Assembly: GCF_036417845.1 (NCBI RefSeq)
Contig: NC_090015.1
Span: 371,781 to 435,780, forward strand
Direction: 5' to 3'
DNA: 64,000 nucleotides
Origin: Apteryx mantelli
Taxonomy: Eukaryota; Chordata; Aves; Apterygiformes; Apterygidae
A model generated the notes under the pieces. It ran no database searches. It was not told the origin of the DNA and was given only the letters and a program-made list of their open reading frames with translations. The position numbers and the translations under genes were made by a program. Shown piece by piece: positions 1-64,000 of the stretch. Numbering within the stretch: position 1 is the stretch's first letter; each line of letters starts with the position of its first letter.

Positions 1-3000
1 TGCCGGTGCCACGGCGGTGGTGGTGGCGGTGGTGGCAGTGGGGGGCTCGGGCGCTGCAGGGCGCGGAGCGGCATCAGCGTCAGTGGTGGTGGCACCGGCG
101 CGGCCCCGCAGCGCGGCAGCTCCCGGCCCCAGCGGGCACTTACCGGGGACGGCGGTGGCCGCGATGGCGGCAGGGCGCTGCGGTGAGGTGGCCCGCTCCG
201 GCACGGGGCCCCGGGCCTCCTCGGCGGCGTCCTCGGCGGCGCTCTCGTCCGAGGAGGAGGATGATGACGACGACGACGAGGACGAGGACGAGGAGGAGGA
301 GGCGGGCGAGGAGGAGGAAGAGCTGCTCTCCGAGTCGGAGGAGGCGCCGCTCTCCTCGTCAGAGCCCTCGTACAGGGAGAACTTGGACGAGTCCTCGCTC
401 TCGGCGTCCTCCTCGTCTGCGGGGACAGTGGTGCCGTCAGCCCGGCCCCCGGCCGCGTCCCCACGTCCCCAACCCGTCACCCATGTCCTCCTGCCACCCG
501 TCCCCGTGTCCCCAACCCGTCCCTGTCCCATCACCCATGTCCTCCTGCCACCTGTTCCCACGTCCCCCAACCATCCCCATCCTGTCACCTGCGTCCCCAT
601 CGTCCATCCCCGTGTCCCATCGCCTTGTCGCCTACCCCATCCCCATCACCCCTGTCTCCAACCACGTCCTGTCACCCACGTCCCCGTGCCGCCCCTCCTG
701 TCACCTTGTCCCCTACCCCGTCCCTGTCCCCCCATCCCCGACCACGTCCCCGTGTCCCCACGTCCCCGTCACCCACCATCTGAGGGCTCCTCCTTGTCGC
801 TGCGGTCGCCGTCAGCCTCCTCCCGCGGGCGCTCGGCCTCGGGGCGCCGGCGCCGCTCGGCCTCCTCCTCCTCCTCGGCCTCATCCTCCTCTTCCTCCTG
901 GGGGGGGGTGACGGTGCCGTGGGGTGACACCGCCATGGGGGTGACGGCACCGTGGGGCGGGGGGACGACGACGATGGCGGCTCACCTTCTCGGAGGAGGA
1001 GTCCTCGGAGGCCTCCTCGCCCTCGCTGTCGAGGCAGAAGAGCTTCCGGCGCTTCCCGGGTGCCTGCACCCGCTCGTCCTCCCGCTTGGCGCTTTTGGGG
1101 CCCGGCGCCGCCTCCTTGTCTGGGGGGGCATGAGGGGTCAGCAGGGGGACACACGGACACGGGGTGACACACCGACACGGGGGGGACACACGGACACGGG
1201 GGGGGGGGACACGCGGCCGCGGGGGCCCGGCGCAGGCCTCACCGTCGTCGTCCTCCTCGGCGGGGGTGGACGGCCGCGGCCGCTTCTCCTCGCCGCCCTC
1301 CGCCAGCTCCGACGGCTCTTTCCGCTTCACCTGCCGCGCGGGATGGGGGGGACACGGACACGGGGCTCGTCAGCACTCCCACGTGCTCCCATGATGCCCC
1401 AGGGCTCGTTAGCGCTCCCATGTGTTCCCATGATGCCCCGGGGCTTGTTAGCACTCCCACGTGCTCCCATGATGCCCCGGGGCTTGTTAGCGCTCCCATG
1501 TGCTCCCATGATGCCCCGGGGCTCATTAACACTCCCACGTGCTCCCATGATGCCCCGGGGCTTGTTAACGCTCCCATGTGCTCCCATGATGCCCCGGGGC
1601 TCATTAACACTCCCACGTGCTCCCATGATGCCCCGGGGCTTGTTAACGCTCCCATGTGCTCCCATGATGCCCCGGGGCTCATTAACACTCCCATGTGCTC
1701 CCATGACGCCCCGGGGCTCGTTAGCGCTCCCACGTGCTCCCATGATGCCCCGGGGCTTGTTAGCGCTCCCACGTGTTCCCATGATGCCCCGGGGCTCATT
1801 AGCGCTCCCACGTGCTCCCATGATGCCCCGGGGCTCGTTAGCACTCCCACACGCTCCCAGGATGCCCCGGGGCTCGTTAGCGCTCCCACGTGCTCCCATG
1901 ATGCCCCAGGGCTCGTTAGCGCTCCCACACACTCCCAGGATGCCCCGGGGCTCGTTAGCGCTCCCACGCGCTCCCACGATGCCCCAGGGCTCGTTAGCGC
2001 TCCCACGCGCTCCCATGATGCCCCGGGGCTCATTAGCGCTCCCATGATGCCCTGGGGCTCGTTAGCGCTCCCACACGCTCCCAGGATGCCCCGGGGCTCG
2101 TTAGCGCTCCCACGCGCTCCCAGGATGCCCCGGGGCTCGTTAGCACTCCCACGCGCTCCCATGATGCCCCGGGGCTCGACAGCGCCCGGCGAGGCCCTGC
2201 GGCTCCTCAGCCCCCCCCGTCTCGTCAGCGCTCGCCGCTCGTCAGCGCCCCCCCGGGGGCGGCTCACCTTGAAGGAGGGCAGGCGCAGGGCGCCGCGGAG
2301 GCCGGCGCCAAAGCCGAAGGCCTCGAGGGCGCCGGTGCCACCGCTCTTGGCCCAGTCGACGAGCGAGAGCAGCGCCGGCTCCTTCAGCCGCGTCTTCTCC
2401 TTCTCCTCCTCCTTCGCCTGCTGCTTTGCCGCTGTCTGGAAGGGCTGCGGGGGGGATGGGGACGGGGACGCGGGGTAAGCCCAGGCATCCGGGAGGGACG
2501 AACACCGCGTCTGGGTGACCGCGAGCCCTGGTGTCCGGGTGACTATGAATCCTGGTGTTCGGGCAACCGCAAGCTCCAGCGTCCGGGTGACTATGAACCC
2601 CAGGGTCTGGGGACTGTGGACCTCGGCGTCCGGGTGACCGTGAGCCCCAGCATCAGGGCGACTATGAACACAGGTGTCTGGGTAACCGTGAGCCCCAGTG
2701 TCTGGGTGACTGTGAACCCCAGGGTCTGTGGACTGTGGACCCCGGCATCCGGGTGACCACGAGCCCCAGTGTCCAGGCAACTGTGAGCTCCAGTGTCCGG
2801 CTAACTATGAACCCAGGTGTCTGGGTGAACATGAGCCCCAGTGTCTGGGCAACCACAAGCCCTGGTGTCTGGGTGACTACAAATCCCGGTGTTCGGGTGA
2901 CTGTGAGCCCCAGCATCCAGGGACTGTGGACCCTGGCATCTGGGCGACTGCGAGCCCCAACATCCGGGTGACTATGAACCCCAGTGCCCGGGTGACTGTG

Positions 3001-6000
3001 AGTCCCAGTGTCCAGGCGACTATGAACCCTGGTGCCCGGATGACCGCGGACCCTGACATCCGGGTGACCGCAAGCCCCGGCGTCCGGGCCCCCCCCCCGC
3101 GGGCGCCCACCTTGACCTTCTGCTCCTTGCGCTCCCACCACTTGTCGAAGGTGCTGAAGGCCACGTTCTCCACCATCTTGCGGTTGAGGTCCCGCTGCAT
3201 GGTGGTCTTCATCTCCTGCATGAGGGCGGCCAGCACGCTCTCCACAGTGGCGGCGTGGGGGTCGCGGGGGGCCCCAGCCTCGGTGCTGCCGGCAGCCGCC
3301 CAGGCGGGGCCGGGGGGCGGCGGGGGCAGCGGCGGCAGCGGCTCGGTGCCGGGCGGCTGCTCCTCGGCGGCGGCGGCGGCGGCGGCAGGGGGCAGGAAGA
3401 GGGGCTGGCGGGGGGCGAAGGGCGGGTAGGGGGGCGGCGTGGCGAAGGCGGCCTCGGGGCCGTAGGCGAAGGGCTCGGCGCGCGGCGCCTTGGCCTGCCG
3501 CAGCCGGCTCAGCACCTGCGTCTGCATCTGGAAGGAGGTGGGCAGCCCCCCCCACTGCGCGCCCAGGCGGCTCAGCAGCTCCAGCGAGTTCACGAAGTCG
3601 TAGATGTGCGGGGCGGCCGGCGGCGGCGGCGGTGGCGGCGGGGGGGCGGCCGGCGGCGGGGGCGGCCGGTGGCGGCGGCGGCGGGGCAGCGGCGGTGGCG
3701 GCAGCAGCGGCCGCCCCGGCCGGGGGCGCGGGGGCCCCGAAGTCGCCGAGCCGCGGCGGCCCCCCGCCGAAGTCGGCCTCGGCGCCCAGGCGCGGCAGCG
3801 CCACGGCCATGAGGGGCTGCAGGGGGAAGGCGGGCGGCGGCTCGGGGGGCCGCGGCGGCCCGAAGGGGCCGGGCGGCAGCGGCGGCGGCGGCGGCAGCCC
3901 GGGCGGCGGTGGCAGCACGGCAAAGCGTGGCTCTGCTGCCTCCTCCGCCTCGTCCTCCTCCGAGATCTCCATGTCCTCGCCCGAGGACGCCGGCGAGGCC
4001 TGCGGGCGGCAGCGGCTCAGCGGGCGCCGGCGGCCGGGGGCTCCCGGTCCCCCCCACGACACCCCCAAACCCCATGGGCCCAGGCGTCCGGAGGACCCAG
4101 GCATCCAGGGGCTCCCAGTTCACCCAACAACCCCCCAGGGACCCAGGCGTCCGGAGACCCCCAATTCACCCCACAACACCCCAAACCCCATGGGCCCAGG
4201 CGTCCGGGGGACCCAGGTGTCCGGAGACCCCCAATTCACCCCGCAACACCCCAAACCCCATGGGCCCAGGCGTCTGGGGCCCCTAGTTCGCTCCCCCCAA
4301 CCCCCCGGGGACCCTGGCGTCCGGGTGTCACCACTCTGCCCCACAAGCACCCCTGCCCCCCTGGGCCCAGGCGTCCGGGGCACCCCGCTCCCCCCCCCGG
4401 CAGAGGGGCCCAGGCGTCCGGGTCCTACCCGGTCCTGCCCGTTGGCCTGGGGCGAGGCGGCGGCAGCGGCGTCGCCCCCCGCCGGCACCACGTCCTCGAA
4501 GCTGGCGGGCGGCGGCGGCGGCGGGGTGCAGGGCCCGTGCGGCTCCGCCCCCTTGGCCCCGCCCCCTGCTTCGGCCCCGCCCCCCTGCCCGGTGGGGGCG
4601 GCAGCGGGGGCTCCGGGGGCAGCAGCAGCAGCGGCTCCGGCGGCGGCTCCGGCCTCGTCGTCCTCGGCCTCGGCGGCCAGGAAGGAGAACTTGGAGCGCT
4701 GCTCCTTGAGCAGCATCTCGATGCGGGAGTCGAGGCTGCTGTGCTGGGCGAAGGGGACGCTCTCGGGGGTGGCCTCGGGCGCCGGCGACCCCCCCCGCGC
4801 CGCCCCCCGCCGCTGCCGCCGGCGAGCCGGGCGCCGTCCCCGCCGCCGCCGTCCCCGGCGTCCCCTCGGCCCCCTCGGCCGGCGCCTCGGCCGGCGCCAG
4901 CAGCTCGGTGGGCGGCAGCGCGTTGGCGGCGAAGGTCTCGGCGGCCGGCAGCAGCCGGTAGTCCTGGTCGGAGCCCGGCGCCGGCGGCTCGGCACTGGCG
5001 GCAGCAGCGGCGAAGGCGCCGTAGAAGGGCTCGCCGTAGCCGGGGGGGGTGGCCGGCACCGCCGCGAAGCCGCCCGCCGCGGACGACGACGACGACGAGG
5101 ATGACGAGGAGCTGGAGGAGGCCGGCGGTGGCTCGTCGCGCGGCGCCCGGTGCCGCCCGTGGTAGCCGGCGTCGTCGGCGCGGCGGTGCGAGGAGGAGGA
5201 GGAGGAGGACGAGGACGACGAGGACGACGAGGAGGAGGAGAGGCGGCCGTCGGCGGAGGCGTGCCGCTGGTAGCGCCCCGCCGGCTCGTAGGCGGCCCCG
5301 TAGGGCAGGTAGTGCTCGGCGCCGCGGTAGAGCCCGCCGGCCGCCCCGAAAGGCCGCCGCGCGTACGAGTCGCCGTAGCCGCCGTCGGGGCGCCGCGGCT
5401 TGTAGGGCGCCGGCTCCACGTGGAAGGCGCCGTAGCCCGGGGTGCCCGGCCTGCGGGGACACGGGTCAGCACGCGATGCGGCACATGGCGCGGCACATGG
5501 TGCGTGGCACGGCACGTGGGGCAGCACGCAGCACGGCATGCGGTGCACGGCGCAGCAGGTGGCACAGCACGTGGCATGCGGCACAGCATGCGGCATGCGG
5601 CACGGTATACGGTGTGGCACGTGGCACCTGGCGTGTGGCACATGGTGCGGGGTGGCACACGGCACAGCACGCCACATGGCACAGCACAGCGTGGCATGTG
5701 GCACAGCATGTGGCACAGTGCGGTGCGGCACGCGATGCAGCACGCAGCACGGCACACGGTACGTGGCACGTAGCACATGACACGGCACACAGCGCAGCAC
5801 GCAGCAGTGTGGCGCATGGCATGTGGCACGGCACACAGCACACGGCACGCTACATGGCACAGCACACTGCGGCACGTGGCACGGCGTGTGGCACAGCATG
5901 GTGCGACTCGTGGCACATAGCACGTGGCATGTGGCGCGGCACACAGCACGCGGTGCATGACGCGGCGCGGTGCATGACCCATGGCACACGGTGCGGCATG

Positions 6001-9000
6001 TGCTATGCAGCACACAGCACACGCAGCACCTGGCACGGTACGCGGTGCACAGCATGCTGCATGGCACATGGCATGGCACGGCACGCGGCGCAGCACGCGA
6101 TGCGGTACACGGCACGCGGTGCGACACACGGCACGGCACGGGGCACAGCACGCGATGCGGTACACGGCACGCGGTGCAACACACAGCACGGCACGGGGCA
6201 CAGCACGCGATGCGGTACACGGCACGCGGTGCGACACGCGGCACGGCACGGGGCACAGCACGCGATGCGGTACACGGCACGCGGTGCGACACGCGGCACG
6301 GCACGGCACGCGGCGCAGCACGCGATGCGGTACACGGCACGTGGTGCGACACGCGGCACGGCACGCGGCGCAGCACACGATGCGGTACACGGCACGTGGT
6401 GCAACATGCGGCACGGCACGCGGCGCAGCACACGATGCGGTACACGGCACGTGGTGCGACACGGCACGGCACGTGGCGCAGCACACAATGCGGTACACGG
6501 CACGCGGTGCGACACGCGGCACGGCACGGCACGTGGCGCAGCACACGATGCGGTACACGGCACGTGGTGCGACACACGGCACGGCACGCGGCGCAGCACA
6601 CGATGCGGTACACGGCACGCGGCGCAACACGCGGCATGCAGCACGTGGCACGCAGCCCAGCACACACTGCGGCACACGGTGCGCGGCGCGGCACGCGGCA
6701 CGACACCGCGGCGTCGCGGCCCTACCTGGCGGCGTAGGGCGAGTCCGGGGCGAAGGTGCCGGCGGCGGCGGCGGCGGCGCGGGGCGGGAAGGGGCTGCCC
6801 TGGGCGGGCTGCGGGGCGAAGGGCCCGTAGGCGCCAGGGGGGTCGGCGGCCCCCGGGGTGCCGTTGCCCGGCGTGGAGCCGGCGCCGCCGAAGGCGCTGT
6901 CGGTGGAGTGGCGCCGCCGCGACTCCGCCTGCGGGGGGGGGGGGGGTGTCAGAGACCCCGGAACGGAAACGCAGCGCCCCAAAACAGAGGCGTCCGGCCC
7001 CAAAGCGGAGCCACGCCGGGCCAAGACGGCGGCGGCGCCCCAAAATGGCGCCGTGTCGCCCCAAACCGGAGCCCCGCTGCCCCCAATTGGGGCCGTGCAG
7101 CCCCAAAACGGCGCCGGGCGCCCCACAACGGCCCCGTCTCCCAAAACGGCCCGTGTTCCCCCGTGTCCCCCAAACGCTCCTGCGTCCCCCCTGTCCCTCT
7201 CGAGTCCCCCAATGTCCCTGTGTCCCCCCAAATGCCCCCATGTTCCCCCAGATGCCCCATGTCCCCGAGTCCCCCCCAATGTCCCTGTGTCCCCCCAGGC
7301 ACCCCCGTGTTGCCCCCATGTCCCCTCTGTCCCAATGTCCCTGTGTCCCCCCAGCTGCCCTCGTGTCCCCATGTCCCCGTGTCCCCCTAGATACCCTCAT
7401 GTTGCCCCATGTCCCTCCCAGCTGCTCGTGTTCCTGTGTCCCACATCCGCGTGTCCCCATGTCCCCAGGTCCCCCGCCATGTCCTTGCGTCCCCCCCAGA
7501 TGCCCCTGTGTCGCCCCATGTCCCCCCTCATGTCCCCCTGCGTCCCCCCTTGTGTCCCCCCGTCCCCCGTGTCCCCCCGTGTCCCCCCTTGTGTCCCCCC
7601 CGTCCCCCATGTCCCCACTGCGTTGCCCCGTGTCCCCCCCATGTCCCCCCGTGCCCCCTCATGTTGCCCCGTGTCCTCCATCCCCGCGTCCCCATGTCCC
7701 CTCACGTCCCCCCTTGTCCCCCCCACATTGCCCTGTGTCCCCCATCCCCGCGTCCCCCTGTGTCCCCCCCACGTTGTCCTGTGTCCTCCATTCCTGTGTC
7801 CCATGTCCCCCCTCGTGTTCCGTGTCCCATCACGTCCCCTCGTGTCCCCCTCACGTTGCCCCGTGTCCCCCATCCCCGCGTCCCCCTGTGTCTCCCCACG
7901 TCCCCTCGTGTCCCCCCATGTCCCCTCACGTCCCCCCGTACCGCGTCGGCCGGGGGGGCCCCAGGCGGCAGCTTCTCGCCGCCCCCCTTGCCGCCGGTGG
8001 GCACCGTCTGGGGCGTGTAGGCGCCGTTGACGATCAGCTCGTAGTACTTCATGCGCTGCTGCCCTGCGGGGCGGCCGCGCCGCCGGGGGACGACGGTGAC
8101 CGCGTGGCCCTGCCGCCCCCACGACACCCCCACCACCCCACCGCAACGTCCCCACCGCCGCCACAACGTCCCCACCGTCACCATGACGTCCCCACCACGG
8201 CCACCACCACCCCACCGCCACCAACCACCGCAACGTCCCCACCATGGCGACCACCCTGCCCCCGCCGCAGCCATCACCACGTCCCCCTCGCGCTGCCGGC
8301 GATGACACCGGCACCACGGCCGCCGCGACGTCCCCATCGCGGTGTTAGCGATGGCACCAGTGGCATAGTTACCACGATGCCCCCCCGCCCCGTGGTGCCA
8401 CCGTCTCCCTGGTGGTGCCACCACAACGTTTGCCTCGTGGCGTCACCACAGCATCGTTCTCGTGGTGCCACCATGATGTTGCTCTTATGGTGCCACAACG
8501 TTCCCCTCGTGGTGCCACCACCTCCCTCGTGATGCCACCGCATCTGCCTCATGGTGGCACCACAACGTTCTCCTCGTGGTACCTCCGCCCCCCTTGTAGT
8601 GCCACCGTCCCTCTCGCGGTGCCACCACGATATCTGCCTCATGGTGGCACCGCAACGTCCTCCTTGCGGTGCCACCATCCTCCTCGTGGTGCCACCGCAT
8701 CTGCCTCATGGTGCCACCACGCCACCCCCCTTGCAAAGCCATGGCGACATTCTTGTGTTGCCACCATTCCCCTTGCGGTGCCACCAAGACGTTCCCCTCG
8801 TTGTGCCGCCAACGCGTCTCCCTCGCGGTGGCACCGGGCCGCCGCCGCCCGCCCGCCCACCCGCCCGGCCGCGGCGCCTACCCTTGATGTCGAGCTGCGC
8901 GTGGATGATGTTGCCCATGACGGAGGTGTTGTGCAGGTGCTTGACGGTCTCCTTGGCGCCGCGGGTGCTGCTGAAGAGCACCTTGGCGAGCCCCAGGTGC

Positions 9001-10448
9001 TTGCGGGTGCGCGGGTTGTAGAGGATCTCGATCTCCTCCACCTCGCCGTACTTGCGGCACATCTCGGCCAGGAAGGGCTCGCGCACGTTGTCGTTGAGCC
9101 GCGCGAACGTCACCTCCTTCAGCGGGATCTGCCCGATGTAGAACTCGTCCAGCTGCGCCCGCGGGCGCCCGGCGCGTCACGCGGGGGTCGGGGAGGCGCT
9201 GCGGCGCCCCGCGGCTGCCCCACGGCTGCCCCACGGCGCCCCGCGGCCGTCTGCAGCGCCCCACGGCTGCCCTGCGGCCATCCACAGTGCCCCACGGCTG
9301 CCCCACGGCACTCCGCAGCAGTCCGCAGCACCCCATGGCTGCCCCACAGTGACCCACAGCTGTCCACAGCGCCCCACGGCTGCCCCACGGCCACCACACA
9401 GTGCCCCACAGGCGCCCGACATGTCACACAGGGGCCGGAGACATACCATGGCGCCCCGCGGCACCCCACAGCTGCCCCACGGCGCCCCCCAATCCCTCAC
9501 CTCAATCTCGGACGGGGCACGGTGCCCCACAGCTGCCCCATGGCCACCCCACAGCGCCCCCCAACCCCTCACCTCAATCTCAGGGAGGGGCACGGTGCCC
9601 CACGGCGCCCCATGGCTGCCCCACGGTGCCCCCCAACCCCTCACCTCGATCTCAGGGAGGGGCACAGTGCCCCACGGTGCCCCATGGCTGCCCCACGGTG
9701 CCCCCCAACCCCTCACCTCGATCTCAGGGAGGGGCACAGTGCCCCACGGTGCCCCATGGCTGCCCCACGGTGCCCCCCAACCCCTCACCTCAATCTCAGG
9801 GAGGGGCACGGTGCCCCACGGCGCCCCATGGCTGCCCCATGGCACCCCCCAACCCCTCACCTCAACCTCGGGCAGGGGCACGGTGCCCCACGGCGCCTCC
9901 CAACCCCTCATCTTGATCTCAGGCAGGGGCATGGCACCCCACGGCGCCCCACAGCCGCCCCACGACACCCCCCAACCCCTCACCTCGATCTCAGGGAGGG
10001 GCATGGCACCCCACGGCGCCCCATGGCACCCCACGGCGCCCCCCAACCCCTCACCTCGATCTCAGGGAAGGGCATGGCACCCCACGGCCACCCCACGGCG
10101 CCCCCCACCCCCTCACCTTGAACTTGGGGACGGGCAGCGAGAGGTCGCGGTGCTTGGCCCAGATGCGGCGGGGCCGGGGGTCGCGGACGTCGCCCACGGG
10201 GGGGAACCCCGAGTCCTGCGGGGAGGCGGGGGCTCGTTGGGGGGGGCTCGTTAGGGGGCTCGCCGGGGGGCGGCTCGCCGGGGGGCGGCTCGTTAGGGGG
10301 CGGCACTCACGGGCACGCTGAAGTGGACGCCATCGTAGCGGTAGACCTTCTGCGGGGCGCGGCGCAGCGCCGGGTCCACCACCAGCTTGTAGCTGCGCCA
10401 CGGGGCGCCGGCGGCTCGCTGGCTCTCAGCCGCCGCCTCCGGCTCCAT
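1..10448 (-). CDS. SETD1A: SETD1A, 5' portion (histone H3K4 methyltransferase subunit), runs off left edge
   Basis: Catalytic subunit of the nuclear SET1/COMPASS complex, which methylates histone H3 lysine 4; the SET domain itself lies beyond base 1. Exons with GT/AG borders (minus strand, 5' to 3'): 10311-10448, 10117-10215, 8882-9152, 7942-8063, 6726-6928, 4429-5450, 3111-3999, 2268-2444, 1243-1330, 986-1119, 777-897, 144-416, 1-53 (last is tentative). Recognised stretches: N-terminal [20 protein letters not shown]; the RRM at 8882-9152 ([30 protein letters not shown]); [19 protein letters not shown] near 4.7 kb; [10 protein letters not shown] and [15 protein letters not shown] (3.1-3.6 kb); [11 protein letters not shown] (2.3 kb); KRKEPSE and [14 protein letters not shown] (1.3 kb); an acidic/serine-rich tract at 0.14-0.9 kb. 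The start is the ATG at 10446-10448. The frame changes at G/C homopolymers near 3645 and 4790, probably assembly errors. Low-complexity Ala/Pro/Ser runs are expanded relative to the mammalian protein. SETD1B is the paralogue to exclude; the neighbour FBXL19 favours SETD1A. Confidence 0.95.
421..776. repeat. C-rich intronic minisatellite (SETD1A)
   Basis: Imperfect tandem units of the type CCCACGTCCCCAACCCGTCA with interspersed CCATGTCCTCCTGCCAC. It fills the intron between two acidic-region exons of SETD1A. No coding signal. Confidence 0.7.
1378..2215. repeat. 39-bp minisatellite in a SETD1A intron
   Basis: About 21 units with core CTCCCATGATGCCCCGGGGC followed by TCGTTAGCGCTCCCACGTG; successive ATGATG positions are 39 bases apart (1391, 1430, 1469). 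Because 39 is 13 codons and the unit has no stop in several frames, it generates long false ORFs on both strands. Near-identical units imply recent expansion. Confidence 0.9.
2490..3100. repeat. Minisatellite with GTGACCGTGAGCCCCAG core (SETD1A intron)
   Basis: Degenerate units of roughly 30-36 bases alternating GGTGACTATGAACCCC and GTCTGGGTGACCGTGAGC. It occupies the intron between exons 3111-3999 and 2268-2444. Confidence 0.75.
4003..4425. repeat. GGCGTCCGG-type minisatellite (SETD1A intron)
   Basis: Units containing CCCAGGCGTCCGG and ATTCACCCCACAACACCCC. First appearance in this window of a dispersed core, CCCAGGCGTCCGGG, that recurs in most of the other genes. Confidence 0.7.
5454..6723. 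repeat. GCACG-rich satellite-like array (SETD1A intron)
   Basis: 1.27 kb of GGCACG/GGCACA/GTGCGG words. The right half (6080-6640) has a higher-order unit of roughly 55-70 bases with CACGATGCGGTACACGGCAC. The left half is degenerate, as expected of an older array edge. It sits between exons 6726-6928 and 4429-5450. Confidence 0.85.
6932..7941. repeat. CCCCATGTCCC-type minisatellite (SETD1A intron)
   Basis: Left part (6960-7150) has units with CCCCAAAACGGCGCC; the rest is a degenerate run of TGTCCCCC and CATGTCCCC words, about 1 kb in all. No coding evidence. Confidence 0.75.
8066..8879. repeat. GTGGTGCCACC minisatellite (SETD1A intron)
   Basis: Degenerate units containing GTGGTGCCACCACAACGTT and TCCCCCTCGTGGTG fill the intron on the 3' side of the RRM exon. 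The GTGGTGCCACCAC core is nearly palindromic. Confidence 0.75.
9153..9479. repeat. CCCCACGGCTG minisatellite (SETD1A intron)
   Basis: Short units such as GCCCCACGGCTGCCC and CCGCAGCAGTCCGC continue the intron that also holds the donor-seeded array to the right. No exon signal. Confidence 0.65.
9480..10116. repeat. Minisatellite seeded by a SETD1A splice donor (9 copies)
   Basis: About 60-75-bp units. On the minus strand each begins CTGCCCCTCCCTGAGATCGA then GGTGAGGGGTTGGGG. The adjoining exon 10117-10215 ends CTGCCCGTCCCCAAGTTCAA then GGTGAGG. Nine copies (about 9495, 9567, 9636, 9712, 9786, 9858, 9906, 9978, 10053) therefore look like amplified copies of the exon's last ~20 bases plus its donor and first intron bases. 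Confidence 0.85.
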
Positions 10449-10544
10449 CCTGCCGCATCGACCTGCGGGAGCCGCGGGATCAGGGGGATCCCGGGATCGG
10501 AGGAGACCCCCCGGGGATGGGGGAGACCCCCGGGATTGGGGGAG

Positions 10545-10635
10545 ACCCCACGGGGCGCCAGCAGCTCGCTGGGTCTCAGCCACCACCTCCGGCTCCATCC
10601 TGCCGCATCGACCTGCGGCAGCCGCGGGATCAGGG
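10545..10635 (-). pseudogene. Partial tandem copy of the first coding exon of SETD1A
   Basis: About 90 bases upstream of the real first coding exon the same block recurs: acceptor, leader and start codon, reading MEPE then [12 protein letters not shown], against MEPE then [12 protein letters not shown] in the real exon, then diverging into intron. The copy lacks the donor side. It carries a usable acceptor and ATG, so it is a decoy or alternative 5' exon start. Confidence 0.75.
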
Positions 10636-10639
10636 TGAT

Positions 10640-12520
10640 CCCGGGATCGGAGGAAACCCCCCGGGGATGGGGGAGACCCCCCGGGATTGGGGGAGACCCC
10701 ATAAAGGCTTAAGGAGACCCCATGGGGCTTGAGAAGACTCTACAAAGCTCAGGCAGACCACATGGGGATCGGGGAGACCACACGGCTCCCGGGGAAACTC
10801 CATGGGGATCGGGGAGGCCCTATGGGCGCTCAGGGAGACCCCGCCGGTGCCCCCGGCCTCCCCTCGCGCCTCCAGGTCTCCCCTCATGCTCCTTGGTCTC
10901 CCCTGACACGCTCCCACTTCTCATACCCCCAAGTCTCCCCTCGAGCCCCCCGGTCTCCCCCCACACACCCCTTCCCCATTAACACCCCTAACTCTCTCCT
11001 GACACCCCCAAGTCTCGTCCCACACCCCCGTTTCCCCTCAGAGCTTCTCTCTCATCGCGCCTCCGCTCTCCCCCGGGGGACCCCCCGGTCTCCCCCAACG
11101 GACCCTCTCCCCTCGCACCCCCAGATCCATCGCTGAACCCCCAGGTCTCCTCTCAGAGCCCCCCTCTCTCCTCCCGCCCCCGGTCTCCCCCTGAGATGCC
11201 CCCGCTCGTGTGGCCGGGTCTCCCCACCCACCCCTCTCCCCACGTCCATCGGTCTCCCCCCGCTCCCCAAACGGCCCCTCGCAGGTTCCTCTTGCTCTCT
11301 CGCCTCCTGGTCTCCCCCGAGACCCCCCGGTCTCCCCTGGCAGCGCCCTCCCCAAGTCTCCCTGCTCGCCCCTCCCCTTCCCCAGCCTCACCCTCTCCCC
11401 CTGCCACCCCCAGCCCTCCCCTGGCCCCCCCAGGTCTCCCCCGATGCTCCCTAGTCTCCCCGGACAGACTCCCCACTCCTCGTGTCCCTCCCAGGGTCTT
11501 CCCTGACACCTCCCAGTCTCCCCTCTCCCCTCACATCCTCTGGTTTCCTCTCGCTCCCCCATTCTCTTCTCGCACCCCTGGGGTCTCCCCTGGTGTCCCC
11601 AGGCCTCCCCCTAGACATCCCTCTTCCCTCCCGCTCTCTGGTCCCCTCTCAAACCCCCTGGTCTACCCAAACCCTCTCTACCTCCCTCAACCCCTGGTCT
11701 CTCCTCCTGCCCCCAGACCCCCCTGACAGACCCTGATTCCCCTTGGCAGACCCTCTCCCCTCCCATTCCTTGGTCTCTCCTTGAACCCACCAGTCTGCCC
11801 GTACACTCCCTCTCCCCTCGCATCCCGCAATCCTCCCCGACACCCCCCGATCCCCCCGACAGACCCCAGTGCCCCCTGACAGACCCTCTCCCCTCCCACC
11901 CCTCGGTCTCCCCTCCTGCCCCCCCGGCTTCCCCACCCACTCCAGGTCTCCCCTCATCCTCTCCTGGTCTCCCCACACCCCTCTCTTCCCTCGCACCCCC
12001 CGGTCTCCCTTCGGAGTCACTGATCTTCCCTGACAAACTCTCTTCTCTCCCACCCCCCGGTCTCCCCTCGAGCCCCCTGGTCTCCCCACACCCCCTCTAC
12101 CCTCCCCAACCGCTGGTCTCCCCTCCTGTCCCCAGACCCCCCCCCGACAGACCCCGGTGCCCCCTAACAGACCCTCTCTCCTCCTGCTCCTCAATCTCCC
12201 CTTGAACTCTCCACTCTCCCCATACACCGCATCTCACCTCACACCCCCCCCAACAGACCCCGGTGTCCCCTGACAGACCCTCTCCCCTCCCGCCCCCCGG
12301 TCTCCCCTGGCACCCTCCGGTCTCCTCCCCTCCCCCCGATCCCCCCTCACACCCCCCGATCCCCCCTGACAGACCCCGATCCCCCCGGCAGCCCCCGGTC
12401 TCCCCTCTCCCCCCCGCCCCCCGGTCTCCCCTCGTCCCCTCCGGCCTCCCCACGCCCCCCTCTCCCCTCCCGCCCCCCCGCTCTCCCCACACGCCCCCTC
12501 CCTCCCGGCCGCCGCCCGCC
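10640..12520. repeat. CCCGGTCTCCCCT pyrimidine-rich minisatellite (SETD1A first intron)
   Basis: 1.9 kb of C/T-rich DNA on the plus strand with recurrent CCCCGGTCTCCCCTC and GACAGACCC words, strongly strand-asymmetric. Transcribed as a purine-rich (GGGGAGACC) RNA in the sense of SETD1A. No ORF with recognisable protein. Confidence 0.8.
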
Positions 12521-13130
12521 GCGCTCACCTGGCCCCGCTCCCGCCGCCGCCCCCGCTCGGGGGCCCCAGCGGGGTCCGGGGGGCCGCTCGGGGCGGGGGG
12601 GCCGCGGCGGGCGGAGGCGGAGGAGGGCGCGGGCGCCGCCGCCGCTGCCGCCGCCGCAGACACGGGGGGGGGGAGGGGGCGGCGCCAACGGCCGCGCTCG
12701 CGCCGCGCCGCTCTCGCGAGACCCGCGGCGCCTGCGCGCCCGCCCCGCCCCGCCCCGTCGCCGCACTTTCGCCACGGGGCCGCCGCCCCCGCCGCCGCCC
12801 CCGGCGGCTCCGCTGCGGCCCGGCGCCCCCGCCGCCGTCCTCGTCCCCCCCCGCCCGGGTCCCCTACGGAGCGGGGAGGGACAAGGGGGGCGAAGGGGGG
12901 AGCGGCACGAATCTGCCGCGGTGAATCCCGCCGCGGCGAATCTGCCGCGGCGAATGGCAACCCCGCTCCCTCCCCCGCCTCCCTCCGCCCCCCCACCACG
13001 CCGCGCGCACTGCGCAGGCGCGGCGCGCCCGGTGACGCGCTGCCGCCCGCCCGCCCGGAAGCGGCGCCGCGGCGCCCGCCGGGAAGCGCCGCGGCGCCTC
13101 ATTTGCATACATCTGCATACGAGCGAGGCG
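12500..13130 (-). promoter_or_regulatory. CpG-island promoter of SETD1A with octamer element
   Basis: CpG-dense sequence with GC boxes, no TATA box towards SETD1A, and a small tandem repeat around 12909-12957 (unit close to AATCTGCCGCGGCG). At its right end is CTCATTTGCATAC (13099-13111), an octamer (ATTTGCAT) followed by a second TGCATAC. The same CTCATTTGCATA type element occurs twice in the CD2BP2 promoter. Promoter activity is inferred from composition and from the position of the SETD1A first exon. Confidence 0.6.
12529..12720 (-). other. SETD1A: Probable non-coding first exon of SETD1A
   Basis: On the minus strand the sequence GGCCAG followed by GTGAGCGCGG ends at 12529 inside a CpG island, giving a good splice donor. 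It would join the acceptor at 10463-10465 just upstream of the SETD1A start codon, making an intron of about 2.06 kb. The upstream (right) boundary is a guess because no transcription start can be read from sequence. Confidence 0.5.
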
Positions 13131-13143
13131 CGCGCCGGAAGAA

Positions 13144-13210
13144 AACACCCGCTTCTTCTTTTTTTCCGTTTTTTCCTTTTTTTTTTGTAAAAAAAAAAAA
13201 AAAAAAAAAA
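13144..13210. repeat. Poly-T / poly-A tract
   Basis: T-rich run (about 13152-13186) followed by GT and 22 consecutive A (13189-13210). Striking in a GC-extreme context. The T and A arms are complementary and could form a hairpin. No flanking retroposon body is recognisable. Confidence 0.85.
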
Positions 13211-14397
13211 CAACCAACAACTCCCGACCGTTCACTGGCGGCGCCGCGGGTCCCGCCGCCGCCCCGGGGCCGCTTTGGTCCCGGCGGCCCCGCGGGGCCC
13301 TGAGGTATCGCGCCGGACGCCAGGGCCCCGCCGCCCCGGCCGCCTTCAAGTAACGTCTCCGTCGGGGCGAAGGATTCAAGTATAAAAGGGGGGAGGGGGA
13401 GGGGGCGCCCGGACGCCTGGGACCCCCGGGAAGGGGAGGGGCTTGGGCCGGCCCCGCCCCGGGGAGGAGCCAGCGCGAGCCCCGCCCACAGGGGGAGGGG
13501 GTTGCACACAAGCACCCACCCCTCAGAGGGAGGAGCCAGCACAAGTCCCACCCACAAGGGGCAGGCCCCAAAGCCCCACCCCTGCAGGGGAGGGGGCAGG
13601 TGTCATCCCCTCCCCGAGAGGGGCGGAGCTTCCACAAGCCCCACCCCCTCCCCCACACAGAGTGATTTGACCTAAAACCCTTTCCTCCCTGCCTGGGTCA
13701 CGCCTTAGTGGGGCAGGGCCACACTGAGCCCCACCCCCTTCCCTGAGGGGGGAGAGGGGAGGATGGCTCCGCCCCTGGCAGCCCCAGGGGGCGGGGCTCA
13801 AGCCAGGAGGGGGCAGGGGAGGAGGGGAGGCCACGCCCATCCCCCACCCCCCTCCCCCCCCAAATCAGTGCATAGCTTCAATTAAAGAACCTCGTCGAGT
13901 CGGGGACCCTGGCGTCCGGGCGCCGCCCCTCCCCCCGCCCCCGGCAGGACGGGGGCCCCGGCATCCGGGCGGGGGCCACCCCCCCGGCATCCATCTTGTG
14001 CGACCCCCGGCGTCCATTTTGCGGGGGCCCCGGCACCCGGGCGTCCGTCCCGCAGGGATCCCAGCGCCTGGATGTCTGTCCGTCTCGAAGGGGCCCCGGC
14101 GTCCAGGCATCTGTCCCAGCAGGGGCCCCAGCGTCTGGGCCACAAGGACCCCGGCGTTCGGGCATCCATCTTGCAGGAAGCCTGGTATCCAGGAGCCTGT
14201 CCCACAGGGACTCTGGCATCCATCTTGCACGGCCCCCCGGCATCCAGGTGTCCATCCCACAGGGACCCCGGCGTCCAGGCGTCCGTTTTGTGGGGACCCC
14301 AGCATCCGGGCCACGAGGACCCCAGCGTCCGGCCGTCCGTCTCGAAGGGGCCCCGGCGTCCGGGCGTCCGTCCCGCGGCGGCCCCGGCCTCCGGGCC
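13211..14397. other. Intergenic region between SETD1A and FBXL19
   Basis: Contains GC-rich sequence, then a 30-45-bp minisatellite of the type AGGAGCCAGCGCAAGCCCCG (13440-13860), then GGCGTCCGGGC-type repeats leading into the FBXL19 stop codon. A plus-strand TATAAAAG (13381) and an ATTAAA (13881) flank 500 bases but no recognisable protein is encoded. Mammals carry ORAI3 between these genes; no ORAI-like sequence was seen here. Confidence 0.5.
13381..13388 (+). promoter_or_regulatory. TATA-like box TATAAAAG
   Basis: TATAAAAGG preceded by GGATTCAAG, in an otherwise GC-rich intergenic stretch and on the opposite strand to both neighbouring genes. It is a possible start of an unannotated plus-strand transcript that could end near ATTAAA at 13881-13886. 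Motif evidence only. Confidence 0.3.
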
Positions 14398-17300
14398 TAG
14401 CTGTCCTTGAGCAGCAGCTTCTCCTCGGGGAGGCGGAAGGGGGCGGGGCCGGGCGCGGGGGCGGGGCCGGGGGTGGGGGCGGGGGCGGCCCCCCCGGGGG
14501 GCTCCTGGCACAGGCGGGCGCAGGCCTCGGGGCTGACGTGGCGGCAGGAGCGCAGGTCGACGCGGCGCAGGCGCGGGCAGCGCCGCAGCGCCGGCAGGCA
14601 CTGGTCCGTCAGCCGCTGGCACCCTGCGGGCCCCGCGCCCGTCACCGCCTCGCCGGCACCGCGCATGGGGGCGTCACGACGGGGACACCGCGATGGGGAC
14701 GGGGACACTGCGATGGGGACCCCGGGACGGGGACGGGGGCGTCATGATGGGGACACCACGACGGGGACACCGCGACGGGGATGGGGGTGTCGCAACAGGG
14801 ACACAGACACTGGGATGGGAACACTGGCATGGGGACATCAGGAGGGGGACACCACGATGGGGCAGGGAAGGGGACACGAGCGTGGGGATGGGGACACCCC
14901 GATGGGGACAAGGACATTGGGAGGGGGAGGGGGACACCGTGATGGGGACCAGGACCTTCAGGATGGTGGCACAGAGGCAGGGAAGGGGACACGAGCGTGG
15001 GGATGGGGACACTGGAGTAAGGACGAGGACACCAAGATGGGGACGAGGACATTGGGAGGGGAACGGGGACCTTGGGACAGGGACAAGGGCATTGGGACGG
15101 GGACGAGGATGTTGGGAAGGAGCCGCCAGGACAGGGACCCTGGGATGGGGACAAGGATGTTGGGATGGGGATGAGGACATTGGGAAGAGGACGGGGATGT
15201 TGGGATGGGGATGAGGACGTTGGGATGGGGTGAAGATGTTGGGAAGGAAACACCAGGATGGGCACCCTGGGATGGGGACGAGGATGTCGGGAAGAGGATG
15301 GAAACCCTGGGACGGGGATGAGGATGTTGGGATGGGGACGAGGACGTTGGGAAGGAGCTGCCAGGACAGGGACCGTGGGATGGGGACAAGGATGTTGGGA
15401 TGGGGACGAGGACGTCGGGAAGAGGATGGAGACCCTGGGACGGGGATGAGGATGTTGGGATGGGGACGAGGACGTCGGGAAGGAGCTGCCAGGACGGGGC
15501 CAGGGCCGGCCCAGCACGGGGAGGTGGGGACGGTGCCCGGCGGCGGGTGCGCGCGTCCGTCCGTCCCCCCCGAACGCGTCCGTCCCCCCCGAACGCGTCC
15601 GTCCCCCAACGCATCCGTCCCCCCGACCGCGTCCGTCCCCCCAGCGCGCCCCCCGCCGCGGGCGGCACCTGCGAGGTTGAGCTCGGCCAGGCTGTGGCGC
15701 AGGCCGGCGAGGGCGGCGAGGGCGCCGTCGCCCAGCTGCCCGCAGTGGCTGAGGTCCAGGCAGGCGAGCTGGGGCGCCTGGCGAGCCACCAGCCGCAGCG
15801 ACGCCTCCGTCACCTCCAGCCCCGCCAGCCGCAGCTCCACCAGGTTCGCCAGCCGCCCCCGGCCCTCGGGGGGCCCTGCGGGCGCGTCAGCCGGCGACGG
15901 GGGCGGCGGGCGGGCGGGCGGGGGGGGACCCGGCCCCACACGGGGAGCCCGGCCCCACATGGGGAGCCCGGCCCCGCACGGACACCTCCAGCCCCACACG
16001 GACACCTCCAGCCCCACACGGGGAGCCCGGCCCCACACGGACACCTCCAGCCCCACACAGACACCTCCAGCCCCACACGGACACCTCCAGCCCCGCACAG
16101 ACACCTCCAGCCCCACACAGACACCTCCAGCCCCACCTGGCCACCTCCAGCCCCACACGGGGAGCCCGGCCCCACACAGACACCTCCAGCCCCACACGGG
16201 GAGCCTTGCCCCACACGGACACCTCCAGCCCCACACGGACCCCTCCAGCCCCGCACGGACCCCTCCAGCCCCGCACGGACACCTCCAGCCCCACACAGAC
16301 ACCCCGGCCCCACACGGACACCTCCAGCCCCGCACGGACACCTCCAGACCCGCACAGACACCTCCAGACCCACACAGACACCCTGGCCCCACACGGACAC
16401 CTCCAGCCCCGCACGGACACCCCGGCCCCACACGGACACCTCCAGCCCCACACGGACACCTCCAGCCTCCCATGGCCACCTCCATCCCGACGTTGCCATC
16501 TCCATCCCCACCCGGCCACCTCCAGCCCCACACGGCCACCTCTGTCCCCACGCGGACACCCCGGCCCCCCATCTGGCCACCTCCAGTTCTCCACGGCCAC
16601 CTCCATCCCCTCACAGCCACCCCGTGTCCCACCACGTCCTGCAATCATCTCCCCCCGTCACCACCTTGCCCATGTCCCCGTGTGTCCCCCCGTTCCCCCC
16701 CATGTCCCCCACGGCCCCCCACGTTGCTCCGTTTTCCATTTTCCCCATGTCTCCCTACATCCCACATGTCCTCCCATATCCCCCGTCTCCCCATAACTCC
16801 TGTGTCCCCCCATATTCCCCGTGATTCCCACACCATCCCTGTGCCCCCGTGCCACCACGTCCCCCCGTGTCCCCCCGCATCTGTCCCCATTTCCCATGTC
16901 CCCGCATCCCCGTCCCACATCTGTGTCCCCCCATGTCGACGTCCCCCTACGTCCCTCATGTCCCCCTGTCCCCCCCCATGTCCCACGTGTCCCCCCATGT
17001 CGACGTCCCCCGATGTCCCTCATGTCCCCCCCGTCCCCCCCCCGTCCCCCATATGTCCCCCCATGTCGACGTCCCCCCCCGTGCCCCCCGCGCCCCCCGT
17101 ACCGGCCCGGGCGTCCCCCCCCGGCAGCAGCAGCTCCCGCAGCTGGGCGTCCTTGACGTCGGGGACCCAGCGGAGGTCGAGGAGGCGCAGGGAGGCCAGC
17201 GAGGCCGTGCTCAGCGCCGACACCGAGCACCACGAGCACCCGCTCAGCACCAGCTCCCGCAGCCCTGCGCGCCCACCCGTCAGCAGGGCCCCGGCGTCCG

Positions 17301-20300
17301 GGCCGCCCCCGCCCCCCCCCAGGGCTGCGGGGAGACCCTCGGGGGGCCCCGGCGTCCGGTGTGTCCCAACATGGGGACACGGGGGGGGCCCAGGCGTCCG
17401 GCGCGTCCCGACATGGGGACATGGGGGGGCCCCGGCGTCCGGCGCGTCCCGACCCGGGGACACGGGGGGGCCCAGGTGTCCGGGCACATCCCGACCTGGG
17501 GATATGGGGGGGCCCAGGCGTCTGGCGCATCCTGGCATGGGGACACGGGGGGGGCCCAGGTGTCTGGGCGCATCCCGACATGGGGACACGGGGGGGGCCC
17601 AGGCGTCCGGCGCATCCCGACCCGGGGACACGGGGGGGGCCCTGGCGTCCAGCGCATCCCGACATGGGGACACGGGGGGGCCCAGGTGTCCGGCACAACC
17701 CAACCCGGGGACACAGGGGGCCCCCGGCATCCGGGCTCACCCTGCAGGCGGCTGATGAGCCAGGAGAGCTGCTTGCGGGAGATGCTGGGCACAGGGACCC
17801 CGGCGTCCGGGCGCCTGTGTGCCCCCCTCCCCCCCCCATGGGGCCCCGGCGTCCGGGGCGCCTGTGTGCCCCCCTCCCCACCCCGCGGGGCCCAGGCGTC
17901 CGGGCTCACCCTGCCAGGCGGCTGATGAGCCAGGAGAGCTGCTTGCGGGAGATGCTGGGCACAGGGACCCCGGCGTCCGGGCGCCTGTGTGCCCCCCTCC
18001 CCCCGCCATGGGGCCCCGGCGTCCGGGCGCCTGTGTGCCCCCCTCCCCACCCCGCGGGGGCCCAGGCGTCCGGGCTCACCCTGCAGGCGGCTGATGAGCC
18101 AGGAGAGCTGCTTGCGGGAGATGCTGGTCCAGCTGAGGTCCAGGCTGGCCGGCTGCCGCCGGATGATGCCGCTCAGCATCGACGGCGTGATGGACTTGCG
18201 GCGGCTCAGGTCGATGCGGGTCCAGAGCCGCTTGTCGCAGCACCTGCCGGGGCGGGGGGGGGGGGTCAGGGGGGGTCAGGGGGCCCAGGCGTCCGGGCCC
18301 CGCCCCACCCCCCCCCAGGGCTCCTCGGGCCTGCGGGGGCCCAGGCGTCCGGGTGGCGCCGCGGCCGACAGCCCCCCGGGGAGCTTGAGGTGCCCCCGGC
18401 GGCCCGGCAGCTCCCGCGTCCTCCCAGCGACCCCCCCAGTGCTCCCAGTGACCTCCCAGTAACCCCCCACTGTGCTCCCAGTGCTCCCAGTGTCCCCCCA
18501 GTGCCTCCCAGTAACCCTAGGTGCCTCCCAGTGCTCCCGGCAGCCCCTCCAGCGCCTCCCAGTACCCTCCCAGTGCCTCCCAGTAACTCCCAGTGTCCCC
18601 CTAGCGCCTCTCAGTAACTCCCCAGTGCCTCCCAGTAACTCCTAGGTGCCTCCCAGTACTCCCAGCAGCCCCCACAGTGCCTCCCAGTGCCTCCCAGTAA
18701 CCCTAGGTGCCTCCCAGTGCTCCCAGCAGCCCCCGTAGTGCCTCCAGTACCCTCCCAGTGCCTCCCAGTAACTCCCAGCAGCCCCCGCAGTGCTTCCCAG
18801 TACCCTCCCAGTGCCTCCCAGTAACTCCCAGTGTCCCCCCAGTGCCCTCCCAGTAACCCCTAGGTGCCTCCCAGTGCTCCCAGCAGCCCCTGCAGTGCCT
18901 CCCAGTACCCTCCCAGTGCCTCCCAGTAACTCCCAGCATCCCCCCAGTGCCTCCCAGCAGCCCCTGCAGTGCCTCCCAGTGCCTCCCAGAACCCCTAGGT
19001 GCCTCCCAGTGCTCCCAGCAGCCCCCGCAGTGCCTCCCAGTACCCTCCCAGTGTCTCCCAGTGCCTCCCAGTAACTCCAGCGTTCCCCAGTGCCTCCCAG
19101 CAGCCCCTGCAGTACCTCCCAGTGCCTCCCAGTAACTCCCAGTGTCCCCCCGGCGCCTCCCAGCGCCTCCCAGCGCCTCCCAGCGCCCCCGGCGCCCGCG
19201 GTACCCAGCGGCTCCAGGTGCGGCAGACGCGCATGCAGACGCAGAGCTCGCGGGACGAGAGGTGCAGGAAGACGCCGAGCCAGACGTCGCGCTGCATCAC
19301 GTGGGCGGCGCCCGAGTCCAGCGGCAGCCGGTCGGGCTCGGGGCTGGCGGGGGGCGGCCGCACCACGTGCCGCTCCAGCGGGCGCCGGCGCCGCGGCGGC
19401 GACGGCACCAGGGGCCAGGCGCGCAGCCGCCCCCGCGCCGCCCCCCCCCCCCGCCGCTGCCGCCGCCACCGCGCGCGGGGACGACGATGCCGCCAGCGCT
19501 CGCGCGGGGCCCCCGGTGCCGTTGCGGGCGCCGGGCGGCCGGGGCTCCCCCTCGCTGCCGCCGCCCCTCCTCCTCCTCCTCGTCCTCCTCGTCCTCGTCC
19601 TCCTCGTCCTCGTCCTCGTCCCGCCCGGCGCCGCCACCGTCCTCCTCCTCCTCCTCCTCGGCGGGGCTGAAGGGCGGCGGGGGGCTGGCGCCGCTGCCCG
19701 AGTCGGAGTCGGAGTCGGAGCTGGAGCTGGAGCTGGCGGGGACCCGCTCCAGGAGGCGGCACATCTGCCGGAAGCGCTCCAGGCGCTCCCGCTGCGGCGT
19801 CCGGCACGGCGCCCCCGGGCCCTGCCGGCGCGCAGCCGTCACCGTCGGGATGGGGACAGCCATGGGGACAGCCGTGGGGATGGGGATGACTGGGGATGGC
19901 CACGGGGACTGGGACAGTGATGGGGACAGCCATGGGGACGGGGACAGCCATGGGGACAGCCATGGGGACAGGGACAACCCAGGCAAGTGCCCTCGGCGCC
20001 CCCCGGCCCTGCCGGCGCGCGCAGCCGTCACCATCATGGGGATGGGGACAGCAACAGGGACAACCGATTGGGGACGGCCATGGGGACGGCCATGGGGACG
20101 GGGATGGCCATGGGGACGGCCATAGGGATGACTATGGGGATGGAAACAGCGATGGGGACGGCCATGGGGACGCAGACGCCCATGGGGACAGCCATGGGGA
20201 CAGGGACAACCTGGGTGAGCGCCCCCGGGCCCCGCCGGCCCGCAGCCGTCACCGGTCAGGATGGGGACAGCCATGGGGACAGCCGTGGGGATGCGGACGG

Positions 20301-23300
20301 CCATGGGGACGGCCATGGGGATGACTATAGGGATGGGCACAGCGATGGGGACGGCCATGGGGATGCAGACGCCCATGGGGACGGCCATGGGAACAGGGAC
20401 AGCGATGGGGATGGGCACAGCGATGGGGACGCCCATGGGGACGTGGACGCCCATGGGGACAGCCATGGGGACAGGGACAACCCAACGAGCGCCCCAGGAC
20501 ACCGGCCACACGGGGACTGAGGGCACCTGGTCCTGGCTCAGCGCTGGGAACAAGCCTGGGGCACTGGGGGAGCCTGGTGACAACCGCGGGGACGCTGGAG
20601 GACCTTAAGGGCAACCTTGGGGACGTCGGGGACAGCCCTGGGGCTACTGGTGGCCCACGGGGGCAACTCCGGGGATGCTGGGGACAATCCGGGGATGCGG
20701 GGGGCCAGCGGGGCCGACCCTGGGGGTGCCAGGTGGGATGGGGACGCAGCGGGGACGCGGGGGGGGACACAGCAGGGACTCACCTCGGCGCCGGGGGGGC
20801 CGGAGCCCGGGGGCGGCACCTCAGGGGGCTCCAGCTCCGCCGGCCCCACGTGGCCCCAGGGCGTCCCGTCCGCCGCCTCCGCCTGCGGGACCCGCGTCAG
20901 CGCCCGGACGCCTGGGCCCCCGCTTCCGCCCGCCCTGGACGCCTGGGCCCCTGGGAGCTGCCTGCCCCGGACGCCTGGGCCCTGGGATCCCCCTGTCCCG
21001 GACGCCTGGGCCCCGGGATCCCCCCTGCCCCGACGCCTGGGCCCTTGGTGCCCCGGGGCACAGTGGGATGGGGAGGACGGGGGCGGGGGGGGGCGGGGGG
21101 GCGCTCACCTTTCCCAGGTGCTTTTCTCGGCCCCCTTTTAACTGCGCGAGAGAAAAACAGGGAGAAACGGCTGCGGCGCCGGACGCCTGGGTCCCTCCGG
21201 AGGCCCCGGACACCTGGGTCCCTTGGGGGGGGGGTGGGGGGGGGGCCCCCCTGATGCCTGGGACACTTCGGGGGGTGGGGGGGGTCCCGGACGCCTGGGT
21301 CCCTCCTGGGGGGGAAGGAGAAGCCCCCCCCGCCCCCGCCCGGACGCCTGGGCCCTCACTTTCTGCCGGGGGGCGGCGTCGGGGGCGCCGGGGTCGCGGC
21401 GGCGCTTGTGGGGCGCCTCGTCGGGGGGCCCGGGGGGCGGCGGCGGCCCCCGGCGCTTGGGGGGGGGCTCCTCGGTCAGGCGCCAGCGCCCCCCCCTCGT
21501 CCCCGTTGTCCGCCCGGCGCTTGGCGCCGCCGTCGCCCGCGTCCTGGGGGGGGGAAGGAGAGCGGTGCTGGGCCCCCGCGCGGCACGGGGGGGCCCAAAA
21601 CCGTTGGGGGGGCCCAAAACCCAGGAAACCCCCCAAACCCAGGAACCCTGAAAACCCCAAACCCCCCCAAAAACCGCGGAATCCCCCCAAAACTCCCTGC
21701 TGCTCCCCAGCCCCAGGCACCCTCAAAACCCAGGGACCCCCCCAGCCACCCCAGGCCCCCCCAGACTCCCCCTGGTCCCGTGTCCCCCCCATAACCCCCC
21801 CCAGCCCATGGCCCCCCCGGGTCCCCCCACACTCACCTTGGCGCTGCGCCCCCCAGCCCCACAGCTGCCTCCCCAGCCCACAGCTGCCCCCATGGCCCCC
21901 CCTGTCTCCCCCCCGCTCACCTTGGCACTGCACCCCAAGTCCCCCCCCAGCCCCATAGCCACCCCCGTGTCCCCCCCCGTGTCCCCCCCCTGCTCACCTT
22001 GGCGCTGTGCCCCCAGCCCCACAGCCCCCCCCATGTCCTCCCTCATTTCCCCCCCACACCTTGGCGCTGTGCCCCCCCAGCCCCATAGCCTCCCCCCCAT
22101 CCCCCCCCCGCTCACCTTGGCGCTGCACCCCCTGGCTCCACAGCAGCCCCCCCAGCCCCATAGCTGCCCCCATGGCCCCCCCCATCCCCCCCCTGCTCAC
22201 CTTGGCGCTGTGCCCCCAGCCCCATAGCCTCCCCCCCGTCCCCCCCCCGCTCACCTTGGCGCTGTGCCCCCCAGCCCCATAGCCTCCCCCCCGTCCCCCC
22301 CCCCGCTCACCTTGGCGCTGTGCCCCCCAGCCCCATAGCCTCCCCCCCCGTCCCCCCCCCGCTCACCTTGGCGCTGCACCCCCCGGCTCCACAGCAGCCC
22401 CCCCAGCCCCATAGCACCCCCATGGCCCCCCCATGGTCCCCCCCGCTCACCTTGGCGCTGTGTCCCCTGGCTCCCCCAGCCCCATAGCACCCCCATGGCC
22501 CCCCCATGGTCCCCCCTGCTCACCTTGGCGCTGTGTCCCCTGGCTCCCCCAGCCCCATAGCTGCCCCCATGGCCCCCCCCGTCCCCCCCCCGCTCACCTT
22601 GGCGCTGCGCCCCTCCCGCTTGCACTTGGGACACTCCCAGCAGTTGGGGATCTCGGGGTTGATCACGGCCTCGGCCCGGCCCATCTGCGGGGGAGGTGGG
22701 GCGGGGGGGGGTCAGAGCCGCCCCCGGGGCCCAGGCGTCCGGGCGCCCCCCTCCCACGGGACCCAGGTGTCCAGGCGCCCCCCACCCAAACCAGGGGACC
22801 CAGGCGTCCGGGCCCCCCACAAGAAGGGGCCCAGGTGTTCTGGGCTGTGCCCCCCTCGCCCCCAAGGGGCCCCGGTGTCCGGGTCACCTCCCCCCGCCCC
22901 CAAACCAGAGGTCCCCCCTCCCCCCCCAGGCCCAGGCGTCCAGGTGCCCCCCTTCCACACCCCCCCCCGGGGCCCAGGCGTCCGGGCGCCCCCCCCACCC
23001 CCTCCGCCCCCCCCCAAGGGGCCCAGGCGTCCGGGTGCCCCCCCCCACCCCCTCCGCCCCCCCCCCCAAGGGGCCCAGGCATCCAGGCGCCCCCCCCACC
23101 CCCTCCGCCCCCCCCCAAGGGGCCCAGGCATCCAGGCGCCCCCCCCCACCCCCTCCGCCCCCCCCCAAGGGGCCCAGGCGTCCGGGCGCCCCCCCCAAGG
23201 GGCCCAGGCGTCCGGGTGCCCCCCCCCCAAGGGGCCCAGGCGTCCGGGCACCTGGAGGCAGCGGGGGTGGACGATCTCGCTGCAGATGCTGCACTCCATG

Positions 23301-23822
23301 AGCGAGAGCTCGAAGCGCTCCTCCGCCGCCGCCGCCGCCTCCTCGCGCCCGGCCTCGCCGCACGCCAGGCACACGGCCGTGTGGGGCAGCACCGGCTGCG
23401 GGGGGGCGCGGGGGGGGGACATGGGGGTCAGGGCTGCCCCACGGCGCCCCACGGCGCCCCCACGCCCCCCCATGGTGTCCCCCTGCCCCCCCAGGCAGCC
23501 TCGCCGCACGCCAGGCACACGGCCGTGTGGGGCAGCACCGGCTGGGGGGGGGCACGGGGGGGGACATGGGGGTCAGGGCTGCCCCACAGTGTCCCCCGGC
23601 CCCCCAGGACCCCCCCAGCCCCACGGTGCCCCACGGCGGCCGCTCACCGCGGTGCACTGCCGCAGCAGGCAGCTCTGCTTCATGCGCCCGGGGCCGCCGA
23701 ACTTCTTCATGTCGCGGCAGAAGTGGCACTCGCCGCACTCGGAGCGCAGGCAGGCCCGGCACCTCCGGCACCGCGTCCGGCGCCGCCGCGCTGCCGCCCC
23801 CCCCCCCGCGGCTCGACGGCAT
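14398..23822 (-). CDS. FBXL19: FBXL19, CXXC zinc-finger / PHD-like / F-box / leucine-rich-repeat protein
   Basis: Nuclear CpG-island-binding F-box protein, a substrate receptor of SCF ubiquitin ligases. Exons (minus strand): 23648-23822, 23252-23395, 22598-22684, 21360-21543, 21109-21141, 20784-20882, 19205-19821, 18080-18243, 17103-17264, 15669-15875, 14398-14623. CXXC finger: [62 protein letters not shown]-like part: [18 protein letters not shown] and [19 protein letters not shown]. Then [42 protein letters not shown] with an acidic/Ser run, and the F-box region ([39 protein letters not shown]). C-terminal LRRs: [54 protein letters not shown]; the protein ends EEKLLLKDS. The start chosen is the ATG at 23820-23822 (MPSSRGG), matching a known shorter mammalian start. 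Frame breaks lie at C-runs near 19445, 21492 and 23803, and exons 19205/18243 join one base out of phase (TGG then GTGCTGC). Confidence 0.95.
14627..15666. repeat. GGGATGGGGACGAGGA minisatellite (FBXL19 last intron)
   Basis: Degenerate units containing GATGGGGACGAGGACGTTGG, giving way at 15560-15650 to CGTCCGTCCCCC units. Strong G-rich/C-rich strand asymmetry; no coding evidence. Confidence 0.8.
15915..16640. repeat. 20-bp minisatellite GACACCTCCAGCCCCACACG
   Basis: About 30 units of 20 bases, interrupted by GGGGAGCCCGGCCCC variants, in the intron between FBXL19 exons 17103-17264 and 15669-15875. From 16640 to 17100 the array changes to CATGTCCCCC words. Confidence 0.85.
16641..17102. repeat. 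CCCATGTCCCC degenerate repeat (FBXL19 intron)
   Basis: Continuation of the same intron with CATGTCGACGTCCCCC at about 16935, 16996 and 17065 (an approximately 60-65-bp higher-order unit) and many CCCCATGTCC words. Confidence 0.65.
17280..18079. repeat. GGCGTCCGG minisatellite containing two partial copies of an FBXL19 LRR exon
   Basis: 17280-17735 has roughly 60-bp units with CCCAGGCGTCCGG and CATGGGGACACGGGGGGGC. At about 17739-17786 and 17909-17966 the 3' half of exon 18080-18243 (reading QLSWLISRL, with its donor) is repeated, each followed by CACAGGGACCCCGGCGTCCG. The spacing of the three copies is about 170 bases. The real exon is the rightmost because only it continues into [13 protein letters not shown]. 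Confidence 0.85.
18420..19204. repeat. CCCAGTGCCTCCCAGTAACTCC minisatellite (FBXL19 intron)
   Basis: Dozens of CCCAGTGCTCCCAGTAAC-type words with higher-order blocks containing CAGCAGCCCCCGCAGTGCC, between the F-box exon and the first LRR exon. No coding evidence. Confidence 0.8.
19830..20530. repeat. GGGGACAGCCATG minisatellite with two partial exon-edge copies
   Basis: Units of 12-18 bases such as GGGGACGGCCATGGGGAC. Blocks at about 19987-20033 and 20219-20255 repeat the 5' edge of F-box exon 19205-19821 with its acceptor (GGCCCTGCCGGCGCGCAGCC), giving a higher-order period of about 200-230 bases. Confidence 0.8.
20890..21360. repeat. CGGACGCCTGGGCCC minisatellite around small FBXL19 exons
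   Basis: Units around CCCGGACGCCTGGGCCC flank the 33-base exon 21109-21141. The dispersed core is here in the opposite orientation to the copies at 17.3-18.1 kb and 22.7-23.25 kb. Confidence 0.65.
21832..22597. repeat. Donor-seeded minisatellite of the FBXL19 GRSAK exon (11 extra copies)
   Basis: Eleven tandem units of about 55-85 bases each contain CTCACCTTGGCGCTG (minus strand CAGCGCCAAGGTGAG), identical to the end of exon 22598-22684 plus its splice donor, followed by C-rich intron with CAGCCCCATAGC. Copies start near 21832, 21915, 21993, 22055, 22111, 22196, 22250, 22306, 22361, 22445 and 22519. One copy (22055) has lost the consensus donor (CACACC). Confidence 0.92.
22700..23250. repeat. 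GGCCCAGGCGTCCGGGCGCC minisatellite (FBXL19 intron)
   Basis: Units of roughly 30-70 bases with CAAGGGGCCCAGGCGTCCGG and CCACCCCCTCCGCCCCCCCC. One of the densest occurrences of the dispersed core motif. Confidence 0.8.
23490..23550 (-). pseudogene. Partial tandem copy of an FBXL19 zinc-finger exon
   Basis: About 100 bases upstream of exon 23252-23395 the 5' part of that exon recurs (reading [15 protein letters not shown]), with flanking intron CGCGGGGGGGACATGGGGGT. The Cys-containing core is intact but the exon is truncated, so inclusion would disrupt the CXXC/PHD region. Confidence 0.8.
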
Positions 23823-23882
23823 TGGCCCCGGCTCCGCGCCTACGCCGGGCTGCCCCGCCGCCCCCGCGGGGGGACCGGGGAA

Positions 23883-25670
23883 CGGTGGGGACATCACGGG
23901 GAACATCAGAGGAACATCATGGGGACATCAAAGGAACATCATGGGGACATCAGAGGAACATCATGGGGACATCGCGGCAACATCATGGGAACGCCACGGG
24001 AACATCGCGGGGACCAGAGGGATCACGCGGGGACATCAACCGCGTGGGGACGTCGCGGGATCGGGGACCCCGTGGGGACACCACGGGGACATCACAGGAA
24101 CATCACGAGAACATTGCAGGCACCACAGGGGTCGCAGGGGAACATCAACCGTGCAGGGATATCGGGGGGATTAGGGATCCCATGGGGACACCACAGAGAC
24201 CGGAGCATCATGGATATCGCGGGGACATCACGGGCACCACAGGGAGCATGCGGACATCACAGGAACGTCAGAAGAGCATCACGAGAACATCGTGGGGACG
24301 GGGGTTATGTGGGGACATCGACCATGCGCGGACATCGGGGGGATCGGGGACATCATGGGGACATCAAAAGGACAGGGGTCATGTGGGGACATCAACCATG
24401 CAGGAACACCGTGGGGATTGGGGACCCCATGGGGACATCATGGACACCAAAGCATCAGGAACACCATGAGGACGTGACAAGGATGGGGACCGTGTGGGGA
24501 CATTGACCATGCAGGGACATCATGGGGACCAAGGACCCCGTGGGGACATCATGCAAACCAGAACATCATGGACATTACAGGGACATCACAGGGACGGGGA
24601 TCACGTAGGGACACCACAAGGACCAGGACATCATGAACATCATGGTGACACCGCGGGCACAGGAGTCACATGAGGACATTGACCATACGGGGACATTGCG
24701 GGGATCAGGGACCCCACGGGGACATCACGGGGATGTCGCGGGAACGGGGATCACGCAGGGACAGGGATCGTGCAGGGACATCACGGGCACCAGGGCCATC
24801 ACGGGGACATCAAGGGCACAAGGGCGTCACGGACGTCGCAGGGACGTCACAGGGACCAGGGACCCCCATGGGGACACCATGGAGACCAGGCCATCGTGGC
24901 ATCGCGAGGACATCACGGGGACGTCCACCATTCACGAACACCACGGGGACGGGGGCATCGCAGACGTCACGGGGACATCACAGGGACGGGGATGTCGCGG
25001 GGATGTCGAAGGAACCAGGGCGTTGTGGGTGGCAGAGGGACATCGTGGGGACATTGCGGCACCGGGGGATGTCGCAGGTACCACCAGCATCGTGGGGACA
25101 TCGCAGGCAGCCGGAACGTCACAGTGACATCGCAGGCACCGAGACGTTGGCATGTCGTGGGGACGTCATGGACGCCAGGAGCATCGTGGGGACGTCGCAG
25201 GCACAGGGGACATCGAGGGGACGTCATGGGTACAGGGAACATCGTGGGGACGTCGCAGGCGCCAGGGCCATCGCAGGGATGTTGTGGACACCGGAGACGT
25301 TGTGGGGAGACCAGGAACATCGTCGGGGCGTTGCGGGGACATCACAGGTGCCAGGAACATCGCGGAGATGTTGGGGACAGCAGGGACACCGTGGGGACGT
25401 CGTGGACATCAGGAGCATCGTGGGGACGTCGTAGACACCGGGGACGTCGTGGAAATGTTGCGGACGCCAAAAACATCATGGGGATGTTGCGGACGCCAGG
25501 AACGTTGCGGACACCAGGGATGTCACGGACACCAGGAATGTCACGGACACCAGGGACACCGCAGGGACGTTGTAGATCCCGGGGACGTCGTGGGAGCATC
25601 GCAGACACCAGGAACACCGCGGGGACGTCGTGGATCCCAGGGACATCGCGGACACCGGGGACACGGCGGG
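23883..25670. repeat. GGGGACATCACGGGGAC minisatellite (1.8 kb)
   Basis: Short degenerate units (ACATCRYGGGGAC with AACATCATGGGGACATC variants). It lies between the CXXC exon and the upstream CpG island, so it is the probable FBXL19 first intron. ORFs through it are repeat artefacts. Confidence 0.85.
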
Positions 25671-25671
25671 C

Positions 25672-25710
25672 GCGGGCGGAAGACGAGGAGAACCGGGAGA
25701 TGCTCGGTGA
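25672..25710 (+). other. Orphan exon-like stretch
   Basis: Unlike its surroundings, this stretch reads RAEDEENREMLG in the plus frame and ends at a consensus donor (CTCGGTGAGAGC). No acceptor-exon partner or gene could be identified. It could be a fragment of a plus-strand exon, or chance. Confidence 0.2.
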
Positions 25711-26040
25711 GAGCCGGCCCTGCCCCGGGGCGCCCCGACACCGGGGGGGGGGGACGATGACGCCGCGCTGGGGACACCGGGGGGGGGAACCTCCCGGGGG
25801 ACGGGGGGGGGGTCAAACCGGGTTGGCAGCGCCGGGGGGACGCGGGGACACCCGGACGCCTGGGTCCCCGGGGAGGGGGGGGGCGGATAGGGAGCCGGAC
25901 ACCTGGGCCCCCCGGACGCCTGGGCCCCATGGCCAAGGCCTGTCACTGGGGGGGGGGGGGATCGGGGTCCCCTCGGGGTCCCGGTGCAGGGGGGGCCCGA
26001 TACGGGGGGGGCCCGGCGCGGGGGGGGGGTCCGGTCTCAC

Positions 26041-27240
26041 CTGCTGGCGGTCGCCGGGGCCGGGCGCGGAGCCATCGCCGGGGCCGCGCGGTGGGGCCGG
26101 GCCGCGCGGTGGGGCCGGGCCGGGCCGGGCCGGGCCGGGGGGGTCCGCGGCGGCCGCCGCCCCCCCGCGTCCCCCCCCCCGGGCGGGGCCCCCCCGCTTA
26201 GCGCGGCGGCGGCGGCGGCGGCGGGGGGGGCGGGGGAGGGGGAGGGGCGGCCGCCGCGGGCCCCCCCCTCCCCCCGGGGGCGGGCGGGGGAGGGGGGGTG
26301 GCGGCGGGGGGCGGGGGGGGCCGCGGGCGCCCCGCCCCCACCCCCACCCCCGCCCCTCCCCCCGCGGCGGGGCTCAGCGGGGTCGCGGCGGGAGCGGGGG
26401 GGGCGGCCGCCCCTCCCCCACCCGCATGCGGAGGGGGCGGGGCCGGCGGCGGCCCCTCCCCCTGCCTGCCCGCCCCTCCCCCCCTGCGCGGCGGGGCGGG
26501 GGAGGGGCGCCGCCCTCCCCCCCGCTTAGCGCGGCGGCGGCGGCAGCGGCAACGGCGGCGGCGGCGGCGGCTGCTCGGTGCGGGCGGGCGGGCGGCGGCG
26601 CGGCCTCCGCCGTGGCCCCGCCCCCGCCGCCCACGCGAAATGGCGCCGCGCGCGGGGCGCGCCGGGAGTCGTAGTCCCGCGGCGCCGGGCGGCGCGGCGG
26701 GCGCGCGGGGGCCGCCGGGAGATGGAGGCGGTGGCGGCCCCGCCCCCGCGCTGCTTGCGCACGCGCCTCACCTCCCTCCCCGCCCCGGGAAGTGACGTTT
26801 TCTGCCGCCGCCTGGAGAGGAAGTCGCCTCCGCGCCCTCCCGCCCCCGCCGGAAGTGGACTGTGTAGGGCGCGGGCGGATGATAGAGACTCGCGGAGGAC
26901 TCGCCCCGCCCGCGCCCGCGGGTACGCCCCCGCCCCGGCACCATCGAGTGGGCGGCGCGCGCGGACAGAGCGTCCCGCCGCGGCCCCCGGCGCCCCCTTC
27001 AGCCCGCCCGGCGCGGCGCGGGTTAACACCATCGAGCGGGCGGTCCTCCGGGCGGCCGCGAGCGGCCCCAGGGCGCGGGGGCGGAAGCGGGCGGGCCCGG
27101 AGGCCCGCGACAATAGCGGCGCTTCCTGCACCGGGGCCCGGCGGCCCCGCGCGGCGGGCGGGGGCAGCGGGGGCGGCGGGGGCCGGGGCTGCCGCCGCCG
27201 CCGCGGGGTGCATGGAGGGGGCCCCGCGGGCGGTGAGTGG
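26041..27240. promoter_or_regulatory. CpG island between FBXL19 and the zinc-finger gene (probable bidirectional promoter)
   Basis: 1.2 kb of CpG-dense, largely non-repetitive DNA with many GC boxes and GGAAGTG (ETS-type) words near 26790 and 26850. It lies between the 5' ends of two divergent genes, and minisatellites are absent, in contrast to flanking DNA. On the minus strand an ATG (26073-26075) opens a short coding stretch (MAPRPAPATAS) ending at a donor at 26041, a candidate first exon or upstream ORF of FBXL19. Confidence 0.65.
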
Positions 27241-27519
27241 CGCCGGGGGGGCCGCGGCGGGGAGGGGGCCGGTGCCGTAGGGGGGGCCGGGGCGGATCGG
27301 GGGGGGCCCGGGGCAGATCTCGGTGTCCCGGGGCAGATCTGGGGGGTCCCGGGGCAGATCTGGGGGGTCTCAGGGCAGGTGTTGGGGCCCCTGGGGCAGA
27401 TCTAGGGGCCCCCGGGGCAGATCCGGGGGGCCCCGTGTGGGGCCGCGCCGCGCCGGGGGGCCTTGTCTCACCCCATCTCCCCCCCAGGGCCGGGGGCTGA
27501 CGGCGTCGGGGGCCCCGAG

Positions 27520-30500
27520 ATGGACGACGGGGGGGCGCTGGGCCAGGCCCCCCCGGAGCTGCTCCGCGACGCCAGCGCCCCGGGTAAGGCGGGGGGGGTA
27601 TTGCCCCGGGGGGGGGCCCGGACACCTGGGCCCCCCCTGCCGGCCGCACTGTGGGTGCCGCGGTGACCCGGGGGGCCCCGGACACCTGGGCCCCCCCCGA
27701 GCCCCTGTCTGTGTCCGCAGGGTTCCCACTGCCCGGCCCCGAGGAGCCCGGCATCCCCCCGGCCCGGGGCGGCCGTGCAGGTGAGGGGCCGGAGACGGGG
27801 GTGTGGGGCTGGAGAAGGGGATGTGGGGCTGGAGAAGGGGATATGGGGACAGGAAGGGAATACAGGGGTGGGGAGACGGATGGAGAGATGGACAGAGGGA
27901 CACAGGGATGGGGGGGGGATGCAGGGATGGAGAAAAGCTTACAAGGACTGAAAAAAGGGACGGAGGAATGGATGTGGGGATGGAGACAGGGATGTGAGCA
28001 TGGAGCGAACAATGGAACAAAAAACAGAGGAATGGAAGAGATAAGGAAAAAGGAATGAAAAAATGAAAAAGTTGAAAAAATGAACAGAAGCAGGGACATG
28101 GGGACGGAGACAGAAATGGGAAAAGACATGGGAACAGAAACAGTCACGTGGGAATAGAAGAAAAGAGGGTAGAGAAATGAAAGAAGGAATGAACTGATGG
28201 ATGCGGGGATGGATGTGGGGATGGAAGCAGGGTTATGGGGATGGAGGAGGGAGTGGAACAAGACACTGGGGAACGGAGCAAGGGATGGAAAAAGGGATGG
28301 AGAAAGAGATGAAGTGATGGATGTGGGGATGGATGCGAAGATGGGGCGAAAGATGCAGGAATGCAGAAAGGGATGGAGAGGAAGATGGAGGCATGTAGGA
28401 AGGGATGAAGGGAAGGATGTGGGGCCAGATGGAGGCTGGGGCTGACGCCGCCGTCCCGTCCCTGTGCCCGCAGGTTCCTCCCGCTCGCCGTCCCCGTCCC
28501 CGCCATCCTCGCTGCGGGGCGGCCGCGCCGGAGCCGGAGCCGGAGCTGTGTCCAGAGCTGGAGCTGTGGCCGGAGCCGGAGCCGTGGCCGTGGCCGTGGC
28601 CGGACGCGGAGCGGGGCCGGGCCGGGGGTGGCCGCGGCGGCGCCGGGGCTCCCCGCGGCGGCGCTGGCCGGGCGCGGGGCCAGGCCGGGGAGCGTCCGCG
28701 CCGGCGCGGGCCTTCGAGTGCGGCGAGTGCGGGAAGCGCTTCGGCCTGAGCTCCCACCTCATCCGGCACCAGCGGAGCCACACGGGCGAGCGGCCCTTCG
28801 GCTGCGGCGCCTGCGGCAAGGCCTTCGCCCAGCGCTCCGACCTGGCGCGCCACCAGCGCACGCACACGGGCGAGCGCCTCTACCGCTGCGGCGACTGCGG
28901 CAAGCGCTTCGCCGAGAGCTCCCACCTGCTGCGCCACCGCGTCACCCACTCGGGCGAGCGGCCCTTCCAGTGCCGCGTCTGCGGCAAGAGCTACGGCGAC
29001 AGCTCCTACCTGGCCGTGCACCAGCGCGCCCACACCGGCGCCCGGCCCTACCGCTGCCCCCGCTGCGGCAAGGCCTTCGCCCGCAGCTCCACCCTCGCCC
29101 GCCACCAGCGCGTCCACGGCCCCGCCCCCGGCCCTGGCCCCGCCCCCGGCCCCTGGGTGGGGCGGGGCCGGGGGCGGGGCCGGGCACGCCCCCCCGAGGA
29201 GGAGGAGGAGGAGCGGCAGGAAGGCTGGGAAGGGCTCGGACGCATCGGACACGCCCCCTCGGGGAAGCTCCGCCCCCCAGCTGGCACGTGGCAGGGGCTC
29301 GCACTCGATGGGCACACCCCCTCGGGGAAGCTCCGCCCTCAAGATGGTGAGTGGGAGGAGCTTGGACGCATTGGACACACCCCCTCGGGAAAGCTCTGCC
29401 CTCAAGAGGATGCGTGGGAAGCGCTTGGACACGCCTCCTTGGGGAAGCCTCACCTTCAAGATGGTGAGTGGGAGGAGCTTGGATGCCCCAGACACTCCCC
29501 CTCGAGGAAGCTCCGCCCTCAAGATGGCAGGTGGGAGGAGCTCAGGCACAGACATGTTCTCTTGGAGAAGCTCCACCCCCAAGAGGATGTGTGGGAAACA
29601 CTTGGACACGCCCCCTCGGGGAAGCTCCGCCCTCAAGATGGCAAGTGGGAGGAGCTTGGACACATCAGACACACCTCGGGGAAGCTCCGCCCCCAAGAGG
29701 ATGTGTGGGAAGCACTTGGACACGCTCCCTTGGGGAAGCCCTGCCCCCAAGATGGCGAATGGGAGGAACCTGGACATGGACACGCCCCTTCAGGGGAGCC
29801 CCGCCCCCAAGAGGACACACAGGAGGGGCTGGGGCATGGACACGCCCCCTTGTGGAAGCTCCACCCCAAAGAGGACATGTGGGAGGGGCTGGGATACGCC
29901 CCCCTGGGGAAGCCCCACCCCAGAGAGGACAAGTGGGAGGGGCTCAGACACGGACACACCCTGCTGGGGAAGTCCCGCCCTGGTGATGATGAATGGGTGG
30001 GGCTCAGGCACTGCCCCGCCTCCCCAGACAAAGAGCCCCGCCCCCCAGAAGGTGGGTGGGAGGAGCTCAGGCACAGCCCTGCCACCTCTGAGGATGGACC
30101 CCACCCACCCGGAGAGCCATGGGTGGGGCTGGGGGGAAGCTCCGCCTCCTCAGAGGATGAGCCCTGCCCCTCAGAGGATGAGTGGGAGGAGCTGATGGAC
30201 TGCCCCGCCCCTGCGGCGGGTGAGCCACACCCCCTGGGTGAGAGGTGGGTGGGGCTGGGGCAGAGCCCCACCCCCTCAGAGGAGGAGTCGGATCCAGCAG
30301 AGTGGGAGGAGCCTCTGCACTGCCCTGCCCCCCTGAGACAGCGAGGGCTCCCAGTGGGAGATGGGTGGGTGGGGCCTGAGCGTGGCTCCGCCCCTGCAGG
30401 CGGGTGGGAGGAGCTGGGGCACTGCCCTGCCCACTCGGGTCAGAAGCCCCACCCCCTGGGCATGTGGGCAGGGCTGCGAGGTGGCCCTGCCCCGGCAGAC

Positions 30501-30650
30501 GGGGCCTCCAGCCTATCGGAGGAAGAGGAGGATGGGTGGGCGGGGCCGGTAGGGGCCACCAAGCCCCACCCCCTGCCCGAGGCCCCGCCCACCCCTCCTC
30601 CCGCCACCAATCACCTGCGGATCGTGGGGTGGCAGTGGGGGGTGGAGTGA
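27520..30650 (+). CDS. C2H2 zinc-finger protein with five fingers and a long repeat tail
   Basis: Probable nuclear DNA-binding protein. Exons: 27488-27583 (ATG at 27520), 27721-27780, 28474-30650; phases join cleanly to an ORF of 766 residues. The N-terminus (MDDGGALGQAPPELL) and a Gly/Ala/Arg-rich linker lead to five complete C2H2 fingers at 28713-29118 (first FECGECGKRFGLSSHLIRH, last YRCPRCGKAFARSSTLARH) with TGERPF-type linkers. After the last finger the frame stays open for about 500 residues to TGA at 30648-30650. This tail is a degenerate 18-23-residue repeat with consensus GH-x-APSGKLRPQ-[ED]-x-x-WEEL; later copies drift towards CPAP and PHP. AATAAA at 30807 fits a transcript ending just after this stop. 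Orthology is not settled: ZNF48 and ZNF771 lie near TBC1D10B in human, but the fingers do not clearly match either. No KRAB or SCAN domain was seen. Confidence 0.78.
27781..28440. repeat. A/G-rich minisatellite GGGATGGAGAAAGGGATG (zinc-finger gene intron)
   Basis: Purine-rich on the plus strand with GGGATGGA, GATGTGGGGATGG and AGGAATGGA words. Lower GC than most of the window. Lies between exons 27721-27780 and 28474-30650. Confidence 0.75.
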
Positions 30651-30806
30651 GCCGGCGACTGGGGGGGGTGTTGCTAGGCAACGCCAGTTGCTCGGCAATG
30701 GGGGTGCCAGACAGGGCAGGGGGCGGGGCTTCTGTGTTGCCAGGCGACCATTGCTAAGGGCGACCCCCCCTCACCCACTTGCCGGAGTGGGAGGTCAATG
30801 GGGATC

Positions 30807-30812
30807 AATAAA
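30807..30812 (+). terminator. Polyadenylation signal AATAAA of the zinc-finger gene
   Basis: AATAAA lies 157 bases after the TGA of the zinc-finger ORF and is followed by GACCTGACGAGC. It is the only canonical signal near and supports a short 3' UTR. Confidence 0.75.
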
Positions 30813-30844
30813 GACCTGACGAGCACTTGGCTCCGCCTCCTTCT

Positions 30845-31505
30845 GCATCCGGGAACCCCCCCAAAGGGACCCAGGCATCCGGGAACCCCCCCCAAAGGGA
30901 CCCAGGCATCCGGGAACCCCCCCCAAAGGAACCCAGGTGTCCAGGACCCCCCCCAAAGGGACCCAGGCATCCGGGAACCCCCACCCCAAAGGAACCCAGG
31001 CATCTGGGAACCCCCCCAAAGGGACCCAGGCATCCGGGAACCCCCCTCAAAAGGACCCAGGCGTCCGGGAACCCCCCCCCAAAGGGACCCAGGCATCCGG
31101 GAACCCCCCCCAAAGGGACCCAGGCGTCCAGGAACCCCCCCCAAAGGAACCCAGGTGTCCAGGACCCCCCCCCAAAAGGACCCAGGCATCCAGGACCCCC
31201 CCCAAAGGGACCCAGGTGTCCAGGACCCCCCCAAAGGGACCCAGGCGTCCGGGACCCCCCCCCCAAAGGGACCCAGGCGTCCAGGACCCCCCCCAAAGGG
31301 ACCCAGGTGTCTGTGAACCCCCCCACAAGGGACCCAGGCGTCTGGGACCCCCCCCCAAAGGGACCCAGGCGTCCGGGAACCCCCCTCAAAAGGACCCAGG
31401 CATCCAGGACCCCCCCCCAAAGGGACCCAGGTGTCTGTGAACCCCCCCAAAGGGACCCAGGCGTCCGGGAACCCCCTGCAAAGGGACCCAGGCGTCCGGG
31501 TGCCT
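30845..31505. repeat. CCCAAAGGGACCCAGGCGTCCGGGA minisatellite
   Basis: About 20 units of roughly 30-36 bases, with core GGGACCCAGGCGTCCGGGAA alternating with CATCCAGGACC variants, immediately after the zinc-finger gene. A clean array of the dispersed core motif; intergenic. Confidence 0.9.
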
Positions 31506-31554
31506 CTTCCTGCCCACCCCCCAGAGGGGGCTGGTGAAGGGCCGCCTGTGGCGT

Positions 31555-32069
31555 CCCCCATTGGCTGCTGCCCGGCCGACTGCCAGCCCTGCCCTCTGAT
31601 TGGCCGGGAGCACTGTCCATCTGGGCAGCCCCACCCCCTTCCCAGTGCAGCTGGACATCGATTGGCCAGAAGATCAGCCAGTCACTCTCTCTGCCAGCTG
31701 ATTGGCTGCACACTCCCCTGCCCACCCCCAGCTCCCTATTGGCTGGAGAACTGCCTGTAGCTGATTGGCCGAGCCACCGCCCCTCTTCCCCTCCCCATTT
31801 GCTGCCGCCTTCCCCCAACCCCACTTCCTCTTCCTGCCCCGCCGGGCCCGCCCCCCTCCCCACGCCGCCCAATGAGCGCCGCCGCTGCTGGCAGGGCCGG
31901 GCCGGGATTGGCCGGGGCGGGCGGGCTGCGCGCGCATCGCCGCGGCGACGGGAGGGCGGGGGAGGGGTCGCTGCGGTCCCTGCCAGCCCCGGCGCCCCCC
32001 GCCGCCCCTCCCCCGCTCGGCCGCCCCCTCCCCCCGCGCCCGCCGGGGGGCGGGGCCCGGCCCGGCGCC
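31555..32069 (+). promoter_or_regulatory. TBC1D10B promoter with a cluster of CCAAT boxes
   Basis: Seven ATTGG (inverted CCAAT) sites at about 31560, 31596, 31661, 31699, 31738, 31760 and 31907, mostly in the context TGATTGGC, plus a direct CCAAT near 31868, then a CpG-rich segment ending at the start codon. Regular CCAAT boxes upstream of a CpG-island gene suggest NF-Y binding. The cluster looks like a degenerate repeat of about 30-65 bases. Confidence 0.6.
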
Positions 32070-35000
32070 ATGGAGACGGGGGCCCCCGCGCCCCCCCCCC
32101 GCCACGGCGCCCCCCGCTCGGCCCTCTACGGCGCCAAGATGGCCGCCCCCCGCACGCCGGGCCGGGCCGCCGGGGCGGCAGTGGCCAACGGGGTGTCGGC
32201 AGCGGCCCCCCCGGGGGCAGAGGCTGGCGCGGGGCCGGCGGCGGCCAATGAGGAGGCGGCGGTGGCGGCGGTGACCAATGAGGGGCCGGAGACCTCGGCG
32301 GCAGCCATCGTGGGGTCATCAGCAGCCAGCGTGGGGTCATCGGCGGTCATCACCGGGTCATCGGCAGCCAACGCGGGGTCAACGGTGGCCAACATGACGC
32401 CGGTGGAGACCAACACGGGGTCAATGGTAGCTGACGCGCGGGTGGCGGAGACCAAGGAGGAGTCAGAGGCCGGCACGAGGTCAACAACAGCCATCTTGGG
32501 GTCAACAACAGCCGTCTTGGGGTCAACAACAGCCGTCTCGGGGTCAACAGCCACCCCGGCATCAACAGTGGCTACATCAACGTCAACGGAAGCCATCCCA
32601 GGGTCAACGTCCACCATCTCGGTGTCAACAGCCACCCCGGAGTCAACAGTGGCCATCTTGGCGTCAACAGTGGCCAACACAGTGCCAACGGTGGCCATCT
32701 CGGCATCAGCGGCGGCCATCTCGGCATCAACAGCCACCCTGGAGTCAACGGCGGCCATCTCGGTGCCAACGGCAGCCAACACGGTGCCAACGGCGGCCAT
32801 CTTGGCGTCAATGGCGGCCATCTCAGTGCCAACGGTGGCCGTCTCGGCGCCGCCAGCGGCTGCAGTAGGGCCAGCCGGGGCTGAGGAGGGGCCAGAGGCC
32901 CCCGCGGGGGGCTCGCCGGGGGAGCGGGGGCCGGCGGCGGCCAACGGGCCGGCGCGGGGCTCGCGGGGCAGCCTGGGCCCCGGCATCCCGGGGCCGCGGG
33001 GGGCCGACCTGGACTCCGTGAGCCTCCTCTCGGGGACGCTGGAGTCGCTGGCCGGCCCCTTCCCCGACGACGCCAGCTCCCTGGGCTCCGACTCGGAGGC
33101 GGCCGGGCCGCCCTTCCGCCGCACTGACCGCTACGGCTTCCTCGGCGGCAGCCAGTACTCGGACGCCCCGTGAGTCCCCCCCGCCCGCCCCACGGCGTCC
33201 CCTCCCCCTCCTCCCCCCCGGAACGGGACGGTTCTGCCCCAAACCTGAGACCTGGGGCTGAGACCTGGCACACTCGGTGCGCCTCCCCCTTCCCACAATG
33301 CACCTGCGTTTCCCCCCCTCCACCGCGGCCTCCTGGTTCCCCGCTGGGACCCCCATGTGTGGGGTGGGGGGACACTTTGCCCTGTGGGGGGCCCCTGGGG
33401 CCATGGGGCAGCCGGGGGGCACATCCAGGGCTCACCGTGGGGCCGGGTTTTGGGGGAGATGGACCCAGGGATGTGGGGCAGCGCTTCTGGGGCTCGCTGT
33501 GGGGCCGGGTTGGGGGCAGGGCCGGCCCTGGGGGCCGCCGTGGGGCGCTGACCCCCGGCCCGGCCCCAGGGAGAGCTCGGTGCCCGTGGACGTGGCCCGG
33601 CAGCGGGAGCTGAAGTGGCTGGAGATGTTCGCGCACTGGGACAAGTGGCTCTCGCGGCGCTACCAGAAGGTGAGGGGGGCCCTGTCCCACGGCGGGCGCC
33701 AGGGCTAGGGGTCCCCTGCCCCACGGCAGGCCCCGGGGGGCGGCCATAGGGCTGGAGCGCCGGGTCGGGGGCGCCTTCACGGGGGTGGTGTGCCGGGGGC
33801 GCTCTGGTAGGTCTTTAGGCGTCTCTATGGTGCTGTTGGTGTTTGTCTGCCCCCCAAGCGGGGGGGGGGGGGGGCTTTAGCGACGGGGGGGGCAGCTGCC
33901 CCCTGGGGGCACCGGGGCTGGTCCTCCCCCTCTGCGTCGGGGCAGGGGGCAGCATCCGGGGGCCGCTCTGGCCCATCTTGGGCGTCTCCACGGTGGCCGC
34001 TCTGGCCCATCTTGGGCGTCTCCATGGTGGCCCCTCCGGTCCGTCTCGGGGACGTTCTCTCGGCGGTGGCCGGTCTCAGGCAGGTCTTGGGGATGCGGTC
34101 TCTGTGGTGGTCAGTCTCAGGGACGTTGTCTTCACGGTGGCTGGTCTTAGGGACGTCTCGGGGACATGGTGTCCACGGTGACCTGCCTCAGGGAGGTCCT
34201 TTCGGCGGTGGCTGGTCTCAGGAAGGTCTTGGGGATGTTGTCTCCATGGTGGCTGGTCTGGGGGACGTCTCAGGGACATGGTCTCCATGGTGGCCGACCT
34301 GGGGGACGTGGTCTCTGCAGTGGCTGGTTTCGGGGACATCTCGGGGACGTGGTCTCCACGGTGGTCAGTCTTGGGGACGTCTCGGGGACGTGGTGTCCGC
34401 GGTGGCTGGTCTCGGGGACATCTCGGGGACACAGTGTCTGCGGTGGCTGGTCTCGGGGACGTCTCGGGGACACGGTGTCTGCGGTGGCCGGTCTCGGGGA
34501 CATCTCGGGGACGTGGTCTCCGCAGTGGCCGGTCTCGGGGACACGGTGTCCGCGGTGGCTGGTCTTGGGGACATCTCGGGGACGTGGTCTCCGCAGTGGC
34601 CGGTCTCGGGGACGTGGTGTCCGCGGTGGCTGGTCTCGGGGACATCTCGGGGACACAGTGTCTGCGGTGGCCGGTCTCGGGGACATCTCGGGGACGTGGT
34701 CTCCGCAGTGGCCGGTCTCGGGGACACGGTGTCCGCGGTGGCTGGTCTTGGGGACATCTCGGGGACGTGGTGTCCGCGGTGGCCAGTCTTGGGGACATCT
34801 CGGGGACATGGTGTCCACAGTGGCTGGCTTCGGGGACGTCTCGGGGACATGGTGTCCACGGTGACCTGCCTCAGGGAGGTCCTCTCTGCGGTGGCTGGTC
34901 TCAGGAAGGTCTTGGGGACGTGGTCTCCATGGTGGCCGGTCTCAGGGACATCTCGGGGACGTGGTCCCCACAGTGGCTGGTCTCGGGGACATCTCGGGGA

Positions 35001-38000
35001 CGTGGTCTCCACGGTGGGCAGTCTTGGGGACGTCTCGGGGACGTGGTGTCCGCGGTGGCTGGTCTCGGGGACATCTTGGGGACACAGTGTCTGCGGTGGC
35101 TGGTCTTGGGGACGTCTCGGGGACACGGTGTCTGCGGTGGCTGGTCTTGGGGACATGGTGTCCGCGGTGGCTGGTCTCGGGGACGTCTCGGGGACATGGT
35201 CTCCGCGGTGGCCGGTCTCAGGGACGTCTCGGGGACACGGTGTCCGCGGTGGCCGGTCTCAGGGACGTCTCGGGGACGTGGTCTCCGTGGTGGCTGGTCT
35301 TGGGGACGTCTCGGGGACACGGTGTCTGCGGTGGCTGGTCTTGGGGACATGGTGTCCGCGGTGGCTGGTCTCGGGGACGTCTCGGGGACATGGTCTCCGC
35401 GGTGGCCGGTCTCAGGGACGTCTCGGGGACGTGGTCTCCGTGGTGGCTGGTCTCGGGGACGTCTCGGGGACGTGGTCTCCGCGGTGGCTGGTCGCGGGGA
35501 CACGGTGTCCGCGGTGGCCCCCTCACGGCCGTCCCCTCCCCGGCGGCAGGTGAAGCTGCGCTGCCGCAAGGGGATCCCGTCCTCGCTGCGGGCCAAGGCC
35601 TGGCAGCTGCTCTCCAACAGCAAGGAGCTCCTGGAGCGCAACCCGGGCCGCTTCGAGGTGAGGGGCGGGGCCTGCGGGGGGCGGGGCCCGATGGGGGCGG
35701 GGCCTGACGCCGCCCCCACCCCTGCCAGGAGCTGGAGCGGCAGCCCGGGGACCCCAAGTGGCTCGACGTCATCGAGAAGGACCTGCACCGCCAGTTCCCC
35801 TTCCACGAGATGTTCGCCGCCCGCGGGGGGCACGGGTGAGCGCCCGCCCCCCCACGACCGGCCACGCCCCCTCCCCGAGTGGCCACACCCCCTCCTGACC
35901 AGCCACGCCCCCTTCTGACTGCCCCCACCCCCCTTGGGTCAGACCCACCCCACTGAGATGACCCCACCCCCTGCAGGTGGCCCCGCCCCACTGGGGTGAC
36001 CCTGCCCCCTGCCCCTGCTGGCCCATCCCAACTGGCCCCGCCCCCCTCTGGGCTGGCTTTGCCCCCCCAACACACACCTGGAGGCTGGCTCCGCCCCCAG
36101 CATGGCCCCGCCTCCCCTTCCTGGCTCCCCCTCCCCCCCACCTACAGGCTGACCCCGCCCTTTCTGGGTTAGCCCCGCCTCCTCCAGGCTGGCTCCTCCT
36201 CCTCAGAGTTGGTTCCTCCCCCACTACAGGCTGGCTCCTCCCTGTCTGGAATGGCCCCACCCCCTCAGGCCACCACGCCCCCTGGCAGGCCCAACCCCAC
36301 ACTGGCCCCACCCCATGCTGACCCCACCCCACTGGCCACGCCCCTGTGACCCCTCCCCCATGACCCCACCCCCCCCGTTGGCAGGCGGCAGGACCTGTAC
36401 TGCACCCCCCCGCTAGCCCTGCCCCTGGCCCTGCTGGCCCCACCCCATGCTGGCCCCACCCCATGCTGACCCCACCCCCTGTGATCCCGCCCCCTGTGGC
36501 CCCGCCCCCGTGACCCCGCCCCCCCCCCGTTGGCAGGCGGCAGGACCTGTACTGCACCCCCCACTAGCCCTGCCCCCGGCCCTGCTGGCCCTACCCCACG
36601 CTGGCCCCACCCCATGCTGACCCCACCCCCACTGGCCCCGCCCCCCCCGTGACCCCGCCCCCCCGCTGGCAGGCAGCAGGACCTGTACCGCATCCTCAAG
36701 GCCTACACCGTGTACCGGCCCGACGAGGGCTACTGCCAGGCCCAGGCCCCCGTGGCCGCCGTGCTGCTCATGCACATGCCCGCCGAGGTGCCGCCCGGGG
36801 GGGGGGGCCGGACGCCTGGGCCCCGGGGGGGGGCGCTGGGACCTGGGGGGGGGCGCCCGGACACCTGGGCCCCAGGGCGGGGGGAACCTGCGCCTGGGGG
36901 GCGGTTACCTGGGCCTGGGGACACCCGGACACCTGGGCCCCGGGGGGGGGCTGGGACCTGGGGTGGGGGGGGGCGCCCGCACACCTGGGCCCCGGGGGGG
37001 GGCTGGGACCTGGGGGGGGGGTTACCTGGGCCTGGGGACACCTGGACACCTGGGCCCCGGGGGGGGGGCTGGGACCTGGGGTGGGGGGGGCGCCCGCACA
37101 CCTGGGCCCCGGGGGGGGGCTGGGACCTGGGGGGGGGTTACCTGGGCCTGGGGACACCCGGACACCTGGGCCCCGGGGGGAGGTGGGACCTGGGGTGGGG
37201 GGTGCCTGGATGCCTGGGCCCCAGGGCGGGGGGAACCTGCGCCTGGGGTGGGGGGTTACCTGGGCCTGGGGACACCCGGATGCCTGGGCCCGGGGGGGGG
37301 GCACCCAGGTACCTGGGACCCGGGGGGGGGAGAACGCCAGGACCCTGGCGGGGGGGGGGGGGCAAACGCTGGGGACCTGGGGTGCAGGGCAGGGGCAAAC
37401 ACCTGGGCCCCAGGGAGGGGGATGTTCCCGGACACCTGGGCCCCAAGGAAGTGTGGGGGGGGTGCTGCACACTTGGGCCCTGGTTGGGGGGAGACACCTG
37501 GGACCTGGGGGGCGGGGGGCAGCGTGGGGAATGCCCGGACGCCTGGGCCCCCTGCGCTGACCCCCCCTCCCCCCCCCCAGCAAGCCTTCTGGTGCCTGGT
37601 GCAGATCTGCGAGAAATATCTGCCCGGTTACTACAGCGCCGGCCTGGTGAGGGGGGGCCGGGGGGGCTGTGGGGGGGGCCATGGGGGCTATGGGGCTACT
37701 GCAGCGCCGGCCTGGTGAGGGGGGGCCGGGGGGGCTGTGGGGGGGCCATGGGGGCTATGGGGCTACTGCAGCGCCGGCCTGGTGAGGGGGGGCCGGGGGG
37801 GCTGTGGGGGGGCTATGGGGGTTATGGGGCTACTGCAGCGCCAGCCTGGTGAGGGGGGGCCGGGGGGGCTGTGGGGGGGCTATGGGGGTTATGGGGCTAC
37901 TGCAGCGCCGGCCTGGTGAGGGGGGGCCGGGGGGGCTGTGGGGGGGCCATGGGGGCTATGGGGCTACTGCAGCAGCGGCCTGGTGAGGGGGGGCCGGGGG

Positions 38001-41000
38001 GGGCTGTGGGGGGGCCATGGGGGCTATGGGGCTACTGCAGCGCCGGCCTGGTGAGGGGGGGCCGGGGGGGGCCATGGGGGCTATGGGGCTACTGCAGTGC
38101 CGGCCTGGTGAGGGGGGGCCGGGGGGGGCTGTGGGGGGGCCATGGGGGCCATGGGGCTACTGCAGCGCCGGCCTGGTGAGGGGGGGCCGGGGGGGGCCAT
38201 GGGGGCTATGGGGCTACTGCAGTGCCGGCCTGGTGAGGGGGGGCCGGGGGGGGCTGTGGGGGGGCCATGGGGGCCATGGGGCTACTGCAGCGCCGGCCTG
38301 GTGAGGGGGGGCCGGGGGGGGCTGTGGGGGGGCCATGGGGGCTATGGGGCTACTGCAGCGCCGGCCTGGTGAGGGGGGGCCGGGGGGGCTGTGGGGGCTA
38401 TGGGGGGCTGTGGGGTTACTGGCCGGTGAGGGGGGGCTATGGGGGGCTATAGGAGGTTGTGCATCGCCGTGCATTGCCGTGGGGCTCCGTGGGGCGCGCT
38501 GACCCCCCCATTCCCCCCCCCAGGAAGCAGTGCAGCTGGACGGGGAGGTGTTCGGGGAGCTGCTGCGGGGGCCTTGGGGGGCGGTGCAGTGCCGTGGGGC
38601 ACTGTGGGGCTCTGTGGGGCACGGTGCATTGCCGTGGGGCTCCGTGGGGCTCCGTGCATTGCCGTGGGATGCCGTGGGGCTCCGTGGGGCGCGCTGACCC
38701 CCATCTCCCCCCCCCAGGAAGCGGTGCAGCTGGACGGGGAGGTGTTCGGGGCGCTGCTGCGCCGCGCGGCCCCGGCCGCCCACCGGCACTTGCGGCGCTT
38801 CCGCGTGGACCCGGTGCTCTACCTGACCGAGTGGTTCATGTGCATCTTCGCCCGCAGCCTCCCTGGGCCGCCGTGCTGCGCGTCTGGGACATGTTCTTCT
38901 GCGAGGGTACGCGGGGCACGCGGGGGGGGACACGGGGACACGTGTGGGGGGATGCAGGGACACATGGGGACACGGGGACATGGGGACACACCAGGGACAT
39001 GGGGACACGGAGCCTCCCCTGGGCCGCCGTGCTGCGCGTCTGGGACATGTTCTTCTGCGAGGGTACGCGGGGCACGCGGGGGGGGACACGGGGACACGTG
39101 TGGGGGGATGCAGGGACACACGGGGATGCGGGGACACGGGGACACGGAGCCTCCCCTGGGCCGCCGTGCTGCGCGTCTGGGACATGTTCTTCTGCGAGGG
39201 TACGCGGGACACGCGGGGGGGGGACACGGGGACACGTGTGGGGGGACACGGGGACACACGTGGGGGGACGCAGGAACACACGGGGATGCGGGGACACGGG
39301 GACATGCAGCCTCCCCTGGGCCGCGGTACTCTGTGTCTGGGACATGTTCTTCTGCAAGGGCATGCGGGGACACGGGGACACGCGGGGACACAGGGACATG
39401 CGGGGACACGCGTGTGGGGACATGGGGACACAGGGATGCACTGGGGACATGGGGACACACCAGGCACACATGCACACAGACACATGTGCACACGGACACA
39501 CAAACGCGTGGACACACGGACGCGGGGATGCGCGGCTCCATGCAGCTGTCCCGTGTCCCATGGCCTCGGTGCGGCACCGCGTGTGGCCCGTGTCCCTGGG
39601 GCGTGTGTGTGTGGCCGACACACGTGTGCATGGCGCGTGCGTGTGGCTGACACGTGTGCGCGGCGTGTGCATAGCGTGTGCATGGCGTGTGCGTGTCCCC
39701 GAGGCACGTGTGCATTGCCGAGCTGCATGCATGTGGCATGCGCGTGGCGTGTGCATGGTGTGTGCGTGGCATGTGCGTGTCCCTGAGGTGTGTGTGCATT
39801 GCCGAGCTACATGTGCGTGGCGTGTGCATGGCGTGTGCGTGGTGTGCGCGTGGCGTGTGCGTGGCGCGTGCCCCCAAGGCGCGTGCGCGGTGCCGAGCCG
39901 TGCGCGCGCCGCAGGGGTGAAGATCATGTTCCGCGTGGGGCTGGTGCTGCTGCGCCGGGCGCTGGGCAGCCCCGAGAAGCTGCGGAGCTGCCAGGGCCTC
40001 TACGAGACCCTCGAGCGCCTGCGCGGCCTCCCCGCCGCCGCCCTCCACGAGGACGCCCTGGTGCACGAGGTGGGCGGCACGGGGGGGGGGACAGGGGGAC
40101 GGGGGGGTGATGGGGACACGGGGACGCCCTGGTACACGAGGTGTGCGGCATGGGGGGGGGGGACAGGGGGACGGGGGGGGGACAGGGGGACGGGGAGGGG
40201 GACAGGGGGACATGGGGACGCCCTGGTGCACGAGGTGTGTGGCGTGGGGGGGCACGGGGGGGGACGGGGACACGGGGGGGGACATGGGGACGCCCTGGTG
40301 CACGAGGTGGGCATTGGGGGGGGCTGCACAGGGACACATGGGGCCGCACGGGGATGGGAATAAATGGGGACCCGGCGTGCACAAGGATGGGATGCACAGG
40401 GATACGGGGATGCGCAGGGATACAGGGGTGCACTAGGAAATACAGGAATGCTCAAGGATGGGGATGCACAAGGATATGAGGATGCACGAGGACAGGGGTG
40501 CGCAGGGATACGGGGATGCACAGGAATGGGGATGCACAAGGATATGGGGATGCCCCAGGGACAGGATGCATGGGGACGTGGGAACGTGCAGGGATGCACG
40601 AGGAGGCCCAGGGATGCACAGGGATGTGTGGGGATGCACAGGGATGCAGAGGGATGGATGCACAGGGGCAGGGCTGCACGGGGACGTATGGGGCTGCACG
40701 GGGACACGGGGGTGCACAGGGACGGGATGCAGGGGGATGCGCGAGGATTCGAGGATGCGCAGGGATGCACAGGGATACGGGGATGCGCAGGGATGTGGGA
40801 ACGCGCAGGGAAGCACGAGGAGGCCCAGGGACAGGGCTGCACCGGGAAATACGGGGATGCGCAAGGACGGGGGTGCGCGGGGATGGATGGGGAGGCGCAG
40901 GGCTGCACGAGGGCGCGCGGGGCTGCACGCGGGGGGACGCAGCGGCCCCTGCCCCCCCCAGGTGACGTCGCTGCCGGTGACGGAGGCGCTGATCGAGCGG

Positions 41001-41990
41001 GAGAGCGGGGCGCAGCTGCGGCGCTGGCGGGAGACGCGGGGCGAGCTGCAGCGCCCGCCGCCCCGGCGCCTGCACGGGGCCCGCGCCATCCTGGAGGAGC
41101 GGCAGCGCCGGCCGCCCCCCGCCGGCCCCCCCGCGCCCCCCCCGGGCCCCGGGGGTGACCTGCCGCCCCGCCGCCCCGCGGACGGCTGCGCGGAGCGGTT
41201 GCACGGCGAGGAAGGGCGCACGGAGCGACCGCACGGCAGTGGGAAGGCGGAGGAGAGCGAAGAGCGGTTGCACGGGCCGGAGCAGCGCAAGGAGCAGTTG
41301 CACAGCGAGGAGACGTGCGTGGAGCGGCTGCACGGCGAGGAAGGGCGCACGGAGCAATTGCACGGCAGCGGGAAGGCGGAGGAGAGCAAGGAGCGATTGC
41401 ACGGGCCGGAGATGCATAAAGAGCGACCGCACAGCACCAGGAAGGCGGAGAAGAGCGAGCAGCAATCGCGCGGGCCGGAGCAGCGTAAGGAGCAATTGCA
41501 CGGCACCGGGAAGGCGGACGAGCACGAGGAGCAGCTGCACGGCGAGGAAGGGTTCACAGAGCGATTGCACGGGCCGGAGGAGCCTAAGGAGCGATTGCAC
41601 AGCACCGGGAAGGCGGAGGAGCCTAAGGAGCCTAAGGAGCGATCGGGCGGCAGCGGGCCGGCGGAGGAGCCGCAGCCCCCGGAGCGGCGGGTCAGGGCCG
41701 GTGCCGGTGCCGGCGAGGGCCGAGCGGTGGAGGCGGCGGAGGCGGCGCGGCAGGGGCAGGGCCGGGCGGAGGGAACGCGGCCGCGGCCGGCGGCCAAGGG
41801 GCTGCTGGAGAAGTGCCGGGAGCGGCTGCAGGGGAAGGCGGCGGCGGAGAAGGCGGAGAAGACGCCGGGCAAGCGGGAGCGGCGGCGGGCGGCAGCAGCG
41901 GCAGAGAAGGCGGCGGGGGCGGCTGGGGGCCGGGACCCCCCCGGGCCGCAGGGCCGGGACCCCCCCGGGCTGCACGACACCTACTTCTGA
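32070..41990 (+). CDS. TBC1D10B: TBC1D10B, Rab GTPase-activating protein
   Basis: TBC-domain RabGAP (in mammals acts on Rab3A, Rab22A, Rab27A and Rab35). Exons: 32070-33169, 33570-33669, 35550-35657, 35729-35835, 36673-36787, 37581-37646, 38718-38906, 39915-40069, 40962-41990. The start METGAP and the end HDTYF match the mammalian termini. Landmarks: [66 protein letters not shown], the arginine-finger motif in [17 protein letters not shown], the glutamine-finger motif in [91 protein letters not shown]. The N-terminal region has a 7-residue repeat (32.47-32.87 kb) and the C-terminal tail an ERLHG-rich charged repeat (41.19-41.65 kb) where mammals have KQEKERQ repeats. One base is missing in CTCCCTGG near 38860 relative to three tandem copies of the same exon edge. 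Confidence 0.96.
34015..35525. repeat. 41-bp minisatellite in TBC1D10B intron 2
   Basis: About 36 units with core GGTCTCGGGGACGTCTCGGG followed by GACGTGGTGTCCGCGGTGGCT; adjacent CGGTGG positions 34441 and 34482 are 41 bases apart. High similarity suggests recent expansion. Stop-free in several frames, so it produces long false ORFs on both strands. Confidence 0.9.
35850..36660. repeat. GGCCACGCCCCCT repeat with two partial copies of TBC1D10B exon 5
   Basis: GC-box-like CCACGCCCCC / GGCCCCACCCC words. At about 36380-36405 and 36532-36560 the block TTGGCAGGCGGCAGGACCTG repeats the acceptor and first 15-20 bases of exon 36673-36787 (CTGGCAGGCAGCAGGACCTG), each followed by TACTGCACCCCCC and then intron. 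The spacing is about 150 bases. Confidence 0.85.
36795..37560. repeat. GGACACCTGGGCCCCGGGGGG minisatellite (TBC1D10B intron 5)
   Basis: Units of about 50-100 bases with CCGGACACCTGGGCCCCGG, GGGCTGGGACCTGGGG and GGTTACCTGGGCCTGGGG. G-rich on the sense strand with many runs of four or more G, so G-quadruplex-prone. Confidence 0.85.
37647..38440. repeat. Donor-seeded minisatellite of TBC1D10B exon 6 (11 extra copies)
   Basis: Exon 37581-37646 ends CTACAGCGCCGGCCTG then GTGAGGGGGGGCCGGGGGGG. The last ~18 exon bases with this donor and about 45 intron bases (GCTGTGGGGGGGCCATGGGG) are repeated eleven times at 54-71-bp spacing, then once more in degenerate form near 38420. Each unit keeps a perfect GTGAGG donor. 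Confidence 0.95.
38450..38717. repeat. Acceptor-side copy of TBC1D10B exon 7 and flanking repeat
   Basis: At about 38515-38570 the acceptor and first ~40 bases of exon 38718-38906 recur (CCAGGAAGCAGTGCAGCTGG then ACGGGGAGGTGTTCGGGGA), followed by GTGCAGTGCCGTGGGGC units that also precede the real exon. The spacing between copy and exon is about 200 bases. Confidence 0.85.
38907..39365. repeat. Three partial copies of the 3' half of TBC1D10B exon 7
   Basis: Blocks at about 39010-39066, 39150-39203 and 39312-39362 repeat roughly 50 bases of exon 38718-38906 (reading [18 protein letters not shown]) with its donor, separated by GACACGGGGACACGTGTGG repeats. The copies read CTCCCCTGGGCC and are in frame; the exon itself reads CTCCCTGGGCC, one base short. 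Confidence 0.92.
39370..39910. repeat. GTGTGCGTGGC alternating purine-pyrimidine repeat (TBC1D10B intron 7)
   Basis: Words such as GGCGTGTGCGTGGTGTGC and GCATGTGGCATGCGCGTGGC form long alternating purine-pyrimidine stretches, with a higher-order block including TGCATTGCCGAGCTGCATG at two positions about 80 bases apart. Confidence 0.8.
40070..40310. repeat. Three partial copies of the 3' edge of TBC1D10B exon 8
   Basis: Exon 39915-40069 ends GGACGCCCTGGTGCACGAGG. The same edge with its GTG donor recurs near 40123, 40217 and 40288, separated by GGGGACAGGGGGACGGGG. Donor-type exon-edge amplification. Confidence 0.85.
40320..40940. repeat. GGGATGCACAGGGATACGG minisatellite (TBC1D10B intron 8)
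   Basis: Short degenerate units of 12-16 bases (GATGCACAGGGAT, GATGCGCAGGGAT), purine-rich on the sense strand. No coding evidence. Confidence 0.8.
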
Positions 41991-42089
41991 CGCAGGTGGG
42001 ACCCGGCGCCCCCCCCAGTGCCCCCCGGCCCATGTCCCCCCCCAGGGTCGGGGAGCCCCAGGGGCCCCCAGCATGAGTGGTTGCCTAGG

Positions 42090-42370
42090 TTGCCTTTGAT
42101 TGACAGCTCAGTTTCATTGGCAGCTGCCTTTGATTGACACCCCCATTTGATTGACAGCTGCCTTTCATTAACACGCCTGTCATCCTTTGATGGGCAGCTC
42201 ATTTTGATTGGCAGTTCATTTTGATTGACAGCTCCCCTTGATTGACAGCTTCCCTCCATTGACACGCCAGCCCGCCTCTGATTGACGGCTCCTCTGATTG
42301 ACGGCTCCTCCGATTGACAGCGCCGATGATTGACGGCTCCTGTGATTGACGGCTCCTGTGATTGACACTC
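42090..42370. promoter_or_regulatory. Tandem cluster of TGATTGACAG (PBX-MEIS/PREP-type) sites
   Basis: About a dozen GATTGAC words in 270 bases, four of them exact TGATTGACAG (about 42098, 42148, 42222, 42239), the known optimal site for PBX-MEIS/PREP heterodimers. Others are TGATTGACGG or TGATTGACAC. They lie 100-370 bases after the TBC1D10B stop and 1.3 kb upstream of CD2BP2. Function is inferred from motif only; it could equally be a neutral 15-17-bp minisatellite. Confidence 0.55.
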
Positions 42371-42599
42371 CTTGCCCGGTGCCCCCCCCCCGGGGCTGCC
42401 CGGACGTCTGGGTCCCTCTCCCCCCCCTTGCGCTTATTTAACGGGACAACACTGGAACGAGCCCCCCCGGCCCCCCTCGTTAGCGGCGCCTCGTTACCGC
42501 CGGCCTGGGGGGGGGCAGTGGGTTTGTTGCTTTGTTTAAAGAAAAAACAACTGAACAAGGTTAACAAAGAGCCCCCAAACGAGCGGCCCAGCCCCGAGT

Positions 42600-43070
42600 C
42601 ATCCTTGGAAACGGGGGGAAACGGGGGTTTGGGGAGGAAAGGGGGGTTTGGGGAGTCCCAGGCAGTTTGGGGGGATTGGGGGGGGGAGTGGGGGCCAGGA
42701 GGTGGGGGGGGCTCATGGAAATGGGGAGCTTTGGGGGGGAGAAGGGGGGGGAAAAGGGGGTTGGGAGGGTCCCAGGCTGTTTTGGGGGGTCCCCGGGGGA
42801 AATGGGCAGGAGGTGAGGGGGCTCATGGAAATGGGGGGTTGGGGGGGGAAAGGGGGGAGTTTGGGGGGTTCCTGAGGAAAACGGGGGCCAGAAGGTGAGG
42901 GGGGCTCAGAGAAATGGGGGTTTGGGGGGTCCCAGGCGGGTTTGGGGGTCCCCGGGGGAAATGGGGGGGTTCAGAAGGTGGGGGAAGATCAGGGAAATGG
43001 GGGATTTGGAGGGGAAAGGGGGTTTTGGGGGGGGCCCAGGGCCTCTGGGGGGGGGGAATTGGGTAGCGGC
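42600..43070. repeat. GGGGTTTGGGGGGTCCC G-rich minisatellite
   Basis: Units of roughly 60-130 bases with GGAAACGGGGGTTTGGGGGG and GTCCCAGGC. Dense G-runs on the plus strand, G-quadruplex-prone, immediately upstream of the CD2BP2 promoter. Confidence 0.75.
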
Positions 43071-43074
43071 CCCT

Positions 43075-43520
43075 TTAAGAGCTGCCCACACTCGCCGGCG
43101 TGGCCCTGAGCGGCGCTGAAGCCGCAGTCCTGCCCGGGTCTGACGCCGCTTCCGCCCGCCGTCACCCCCTGCCCCGGAAGTGCTCCCCCGCGGTAGCGCA
43201 GCGACCGGCGGCGCCGCGGGGTGAGCGGCCGCGCGGGGTCCGCGCGCGCGCAGCGGTTTCGGGGGTTCATTTGCATATTCAAATGAGGCGCCCCGCGGCG
43301 CCCCTGGGAGACCCCCGGGGGGGACGTTTTGGGGGCCCGAGGGGAGATCTAGAGTCGGGGGGAGCCGGGACCCCACAGCCAAGTCGGGGAGCCTCGGGGG
43401 GTCCCCGGGAGCGGTTGGGGGCGAGCGGCGCTGGGAGTCGCCGTGGCCTGCGGAGAAGGGGGAGTTTTAATATGGAAGTGGCGCCCCTGGGCTCATTTGC
43501 ATATGCAAATAGAGAGGTGT
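43075..43520 (+). promoter_or_regulatory. CD2BP2 promoter with paired octamer palindromes
   Basis: CpG-rich, non-repetitive segment. ATTTGCATATGCAAAT at about 43495-43510 is a perfect 16-base palindrome made of two inverted octamers; ATTTGCATATTCAAAT at about 43270-43285 is a near-palindrome. Both follow CTCATTTGCAT-like context and lie beside GCGCC-rich sequence, as does the single octamer at the SETD1A promoter. Octamers of this form bind POU proteins (OCT1/OCT2). Confidence 0.65.
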
Positions 43521-43688
43521 GTTGATGGGGAGCTAATGGGGGTGGCGATGGGGGCTCTGGAGCTGTTAATGGGGACGTAATGGGTCCATTAATGGGCTAA
43601 TGGGGGTTAATGGGGCCATTAATGGGGGGTAATGAGGGTTAATGGGTCGTTAACAGGGTCCCCGGTGTCCCCGTCCCCCCCAGGCACC

Positions 43689-46600
43689 ATGGCCAAGCGC
43701 AAGGTGACATTCGAGGACCCTGAGGACGAGGAGGAGCCCGGCCCCCCCCGGAAGAGGGTGAGGCACTGGGGGGCGCTGGGGGGCTGCCGTGGGTCGCTGT
43801 GGGGCCGCCCTGTGTGGGAGCCGGGGGCCCCGGGGGGCCCTGGGAGCCGGGGGCTGCCGTGGGTCAGCCGTGGGTCAGCCGTGGGGCCGCCCTGTGTGGG
43901 AGCCGGGGGCACCAGGGGGCCCTGGGAGCCGGGGGCTGCCGTGGGTCGCTGTGGGTCAGCCGTGGGGCCGCCCTGTGTGGGAGCCGGGGGCACCGGGGGG
44001 CCCTGGGAGCCGGGGGCTGCTGTGGGTCAGCCGTGGGTCAGCTGTGGGGCCGCCCTGTGTGGGAGCCGGGGGCACCAGGGGGCCCTGGGAGCCAGGGGCT
44101 GCCGTGGGTCGCTGTGGGTCAGCCATGGGGCCGCCCCGTGCAGGAGCCAGGGGCGCCGGGGGGCCCCGGGAGCCGGTTCCCAGGGAAGCACTCGCTGGAC
44201 AGCGATGAGGAGGATGAGGCCGAAGGCAGCAGCAAGTACGACGTGCTGGCGCCCCACGACGTGGAGGGTGAGTGGGGTGGCGGGGGGGCTCCGTGGGGCA
44301 GCGGGGGTCTCCGTGGGGTGCTGTGGGGCAGCCATGGGTCGCCATGGGGCACGCTGACCCCTGTGCAGGGCAGGAGGTGGAGGCGGAGGGGGGGGCGCGA
44401 GGCCGCGCAGGGCGGCGGGGGGCAGCCGTGGGGCGGGTGTGGGGGCTCCATGGGGTGGCAGGGGGGCTCCGTGGGCGCCGTGGGGTGGCGGGGGGCTCCG
44501 TGGGGCGCCATGGGGCAGCCGTGGGGCGCGCTGACCCCCGTGCAGGGCAGGAGGCGGCGACGGTGGAGGCGGAGGGGGGGGTGCCCGTCACCCCCTTCAA
44601 CCTGCAGGAGGAAATGGCCGAGGGTCACTTCGACTCCTGAGGGCAACTACTTCCCCCGGCGGGAGAACCTGCCCCGGGACAGCTGGCTGGACAACATCGA
44701 CTGGGTGAGGGGACGCGGGGGGGGGGGACACGGGGGGGACACAGGGATGTGGGGGGGGACATGGGGACACCATGGACACGGGGGGACATGGGGACACAGG
44801 ACAGCTGGCTGGACAACATCGACTGGGTGAGGGGACACGGGGGGGGACACAGGGACGTTGGGGGGGGACATGGGGACACCATGGACACGGGGAGACGTGG
44901 GGAGACATGGGGGGACATGGGACACGGGACAGCTGGCTGGACAACATCGAGTGGGTGAGGGGACGTGGGGGCGACTCGGGGGGGACACGGGGGGACATGG
45001 GACATGAGGGGATGTGGGGGGACATAGGGGGACACGGGACATGGGGGGGACACAGGACAACTGGCTGGACAACATCGACTGGGCGAGGGAACGTGGGGGA
45101 ATATGAAGACACAGGGACATGGGGACATGGGGACATGGGGACGGGCTGGAGAACCTCAATGGGACGGGGGACGTGGGGACGGGGGACACAAGGGCGGGTT
45201 GAAGGACCTCCACGGGACGTGGGGACACGGGACGGGGTCCCCGGGGCCGCGTGCCGTGACGGGGGCCGCGTGCCGCGTGCCGGGTGCCGTCGGCAGGTGA
45301 AGATCGCGGAGCGGCCGGCGCGTCCCCGGCCAGGTGACGATGGCGACAGCGACGGGGACGAGGGCGCCGCCGCCGCCGCCGCAGCCGGCACTGCTGCAGG
45401 GGACCCTGGAGCTGCTGCGCCCGGGCGAGACGGTGGCGGGGGCCCCTGCGGCGCCTGGGGGGCCGGCGGGGGCGGCGGCGGCGGGGGGGGGTGGCAGCGG
45501 CGCCCCGCGGCGACGGTGACGGTGACGGCGGCGACGGTGACGGCGACGGCGACGCGGGGCGCCTGGAGCGCCTGGTGGAGCTGGCCGACGGGCTGGTGGC
45601 CCGCGGGCTCCTGGGCGTCTACCAGGAGACGCGGGAGCGGCTGGCGCTGCGGCTGCGCGCGCTGGGGGGGGCCCCGGGGACCCCCCCGGCCTCGGGGACC
45701 CCCGGGACCCCCCCGGCCCCGGCCGCCGACCACCTCGACATCTTCGCCCCCGACATCGACCCCGTGCGCCTGGAGGCCCCGGCCGAGGGTGAGACGGGGG
45801 GGGGACGTGGGGGGGGGAACCCCCAAAGGGGTCGGGGGGGCCCATGGGGGTGTGGGACCCCCCCCATAGGGGTCTGGGGGGTCCATGGGAGTCTGGGGGT
45901 GGTTATGGGGGTGTAGGACCCCCCATAGGGGTCTGGGGGGATGCGGGGCGATCTGGGGGGACCCATGGGGATGTGGGACCCCCTGTAGGGGTCTAGGCGG
46001 GTCCATGGGGGCAGCAGGACTCCCCTATGGGGGTCTGGGGTGCCTGGGGGGGTCTATGGGGGTGACACGACCCCCCCAGTGCAAGTCTGGTGGTTCCGTG
46101 TGGGTTTGGGGGGGGTCCAGGGTGCTCCGGGGGGTCTCTGTGGGGCTGGTGGAGCCCCCCCGACCCCCCCCACCCTGTGTGCAGGGGGGTCGGCGCTGGG
46201 CGAGGTGCTCTGGGGTGTCTGGGGGGGTCCGTGTGGGTCAGGGGTGTCTGGGGGGGTCCATGTGGGTCTGGGGGGGTCTGGGGGATCCATGTGGGTCTGG
46301 GGAGCTCTGGGGGGGTCTGGGGGGGTCCGGGGGGCTCTGGGGGGTCTCTGGGGGGCTGGTGGAGCCCCCCCGACCCCCCCCACCCCGTGCGCAGGGGGGT
46401 CGGCGCTGGGCGAGGTGCTCTGGGGTGTCTGGGGGGGTCCGTGTGGGTCTGGGGAGCTCCGGGGGGGTCTGGGGGTGTCTGTGGGGGTCCGTGTGGGTCT
46501 GGGGGGGTCCGGGGGGGTCTCTGTGGGGCTGGTGGAGCCCCCCCGACCCCCCCACCCCATGCGCAGGGGGGTCGGCGCTGGGCGAGGTGCTCTGGGAGTA

Positions 46601-47417
46601 CAAGTGGGAGAGCGGCAGCGCTGCCCCCCTCTACGGCCCCTTCAGCAGCGCCCAGATGCAGGTGCGACCCACGGCCGGGGGGGCCCGACCCACGGGTGGG
46701 GGGCTGGAGGGTCCAAGGGGGCCGGGACCTATGGGGGGGGGCCCAGGACCCAGGGGTGGGGGGGGGGCCGGGGGGGGTCCAGGGAGGCTGCAACCCACGG
46801 GGGGGGCTGGGGAGGCTGGGACCCATGGATGGGGGGGCTGGGGGGGGCCAGGGGGGTCCAGGGGTGCTGGGACCCATGGACGGGGAGCGGGGGGGGGGTG
46901 TCGAGGGGGCCAGGACCCACAGCCAGGGGGCACAGTGGGGTCTGGGGGGGCCCCAACTGCCCCCGCAGCCCCCCACAATCCCCCCCATGACCTCAACAAC
47001 CCCCCCAGCTCCCCTTTAGCCCCCCGACTCCCCCCGCAGCCCCCCACAACCCCCATAGCCCACCCAGACCCCCCCGTGGCCCCCCCAATTCCCCCATTAC
47101 CCCCCTTACTCCCCCACATACCCCCCAACAAGCCCCCCAGCTCCCTATAGCCCCCCAGCCGCCCCCCCAGCCCCCCACAATTGCCCCCAGCTCCCCCCTT
47201 AGCCCCTCCCAGCCCCCCCCAACTGCCCCCAGCCCCCCATAGCCCCCCCAGCCCCCCCCAACTGCTCCCAGCCCCCCCCCAACGTGCCCCCCCCCCCCCC
47301 CGGCAGGAGTGGGCGGCGCAGGGCTACTTCCAGGAGGGGGTTTATTGCCGCAAGGTGGAGTCGCCCGCGGGGCAGTTCTACAGCTCCAAGCGCATCGACT
47401 TCGAGCTCTACACGTGA
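43689..47417 (+). CDS. CD2BP2: CD2BP2, GYF-domain spliceosomal U5 snRNP protein
   Basis: Nuclear protein of the U5 snRNP (52K) that binds proline-rich ligands through a C-terminal GYF domain, including the CD2 cytoplasmic tail. Exons: 43684-43757 (ATG at 43689), 44144-44267, 44546-44704, 45297-45788, 46567-46661, 47307-47417. Landmarks: start [107 protein letters not shown]; the GYF domain begins LWEYKWE and has [10 protein letters not shown] and [16 protein letters not shown]; the end is [10 protein letters not shown]. Frame breaks: an extra T at about 44636 creates TGA after GHFDS and shifts EGNYF; two more in exon 45297-45788 near 45370 and 45488. These look like assembly errors because the flanks are conserved. 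Confidence 0.96.
43790..44140. repeat. Acceptor-seeded repeat of CD2BP2 exon 2 (4 extra copies)
   Basis: Real exon 2 starts GGAGCCAGGGGCGCCGGGGG then GCCCCGGGAGCCGG. Four blocks near 43818, 43896, 43979 and 44059 repeat the acceptor region and these ~35 exon bases (GGGAGCCGGGGGCACCGGGG), separated by CTGCCGTGGGTCAGCCGTGG. The spacing is about 80 bases. Only the last copy continues into the [10 protein letters not shown] coding sequence. Confidence 0.9.
44268..44545. repeat. GGGGCTCCGTGGGGC repeat with one copy of CD2BP2 exon 3 start
   Basis: At about 44361-44400 the acceptor and first ~30 bases of exon 44546-44704 occur once more (GTGCAGGGCAGGAGGTGGAG), followed by GGCGGGGGGCAGCCGTGGGG units. 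Distance to the real exon is about 178 bases. Confidence 0.85.
44705..45190. repeat. Donor-seeded copies of CD2BP2 exon 3 (3 clear, 1 degenerate)
   Basis: The exon end GACAGCTGGCTGGACAACAT then CGACTGG with its GTGAGG donor recurs near 44798, 44928 and 45055, with a degenerate trace near 45141, separated by GGGGACATGGGGACACC repeats. The spacing is about 120-130 bases. Confidence 0.93.
45795..46565. repeat. Acceptor-seeded repeats of CD2BP2 exon 5 (2 extra copies)
   Basis: The segment GCAGGGGGGTCGGCGCTGGG then CGAGGTGCTCTGGG occurs near 46181 and 46390 before the real exon at 46567. Between them lie GTCTGGGGGGGTCCGTGTGG units. The left part (45800-46075) is CCCATAGGGGTCTGGGGGG repeat. The higher-order period is about 180-210 bases. 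Confidence 0.88.
46665..47300. repeat. G-rich then C-rich repeats (CD2BP2 last intron)
   Basis: 46665-46945 is GGGACCCATGGGGGGGGC-type, 46960-47300 is CCCCCCAGCCCCCCACAAC-type: a switch of strand asymmetry inside one intron. A possible hairpin between the halves. No exon signals. Confidence 0.65.
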
Positions 47418-47587
47418 CCCGGAGCCCGGCCGGGAACGCCGGGAACGAACGGCGGGAACACCAGGAACGCCACGCCGGGACAGGACGGGACGGGACGGGA
47501 CGGGTGGGGGGCACCGGCCCCATGCCGGGACGGGGGGGGGGTGGTGGGGTGGTGGTTTGCGTCTTTCATCGTTCTGTTCTTTTTTCC

Positions 47588-47593
47588 ATTAAA
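47588..47593 (+). terminator. Polyadenylation signal ATTAAA of CD2BP2
   Basis: ATTAAA in TTTTTCCATTAAAACTGTCC, 170 bases after the CD2BP2 stop and in unusually T-rich sequence. It is the only signal in this short 3' UTR. Confidence 0.75.
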
Positions 47594-47619
47594 ACTGTCC
47601 GGTTCCGGCTCTGGCATCT

Positions 47620-48050
47620 CGCTGCCTGATCCCCTTCCCCGACCCGGGGGGGACCCAGGCGTCCGGGCTGCCCCACGGCACGGCCTCGTCCCACCCCTGC
47701 CCCCCCCGCATAGGAGGAACTAGCTGGGGGGGGGGGGGCCCGGATGCCCGGGTGCCCCAGGTTGTGGGGTTGAGCAGAAAGTCCAGACACCGGGGCCCCC
47801 CCACAGCATCCGTGGGGCCACGCAGTGTCCGGGGGGTCTGGGGGGGGGGGGGGCCTGGGGGGCGCCCGGACGCGTCAGGGGGTCACAGCACACCGGGCCT
47901 TGCGCTGGGCTCCATCCCTGCCCCACACACTACTTTGGGGGCTTCTCCCCCCAGGTGGGGGCTCTAGGCAGGGCGACCGGGGGTTCTAGGTGCATCAAGG
48001 GAGTTCTAGGTGCCCCAAACCTCGCATGGGTCTTTGTTGGAAACTCTCCG
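47620..48050. other. Intergenic stretch between convergent CD2BP2 and HCFC1R1
   Basis: Between two convergent polyadenylation signals. Contains isolated GGGACCCAGGCGTCCGGGCT core copies, otherwise unique sequence without a recognisable gene. Confidence 0.6.
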
Positions 48051-48052
48051 TG

Positions 48053-48058
48053 TTTATT
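48053..48058 (-). terminator. Polyadenylation signal AATAAA of HCFC1R1
   Basis: TTTATT on the plus strand (AATAAA on minus) about 90 bases past the candidate HCFC1R1 stop, in CTCCGTGTTTATTGGAGG. Confidence 0.65.
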
Positions 48059-48147
48059 GGAGGTGGGCGGGGTGCGGGTGGGGCCCAGACGCCTGGGTCC
48101 CCCCGCGCCCCCCCCCAGCCCCATAGCACCGCCGTGGGTCGCTGGGT

Positions 48148-49456
48148 TTAACGGAGCTGCTCCGTCGCCCTCCGGGATGTTGGTGGCCTCGGGCGCCGTC
48201 CAGGGCAGCTGCCGGCATCAGGGCGCAGGGGGCCTGGGGGGCAGGGGGCTGCGGTGGGGGCGCTCGTGCCCCACAGCCCCCCCAAACACCCCCAGCTCCT
48301 GCCCCATGGCTCCTCCAGCTCCCCCCCTCCTGCCCCTGTGTCCCCCCAACTACCCCACGGCCCCCCAATGCCTCCCGCCCTGCCCCACAACCACTCCGGC
48401 ACCCCCAGCTTCTGCCCCCCAGCTCCCCGAATGCCCCCAAACACCCCCAGGTCCTCTTTTCTTGCCCCACGGCCCCCCAGGTCCCCCCTCCTGCCCCATG
48501 GCCCCTCAAACACCCCCAGCTCCTGCCCCACAGCCCCCCAAGTTGCCCCAAACACCCGCAGCTCCCCCCCCGCCCCCCAGCCCCCCCGGTGGTACCTGGC
48601 GCCGTGGGGCAGCCCGTTCCCGCTGTAGCCATGGTCGTGGTGGAGGCCGAGGGCCTGGAGCCGGGCGGCCGCCAGCGCCTCCGACACGGCCTGCTTGGGG
48701 GCCGGCTCCCTGCGGGCAGCACCTGCTCCCAGCATGCCCTGGGGCACCGTCCCCTCCCCCCCTGCTCCCAGCATGCCCCAGGGCAGCCCCCCCCAATCCC
48801 AGCATGCCCCGGGGCACCACCCCCCCTGCTCCCAGCATGCCCCGGGGCACCACCCCCCCCCTGCTCCCAGCATGCCCCAGGGCAGCCCCCCCAATCCCAG
48901 CATGCCCTAGGGCACCATGCCCTGCTCCCAACATGCCCCAGGGCAGCCCCCTGATCCCAGCATGCCCTGGGCCACCACGCCCTGCTCCCAGCATGCCCTG
49001 GGGCATGGCGCCTGGCTCCCAGCATGCCCCAGGGTGCTCCCAGCATGCCCTGCTCTGTACTGACCAGTCACAGGCGTCGGGGCGGCGCTTGAGCCCGGGG
49101 CCGGGGGTCCGGGGGCCGCTGGGGAGGGGGAGTGAGGAGGGATATCCCATCAGCCCCTGCTTCCGCTATTCCATCAACCCCTGCTCCTGCTATCCCATCA
49201 ACCCCTGCTCCTGCTATCCCATCAGCTCCTGCTTCCGCTATCCCATCAGCCCCTGCTCTCCCATCAGCCCCCACCATCCCATCAGCCCCTGCTCCCGTTC
49301 TCCCATCAGCCCCCACTATCCCATCAGCCCCTGCTCTCCCATGAGCCCCGGTGGTGGCGCTCACCCTGGGGGCGTGGCCGCGGGGGGGTCCAGGCATCCG
49401 GGCGCCCTGGGGTCGGGGGTCATCGGCTCAGCCTGGTCCCCGCGGGGGGCCTCCAT
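48148..49456 (-). CDS. HCFC1R1: HCFC1R1, host cell factor C1 regulator (small HCF-1-binding protein)
   Basis: Small HCF-1-interacting protein that in mammals regulates HCF-1 localisation. Exons (minus): 49365-49456 (ATG at 49454-49456), 49065-49118, 48596-48709, all GT/AG and in phase. The frame reads MEAPRGDQAEPMTPDPRAP, then LKRRPDACDWEPAPKQAV, then ALAAARLQALGLHHDHGYSG. The DHGY is an HCF-1-binding motif ([DE]HxY), matching NDHPY in human, and KRR-x-EP-x-KQ aligns with the human KRRLEEEQEPLRKQ. The head-to-head position with THOC6 is the same as in mammals. The last exon is uncertain: one option, 48148-48208 with TAA, keeps phase; another acceptor gives a stop near 48222. The long mammalian C-terminus was not found. 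Confidence 0.72.
48245..48590. repeat. CAGCTCCTGCCCCATGGC minisatellite (HCFC1R1 last intron)
   Basis: C-rich units with CCCCCAAACACCCCCAGCTC and CTGCCCCATGGCCCC at irregular 35-70-base spacing. No exon matching the mammalian HCFC1R1 C-terminus was seen in any frame. Confidence 0.7.
48715..49050. repeat. CCCAGCATGCCCCGGGGCA minisatellite (HCFC1R1 intron)
   Basis: About ten units of 30-40 bases with core CTCCCAGCATGCCCCGGGGC. The same CCCAGCATGCC core fills introns of the divergent neighbour THOC6 at 50.15-50.41 and 50.68-51.06 kb. Confidence 0.88.
49140..49345. repeat. TATCCCATCAGCCCCTGCT minisatellite
   Basis: Units of about 18-24 bases (ATCCCATCAACCCCTGCTCC) in the HCFC1R1 intron between exons 49365-49456 and 49065-49118. 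Confidence 0.85.
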
Positions 49457-49544
49457 CCACGCGGCATCACCTGCGGGGCAGTGGCTCCCATGAGCCTCTG
49501 GGGCAGCAGCTCCCATCAGCCCCAGGGTGGGGCATGCCAAGTGG

Positions 49545-49728
49545 GAGCATCCCATGATGCCCCACCTCACTCCCATGATGCCCTGGGTGCTCCCATGATG
49601 CCCCATGTCACTCCCATGATGCCCTGGGCACTCCCATGATGCCCCGGGCGCTCCCATGATGCTCTGGATGCTCCCATGATGCTCCAGGCACTCCCATGAT
49701 GCCCCGGGCGCTCCCATGGTGCCCCAGC
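49545..49728. repeat. CTCCCATGATGCCCCGGG minisatellite
   Basis: Units of about 18-20 bases (GCTCCCATGATGCCCCGGGC). The 15-base core CCCATGATGCCCCGG is also the core of the 39-bp array in SETD1A at 1.38-2.2 kb, 47 kb away. Confidence 0.85.
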
Positions 49729-49734
49729 GGGGGG

Positions 49735-50063
49735 GGGGGCGGGCAGCCCCACGCATGCGCGGTGCGCGGCAGCCGTTGGGGCGCGGCAGGAAGGGGGCGC
49801 GCGGCGGGGGGGGGGGCGGGGGCGGCGCATGCGCAGCACCGACCTGGGGGCGGGCGGGGGCGGCGGGGCCGGGGCTCCGCGGGACGCGTCTCGCGCGGCG
49901 CCGGGCTCGGCCGGGGCTGCGCGCGCAGCCGCGCCCACGTGACCGCCGGACTACGGCTCCCGGCGCGCCCCGCGCGGGAGGGCGGGCCGCGGCGCGGTGA
50001 CGTCACAGCGGCGCGACGGCGCCTCCGCCCGCACGCGCACGGGGGAGCGCGGGAGCAGCGGCG
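49735..50063. promoter_or_regulatory. Bidirectional CpG-island promoter of HCFC1R1 and THOC6
   Basis: CpG-dense unique sequence of about 330 bases between the divergent 5' ends, with GC boxes, GCATGCGC (NRF-1-like) at about 49754 and 49829, GTGACGTCA (CRE-like) near 49998, and GTAGTCCGGC-type sequence on the minus strand. No TATA box. Minisatellites stop at its edges. Confidence 0.7.
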
Positions 50064-53000
50064 ATGGCGCCCGCCGAGGTAGCGGGGCCCGGGGGGCGGG
50101 AGGGCTTCCCGGCGTGCCCCGGGCGCGATGAGCGGGGTTCCAGCATGCTCCGCGGCTCCGGCGTGCCAAGTTGGGGGAGGATTTCCCAGCATGCCCCGGG
50201 GCTGGGTCGCGCCAATCCTGGGGGGGGGGGATTTCCCAGCATGCCCCGGGGCTGGGTCCTGCCAATACCAGGGGAGGGATTTCCCAGCATGCCACAGGGC
50301 TGGGTCACGCCAATCCTGGGGGGGGGATTTCCCAGCATGCCCCGGGGCTGGGTCGTGTCAATTGGGGGGGGATTTCCCAGCATGCCACGGGGCTGACGCC
50401 AGCGCTCATTTCCCAGCAGGCTGTGCGGCGCTCCCTGGAGCTGCTCCACATGAGCGTCTTCTCCCAGAGCGTCTCCCCCTGCGGCCGCTACCTGGCAGCC
50501 GGCAACAACTACGGGGAGATCGCCATCTTCAGGTAGCCCCGCCCCCTCCCACAGGCCCCACCCCCTCCCACAGGCCCCGCCCACCGCCCTCTCCTCCCCC
50601 CACAGCCTCTCGGCCGCCCTCAGCTCCGAAGCCAAAGAGGAGAGCAAGAAGCCGGTGGTGTCCTTCACAGGTAGGTTCTCCCAGCATGCTTTGCACCGCT
50701 CACGCCAACCCTGGCGCTTCCCAGCATGCTTTGCACCCACTCACGCCAACCCTGGCGCTTCCCAGCATGCCTTGTGCCCACTTGCGCCAACCCTGGCCCT
50801 TCCCAGCATGCCTTGCGCCCACTCGCACCAACCCCACGCCTTCCCAGCATGCCTTGCGCCCGCTCACGCCAACCCTGGCGCTTCCCAGCATGCTTTGCAC
50901 CTGCTCGCGCCAACCCCGGCGCTTCCCAGCATGCCTTGTGCCCGCTCACACCAACCCCACGCTTCCCAGCATGCCTTGCGCCCGCTCACACCAACCCTGG
51001 CGCTTCCCAGCATGCCTTGCGCCTGCTTGCGTCAACCCTGGCACTTCCCAGCATGTTTTGCTGCCGTCCCGCAGCCCATGACGGCCCCGTCTACGCCCTG
51101 GTCTCAACGGACCGGCAGCTGCTCAGCGCCAGCGATGGGGAGATCAAGGCCTGGAACTGGGCCGAGATTGTCAAGAAGGTGAGGGCAGGCCCCGGATGCC
51201 TGGGCCCTTCCCGGACGCCTGGGTCCCCCCTGGACTCCTGGGTCCCCCCCAGACGCCGGGGTCCCTCACTCACCCATCTCCCCCCAGGGCTGCAAGGAGG
51301 CCTGGAGCCGCCGCCCCCCCCTGCAGGTGAGTCCCCCCTCCCCCTCCCCCCCCGCCCCGTTCCGGGGCTCCCGGACGCCTGGGCCCCTCACGCCTCTCCG
51401 CCCGGCGCAGGAGCAGCCTGGAGGTGCCCGAGATCAACAGCCTGCAGCTGAACACCAAGGTGGGTCCCGGGGGCTTGTGGGATAGGGGAGGACCGGCCCC
51501 CCGCCCCGCCCCACATCGCCCCCCCCATGTCCCCCCCCTCCCCCAGGACAACTCGCTGGTGCTGCGGGGGGCGACTGCGCCGTCCGCGTCATGGACCTGG
51601 AGAGCGGCGCCTTCACCGTGAGCGCGGGGACCGGGAGCCGCGGGGGGGACGGGGGGGGCAGGGAGCGACGCAGGGGGATCGGGACAGAGCAGGGGCGACA
51701 CGGAGAGGGACGGGGGACGGGGAGTGACGCAGGACCTGCAGGATGGGGACGCGGGGACGTGGGAGGGGGATGGGGACCAACACGGGAGGGGGAAGGGGGA
51801 GCGGCGGGGGAGTCGTGGGGTGGGGACAGGGAACAAGGAGCAACATGGAGGGGGCCGGAGTGGGGAGCGGCAGGAGGACGGGCAGGATGGGGACAGAAAC
51901 AGGACAAGGGAGCGACCCGGGGGGACACGTGGGACGGGGAGGGATGTGGGACAGGGAGTGACGTGGGGGGACACAGGATGGGGACGGGGATACGGAATGG
52001 GAGCGACCTGGGGGGGGGAACGTGGGACGGGGAGGGATGTGGGACAGGGAGCGACGTGCGGGGACACAGGATGGGGACGGGGATATGGAATGGGGAGCGG
52101 CTTGGGGGGGGGGGACGTGGGACAGGGACAAAGCCACACGGGGAAGACGGGGAACACGGTGGCCATAGGGCGGTCGGGCTGGGGGGCCGGGGGGGCCGCG
52201 GGGGGCGGCAGGGCCGGGCCGGGGGGGCCACTGGGGGCGGCGGTGGCCCTGACCCCCCCCCCAGCACGAGCTGCGCGGGCACCGGGACTACGTGCACTGC
52301 CTGGCGCTGCGCGACCAGCTGCACCAGTGCCTGTCGGGCGGCGAGGACGGCACCGTGCGCCTCTGGGGTGAGCGTCCCACCGCCTGCGGCCGTGTGTCCG
52401 TATGTCCGTGTGCACGTCCTTGCGTGCGTCTGTGCGTCCCCGTGTATGTCCCTGTGCGCGCCCCGCTTGGCCATGCGTGTCCGTGTGCGTGTCTGTGCGT
52501 GTCCGTGTGGGTGTGCACATCCGTGTGTCTGTGCGGGTCCGTGTCCTTGGGTCTAGGCGCCTGTGCGTGTCTGTGTGTCTGTATATATCTGTGCATCCAC
52601 ATGTGTGGTCACAGCCGTGTCCATGTTCATCTTTGTCCCTGTGTCTGTGTGCATCCGCATGTCCACGTCTGTCCGTGTGCATCCGTGTCCTTGGGTCTAC
52701 GTGCACGTGCACGTCTGTGCGTGTCCGTATACATCTGTGCATCTGTGTGCGTGTCCGTGTCCGTATGCATGTTGGTATGTGTCCATGTTCGTTCGTGTTC
52801 CTGCATCTGTGTGCATCTGCATGTCCGTGTGTGTCCGTGTGCATCCGTGCATCCGTGCGCACATCCCCGTGTCCGCGTGTGTGTCCATGCATGTCTGCGT
52901 ACGTGTCTCTGTGCACGTCTGCGTGGCCGCGTGTGTCCGTCTGTCTGTGCACGTCCATGCATATCCGTGTGCATCCGTGCGTGTCTGTGTGCGTTCATGT

Positions 53001-54992
53001 GTTCATGTGCGCCCGTGTACCGACGTGTGTCCGTGTGCATGTCCGTGTCAGCGTGCATCTGTGTGTCTGTGTCTGGGTGTGTCCATGTGCGTTCATGTGT
53101 CTGTGTCTGTTTGTCCGTGTGCGTCCGTGTGTCCATGTGCATTGCTGTATGTGTCCACGTGTGTCTGCGTCCGCGTGTCCGTGCGTCCCGCGCTCCCCTC
53201 ACCCCTCTCCCCCCCAGATCTCCGCACGGGAGCGCAGGTGCAGGTCATCGAGGTGCACAAGTACGAGGTGAGCGCGGGGGGGGGGGGGCACCGTGTCCGG
53301 GGGGGCCCAGGCGTCCGGGGCCCTCCTGACCCCCCCATCGCATCCCATCCCCCCCCCCCAGGAGTGCAGCCGGCCCCAGAACGGGAAGTGGATCCGGTGC
53401 CTGGCCACGGACTCGGACTGGATGGTGAGCGGGGCCGGGGGGGGCGGCAGTGTAGGACTGGGGGGGGGTTGCGGGGCTTGGGGGGGGGTTGTGGGGCCAG
53501 GGGGGGCAGTGTGGGGCCGGTGGGGGCCCCCCCGCCTGCCCAGCGCCCCCCCTAACGGCCCCCGGCGCCCCCCAGGTGTGCGGGGGGGGCCCGGCGCTGA
53601 CGCTGTGGCACCTGCGCTCCGTCACCCCCCACCACCGTCTTCCCCGCTGCCGCCCTGCCAGCAGCACGTGCTCTTCTACCAGGACCTGGTGAGTCCCACC
53701 CCCACGACCCTCCCGCGACCCCCCCGGACCCCCCTTGGACCCCCCCAGACCCCCCTAGATCCCCCCCGGGCCCCCCCCAGACCCCCTTGGACCCCCCCAT
53801 ACTCCCCCGGACCCCCCCAGACCCCCCTGGGCCCCCCCAGACCCCTCTGGACCCCCCCCGGGCCCCCCCTTAGTGATCTGGGCCCGGCTGTTGCCCCCGC
53901 GCGGCTCCAGGGCTCCCCGGCAGTTTTGCACTCGGGGGGGGGGGGGGGGTCGCATTTGCTGCTCCCAGTCCGTCCCAGTGGCTCCCAGTGCCCTCGGGTG
54001 CTCTCCCCCCCCCCACCCCGGCTCATCCAAGTGTTTGCAGAGTCTCCGGCGCGTGTTGTCCGCAGTCCATCCCAGTGCTCTCCGCGTGCTCTCCCGGTGC
54101 CCCCCAGTGCCCCCCAGTCCCCCCCCAGCACCCGGGTTTCCTTTCCCAGTGCCCCCCAGCACCCGGGTCTCCCTCCCCAGCACCCCCCAGTCCCCCCCAG
54201 TGCCCAGCTGTCCCTCCCAGTGCCCCCCAGCGCCCCCCAGCGCCCGCTGTGCCGGCAGCTGCTGGCGGGGGGGCAGGGCCCGGCCGTGCACCACCTGCAG
54301 CTGAGCGGCGAGGTGAAGGCCCGGATCCCCTGCACCCCCCGCGCCGTCCTCTCCCTCTGCCTCAACGAGCGCTCCCCCGAGCACAAGGTGGGCGGGGCTA
54401 TGGCAGGGGGAGGGGCTACCGCAGGGGCGGGGCCACAGTGGGGGCAGGGCTATGGAAGGGGGAGGGGCTATGGCAGGGGAGGGGCCCGTGCGGGAGGGAG
54501 CAGGGAGCGCTGCCTGGGAGCGGGTGGGTCTAAATGGGGGGGTGGGAGGGACCATGAGGGAGTGGGAGGGGCCTGGGAGTGGGAGGGGCCTCAAATAGGC
54601 TGTGGGAGGAGCTAGGAAAGAGCAGGGGGGTTAAAGTAGAAGGGGTTGGGCAGTGGGAGGGGCCTAATTGGGAGTGGGAGGAGCTAGGCCAGGTGGGAGG
54701 AGTTAGGAATGGAAGGGTGGAGTGGGAGGGGCTACAAGTGAGGGGGAGGGGCCTGATGGTGGGGGCAGCTGGGAGTGGGTGGGACCTGGAGCAGCAGAGG
54801 TGGATAAAGGAATAGGAGGGGAGGAGCTTGGGAGTGGGAGGGGCCTGGGTAAATGGGGTGGGGCCTAGGTCTGTGGGCGGAGCCTGACACCTCCCTCCCC
54901 CCCGGCAGGTGCTGACGGCGGCCGGGAGCAGCCCCAAAATCGACGTCTTCACGAACCTGGGCTACCGGGCCTTCTCGCTGGCCTTCGCCTGA
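50064..54992 (+). CDS. THOC6: THOC6, WD40 subunit of the THO/TREX mRNA export complex
   Basis: Nuclear WD40 protein of the THO complex, coupling transcription, splicing and mRNA export. Exons: 50064-50078 (MAPAE), 50417-50532, 50606-50670, 51075-51178, 51288-51326, 51412-51459, 51547-51617, 52265-52367, 53218-53267, 53362-53424, 53576-53688, 54259-54387, 54909-54992. Landmarks: [199 protein letters not shown], end AFSLAFA. The exon 2 acceptor is a NAGNAG (50417 or 50420). Homopolymer frame breaks lie near 51315, 51568 and in 53625-53660. Confidence 0.96.
50150..50412. repeat. TTTCCCAGCATGCCCCGGGGCTGGGTCG minisatellite (THOC6 intron 1)
   Basis: Six units of about 50-60 bases containing GATTTCCCAGCATGCCCCGG then GGCTGGGTCGTGCCAAT. 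The real exon 2 acceptor is TTTCCCAGCAG, so the unit begins with the same TTTCCCAGCA, suggesting acceptor seeding. Confidence 0.85.
50675..51060. repeat. CTTCCCAGCATGCCTTGCGC minisatellite (THOC6 intron 3)
   Basis: About nine units of roughly 39-43 bases: GCTTCCCAGCATGCCTTGCG then CCCACTCACGCCAACCCTGGC. Confidence 0.9.
51620..52258. repeat. GGGACAGGGAGCGACGTGGG minisatellite (THOC6 intron 7)
   Basis: Purine-rich sense strand with GGGACGGGGAGGGATGTGGG and ACAGGATGGGGACGGGGATA; one higher-order duplication of about 120 bases is visible between 51960 and 52110. Confidence 0.8.
52380..53212. repeat. TGTCCGTGTGCGTG array (THOC6 intron 8)
   Basis: 830 bases of GTCCGTGTGCATCC / GTGTGTCCGTGTG words: long alternating purine-pyrimidine tracts, Z-DNA-prone, with lower GC than neighbouring introns. 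Confidence 0.85.
54395..54900. repeat. GTGGGAGGGGCCTGGGAG purine-rich repeat (THOC6 last intron)
   Basis: Degenerate units such as GGAGTGGGAGGGGCCT and GTGGGAGGAGCTAGG; related words are found in the repeat tail of the zinc-finger gene (GTGGGAGGAGCTTGG). Confidence 0.7.
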
Positions 54993-55230
54993 GCCCAGTG
55001 CATCCCAGTACATCCCAGTACATCCCAGTTCGCCCCGAGCTGGGCTACCGGGCCTTCTTGCTGGCCTTCGCCTGAGCCCAGTGCATCCCAGTATGTCCCA
55101 GTACGTCCCAGTGCCTCCTGGGATGGGCTACAGGGCCTTCTCGCTGGCCTTGGTGTGAGCCCAGTACGTCCCAGTGCATCTCAGTGTGTCCCAGTTGCCC
55201 CCCGGGCTGGGCAGTGGGGCCTTCCCACAT
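54993..55230. repeat. Tandem copies of the THOC6 terminal coding edge, including the stop codon
   Basis: The exon end GGGCTACCGGGCCTTCTCGC then TGGCCTTCGCCTGAGCCCAG recurs near 55029-55083 and, with substitutions, near 55120-55162; a fourth trace (GCAGTGGGGCCTTCCCACAT) is near 55206. Copies are separated by TGCATCCCAGTACATCCCAG. Spacing is about 80 bases. They lie in the 3' UTR. Confidence 0.88.
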
Positions 55231-56160
55231 GCCGATTTCAGAGCCCAGTGCTCCCAGTACCTCCCAGTTCCTCCCAGTCCCCCCAGTTTATTACATGCTC
55301 TATGGGGTTTTTTTGTCCGTTGTCACCTGTGGTCATTGAAGCGGCCGCGGCAGTGGCACGGGGACGGGATGGGATGGGGGGGATGAGGGACATGGGACAG
55401 TGATGGGGGACGTGGGGGACGTTGACGGGGGACATGGGGAGCATGGGGCAGCGAGGGGGACACGATATTGGGGACAACGAGGGGGACACGTGGCTTTTGG
55501 GGACGTTGCAGACGTTGAGGGGACGTTGGGGACATCAGGGACGTCAATGGGAGACCTTGGGGACGGTGACGGGGACATTGGGGACACTGAGGGGGACATG
55601 TGGCTTTTGGGGACTTTGGGGACGGTGATGGGGGCCACTGCCAAAAGCAGCAGGGGAAGGAAACGGCCCTGAAGGAGCCTCAGAACAACCGGAAATGGCC
55701 AAAAGGAAGGGGCCACAAAACAAAACCAAAACTCTGAAAACAGACTGGGACTGTCCCCGAATGGCCCAAAACAGCCTCAAACGGCCCCAAAGGGCTTCAA
55801 CGGGCCATGAAACGGAAACAGCCTGGGACCTCACAAAATGGGCCCAAAGGGCTCTGAAAGAGACCCAGAGTGGCCCCAAACCCCTGGAAACGGCCCCAAA
55901 AGGCCCTGGAAGAGCCCCGGGAAGCGTCGAAACCATTTTAAACAGCCCCAGGCGGCCTCCAAGGGCCGGAAAGGGCCCCGAAACAGCCGGAAATGGCCCC
56001 AAAACGGGCTGAAACAGCCCCGGGGAGCCTCAAAATGCCCCAAAACGGCCTCAAAACGGTGTCCATGTCCCCCCAGCCCCGGCAGCCCGGACGCCTGGGC
56101 CCTCTTCCCCCCCTCCCCCCCCCCCCCAGCGACAGCCACACGGAGCCCCGGGCGTGCGGG
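55231..56160. other. Intergenic region between convergent THOC6 and CD19
   Basis: Contains a plus-strand TTTATT at 55287 (AATAAA on minus, possible distal signal of CD19), GGGGACATTGGGGAC repeats (55380-55630), and a less GC-rich GGCCCCAAAACGGCCTCAAA repeat (55690-56060). No plus-strand AATAAA for THOC6 was found. No gene recognised. Confidence 0.55.
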
Positions 56161-56166
56161 TTTATT
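56161..56166 (-). terminator. Polyadenylation signal AATAAA of CD19
   Basis: TTTATT on the plus strand just left of the CD19 stop at 56223-56225, giving a 3' UTR of under 80 bases. Confidence 0.75.
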
Positions 56167-56222
56167 GGAACACGGAGGGGGACACGCAGGGACACCGGGG
56201 GGGACGCGGGGGGACGCGGAGC

Positions 56223-59200
56223 TCAGGCCAGCGCCGCTGCGGGGGTCTCGCTCCTCGTCCCCTCCATGTTCTCGTAGGAGTCGGCGTCTGCGGGTGGCAG
56301 CGGGGTCAGAGCCACCGTCCCCCGGTGTCCCCCATGCCCCTGTCCCTGAGTGTCCCTGTGTGTCCCTGTGCCCTGGTGTCCCTGTCCCCCCATGACTCCA
56401 TCCCCCGGTGTCCCCTGTCCCAGCGTCACCATCCCCTCAGGGGTCCATGTCCCCAACCCCATCCAGGTGTCCCCATCTGGGTGTCCCCATTCGGGTGTCC
56501 CCATCCCTGTCCCCATGTCCTGGTGTCCCCATCCTGGTGTCCCCATGTCCCTGTCCCAATGTCCCCATTCCCATCCTGGTGTCCCCATTCGGGTGTCCCC
56601 ATCCCTGTCCCCGTGTCCTGGTGTCCCCATCCTGGTGTCCCCATGTCCCTGTCCCAATGTCCCCATTCCCATTCTGGTGTCCCATTCGGGTGTCCCCATC
56701 CCTGTCCCCGTGTCCTGGTGTCCCATCCTGGTGTCCCCATGTCCCTGTCCCAATGTCCCCATTCCATCCTGGTGTCCCCATTCGGGTGTCCCCATCCCTG
56801 TCCCCGTGTCCTGGTGTCCACATCCTGGTGTCCCAATGTCCCTGTCCCAATGTCCCCATTCCCATCCTGGTGTCCCCATTCGGGTGTCCCCATCCCTGTC
56901 CCCGTGTCCTGGTGTCCCCATCCTGGTGTCCCCATGTCCCTGTCCCAATGTCCCCATTCCATCCTGGTGTCCCCATTCGGGTGTCCCCATCCCTGTCCCC
57001 GTGTCCTGGTGTCCCCATCCTGGTGTCCCCATGTCCCCCATCCCAGTGTCCCGTTCAGGTGTCCCCATCGCCACCCCAGTGTCCCTCTCCCCATCCTGGT
57101 GTCCCTCCATCCCCATGTCCCATCCCGTGTCCCATCCCATGTCCCATCCCGGTGTACCCATGTCCCATCCCGGTGTCCCCGTCCCCCCCCCCGGGGCCCC
57201 TCACCGTCGTCGGGGGCCGGCAGGGCGCTGCGGCGGGGGGCGGCGTAGAGGGCCCCCCCGGCCATGTCCTCGTAGGGCTGCGACCCTGGGGGCAGAGGGG
57301 TGTCGGGGGGGGGGGTCGGGGGGGCACTGGAGCAGCCCCCCCCCCATGGCCCCCAGCCCTGCTCACACGCAGCAGCCCGGGGAGGGGACGGGGGGGATGG
57401 GAGATGGGGGGTCTGGGGGGGGTCGGGGGGGTCGGGGGGGCACCGGACCGGCCCCCCCCGCGGCCCCCAGCCCCGCTCACCCGCTGAGCCCTCGCTGCGC
57501 CCGTCCTGCGCTCGCCTGCACCCAGCAGCACCCGCTGGAGGCCTGGGGGGGGGGACGGGGGGGTCAGGGGGGGTGGGGAGTCTGGGGGGGTCTGGGGGGG
57601 CTGAGGGTGGGGGGGGGGGGGACACAGGGCCGGGGGGGGGACAGGGACACCCCCGTCACCGGAGACCAGGCACCTGCTGGAGGTCGGGGGGGGGGGACAT
57701 GGGGGGGGTTGGGGGGGTCTGGGGGGGGTCTGGAGGGGGACATGGGGTGATGGGGAGGTCAGGGGGGATGGGGACAGGATTGGAGGGGTCGGGGGGGGTC
57801 TGGGGGGGCTGAGGGTGGGGGGGGGACACAGGGCCGGGGGGGGGGACAGGGACACCCCCGTCACCGGAGACCAGGCACCTGCCTGGAGGTCGGGGGGGGG
57901 GATATGGGGGGGGTTGGGGGGGTCTGGGGGGGTCTGGAGGGGGACATGGGGTGATGGGGAGGTCGGGGGGGATGGGGACAGGATTGGGGGGGTCGGGGGA
58001 GTCTGGGGGGGCTGAGGGTGGGGGGGGGGACACAGGGCCGGGGGGGGGGACAGGGACACCCCCCGTCACCGGAGACCAGGCACCTGCTGGAGGTCGGGGG
58101 GGGGATATGGGGGGACAGGAGGGGTCGGGGGGGCTGGAGGGGGACAAGGGTGACAGGGGGACACGGGGGGACAAGGAGGTCGGGGGGGATGGGGACAGGG
58201 TTGGGGGGGACAAGGGGGGTCGGGGGGTCCCGGGGGGGGCCCCCGTCACCTGAGACCAGCCGCGCCGCCCCAGGGCTCAGTGGGGTCGGCTCCATCGCCG
58301 GGGCTGTCGAGCGCCTGCCGCCTGCGGAGGGGGGTACAGCTGCTCAGGGGGTACAGCCGGACAGGGGGATACAGCCGCTCAGGGGGTACAACCGGTTGGG
58401 GGGGTACAGCCACATGGGGGGTACAGACAGACGGGGGTACAGCCGCTCAGGGGGGGTACAGCCGGATTGGGGGGGGTACAGCCGCTCAGGGGGTACAGCC
58501 AGACAGGGAGGGTACAGCCACGCGGGGGCTACAGCTGGACGGGGGTACAGCTGGATGGGGAGTACAGACAGACAGGGGTACAGCTGCTCAGCAGGTACAG
58601 CCAGACAGGGAGGGTACAGCCACACGGGGGCAAGTGCAGACACTCAGGGCAGGTACAGTCGGATGGGGGGGTACAGTCGGACAGGGGTTACAGCCGCGTG
58701 GGGACACTCACGCAGGCTGCTCCCGGGCTCCGGGCAGGTGTTGGCGTAGTGGGGGGCAGCTGTGGGGCAGGACAGGGGTGATGTGGGTGGGGGGGGAAGC
58801 CCCGTTATTGCCCCCTCCCGTGGCCTGGGACCCCCGTCCTGCCCCCCAGGGGTACCTGCCCCCCATATCTGCCCCCAGGGTATCCCCCCCCGTACCTGCC
58901 CCCCAGGGGTACCTGCCCCCCATATCTGCCCCCAGGGTATCCCCCCCCGTACCTGCCCCCCAGGGGTACCTGCCCCCATATCTGCCCCCCGGGTATCCCC
59001 CCCCCCGTACCTGCCCCCCAGGACTCAGCAGCCGCCTCCAGCCCGTTCTCGTAGCTGCCTGTGGGGGAAGGAGGCGTCAGGGACGGTGTGGGGCAGCGGG
59101 GGCAGATATGGGGCAGATGAGGGGCAGGCAGGGGGGATGTGGGGCAGGTGGGGCAGGTGTGGGGGAGGATGTGGGGCAGGTGTGGGGTAGCTGGGGAGGG

Positions 59201-60679
59201 TGTGGGGCAGCAGGGGGGCAGATATGGGGCAGCGGAGGGGGTGTGGGGCAGATGTGGGGCAGGCAGGGGTGGATGTGGGGCAGTGGGGGGCAGGTGTGGG
59301 GCAGGTGTGGGGCAGGTGTGGGGCAGGCAGGGGGGATGTGGGGCAGCAGGGGCAGGTGTGGGGCAGTGGGAGGGGGATATGGGGCAGGTGTGGGGCAGCA
59401 GGGGGGCAGATATGGGGCAGCAGGGGGGGATGTGGGGCAGCGGGGGCAGGCGTGGGGCAGGTGTGGGCAGGTGTGGGGCAGTTACCAACGGAGGCCTGGT
59501 CCCCGCGGGGCCCCGTCCCGTTCTCGTAGCCGTCTGGGGGGCAAGGGGGGGTCAGCGCTGCCGCGTCCCCCGCGCCCCACATCGCCCCCCAAGTGCCCCA
59601 CTGCCCCACATCCCCCATCACCCCCCAAGTCCCCCTTCACCCCCTCACGGCCCCACTGCCCCCCACATCCCCCATTGCCCCCGCATCCCCCACGTGCCCC
59701 ATCGCCCCCCATCGCCCCCCAACCCCTCCTGCCCCCCAGCCCTCCCCTGCCCCCCAAGTGCCCCCCGCTCACCCCCCGGGCTGTCGGCGTCGCTGTCGGG
59801 GTGCTCGTAGCCCCCTTCCTCCTCCTCCTCCTCGTCCCCCGGGGGGGCCCTGCCCCACTCCTCGCCCCACGGCCCCCCCGGGGACACCACCGTGGGGCTG
59901 CCGAGGTCTGCGGGGGGGCCTGGGGGCAGAGGGGGCGCTGGGGGGCAGGGCTGGGGGGGGCCCCGTGGGTGTGGGGCGGGATGGGGGGGGCCATGACTGG
60001 TGTGGGGCAGGACGGGGGGGGGTTCAGGCTTGGTGTGGGGCAGTACGGGGGGGGGGGTCCAGGGCTGGTGTGGGGCAGGATGGGGGTCTGGGGCCAGTGT
60101 GGGGCAGGACAGGGGGGTCCAGGGCTGGTGTGGGGCAGGATGGGGGTCCGGGGCCGGTGTGGGGCAGGACAGGGGGGTCCAGGGCTGGTGTGGGGCAGGA
60201 CAGGGGGGTCCAGGCTTGGTGTGGGGCAGGATGGGGGGGATCCGGGACCGGTGTGGGGCAGGATGGGGGTCCGGGGACGGTGTGGGGCAGGACGGGGGGG
60301 GTCCAGGGCTGGTGTGGGGCAGGACGGGGGGATCCGGGACCGGTGTGGGGCAGGATGGGGGGGATCCGGGGCCGGTGTGGGGCAGGACAGGGGGGTTCAG
60401 GCTTGGTGTGGGGCAGGACAGGGGGGTCCAGGGCTGGTGTGGGGCAGGACGGGGGGATCCGGGACCGGTGTGGGGGCAGGATGGGGGTCCGGGGGCCGGT
60501 GTGGGGCAGGACAGGGGTGTCCAGGGCCGGAGTGGGGCAGGATGGCGGGGGGGGGCCCATGGCCAGTGTGGGGCAGGACGGGGGTCCGGGGCGGTGTGGG
60601 GCCGCGGGGCGACTCACGGGGGGCGGCCATGGGGCAGAGCACGTTGCCGTAGGGGCTCTGGGGGTCGGGCGCCGCCACC
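56223..60679 (-). CDS. CD19: CD19, cytoplasmic-tail exons only (B-cell co-receptor)
   Basis: B-cell surface co-receptor; its tail docks PI3-kinase, VAV and LYN after tyrosine phosphorylation. Exons seen (minus): 60618-60679, 59773-59907, 59486-59533, 59011-59058, 58712-58759, 58250-58321, 57481-57542, 57205-57285, 56223-56287. Tyrosine motifs in order: PQSPYGNVL; an acidic run then GGYEHPDSD; DGYENGT; GSYENGL; PHYANTC; QPYEDMAGGALYAAPR; DADSYENMEG; the end is TPAAALA. The order and spacing match mammalian CD19 (SYGN, YEEPDSE, YENP, YENE, YEDMRGILYAAP, DADSYENM). The two YxxM p85-binding sites (YEDM, YENM) are intact. Three exons are exactly 48 bases, each with one tyrosine. Ig domains and membrane span should lie to the right but the assembly breaks at 61301. 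The phase across 58712-58759, 58250-58321 and 57481-57542 does not close perfectly. Confidence 0.87.
56300..57200. repeat. GGTGTCCCCATCCTGGTGTCC higher-order minisatellite (CD19 last intron)
   Basis: Short GGTGTCCCCAT units organised in a ~95-104-base higher-order block marked by CATTCGGGTGTCCCC at about 56487, 56587, 56690, 56779, 56876 and 56972. Confidence 0.88.
57550..58249. repeat. 205-bp tandem unit with decoy donors (CD19 intron)
   Basis: Three units with CACCGGAGACCAGGCACCTG at about 57657, 57863 and 58068. On the minus strand each gives CAG, then GTGCCTGGTCTCCG, then GTGACGGGGG; the following real exon ends GCTGGTCTCAG then GTGACGGGGG. Each unit thus has an acceptor and donor framing a 14-base pseudo-exon. 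Confidence 0.82.
58325..58705. repeat. GGGGGTACAGCCGCTCAG minisatellite (CD19 intron)
   Basis: About 20 units of 17-22 bases (GGGTACAGCCGGACAGG, GGGTACAGCTGGACGGG). Confidence 0.88.
58840..59010. repeat. Donor-seeded repeat of CD19 exon 59011-59058
   Basis: The exon ends (minus) TGGGGGGCAG then GTACGGGG. Its plus-strand image CCCCGTACCTGCCCCCCAGG recurs twice to the left (about 58890 and 58948), with GGGTACCTGCCCCC and TATCTGCCCCCAGGGTATCC between, at about 60-base period. Confidence 0.78.
59070..59480. repeat. GGTGTGGGGCAGCAGGGGG minisatellite (CD19 intron)
   Basis: Units of roughly 12-35 bases (TGTGGGGCAGGTGTGGGGCA, GCAGATATGGGGCAGC) between exons 59486-59533 and 59011-59058. Confidence 0.85.
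59540..59770. repeat. CACATCGCCCCCCAAGTGCCCCA repeat (CD19 intron)
   Basis: C-rich words CCCCATCGCCCCCC and CCCCCCAAGTGCCCC between exons 59773-59907 and 59486-59533. Confidence 0.6.
59930..60600. repeat. GGTGTGGGGCAGGACGGGGGG minisatellite (CD19 intron)
   Basis: About 17 units of roughly 35-40 bases: GGTGTGGGGCAGGACAGGGG then GGTCCAGGGCT or GATCCGGGACC. Dense G-runs on the plus strand. Confidence 0.9.
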
Positions 60680-60714
60680 CTGAAAACCTCGGGGACAGCG
60701 GGGTTGGCCCTGGC

Positions 60715-61300
60715 GCCGTGGGGCCCTGCCCCATAGAGACCCCCTGCCCCATAGAGACCCTGCCCCATGGGGACCCCCTGCCCCATAGAGACCCTGCGCC
60801 ATGGGGACAACCTGCCCCATAGAGACCCCCTGCCCCATAGAGACCCTGCCCCATGGGGACCCCCTGCCCCATAGAGACCCTGCGCCATGGGGACAACCTG
60901 CCCCATAGAGACCCTGCCCCATAGAGACCCCCTGCCCCATAGAGAGACCCTGCCCCATGGGGACCCCCTGCCCCACGGTGACACTTTGCCCCATAGAGAG
61001 ACCCTGCCCCATGGGGACCCCCTGCCCCATAGATACCCCTGCCCCATGGGGTACCTCTGCTCCATGTGGGACCCTGCCCCATGGACACCCCATCCCTGAC
61101 TCACACCCCACCCTGTACCTGCCCCATAGATACCCCAGCCCCATCCCTGCCCCACATCCCCCTGCTCCCCATCCCTCACCCCACGGACCCCCCCATCCCT
61201 GCCCCACATCCCCCTGCCCCACATCCCCCTGCCCCATGGACCCCCCATCCCTGCCCCACATCCCCCTGCCCCATGGACCCCCCATCCCTGCCCCACATCA
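60715..61300. repeat. CCCCATAGAGACCCTGCCCC minisatellite running into the gap
   Basis: Units of 18-40 bases (CTGCCCCATAGAGACCCC, TGCCCCATGGGGACCCC), then CCCCACATCCCCCTGCC. It is probably the CD19 intron following the transmembrane-proximal exons; the array is interrupted by the N run. Confidence 0.85.
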
Positions 61301-61500
61301 NNNNNNNNNNNNNNNNNNNNNNNNNNNNNNNNNNNNNNNNNNNNNNNNNNNNNNNNNNNNNNNNNNNNNNNNNNNNNNNNNNNNNNNNNNNNNNNNNNNN
61401 NNNNNNNNNNNNNNNNNNNNNNNNNNNNNNNNNNNNNNNNNNNNNNNNNNNNNNNNNNNNNNNNNNNNNNNNNNNNNNNNNNNNNNNNNNNNNNNNNNNN
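61301..61500. other. Assembly gap (200 N)
   Basis: Exactly 200 N. GC-rich CD19 intron repeat lies on one side and an AT-rich hexamer satellite on the other, so continuity across the gap is not supported by sequence. Confidence 0.99.
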
Positions 61501-63388
61501 ACTTTAACTTTAACTTTAACTTTACTTTAACTTTAACTTTAACTTTAACTTTAACTTTAACTTTTTAACTTTAACTTTAACTTTAACTTTAACTTTAACT
61601 TTAACTTTAACTTTAACTTTAACTTTAACTTTAACTTTAACTTTAACTTTAACTTTAACTTTAAACTTTAACTTTAACTTTAACTTTAACTTTAACTTTA
61701 ACTTTAACTTTAACTTTAACTTTAACTTTAACTTTAACTTTAACTTTAACTTTAACTTGTAACTTTAACTTTAACTTTAACTTTAACTTTAACTTTAACT
61801 TTAACTTTAACTTTAACTTTAACTTTAACTTTAACTTTAACTTTTAACTTTAACTTTAACTTTAACTTTAACTTTAACTTTAACTTTAACTTTAACTTTA
61901 ACTTTAACTTTAACTTTAACTTTAACTTTAACTTTAACTTTAACTTTAACTTTAACTTTAACTTTAACTTTAACTTTAACTTTAACTTTAACTTTAACTT
62001 TAACTTTAAACTTTAACTTTAACTTTAACTTTAACTTTAACTTTAACTTTAACTTTAACTTTAACTTTAACTTTAACTTTAACTTTAACTTTAACTTTAA
62101 CTTAACTTTAACTTTAACTTTAACTTTAACTTTAACTTTAACTTTAACTTTAACTTTAACTTTAACTTTAAACTTTAACTTTAACTTTAACTTTAACTTT
62201 AACTTTAACTTTAACTTTAACTTTAACTTTAACTTTAACTTTAACTTTAACTTTAACTTTAACTTTAACTTTAACTTTATACTTTAACTTTAACTTTAAC
62301 TTTAACTTTAACTTTAACTTTAACTTTAACTTTAACTTTAACTTTAACTTTAACTTTAACTTTAACTTTAACTTTAACTTTAACTTTAACTTTAACTTTA
62401 ACTTTAACTTTAACTTTAACTTTAACTTTAACTTTAACTTTAACTTTAACTTTAACTTTAACTTTAACTTTAACTTTAACTTTAACTTTAACTTTAACTT
62501 TAACTTTAACTTTAACTTTAACTTTACTTTAACTTTAACTTTAACTTTAACTTTAACTTTAACTTTAAACTTTAACTTTAACTTTAACTTTAACTTTAAC
62601 TTTAACTTTAACTTTAACTTTAACTTTAACTTTAACTTTAACTTTAACTTTAACTTTAACTTTAACTTTAACTTTAACTTTAACTTTAACTTTAACTTTA
62701 ACTTTAACTTTTAACTTTAACTTTAACTTTAACTTTAACTTTAACTTTAACTTTAACTTTAACTTTAACTTTAACTTTAACTTTAACTTTAACTTTAACT
62801 TTAACTTTAACTTTAACTTTAACTTTAACTTTAACTTTAACTTTAACTTTAACTTTAACTTTAACTTTAACTTTAACTTTAACTTTAACTTTTAACTTTA
62901 ACTTTAACTTTAACTTTAACTTTAACTTTAACTTTAACTTTAACTTTAACTTTAACTTTAACTTTAACTTTTTAACTTTAACTTTAACTTTAACTTTAAC
63001 TTTAACTTTAACTTTAACTTTAACTTTAAACTTTAACTTTAACTTTAACTTTAACTTTAACTTTAACTTTACTTTAACTTTAACTTTAACGTTAACTTTA
63101 AACTTTAACTTTAACTTTAACTTTAACTTTAACTTTAACTTTAACTTTAACTTTAACTTTAACTTTAACTTTAACTTTAACTTTAACTTTAACTTTAACT
63201 TTAACTTTAACTTTAACTTTAACTTTAACTTTAACTTTAACTTTAACTTTAACTTTAACTTTAACTTTAACTTTAACTTTAACTTTAACTTTAACTTTAA
63301 CTTTAACTTTAACTTTAACTTTAACTTTAACTTTAACTTTAACTTTAACTTTAACTTTAACTTTAACTTTAACTCTACTTTAACTTAC
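61501..63388. repeat. (TTTAAC)n hexanucleotide satellite, 1.9 kb
   Basis: About 315 copies of TTTAAC with very few interruptions (occasional 5- or 7-base units, a GTAAC near 61758, a GTTAAC near 63090). The reverse strand is (GTTAAA)n. It is not the vertebrate telomere repeat. Base composition is opposite to the rest of the window. Confidence 0.98.
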
Positions 63389-64000
63389 ACTCCCCCCCCC
63401 CCTTCTCTTCTTCCCCTCGCTCTCACCCCCCGCCATATCTACACCCCCCCCCCCCCCCCCCCCCCTCCCCCACCCCCACCCCCACCTCCCACCCCCACCC
63501 CCACCCCCACCCCCACCCCCACCCCCACCCCCACCCCCACCCCCACCCCCACCCCCACCCCCCACCCCCACCCCCACCCCCACCCCCACCCCCACCCCCA
63601 CCCCCACCCCCACCCCCACCCCCACCCCCACCCCCACCCCCACCCCCACCCCCACCCCCACCCCCACCCCCACCCCCACCCCCACCCCCACCCCCACCCC
63701 CACCCCCTCCCCCACCCCCACCCCCACCCCCACCCCCACCCCCACCCCCCCCACCCCCTCCCCACCCCCACCCCACCCCCACCCCCACCCCCACCCCCAC
63801 CCCCTCCCCCACCCCCACCCCCACCCCCACCCCCACCCCCACCCCCACCCCCACCCCCACCCCCACCCCCACCCCCACCCCCACCCCCACCCCACCCCCA
63901 CCCCCACCCCCTCCCCCACCCCCACCCCCTCCCCCACCCCCACCCCCACCCCCACCCCACCCCCACCCCCTCCCCCACCCCCCCACCCCCTCCCCCCCCC
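63389..64000. repeat. (CCCCCA)n hexanucleotide satellite
   Basis: A short C/T-rich junction (63389-63440, including CTTCTCTTCTTCCCCTCGC) leads into about 550 bases of CCCCCA with occasional CCCCCT and shortened units. The other strand, (TGGGGG)n, is strongly G-quadruplex-forming. Confidence 0.97.

Follow-up and report, generated by a model that had tools for sequence, protein, structure and literature searches.

Genes and sequence of the window

The window, a stretch of 64 kb of Apteryx mantelli DNA that appears to belong to one of the bird's tiny chromosomes, has a GC content of 65-83% when its first 60 kb are read in 2-kb steps, and 559 TRF rows were obtained from it. Coding segments were located by a GC3 codon-periodicity scan and belong to six genes. 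SETD1A lies on the minus strand and CD2BP2 and THOC6 on the plus strand, and each of these three names is backed by a PDB sequence match. A second minus-strand gene is FBXL19-like: its CXXC-PHD part matches the FBXL19 chain best, while its F-box part best matches the KDM2B and KDM2A chains, not FBXL19, so that the name FBXL19 is only partly backed by these matches. The TBC domain of a further plus-strand gene is backed by PDB comparison; by resemblance to the human sequences, this gene is presumably the paralogue TBC1D10B, and the remaining gene, on the minus strand, is presumably CD19.

Splice junctions were set by hand, 93 in the six genes, defining 46 introns of 71 to 2,491 bp. Some of them were matters of judgement, as in the FBXL19-like gene, where both the acceptor at 19821, which has a poor splice-site score, and the donor at 19204 are uncertain. 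A coding stretch resembling C2H2 zinc fingers was picked out by eye from the periodicity scan between the FBXL19-like gene and the TBC-domain gene (28689-29087, plus strand). A gap of 200 Ns occupies 61301-61500, and beyond it, at 62001-64000, lie simple repeats whose translations read PHPHPH and TPTPTP, with a GC content as low as 37% and a GC skew down to -0.99.

Copied exon edges

A preliminary description of this region reported that its introns hold tandem copies of exon-intron junctions at 17 intervals, plus one interval at a stop codon, and each of these does hold a repeat of the kind described. All of the named intervals were read directly apart from 44861-45190 in CD2BP2, where copies (44955, 45083) were placed by script only. 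The arrays and single copies are as follows.

9480..10116, minus strand: SETD1A donor-type array, the tail of exon 10117-10215 with GTGAGG and intron; 8 copies scored, of which 7 keep GT; most units 72 bp long
10463..10720, minus strand: SETD1A acceptor copy of the 5' exon, start-codon region included; 149/150 bp aligned at a period of 150, units head to tail
17739..18079, minus strand: FBXL19 donor-type array; 2 copies with an exon part of up to 48 bp, repeating at a period of 169-170
19987..20255, minus strand: FBXL19 acceptor-type; 2 copies, one with AG; true acceptor 19821, annotation uncertain
21832..22597, minus strand: FBXL19 donor-type array; 11 copies, GT in all, 10-16 exon bp
23396..23600, minus strand: FBXL19 acceptor-type, from exon 23252-23395; copy at 23541, 44 exon bp, period 146
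36380..36672, plus strand: TBC1D10B-like acceptor-type; 2 copies with some 20 bp of exon
37647..38440, plus strand: TBC1D10B-like donor-type array; 11 copies, GT in all, unit 57-68 bp
38515..38717, plus strand: TBC1D10B-like acceptor-type; one copy, at 38524, with 44 bp of exon
38907..39365, plus strand: TBC1D10B-like donor-type array; GT in 2 of 3 copies; exon part up to 46 bp, or 54 bp when gaps are allowed; the best copy 40/40 identical across the junction
40070..40330, plus strand: TBC1D10B-like donor-type array; 3 copies with 24 bp of exon
43790..44143, plus strand: CD2BP2 acceptor-side array; 4 copies (43818-44063), period 81-82, AG lost in 4/4
44361..44545, plus strand: CD2BP2 acceptor-type; copy at 44369
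44705..45190, plus strand: CD2BP2 donor-type array; GT in 2 of 3 copies, 28-30 bp of exon copied
46181..46566, plus strand: CD2BP2 acceptor-type; 2 copies, 30 exon bp
54957..55284, plus strand: array at the boundary of the THOC6 stop codon; 4 copies at a period of 83, splice site not involved
57550..58249, minus strand: CD19-like donor 58249; 3 copies, 10 exon bp, below the strict test
57550..58249, minus strand: CD19-like acceptor 57542; 2 copies without AG, passing the strict test
58840..59010, minus strand: CD19-like donor 59010; copies of short period with 9-12 bp of exon, not passing the strict test
59059..59560, minus strand: CD19-like acceptor 59058; one copy at 59533

The strict test compared the 20 exon and 20 intron bases at an edge with the adjoining intron and took the best ungapped copy in which each half was at least 60% identical; an edge passed if that copy matched at 28 or more of the 40 positions, at a level reached by none of 100 dinucleotide shuffles of its own intron. 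Applied to the 80 edges of the 40 introns no shorter than 150 bp, it found a junction-spanning copy at 16 (7/40 donors and 9/40 acceptors), so that copying of exon edges far beyond chance, on both strands, is upheld. The two rates are about equal (p=0.78), and a bias toward donors was not supported. Passing edges amounted to 5/14 in TBC1D10B, 4/10 in CD2BP2, 4/16 in FBXL19, 2/12 in CD19, 1/14 in SETD1A, and 0/14 in THOC6. The junction copies said to occur in at least six genes are thus found in five, THOC6 being rejected as a splice-edge case. Fourteen of the 17 exon-intron intervals correspond to edges that pass, and the original observation is sound, if slightly over-counted.

The passing edges have 57 copies in all, from 1 to 11 per edge as had been claimed, and the rows of decoy splice sites proposed earlier are borne out in the 47 copies that keep GT or AG intact and not in the 10 that have lost it. 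In all counted cases, the copied part crosses the exon-intron border, as is required by the demand on both halves of the 40-mer. The longest ungapped exon part per edge ranges from 9 to 48 bp, with a median of 22 (n=16 edges). Units stand head to tail or nearly so: with unit limits drawn from alignment of disjoint regions, neighbours are separated by 2-52 unaligned bp (15 events). Two exon breakpoints, at 40070 in TBC1D10B and 44705 in CD2BP2, appear by eye to share short homology with intronic GGGGACA-like motifs, which we offer as a lead only. The acceptor copy of the SETD1A 5' exon (10545-10635) matches at 39/40, whereas the best of 100 simple shuffles gave 24.

In the CD19-like gene, the donor sets at 58249 and 59010 are weaker, with 9-12 exon bp copied and best matches of 25/40 and 27/40, levels that 1 and 2 shuffles in 100 attained; adding these two donors brings the total to 65 copies, 54 with GT/AG. 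The gene also supplies two acceptor cases beyond those first listed, 59058 (copy at 59533) and 57542 (copies at 57684 and 58094, both without AG).

The boundary at the THOC6 stop codon is copied as well, at 38/40 with simple shuffles as the null, within a TRF array of period 83 and 4 copies, in agreement with the stop-codon type described before. By the same null, the stop codons of CD2BP2 and FBXL19 showed no copies, and stop-codon copying as a rule was not supported, at 1 of 3 tested.

The phenomenon itself has already been published. Hron et al. 2026 (GBE evag038, PMC12954441) described "exon stuttering", or sequence stuttering, on chicken dot chromosomes, reporting 1,345 hits in 115 genes and 236 introns, dot chromosomes accounting for 190 of the introns, with 1-44 copies (median 4) and an exon part of 20-187 bp (median 36). 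Their evidence includes a shuffled-intron control and support from raw nanopore reads for PHF8; 86% of dot-chromosome introns were length-variable, the copies bear donor or acceptor sites and may yield alternative transcripts, and non-crossover gene conversion was proposed as a speculation. The arrays seen here resemble the chicken cases in anatomy, with a lateral exon part and its donor or acceptor repeated in imperfect tandem in the adjoining, repeat-filled intron: they are direct, tandem, and border-spanning, in 1-11 copies, within introns that are 71% repeat-covered. Six of the 16 passing edges have an exon part shorter than the 20-bp cut of Hron et al. The main text of PMC12954441 names none of the six genes found here. 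The null given there is shuffled introns, and the available parts of the paper hold no comparison of edges with intron points; the copied stop-codon border of THOC6 likewise sets this window apart from the cases described in those parts. That comparison and the stop-codon case are what is new here.

Other precedents are more distant. In the human IFI6 minisatellite (1995; cited in PMC4526556), repeat units supply several splice donors, which according to PMC4526556 are used in transcripts of that single gene; the copies described here are potential splice sites in several genes. Tandem genomic duplication also affects introns in the potato RdRp gene (PMC4974935), where it produced a new intron; in this window, an existing intron is lengthened. 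A limited literature search found no general report of exon-edge copying before Hron et al. 2026.

Edges compared with intron interiors

The preliminary description took the boundary to be the place where minisatellites are created by a general process, and this is not supported in the window. When 12 interior points per intron were scored with matching thresholds and shuffles in the same 40 introns, 252 of 480 proved to be copied, as against the 16 of 80 edges. A position profile over the 34 introns of 380 bp or longer, at a fixed threshold of 30/40, gave copied fractions of 51% in the intron, 21% at the edge, and 0.3% at 40-120 bp inside exons, some exons being shorter than that depth. The edge-to-intron ratio in these 34 introns is 0.40 (95% interval 0.23-0.59, bootstrap over introns), and the rise from edge to intron was seen in seven combinations of window size and threshold. 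Copies are scarce in the first and last ~30 intron bases too, which may be an effect of array ends or of selection on splice signals.

TRF arrays of period at least 15 cover 54% of bases 1-61300 and 71% of the 30,223 intron bases in the 40 introns, and coverage is 31% in the terminal 20 intron bp, 12% in the terminal 20 exon bp, and 7% at 40-60 bp inside exons. Straddling of an edge was scored where one such array extended over at least 10 exon and at least 20 intron bases. A single array straddles only 10 of the 80 edges; random points in the same introns gave 49.9 +/- 3.6 (minimum 42 over 300 draws) and circular shifts 37.2 +/- 4.5 (0/300 as low as 10). The expectation that arrays overlap edges more than chance would allow is therefore contradicted, in this window only.

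At high identity, a small bump stands exactly at the junction. Copies at 34/40 or better were found for 11/68 junctions, compared with 6/68 positions ten bases into the intron, and at 36/40 for 8/68 compared with 3/68; the discordant pairs run 5 to 0 in each case (p=0.06), among 14 comparisons. No such bump was seen in the remaining five window and threshold settings. Across the 40 introns, no association was detected between interior duplication and copied edges (Spearman 0.09, p=0.58; 10/50 versus 6/30), and because a purely passive model mildly predicts such a correlation, its absence counts against that model.

It had been suggested that GC-rich boundaries or R-loops promote the copying. 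Copied and uncopied edges do not differ significantly in intron GC (p=0.10), G-over-C skew (p=0.41), or exon GC (p=0.93), and preferential copying of G-rich or GC-rich edges was not supported; nothing here therefore points to R-loops.

Origin and meaning of the arrays

We consider it probable, at about 80%, that exon stuttering is a by-product of local tandem duplication that is blind to gene structure and acts on this GC-extreme kind of chromosome, combined with selection on the exon body. Tandem units do fill most of the intron sequence, as the coverage shows. Where a unit happened to straddle a constrained border, whether an exon end or, in THOC6, the end of the coding sequence, the copy nearest the exon body would stay in use, and the anatomy of the arrays suggests that the remaining copies would end up in intron or 3' flank, where they could multiply and degenerate. 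Any duplication confined to an exon, or one that brought harmful decoys with it, would be purged by selection, as the profile suggests; the earlier view that selection keeps the exon while the copies drift is consistent with the steep fall of copying inside exons. Candidates for the molecular step are slippage, short-homology repair, replication stress, and non-crossover gene conversion, and slippage or short-homology repair might act in the context of replication or of meiotic recombination. The process is taken to be indiscriminate because donors and acceptors are copied at about equal rates, composition does not differ significantly between copied and uncopied edges, and copying also occurs at a boundary that lacks a splice site; the THOC6 array shows that a splice site is not required.

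The obvious alternative is that exon edges are true seeds, a boundary-specific process (R-loops, splicing-linked breakage, a nucleosome edge, or a step in composition) starting arrays that then spread into the intron. The 16 edges copied beyond their shuffles and the small high-identity bump at the junction would fit such a process, as would the finding that more than 90% of copied exon sources in chicken lie within 1 base of the border (Hron et al., PMC12954441), though selection on the exon interior would presumably leave the same signature. Seeding at edges is nonetheless unlikely, given that the rate of copying at edges is 0.4 times that in introns, that arrays straddle edges less than in all 300 circular shifts, that neither donor/acceptor asymmetry nor any significant difference in GC or skew was seen, and that the THOC6 array has no splice site. 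In one assembly, mutation and selection are inseparable, and a mutational excess at edges could be masked by selection. We regard it as quite improbable that edges are hot spots for tandem duplication hidden in this way by strong purifying selection; were they so, the small junction excess would be their trace. It is also conceivable that the copies are selected decoys, retained to regulate splicing of their own exon, and the large share with GT/AG, many with scores like those of real sites (by an approximate matrix), agrees with that idea. Young copies would retain their sites even without selection, however, copies are rarer at edges than elsewhere, and four in CD2BP2 and two in CD19 have no AG, so that we give selected decoys almost no credence.

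The assembly itself deserves scrutiny, since stutter or collapse of a long-read assembly in GC-rich repeats could generate false copies. Exon interiors are nearly copy-free, yet three apparent frame breaks, noted by eye, possibly reflect sequence errors and, with the N gap, mark the sequence as imperfect. One falls in the TBC1D10B-like exon 38718-38906, which is out of frame as assembled: the exon reads CTCCCTGG, all three intronic copies read CTCCCCTGG, and two near-exact intronic copies hold an open frame. The intronic copies thus act as a witness to either a homopolymer error or a variant. A second lies at about 44630-44640 in CD2BP2 exon 44546-44704, where a stop comes just after HFDS and EGNYF continues in another frame, probably a sequence error. 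The third is at the FBXL19 donor 19204, beside a short G run, whose phase is off by one base relative to the next exon (18243); a sequence error or an unusual site is possible. As an account of the arrays, assembly artefact is very improbable: copies differ from one another by substitutions and their spacings vary, and in chicken the PHF8 anatomy is confirmed in raw nanopore reads and length alleles occur across individuals (Hron et al., PMC12954441).

Through exon stuttering, intron instability, and perhaps the loss of genes in birds, has been tied to extreme GC content (Hron et al., PMC12954441). The comparison made here suggests that the edge is not the cause of stuttering; constrained borders would merely reveal, as copies of known sequence, a wider process of duplication. 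For gene prediction and read mapping, dozens of intact false donors and acceptors stand beside real exons in these genes. If edges were hot spots after all, the copied donors and acceptors would form a reservoir from which genes on dot chromosomes could draw new splice isoforms.
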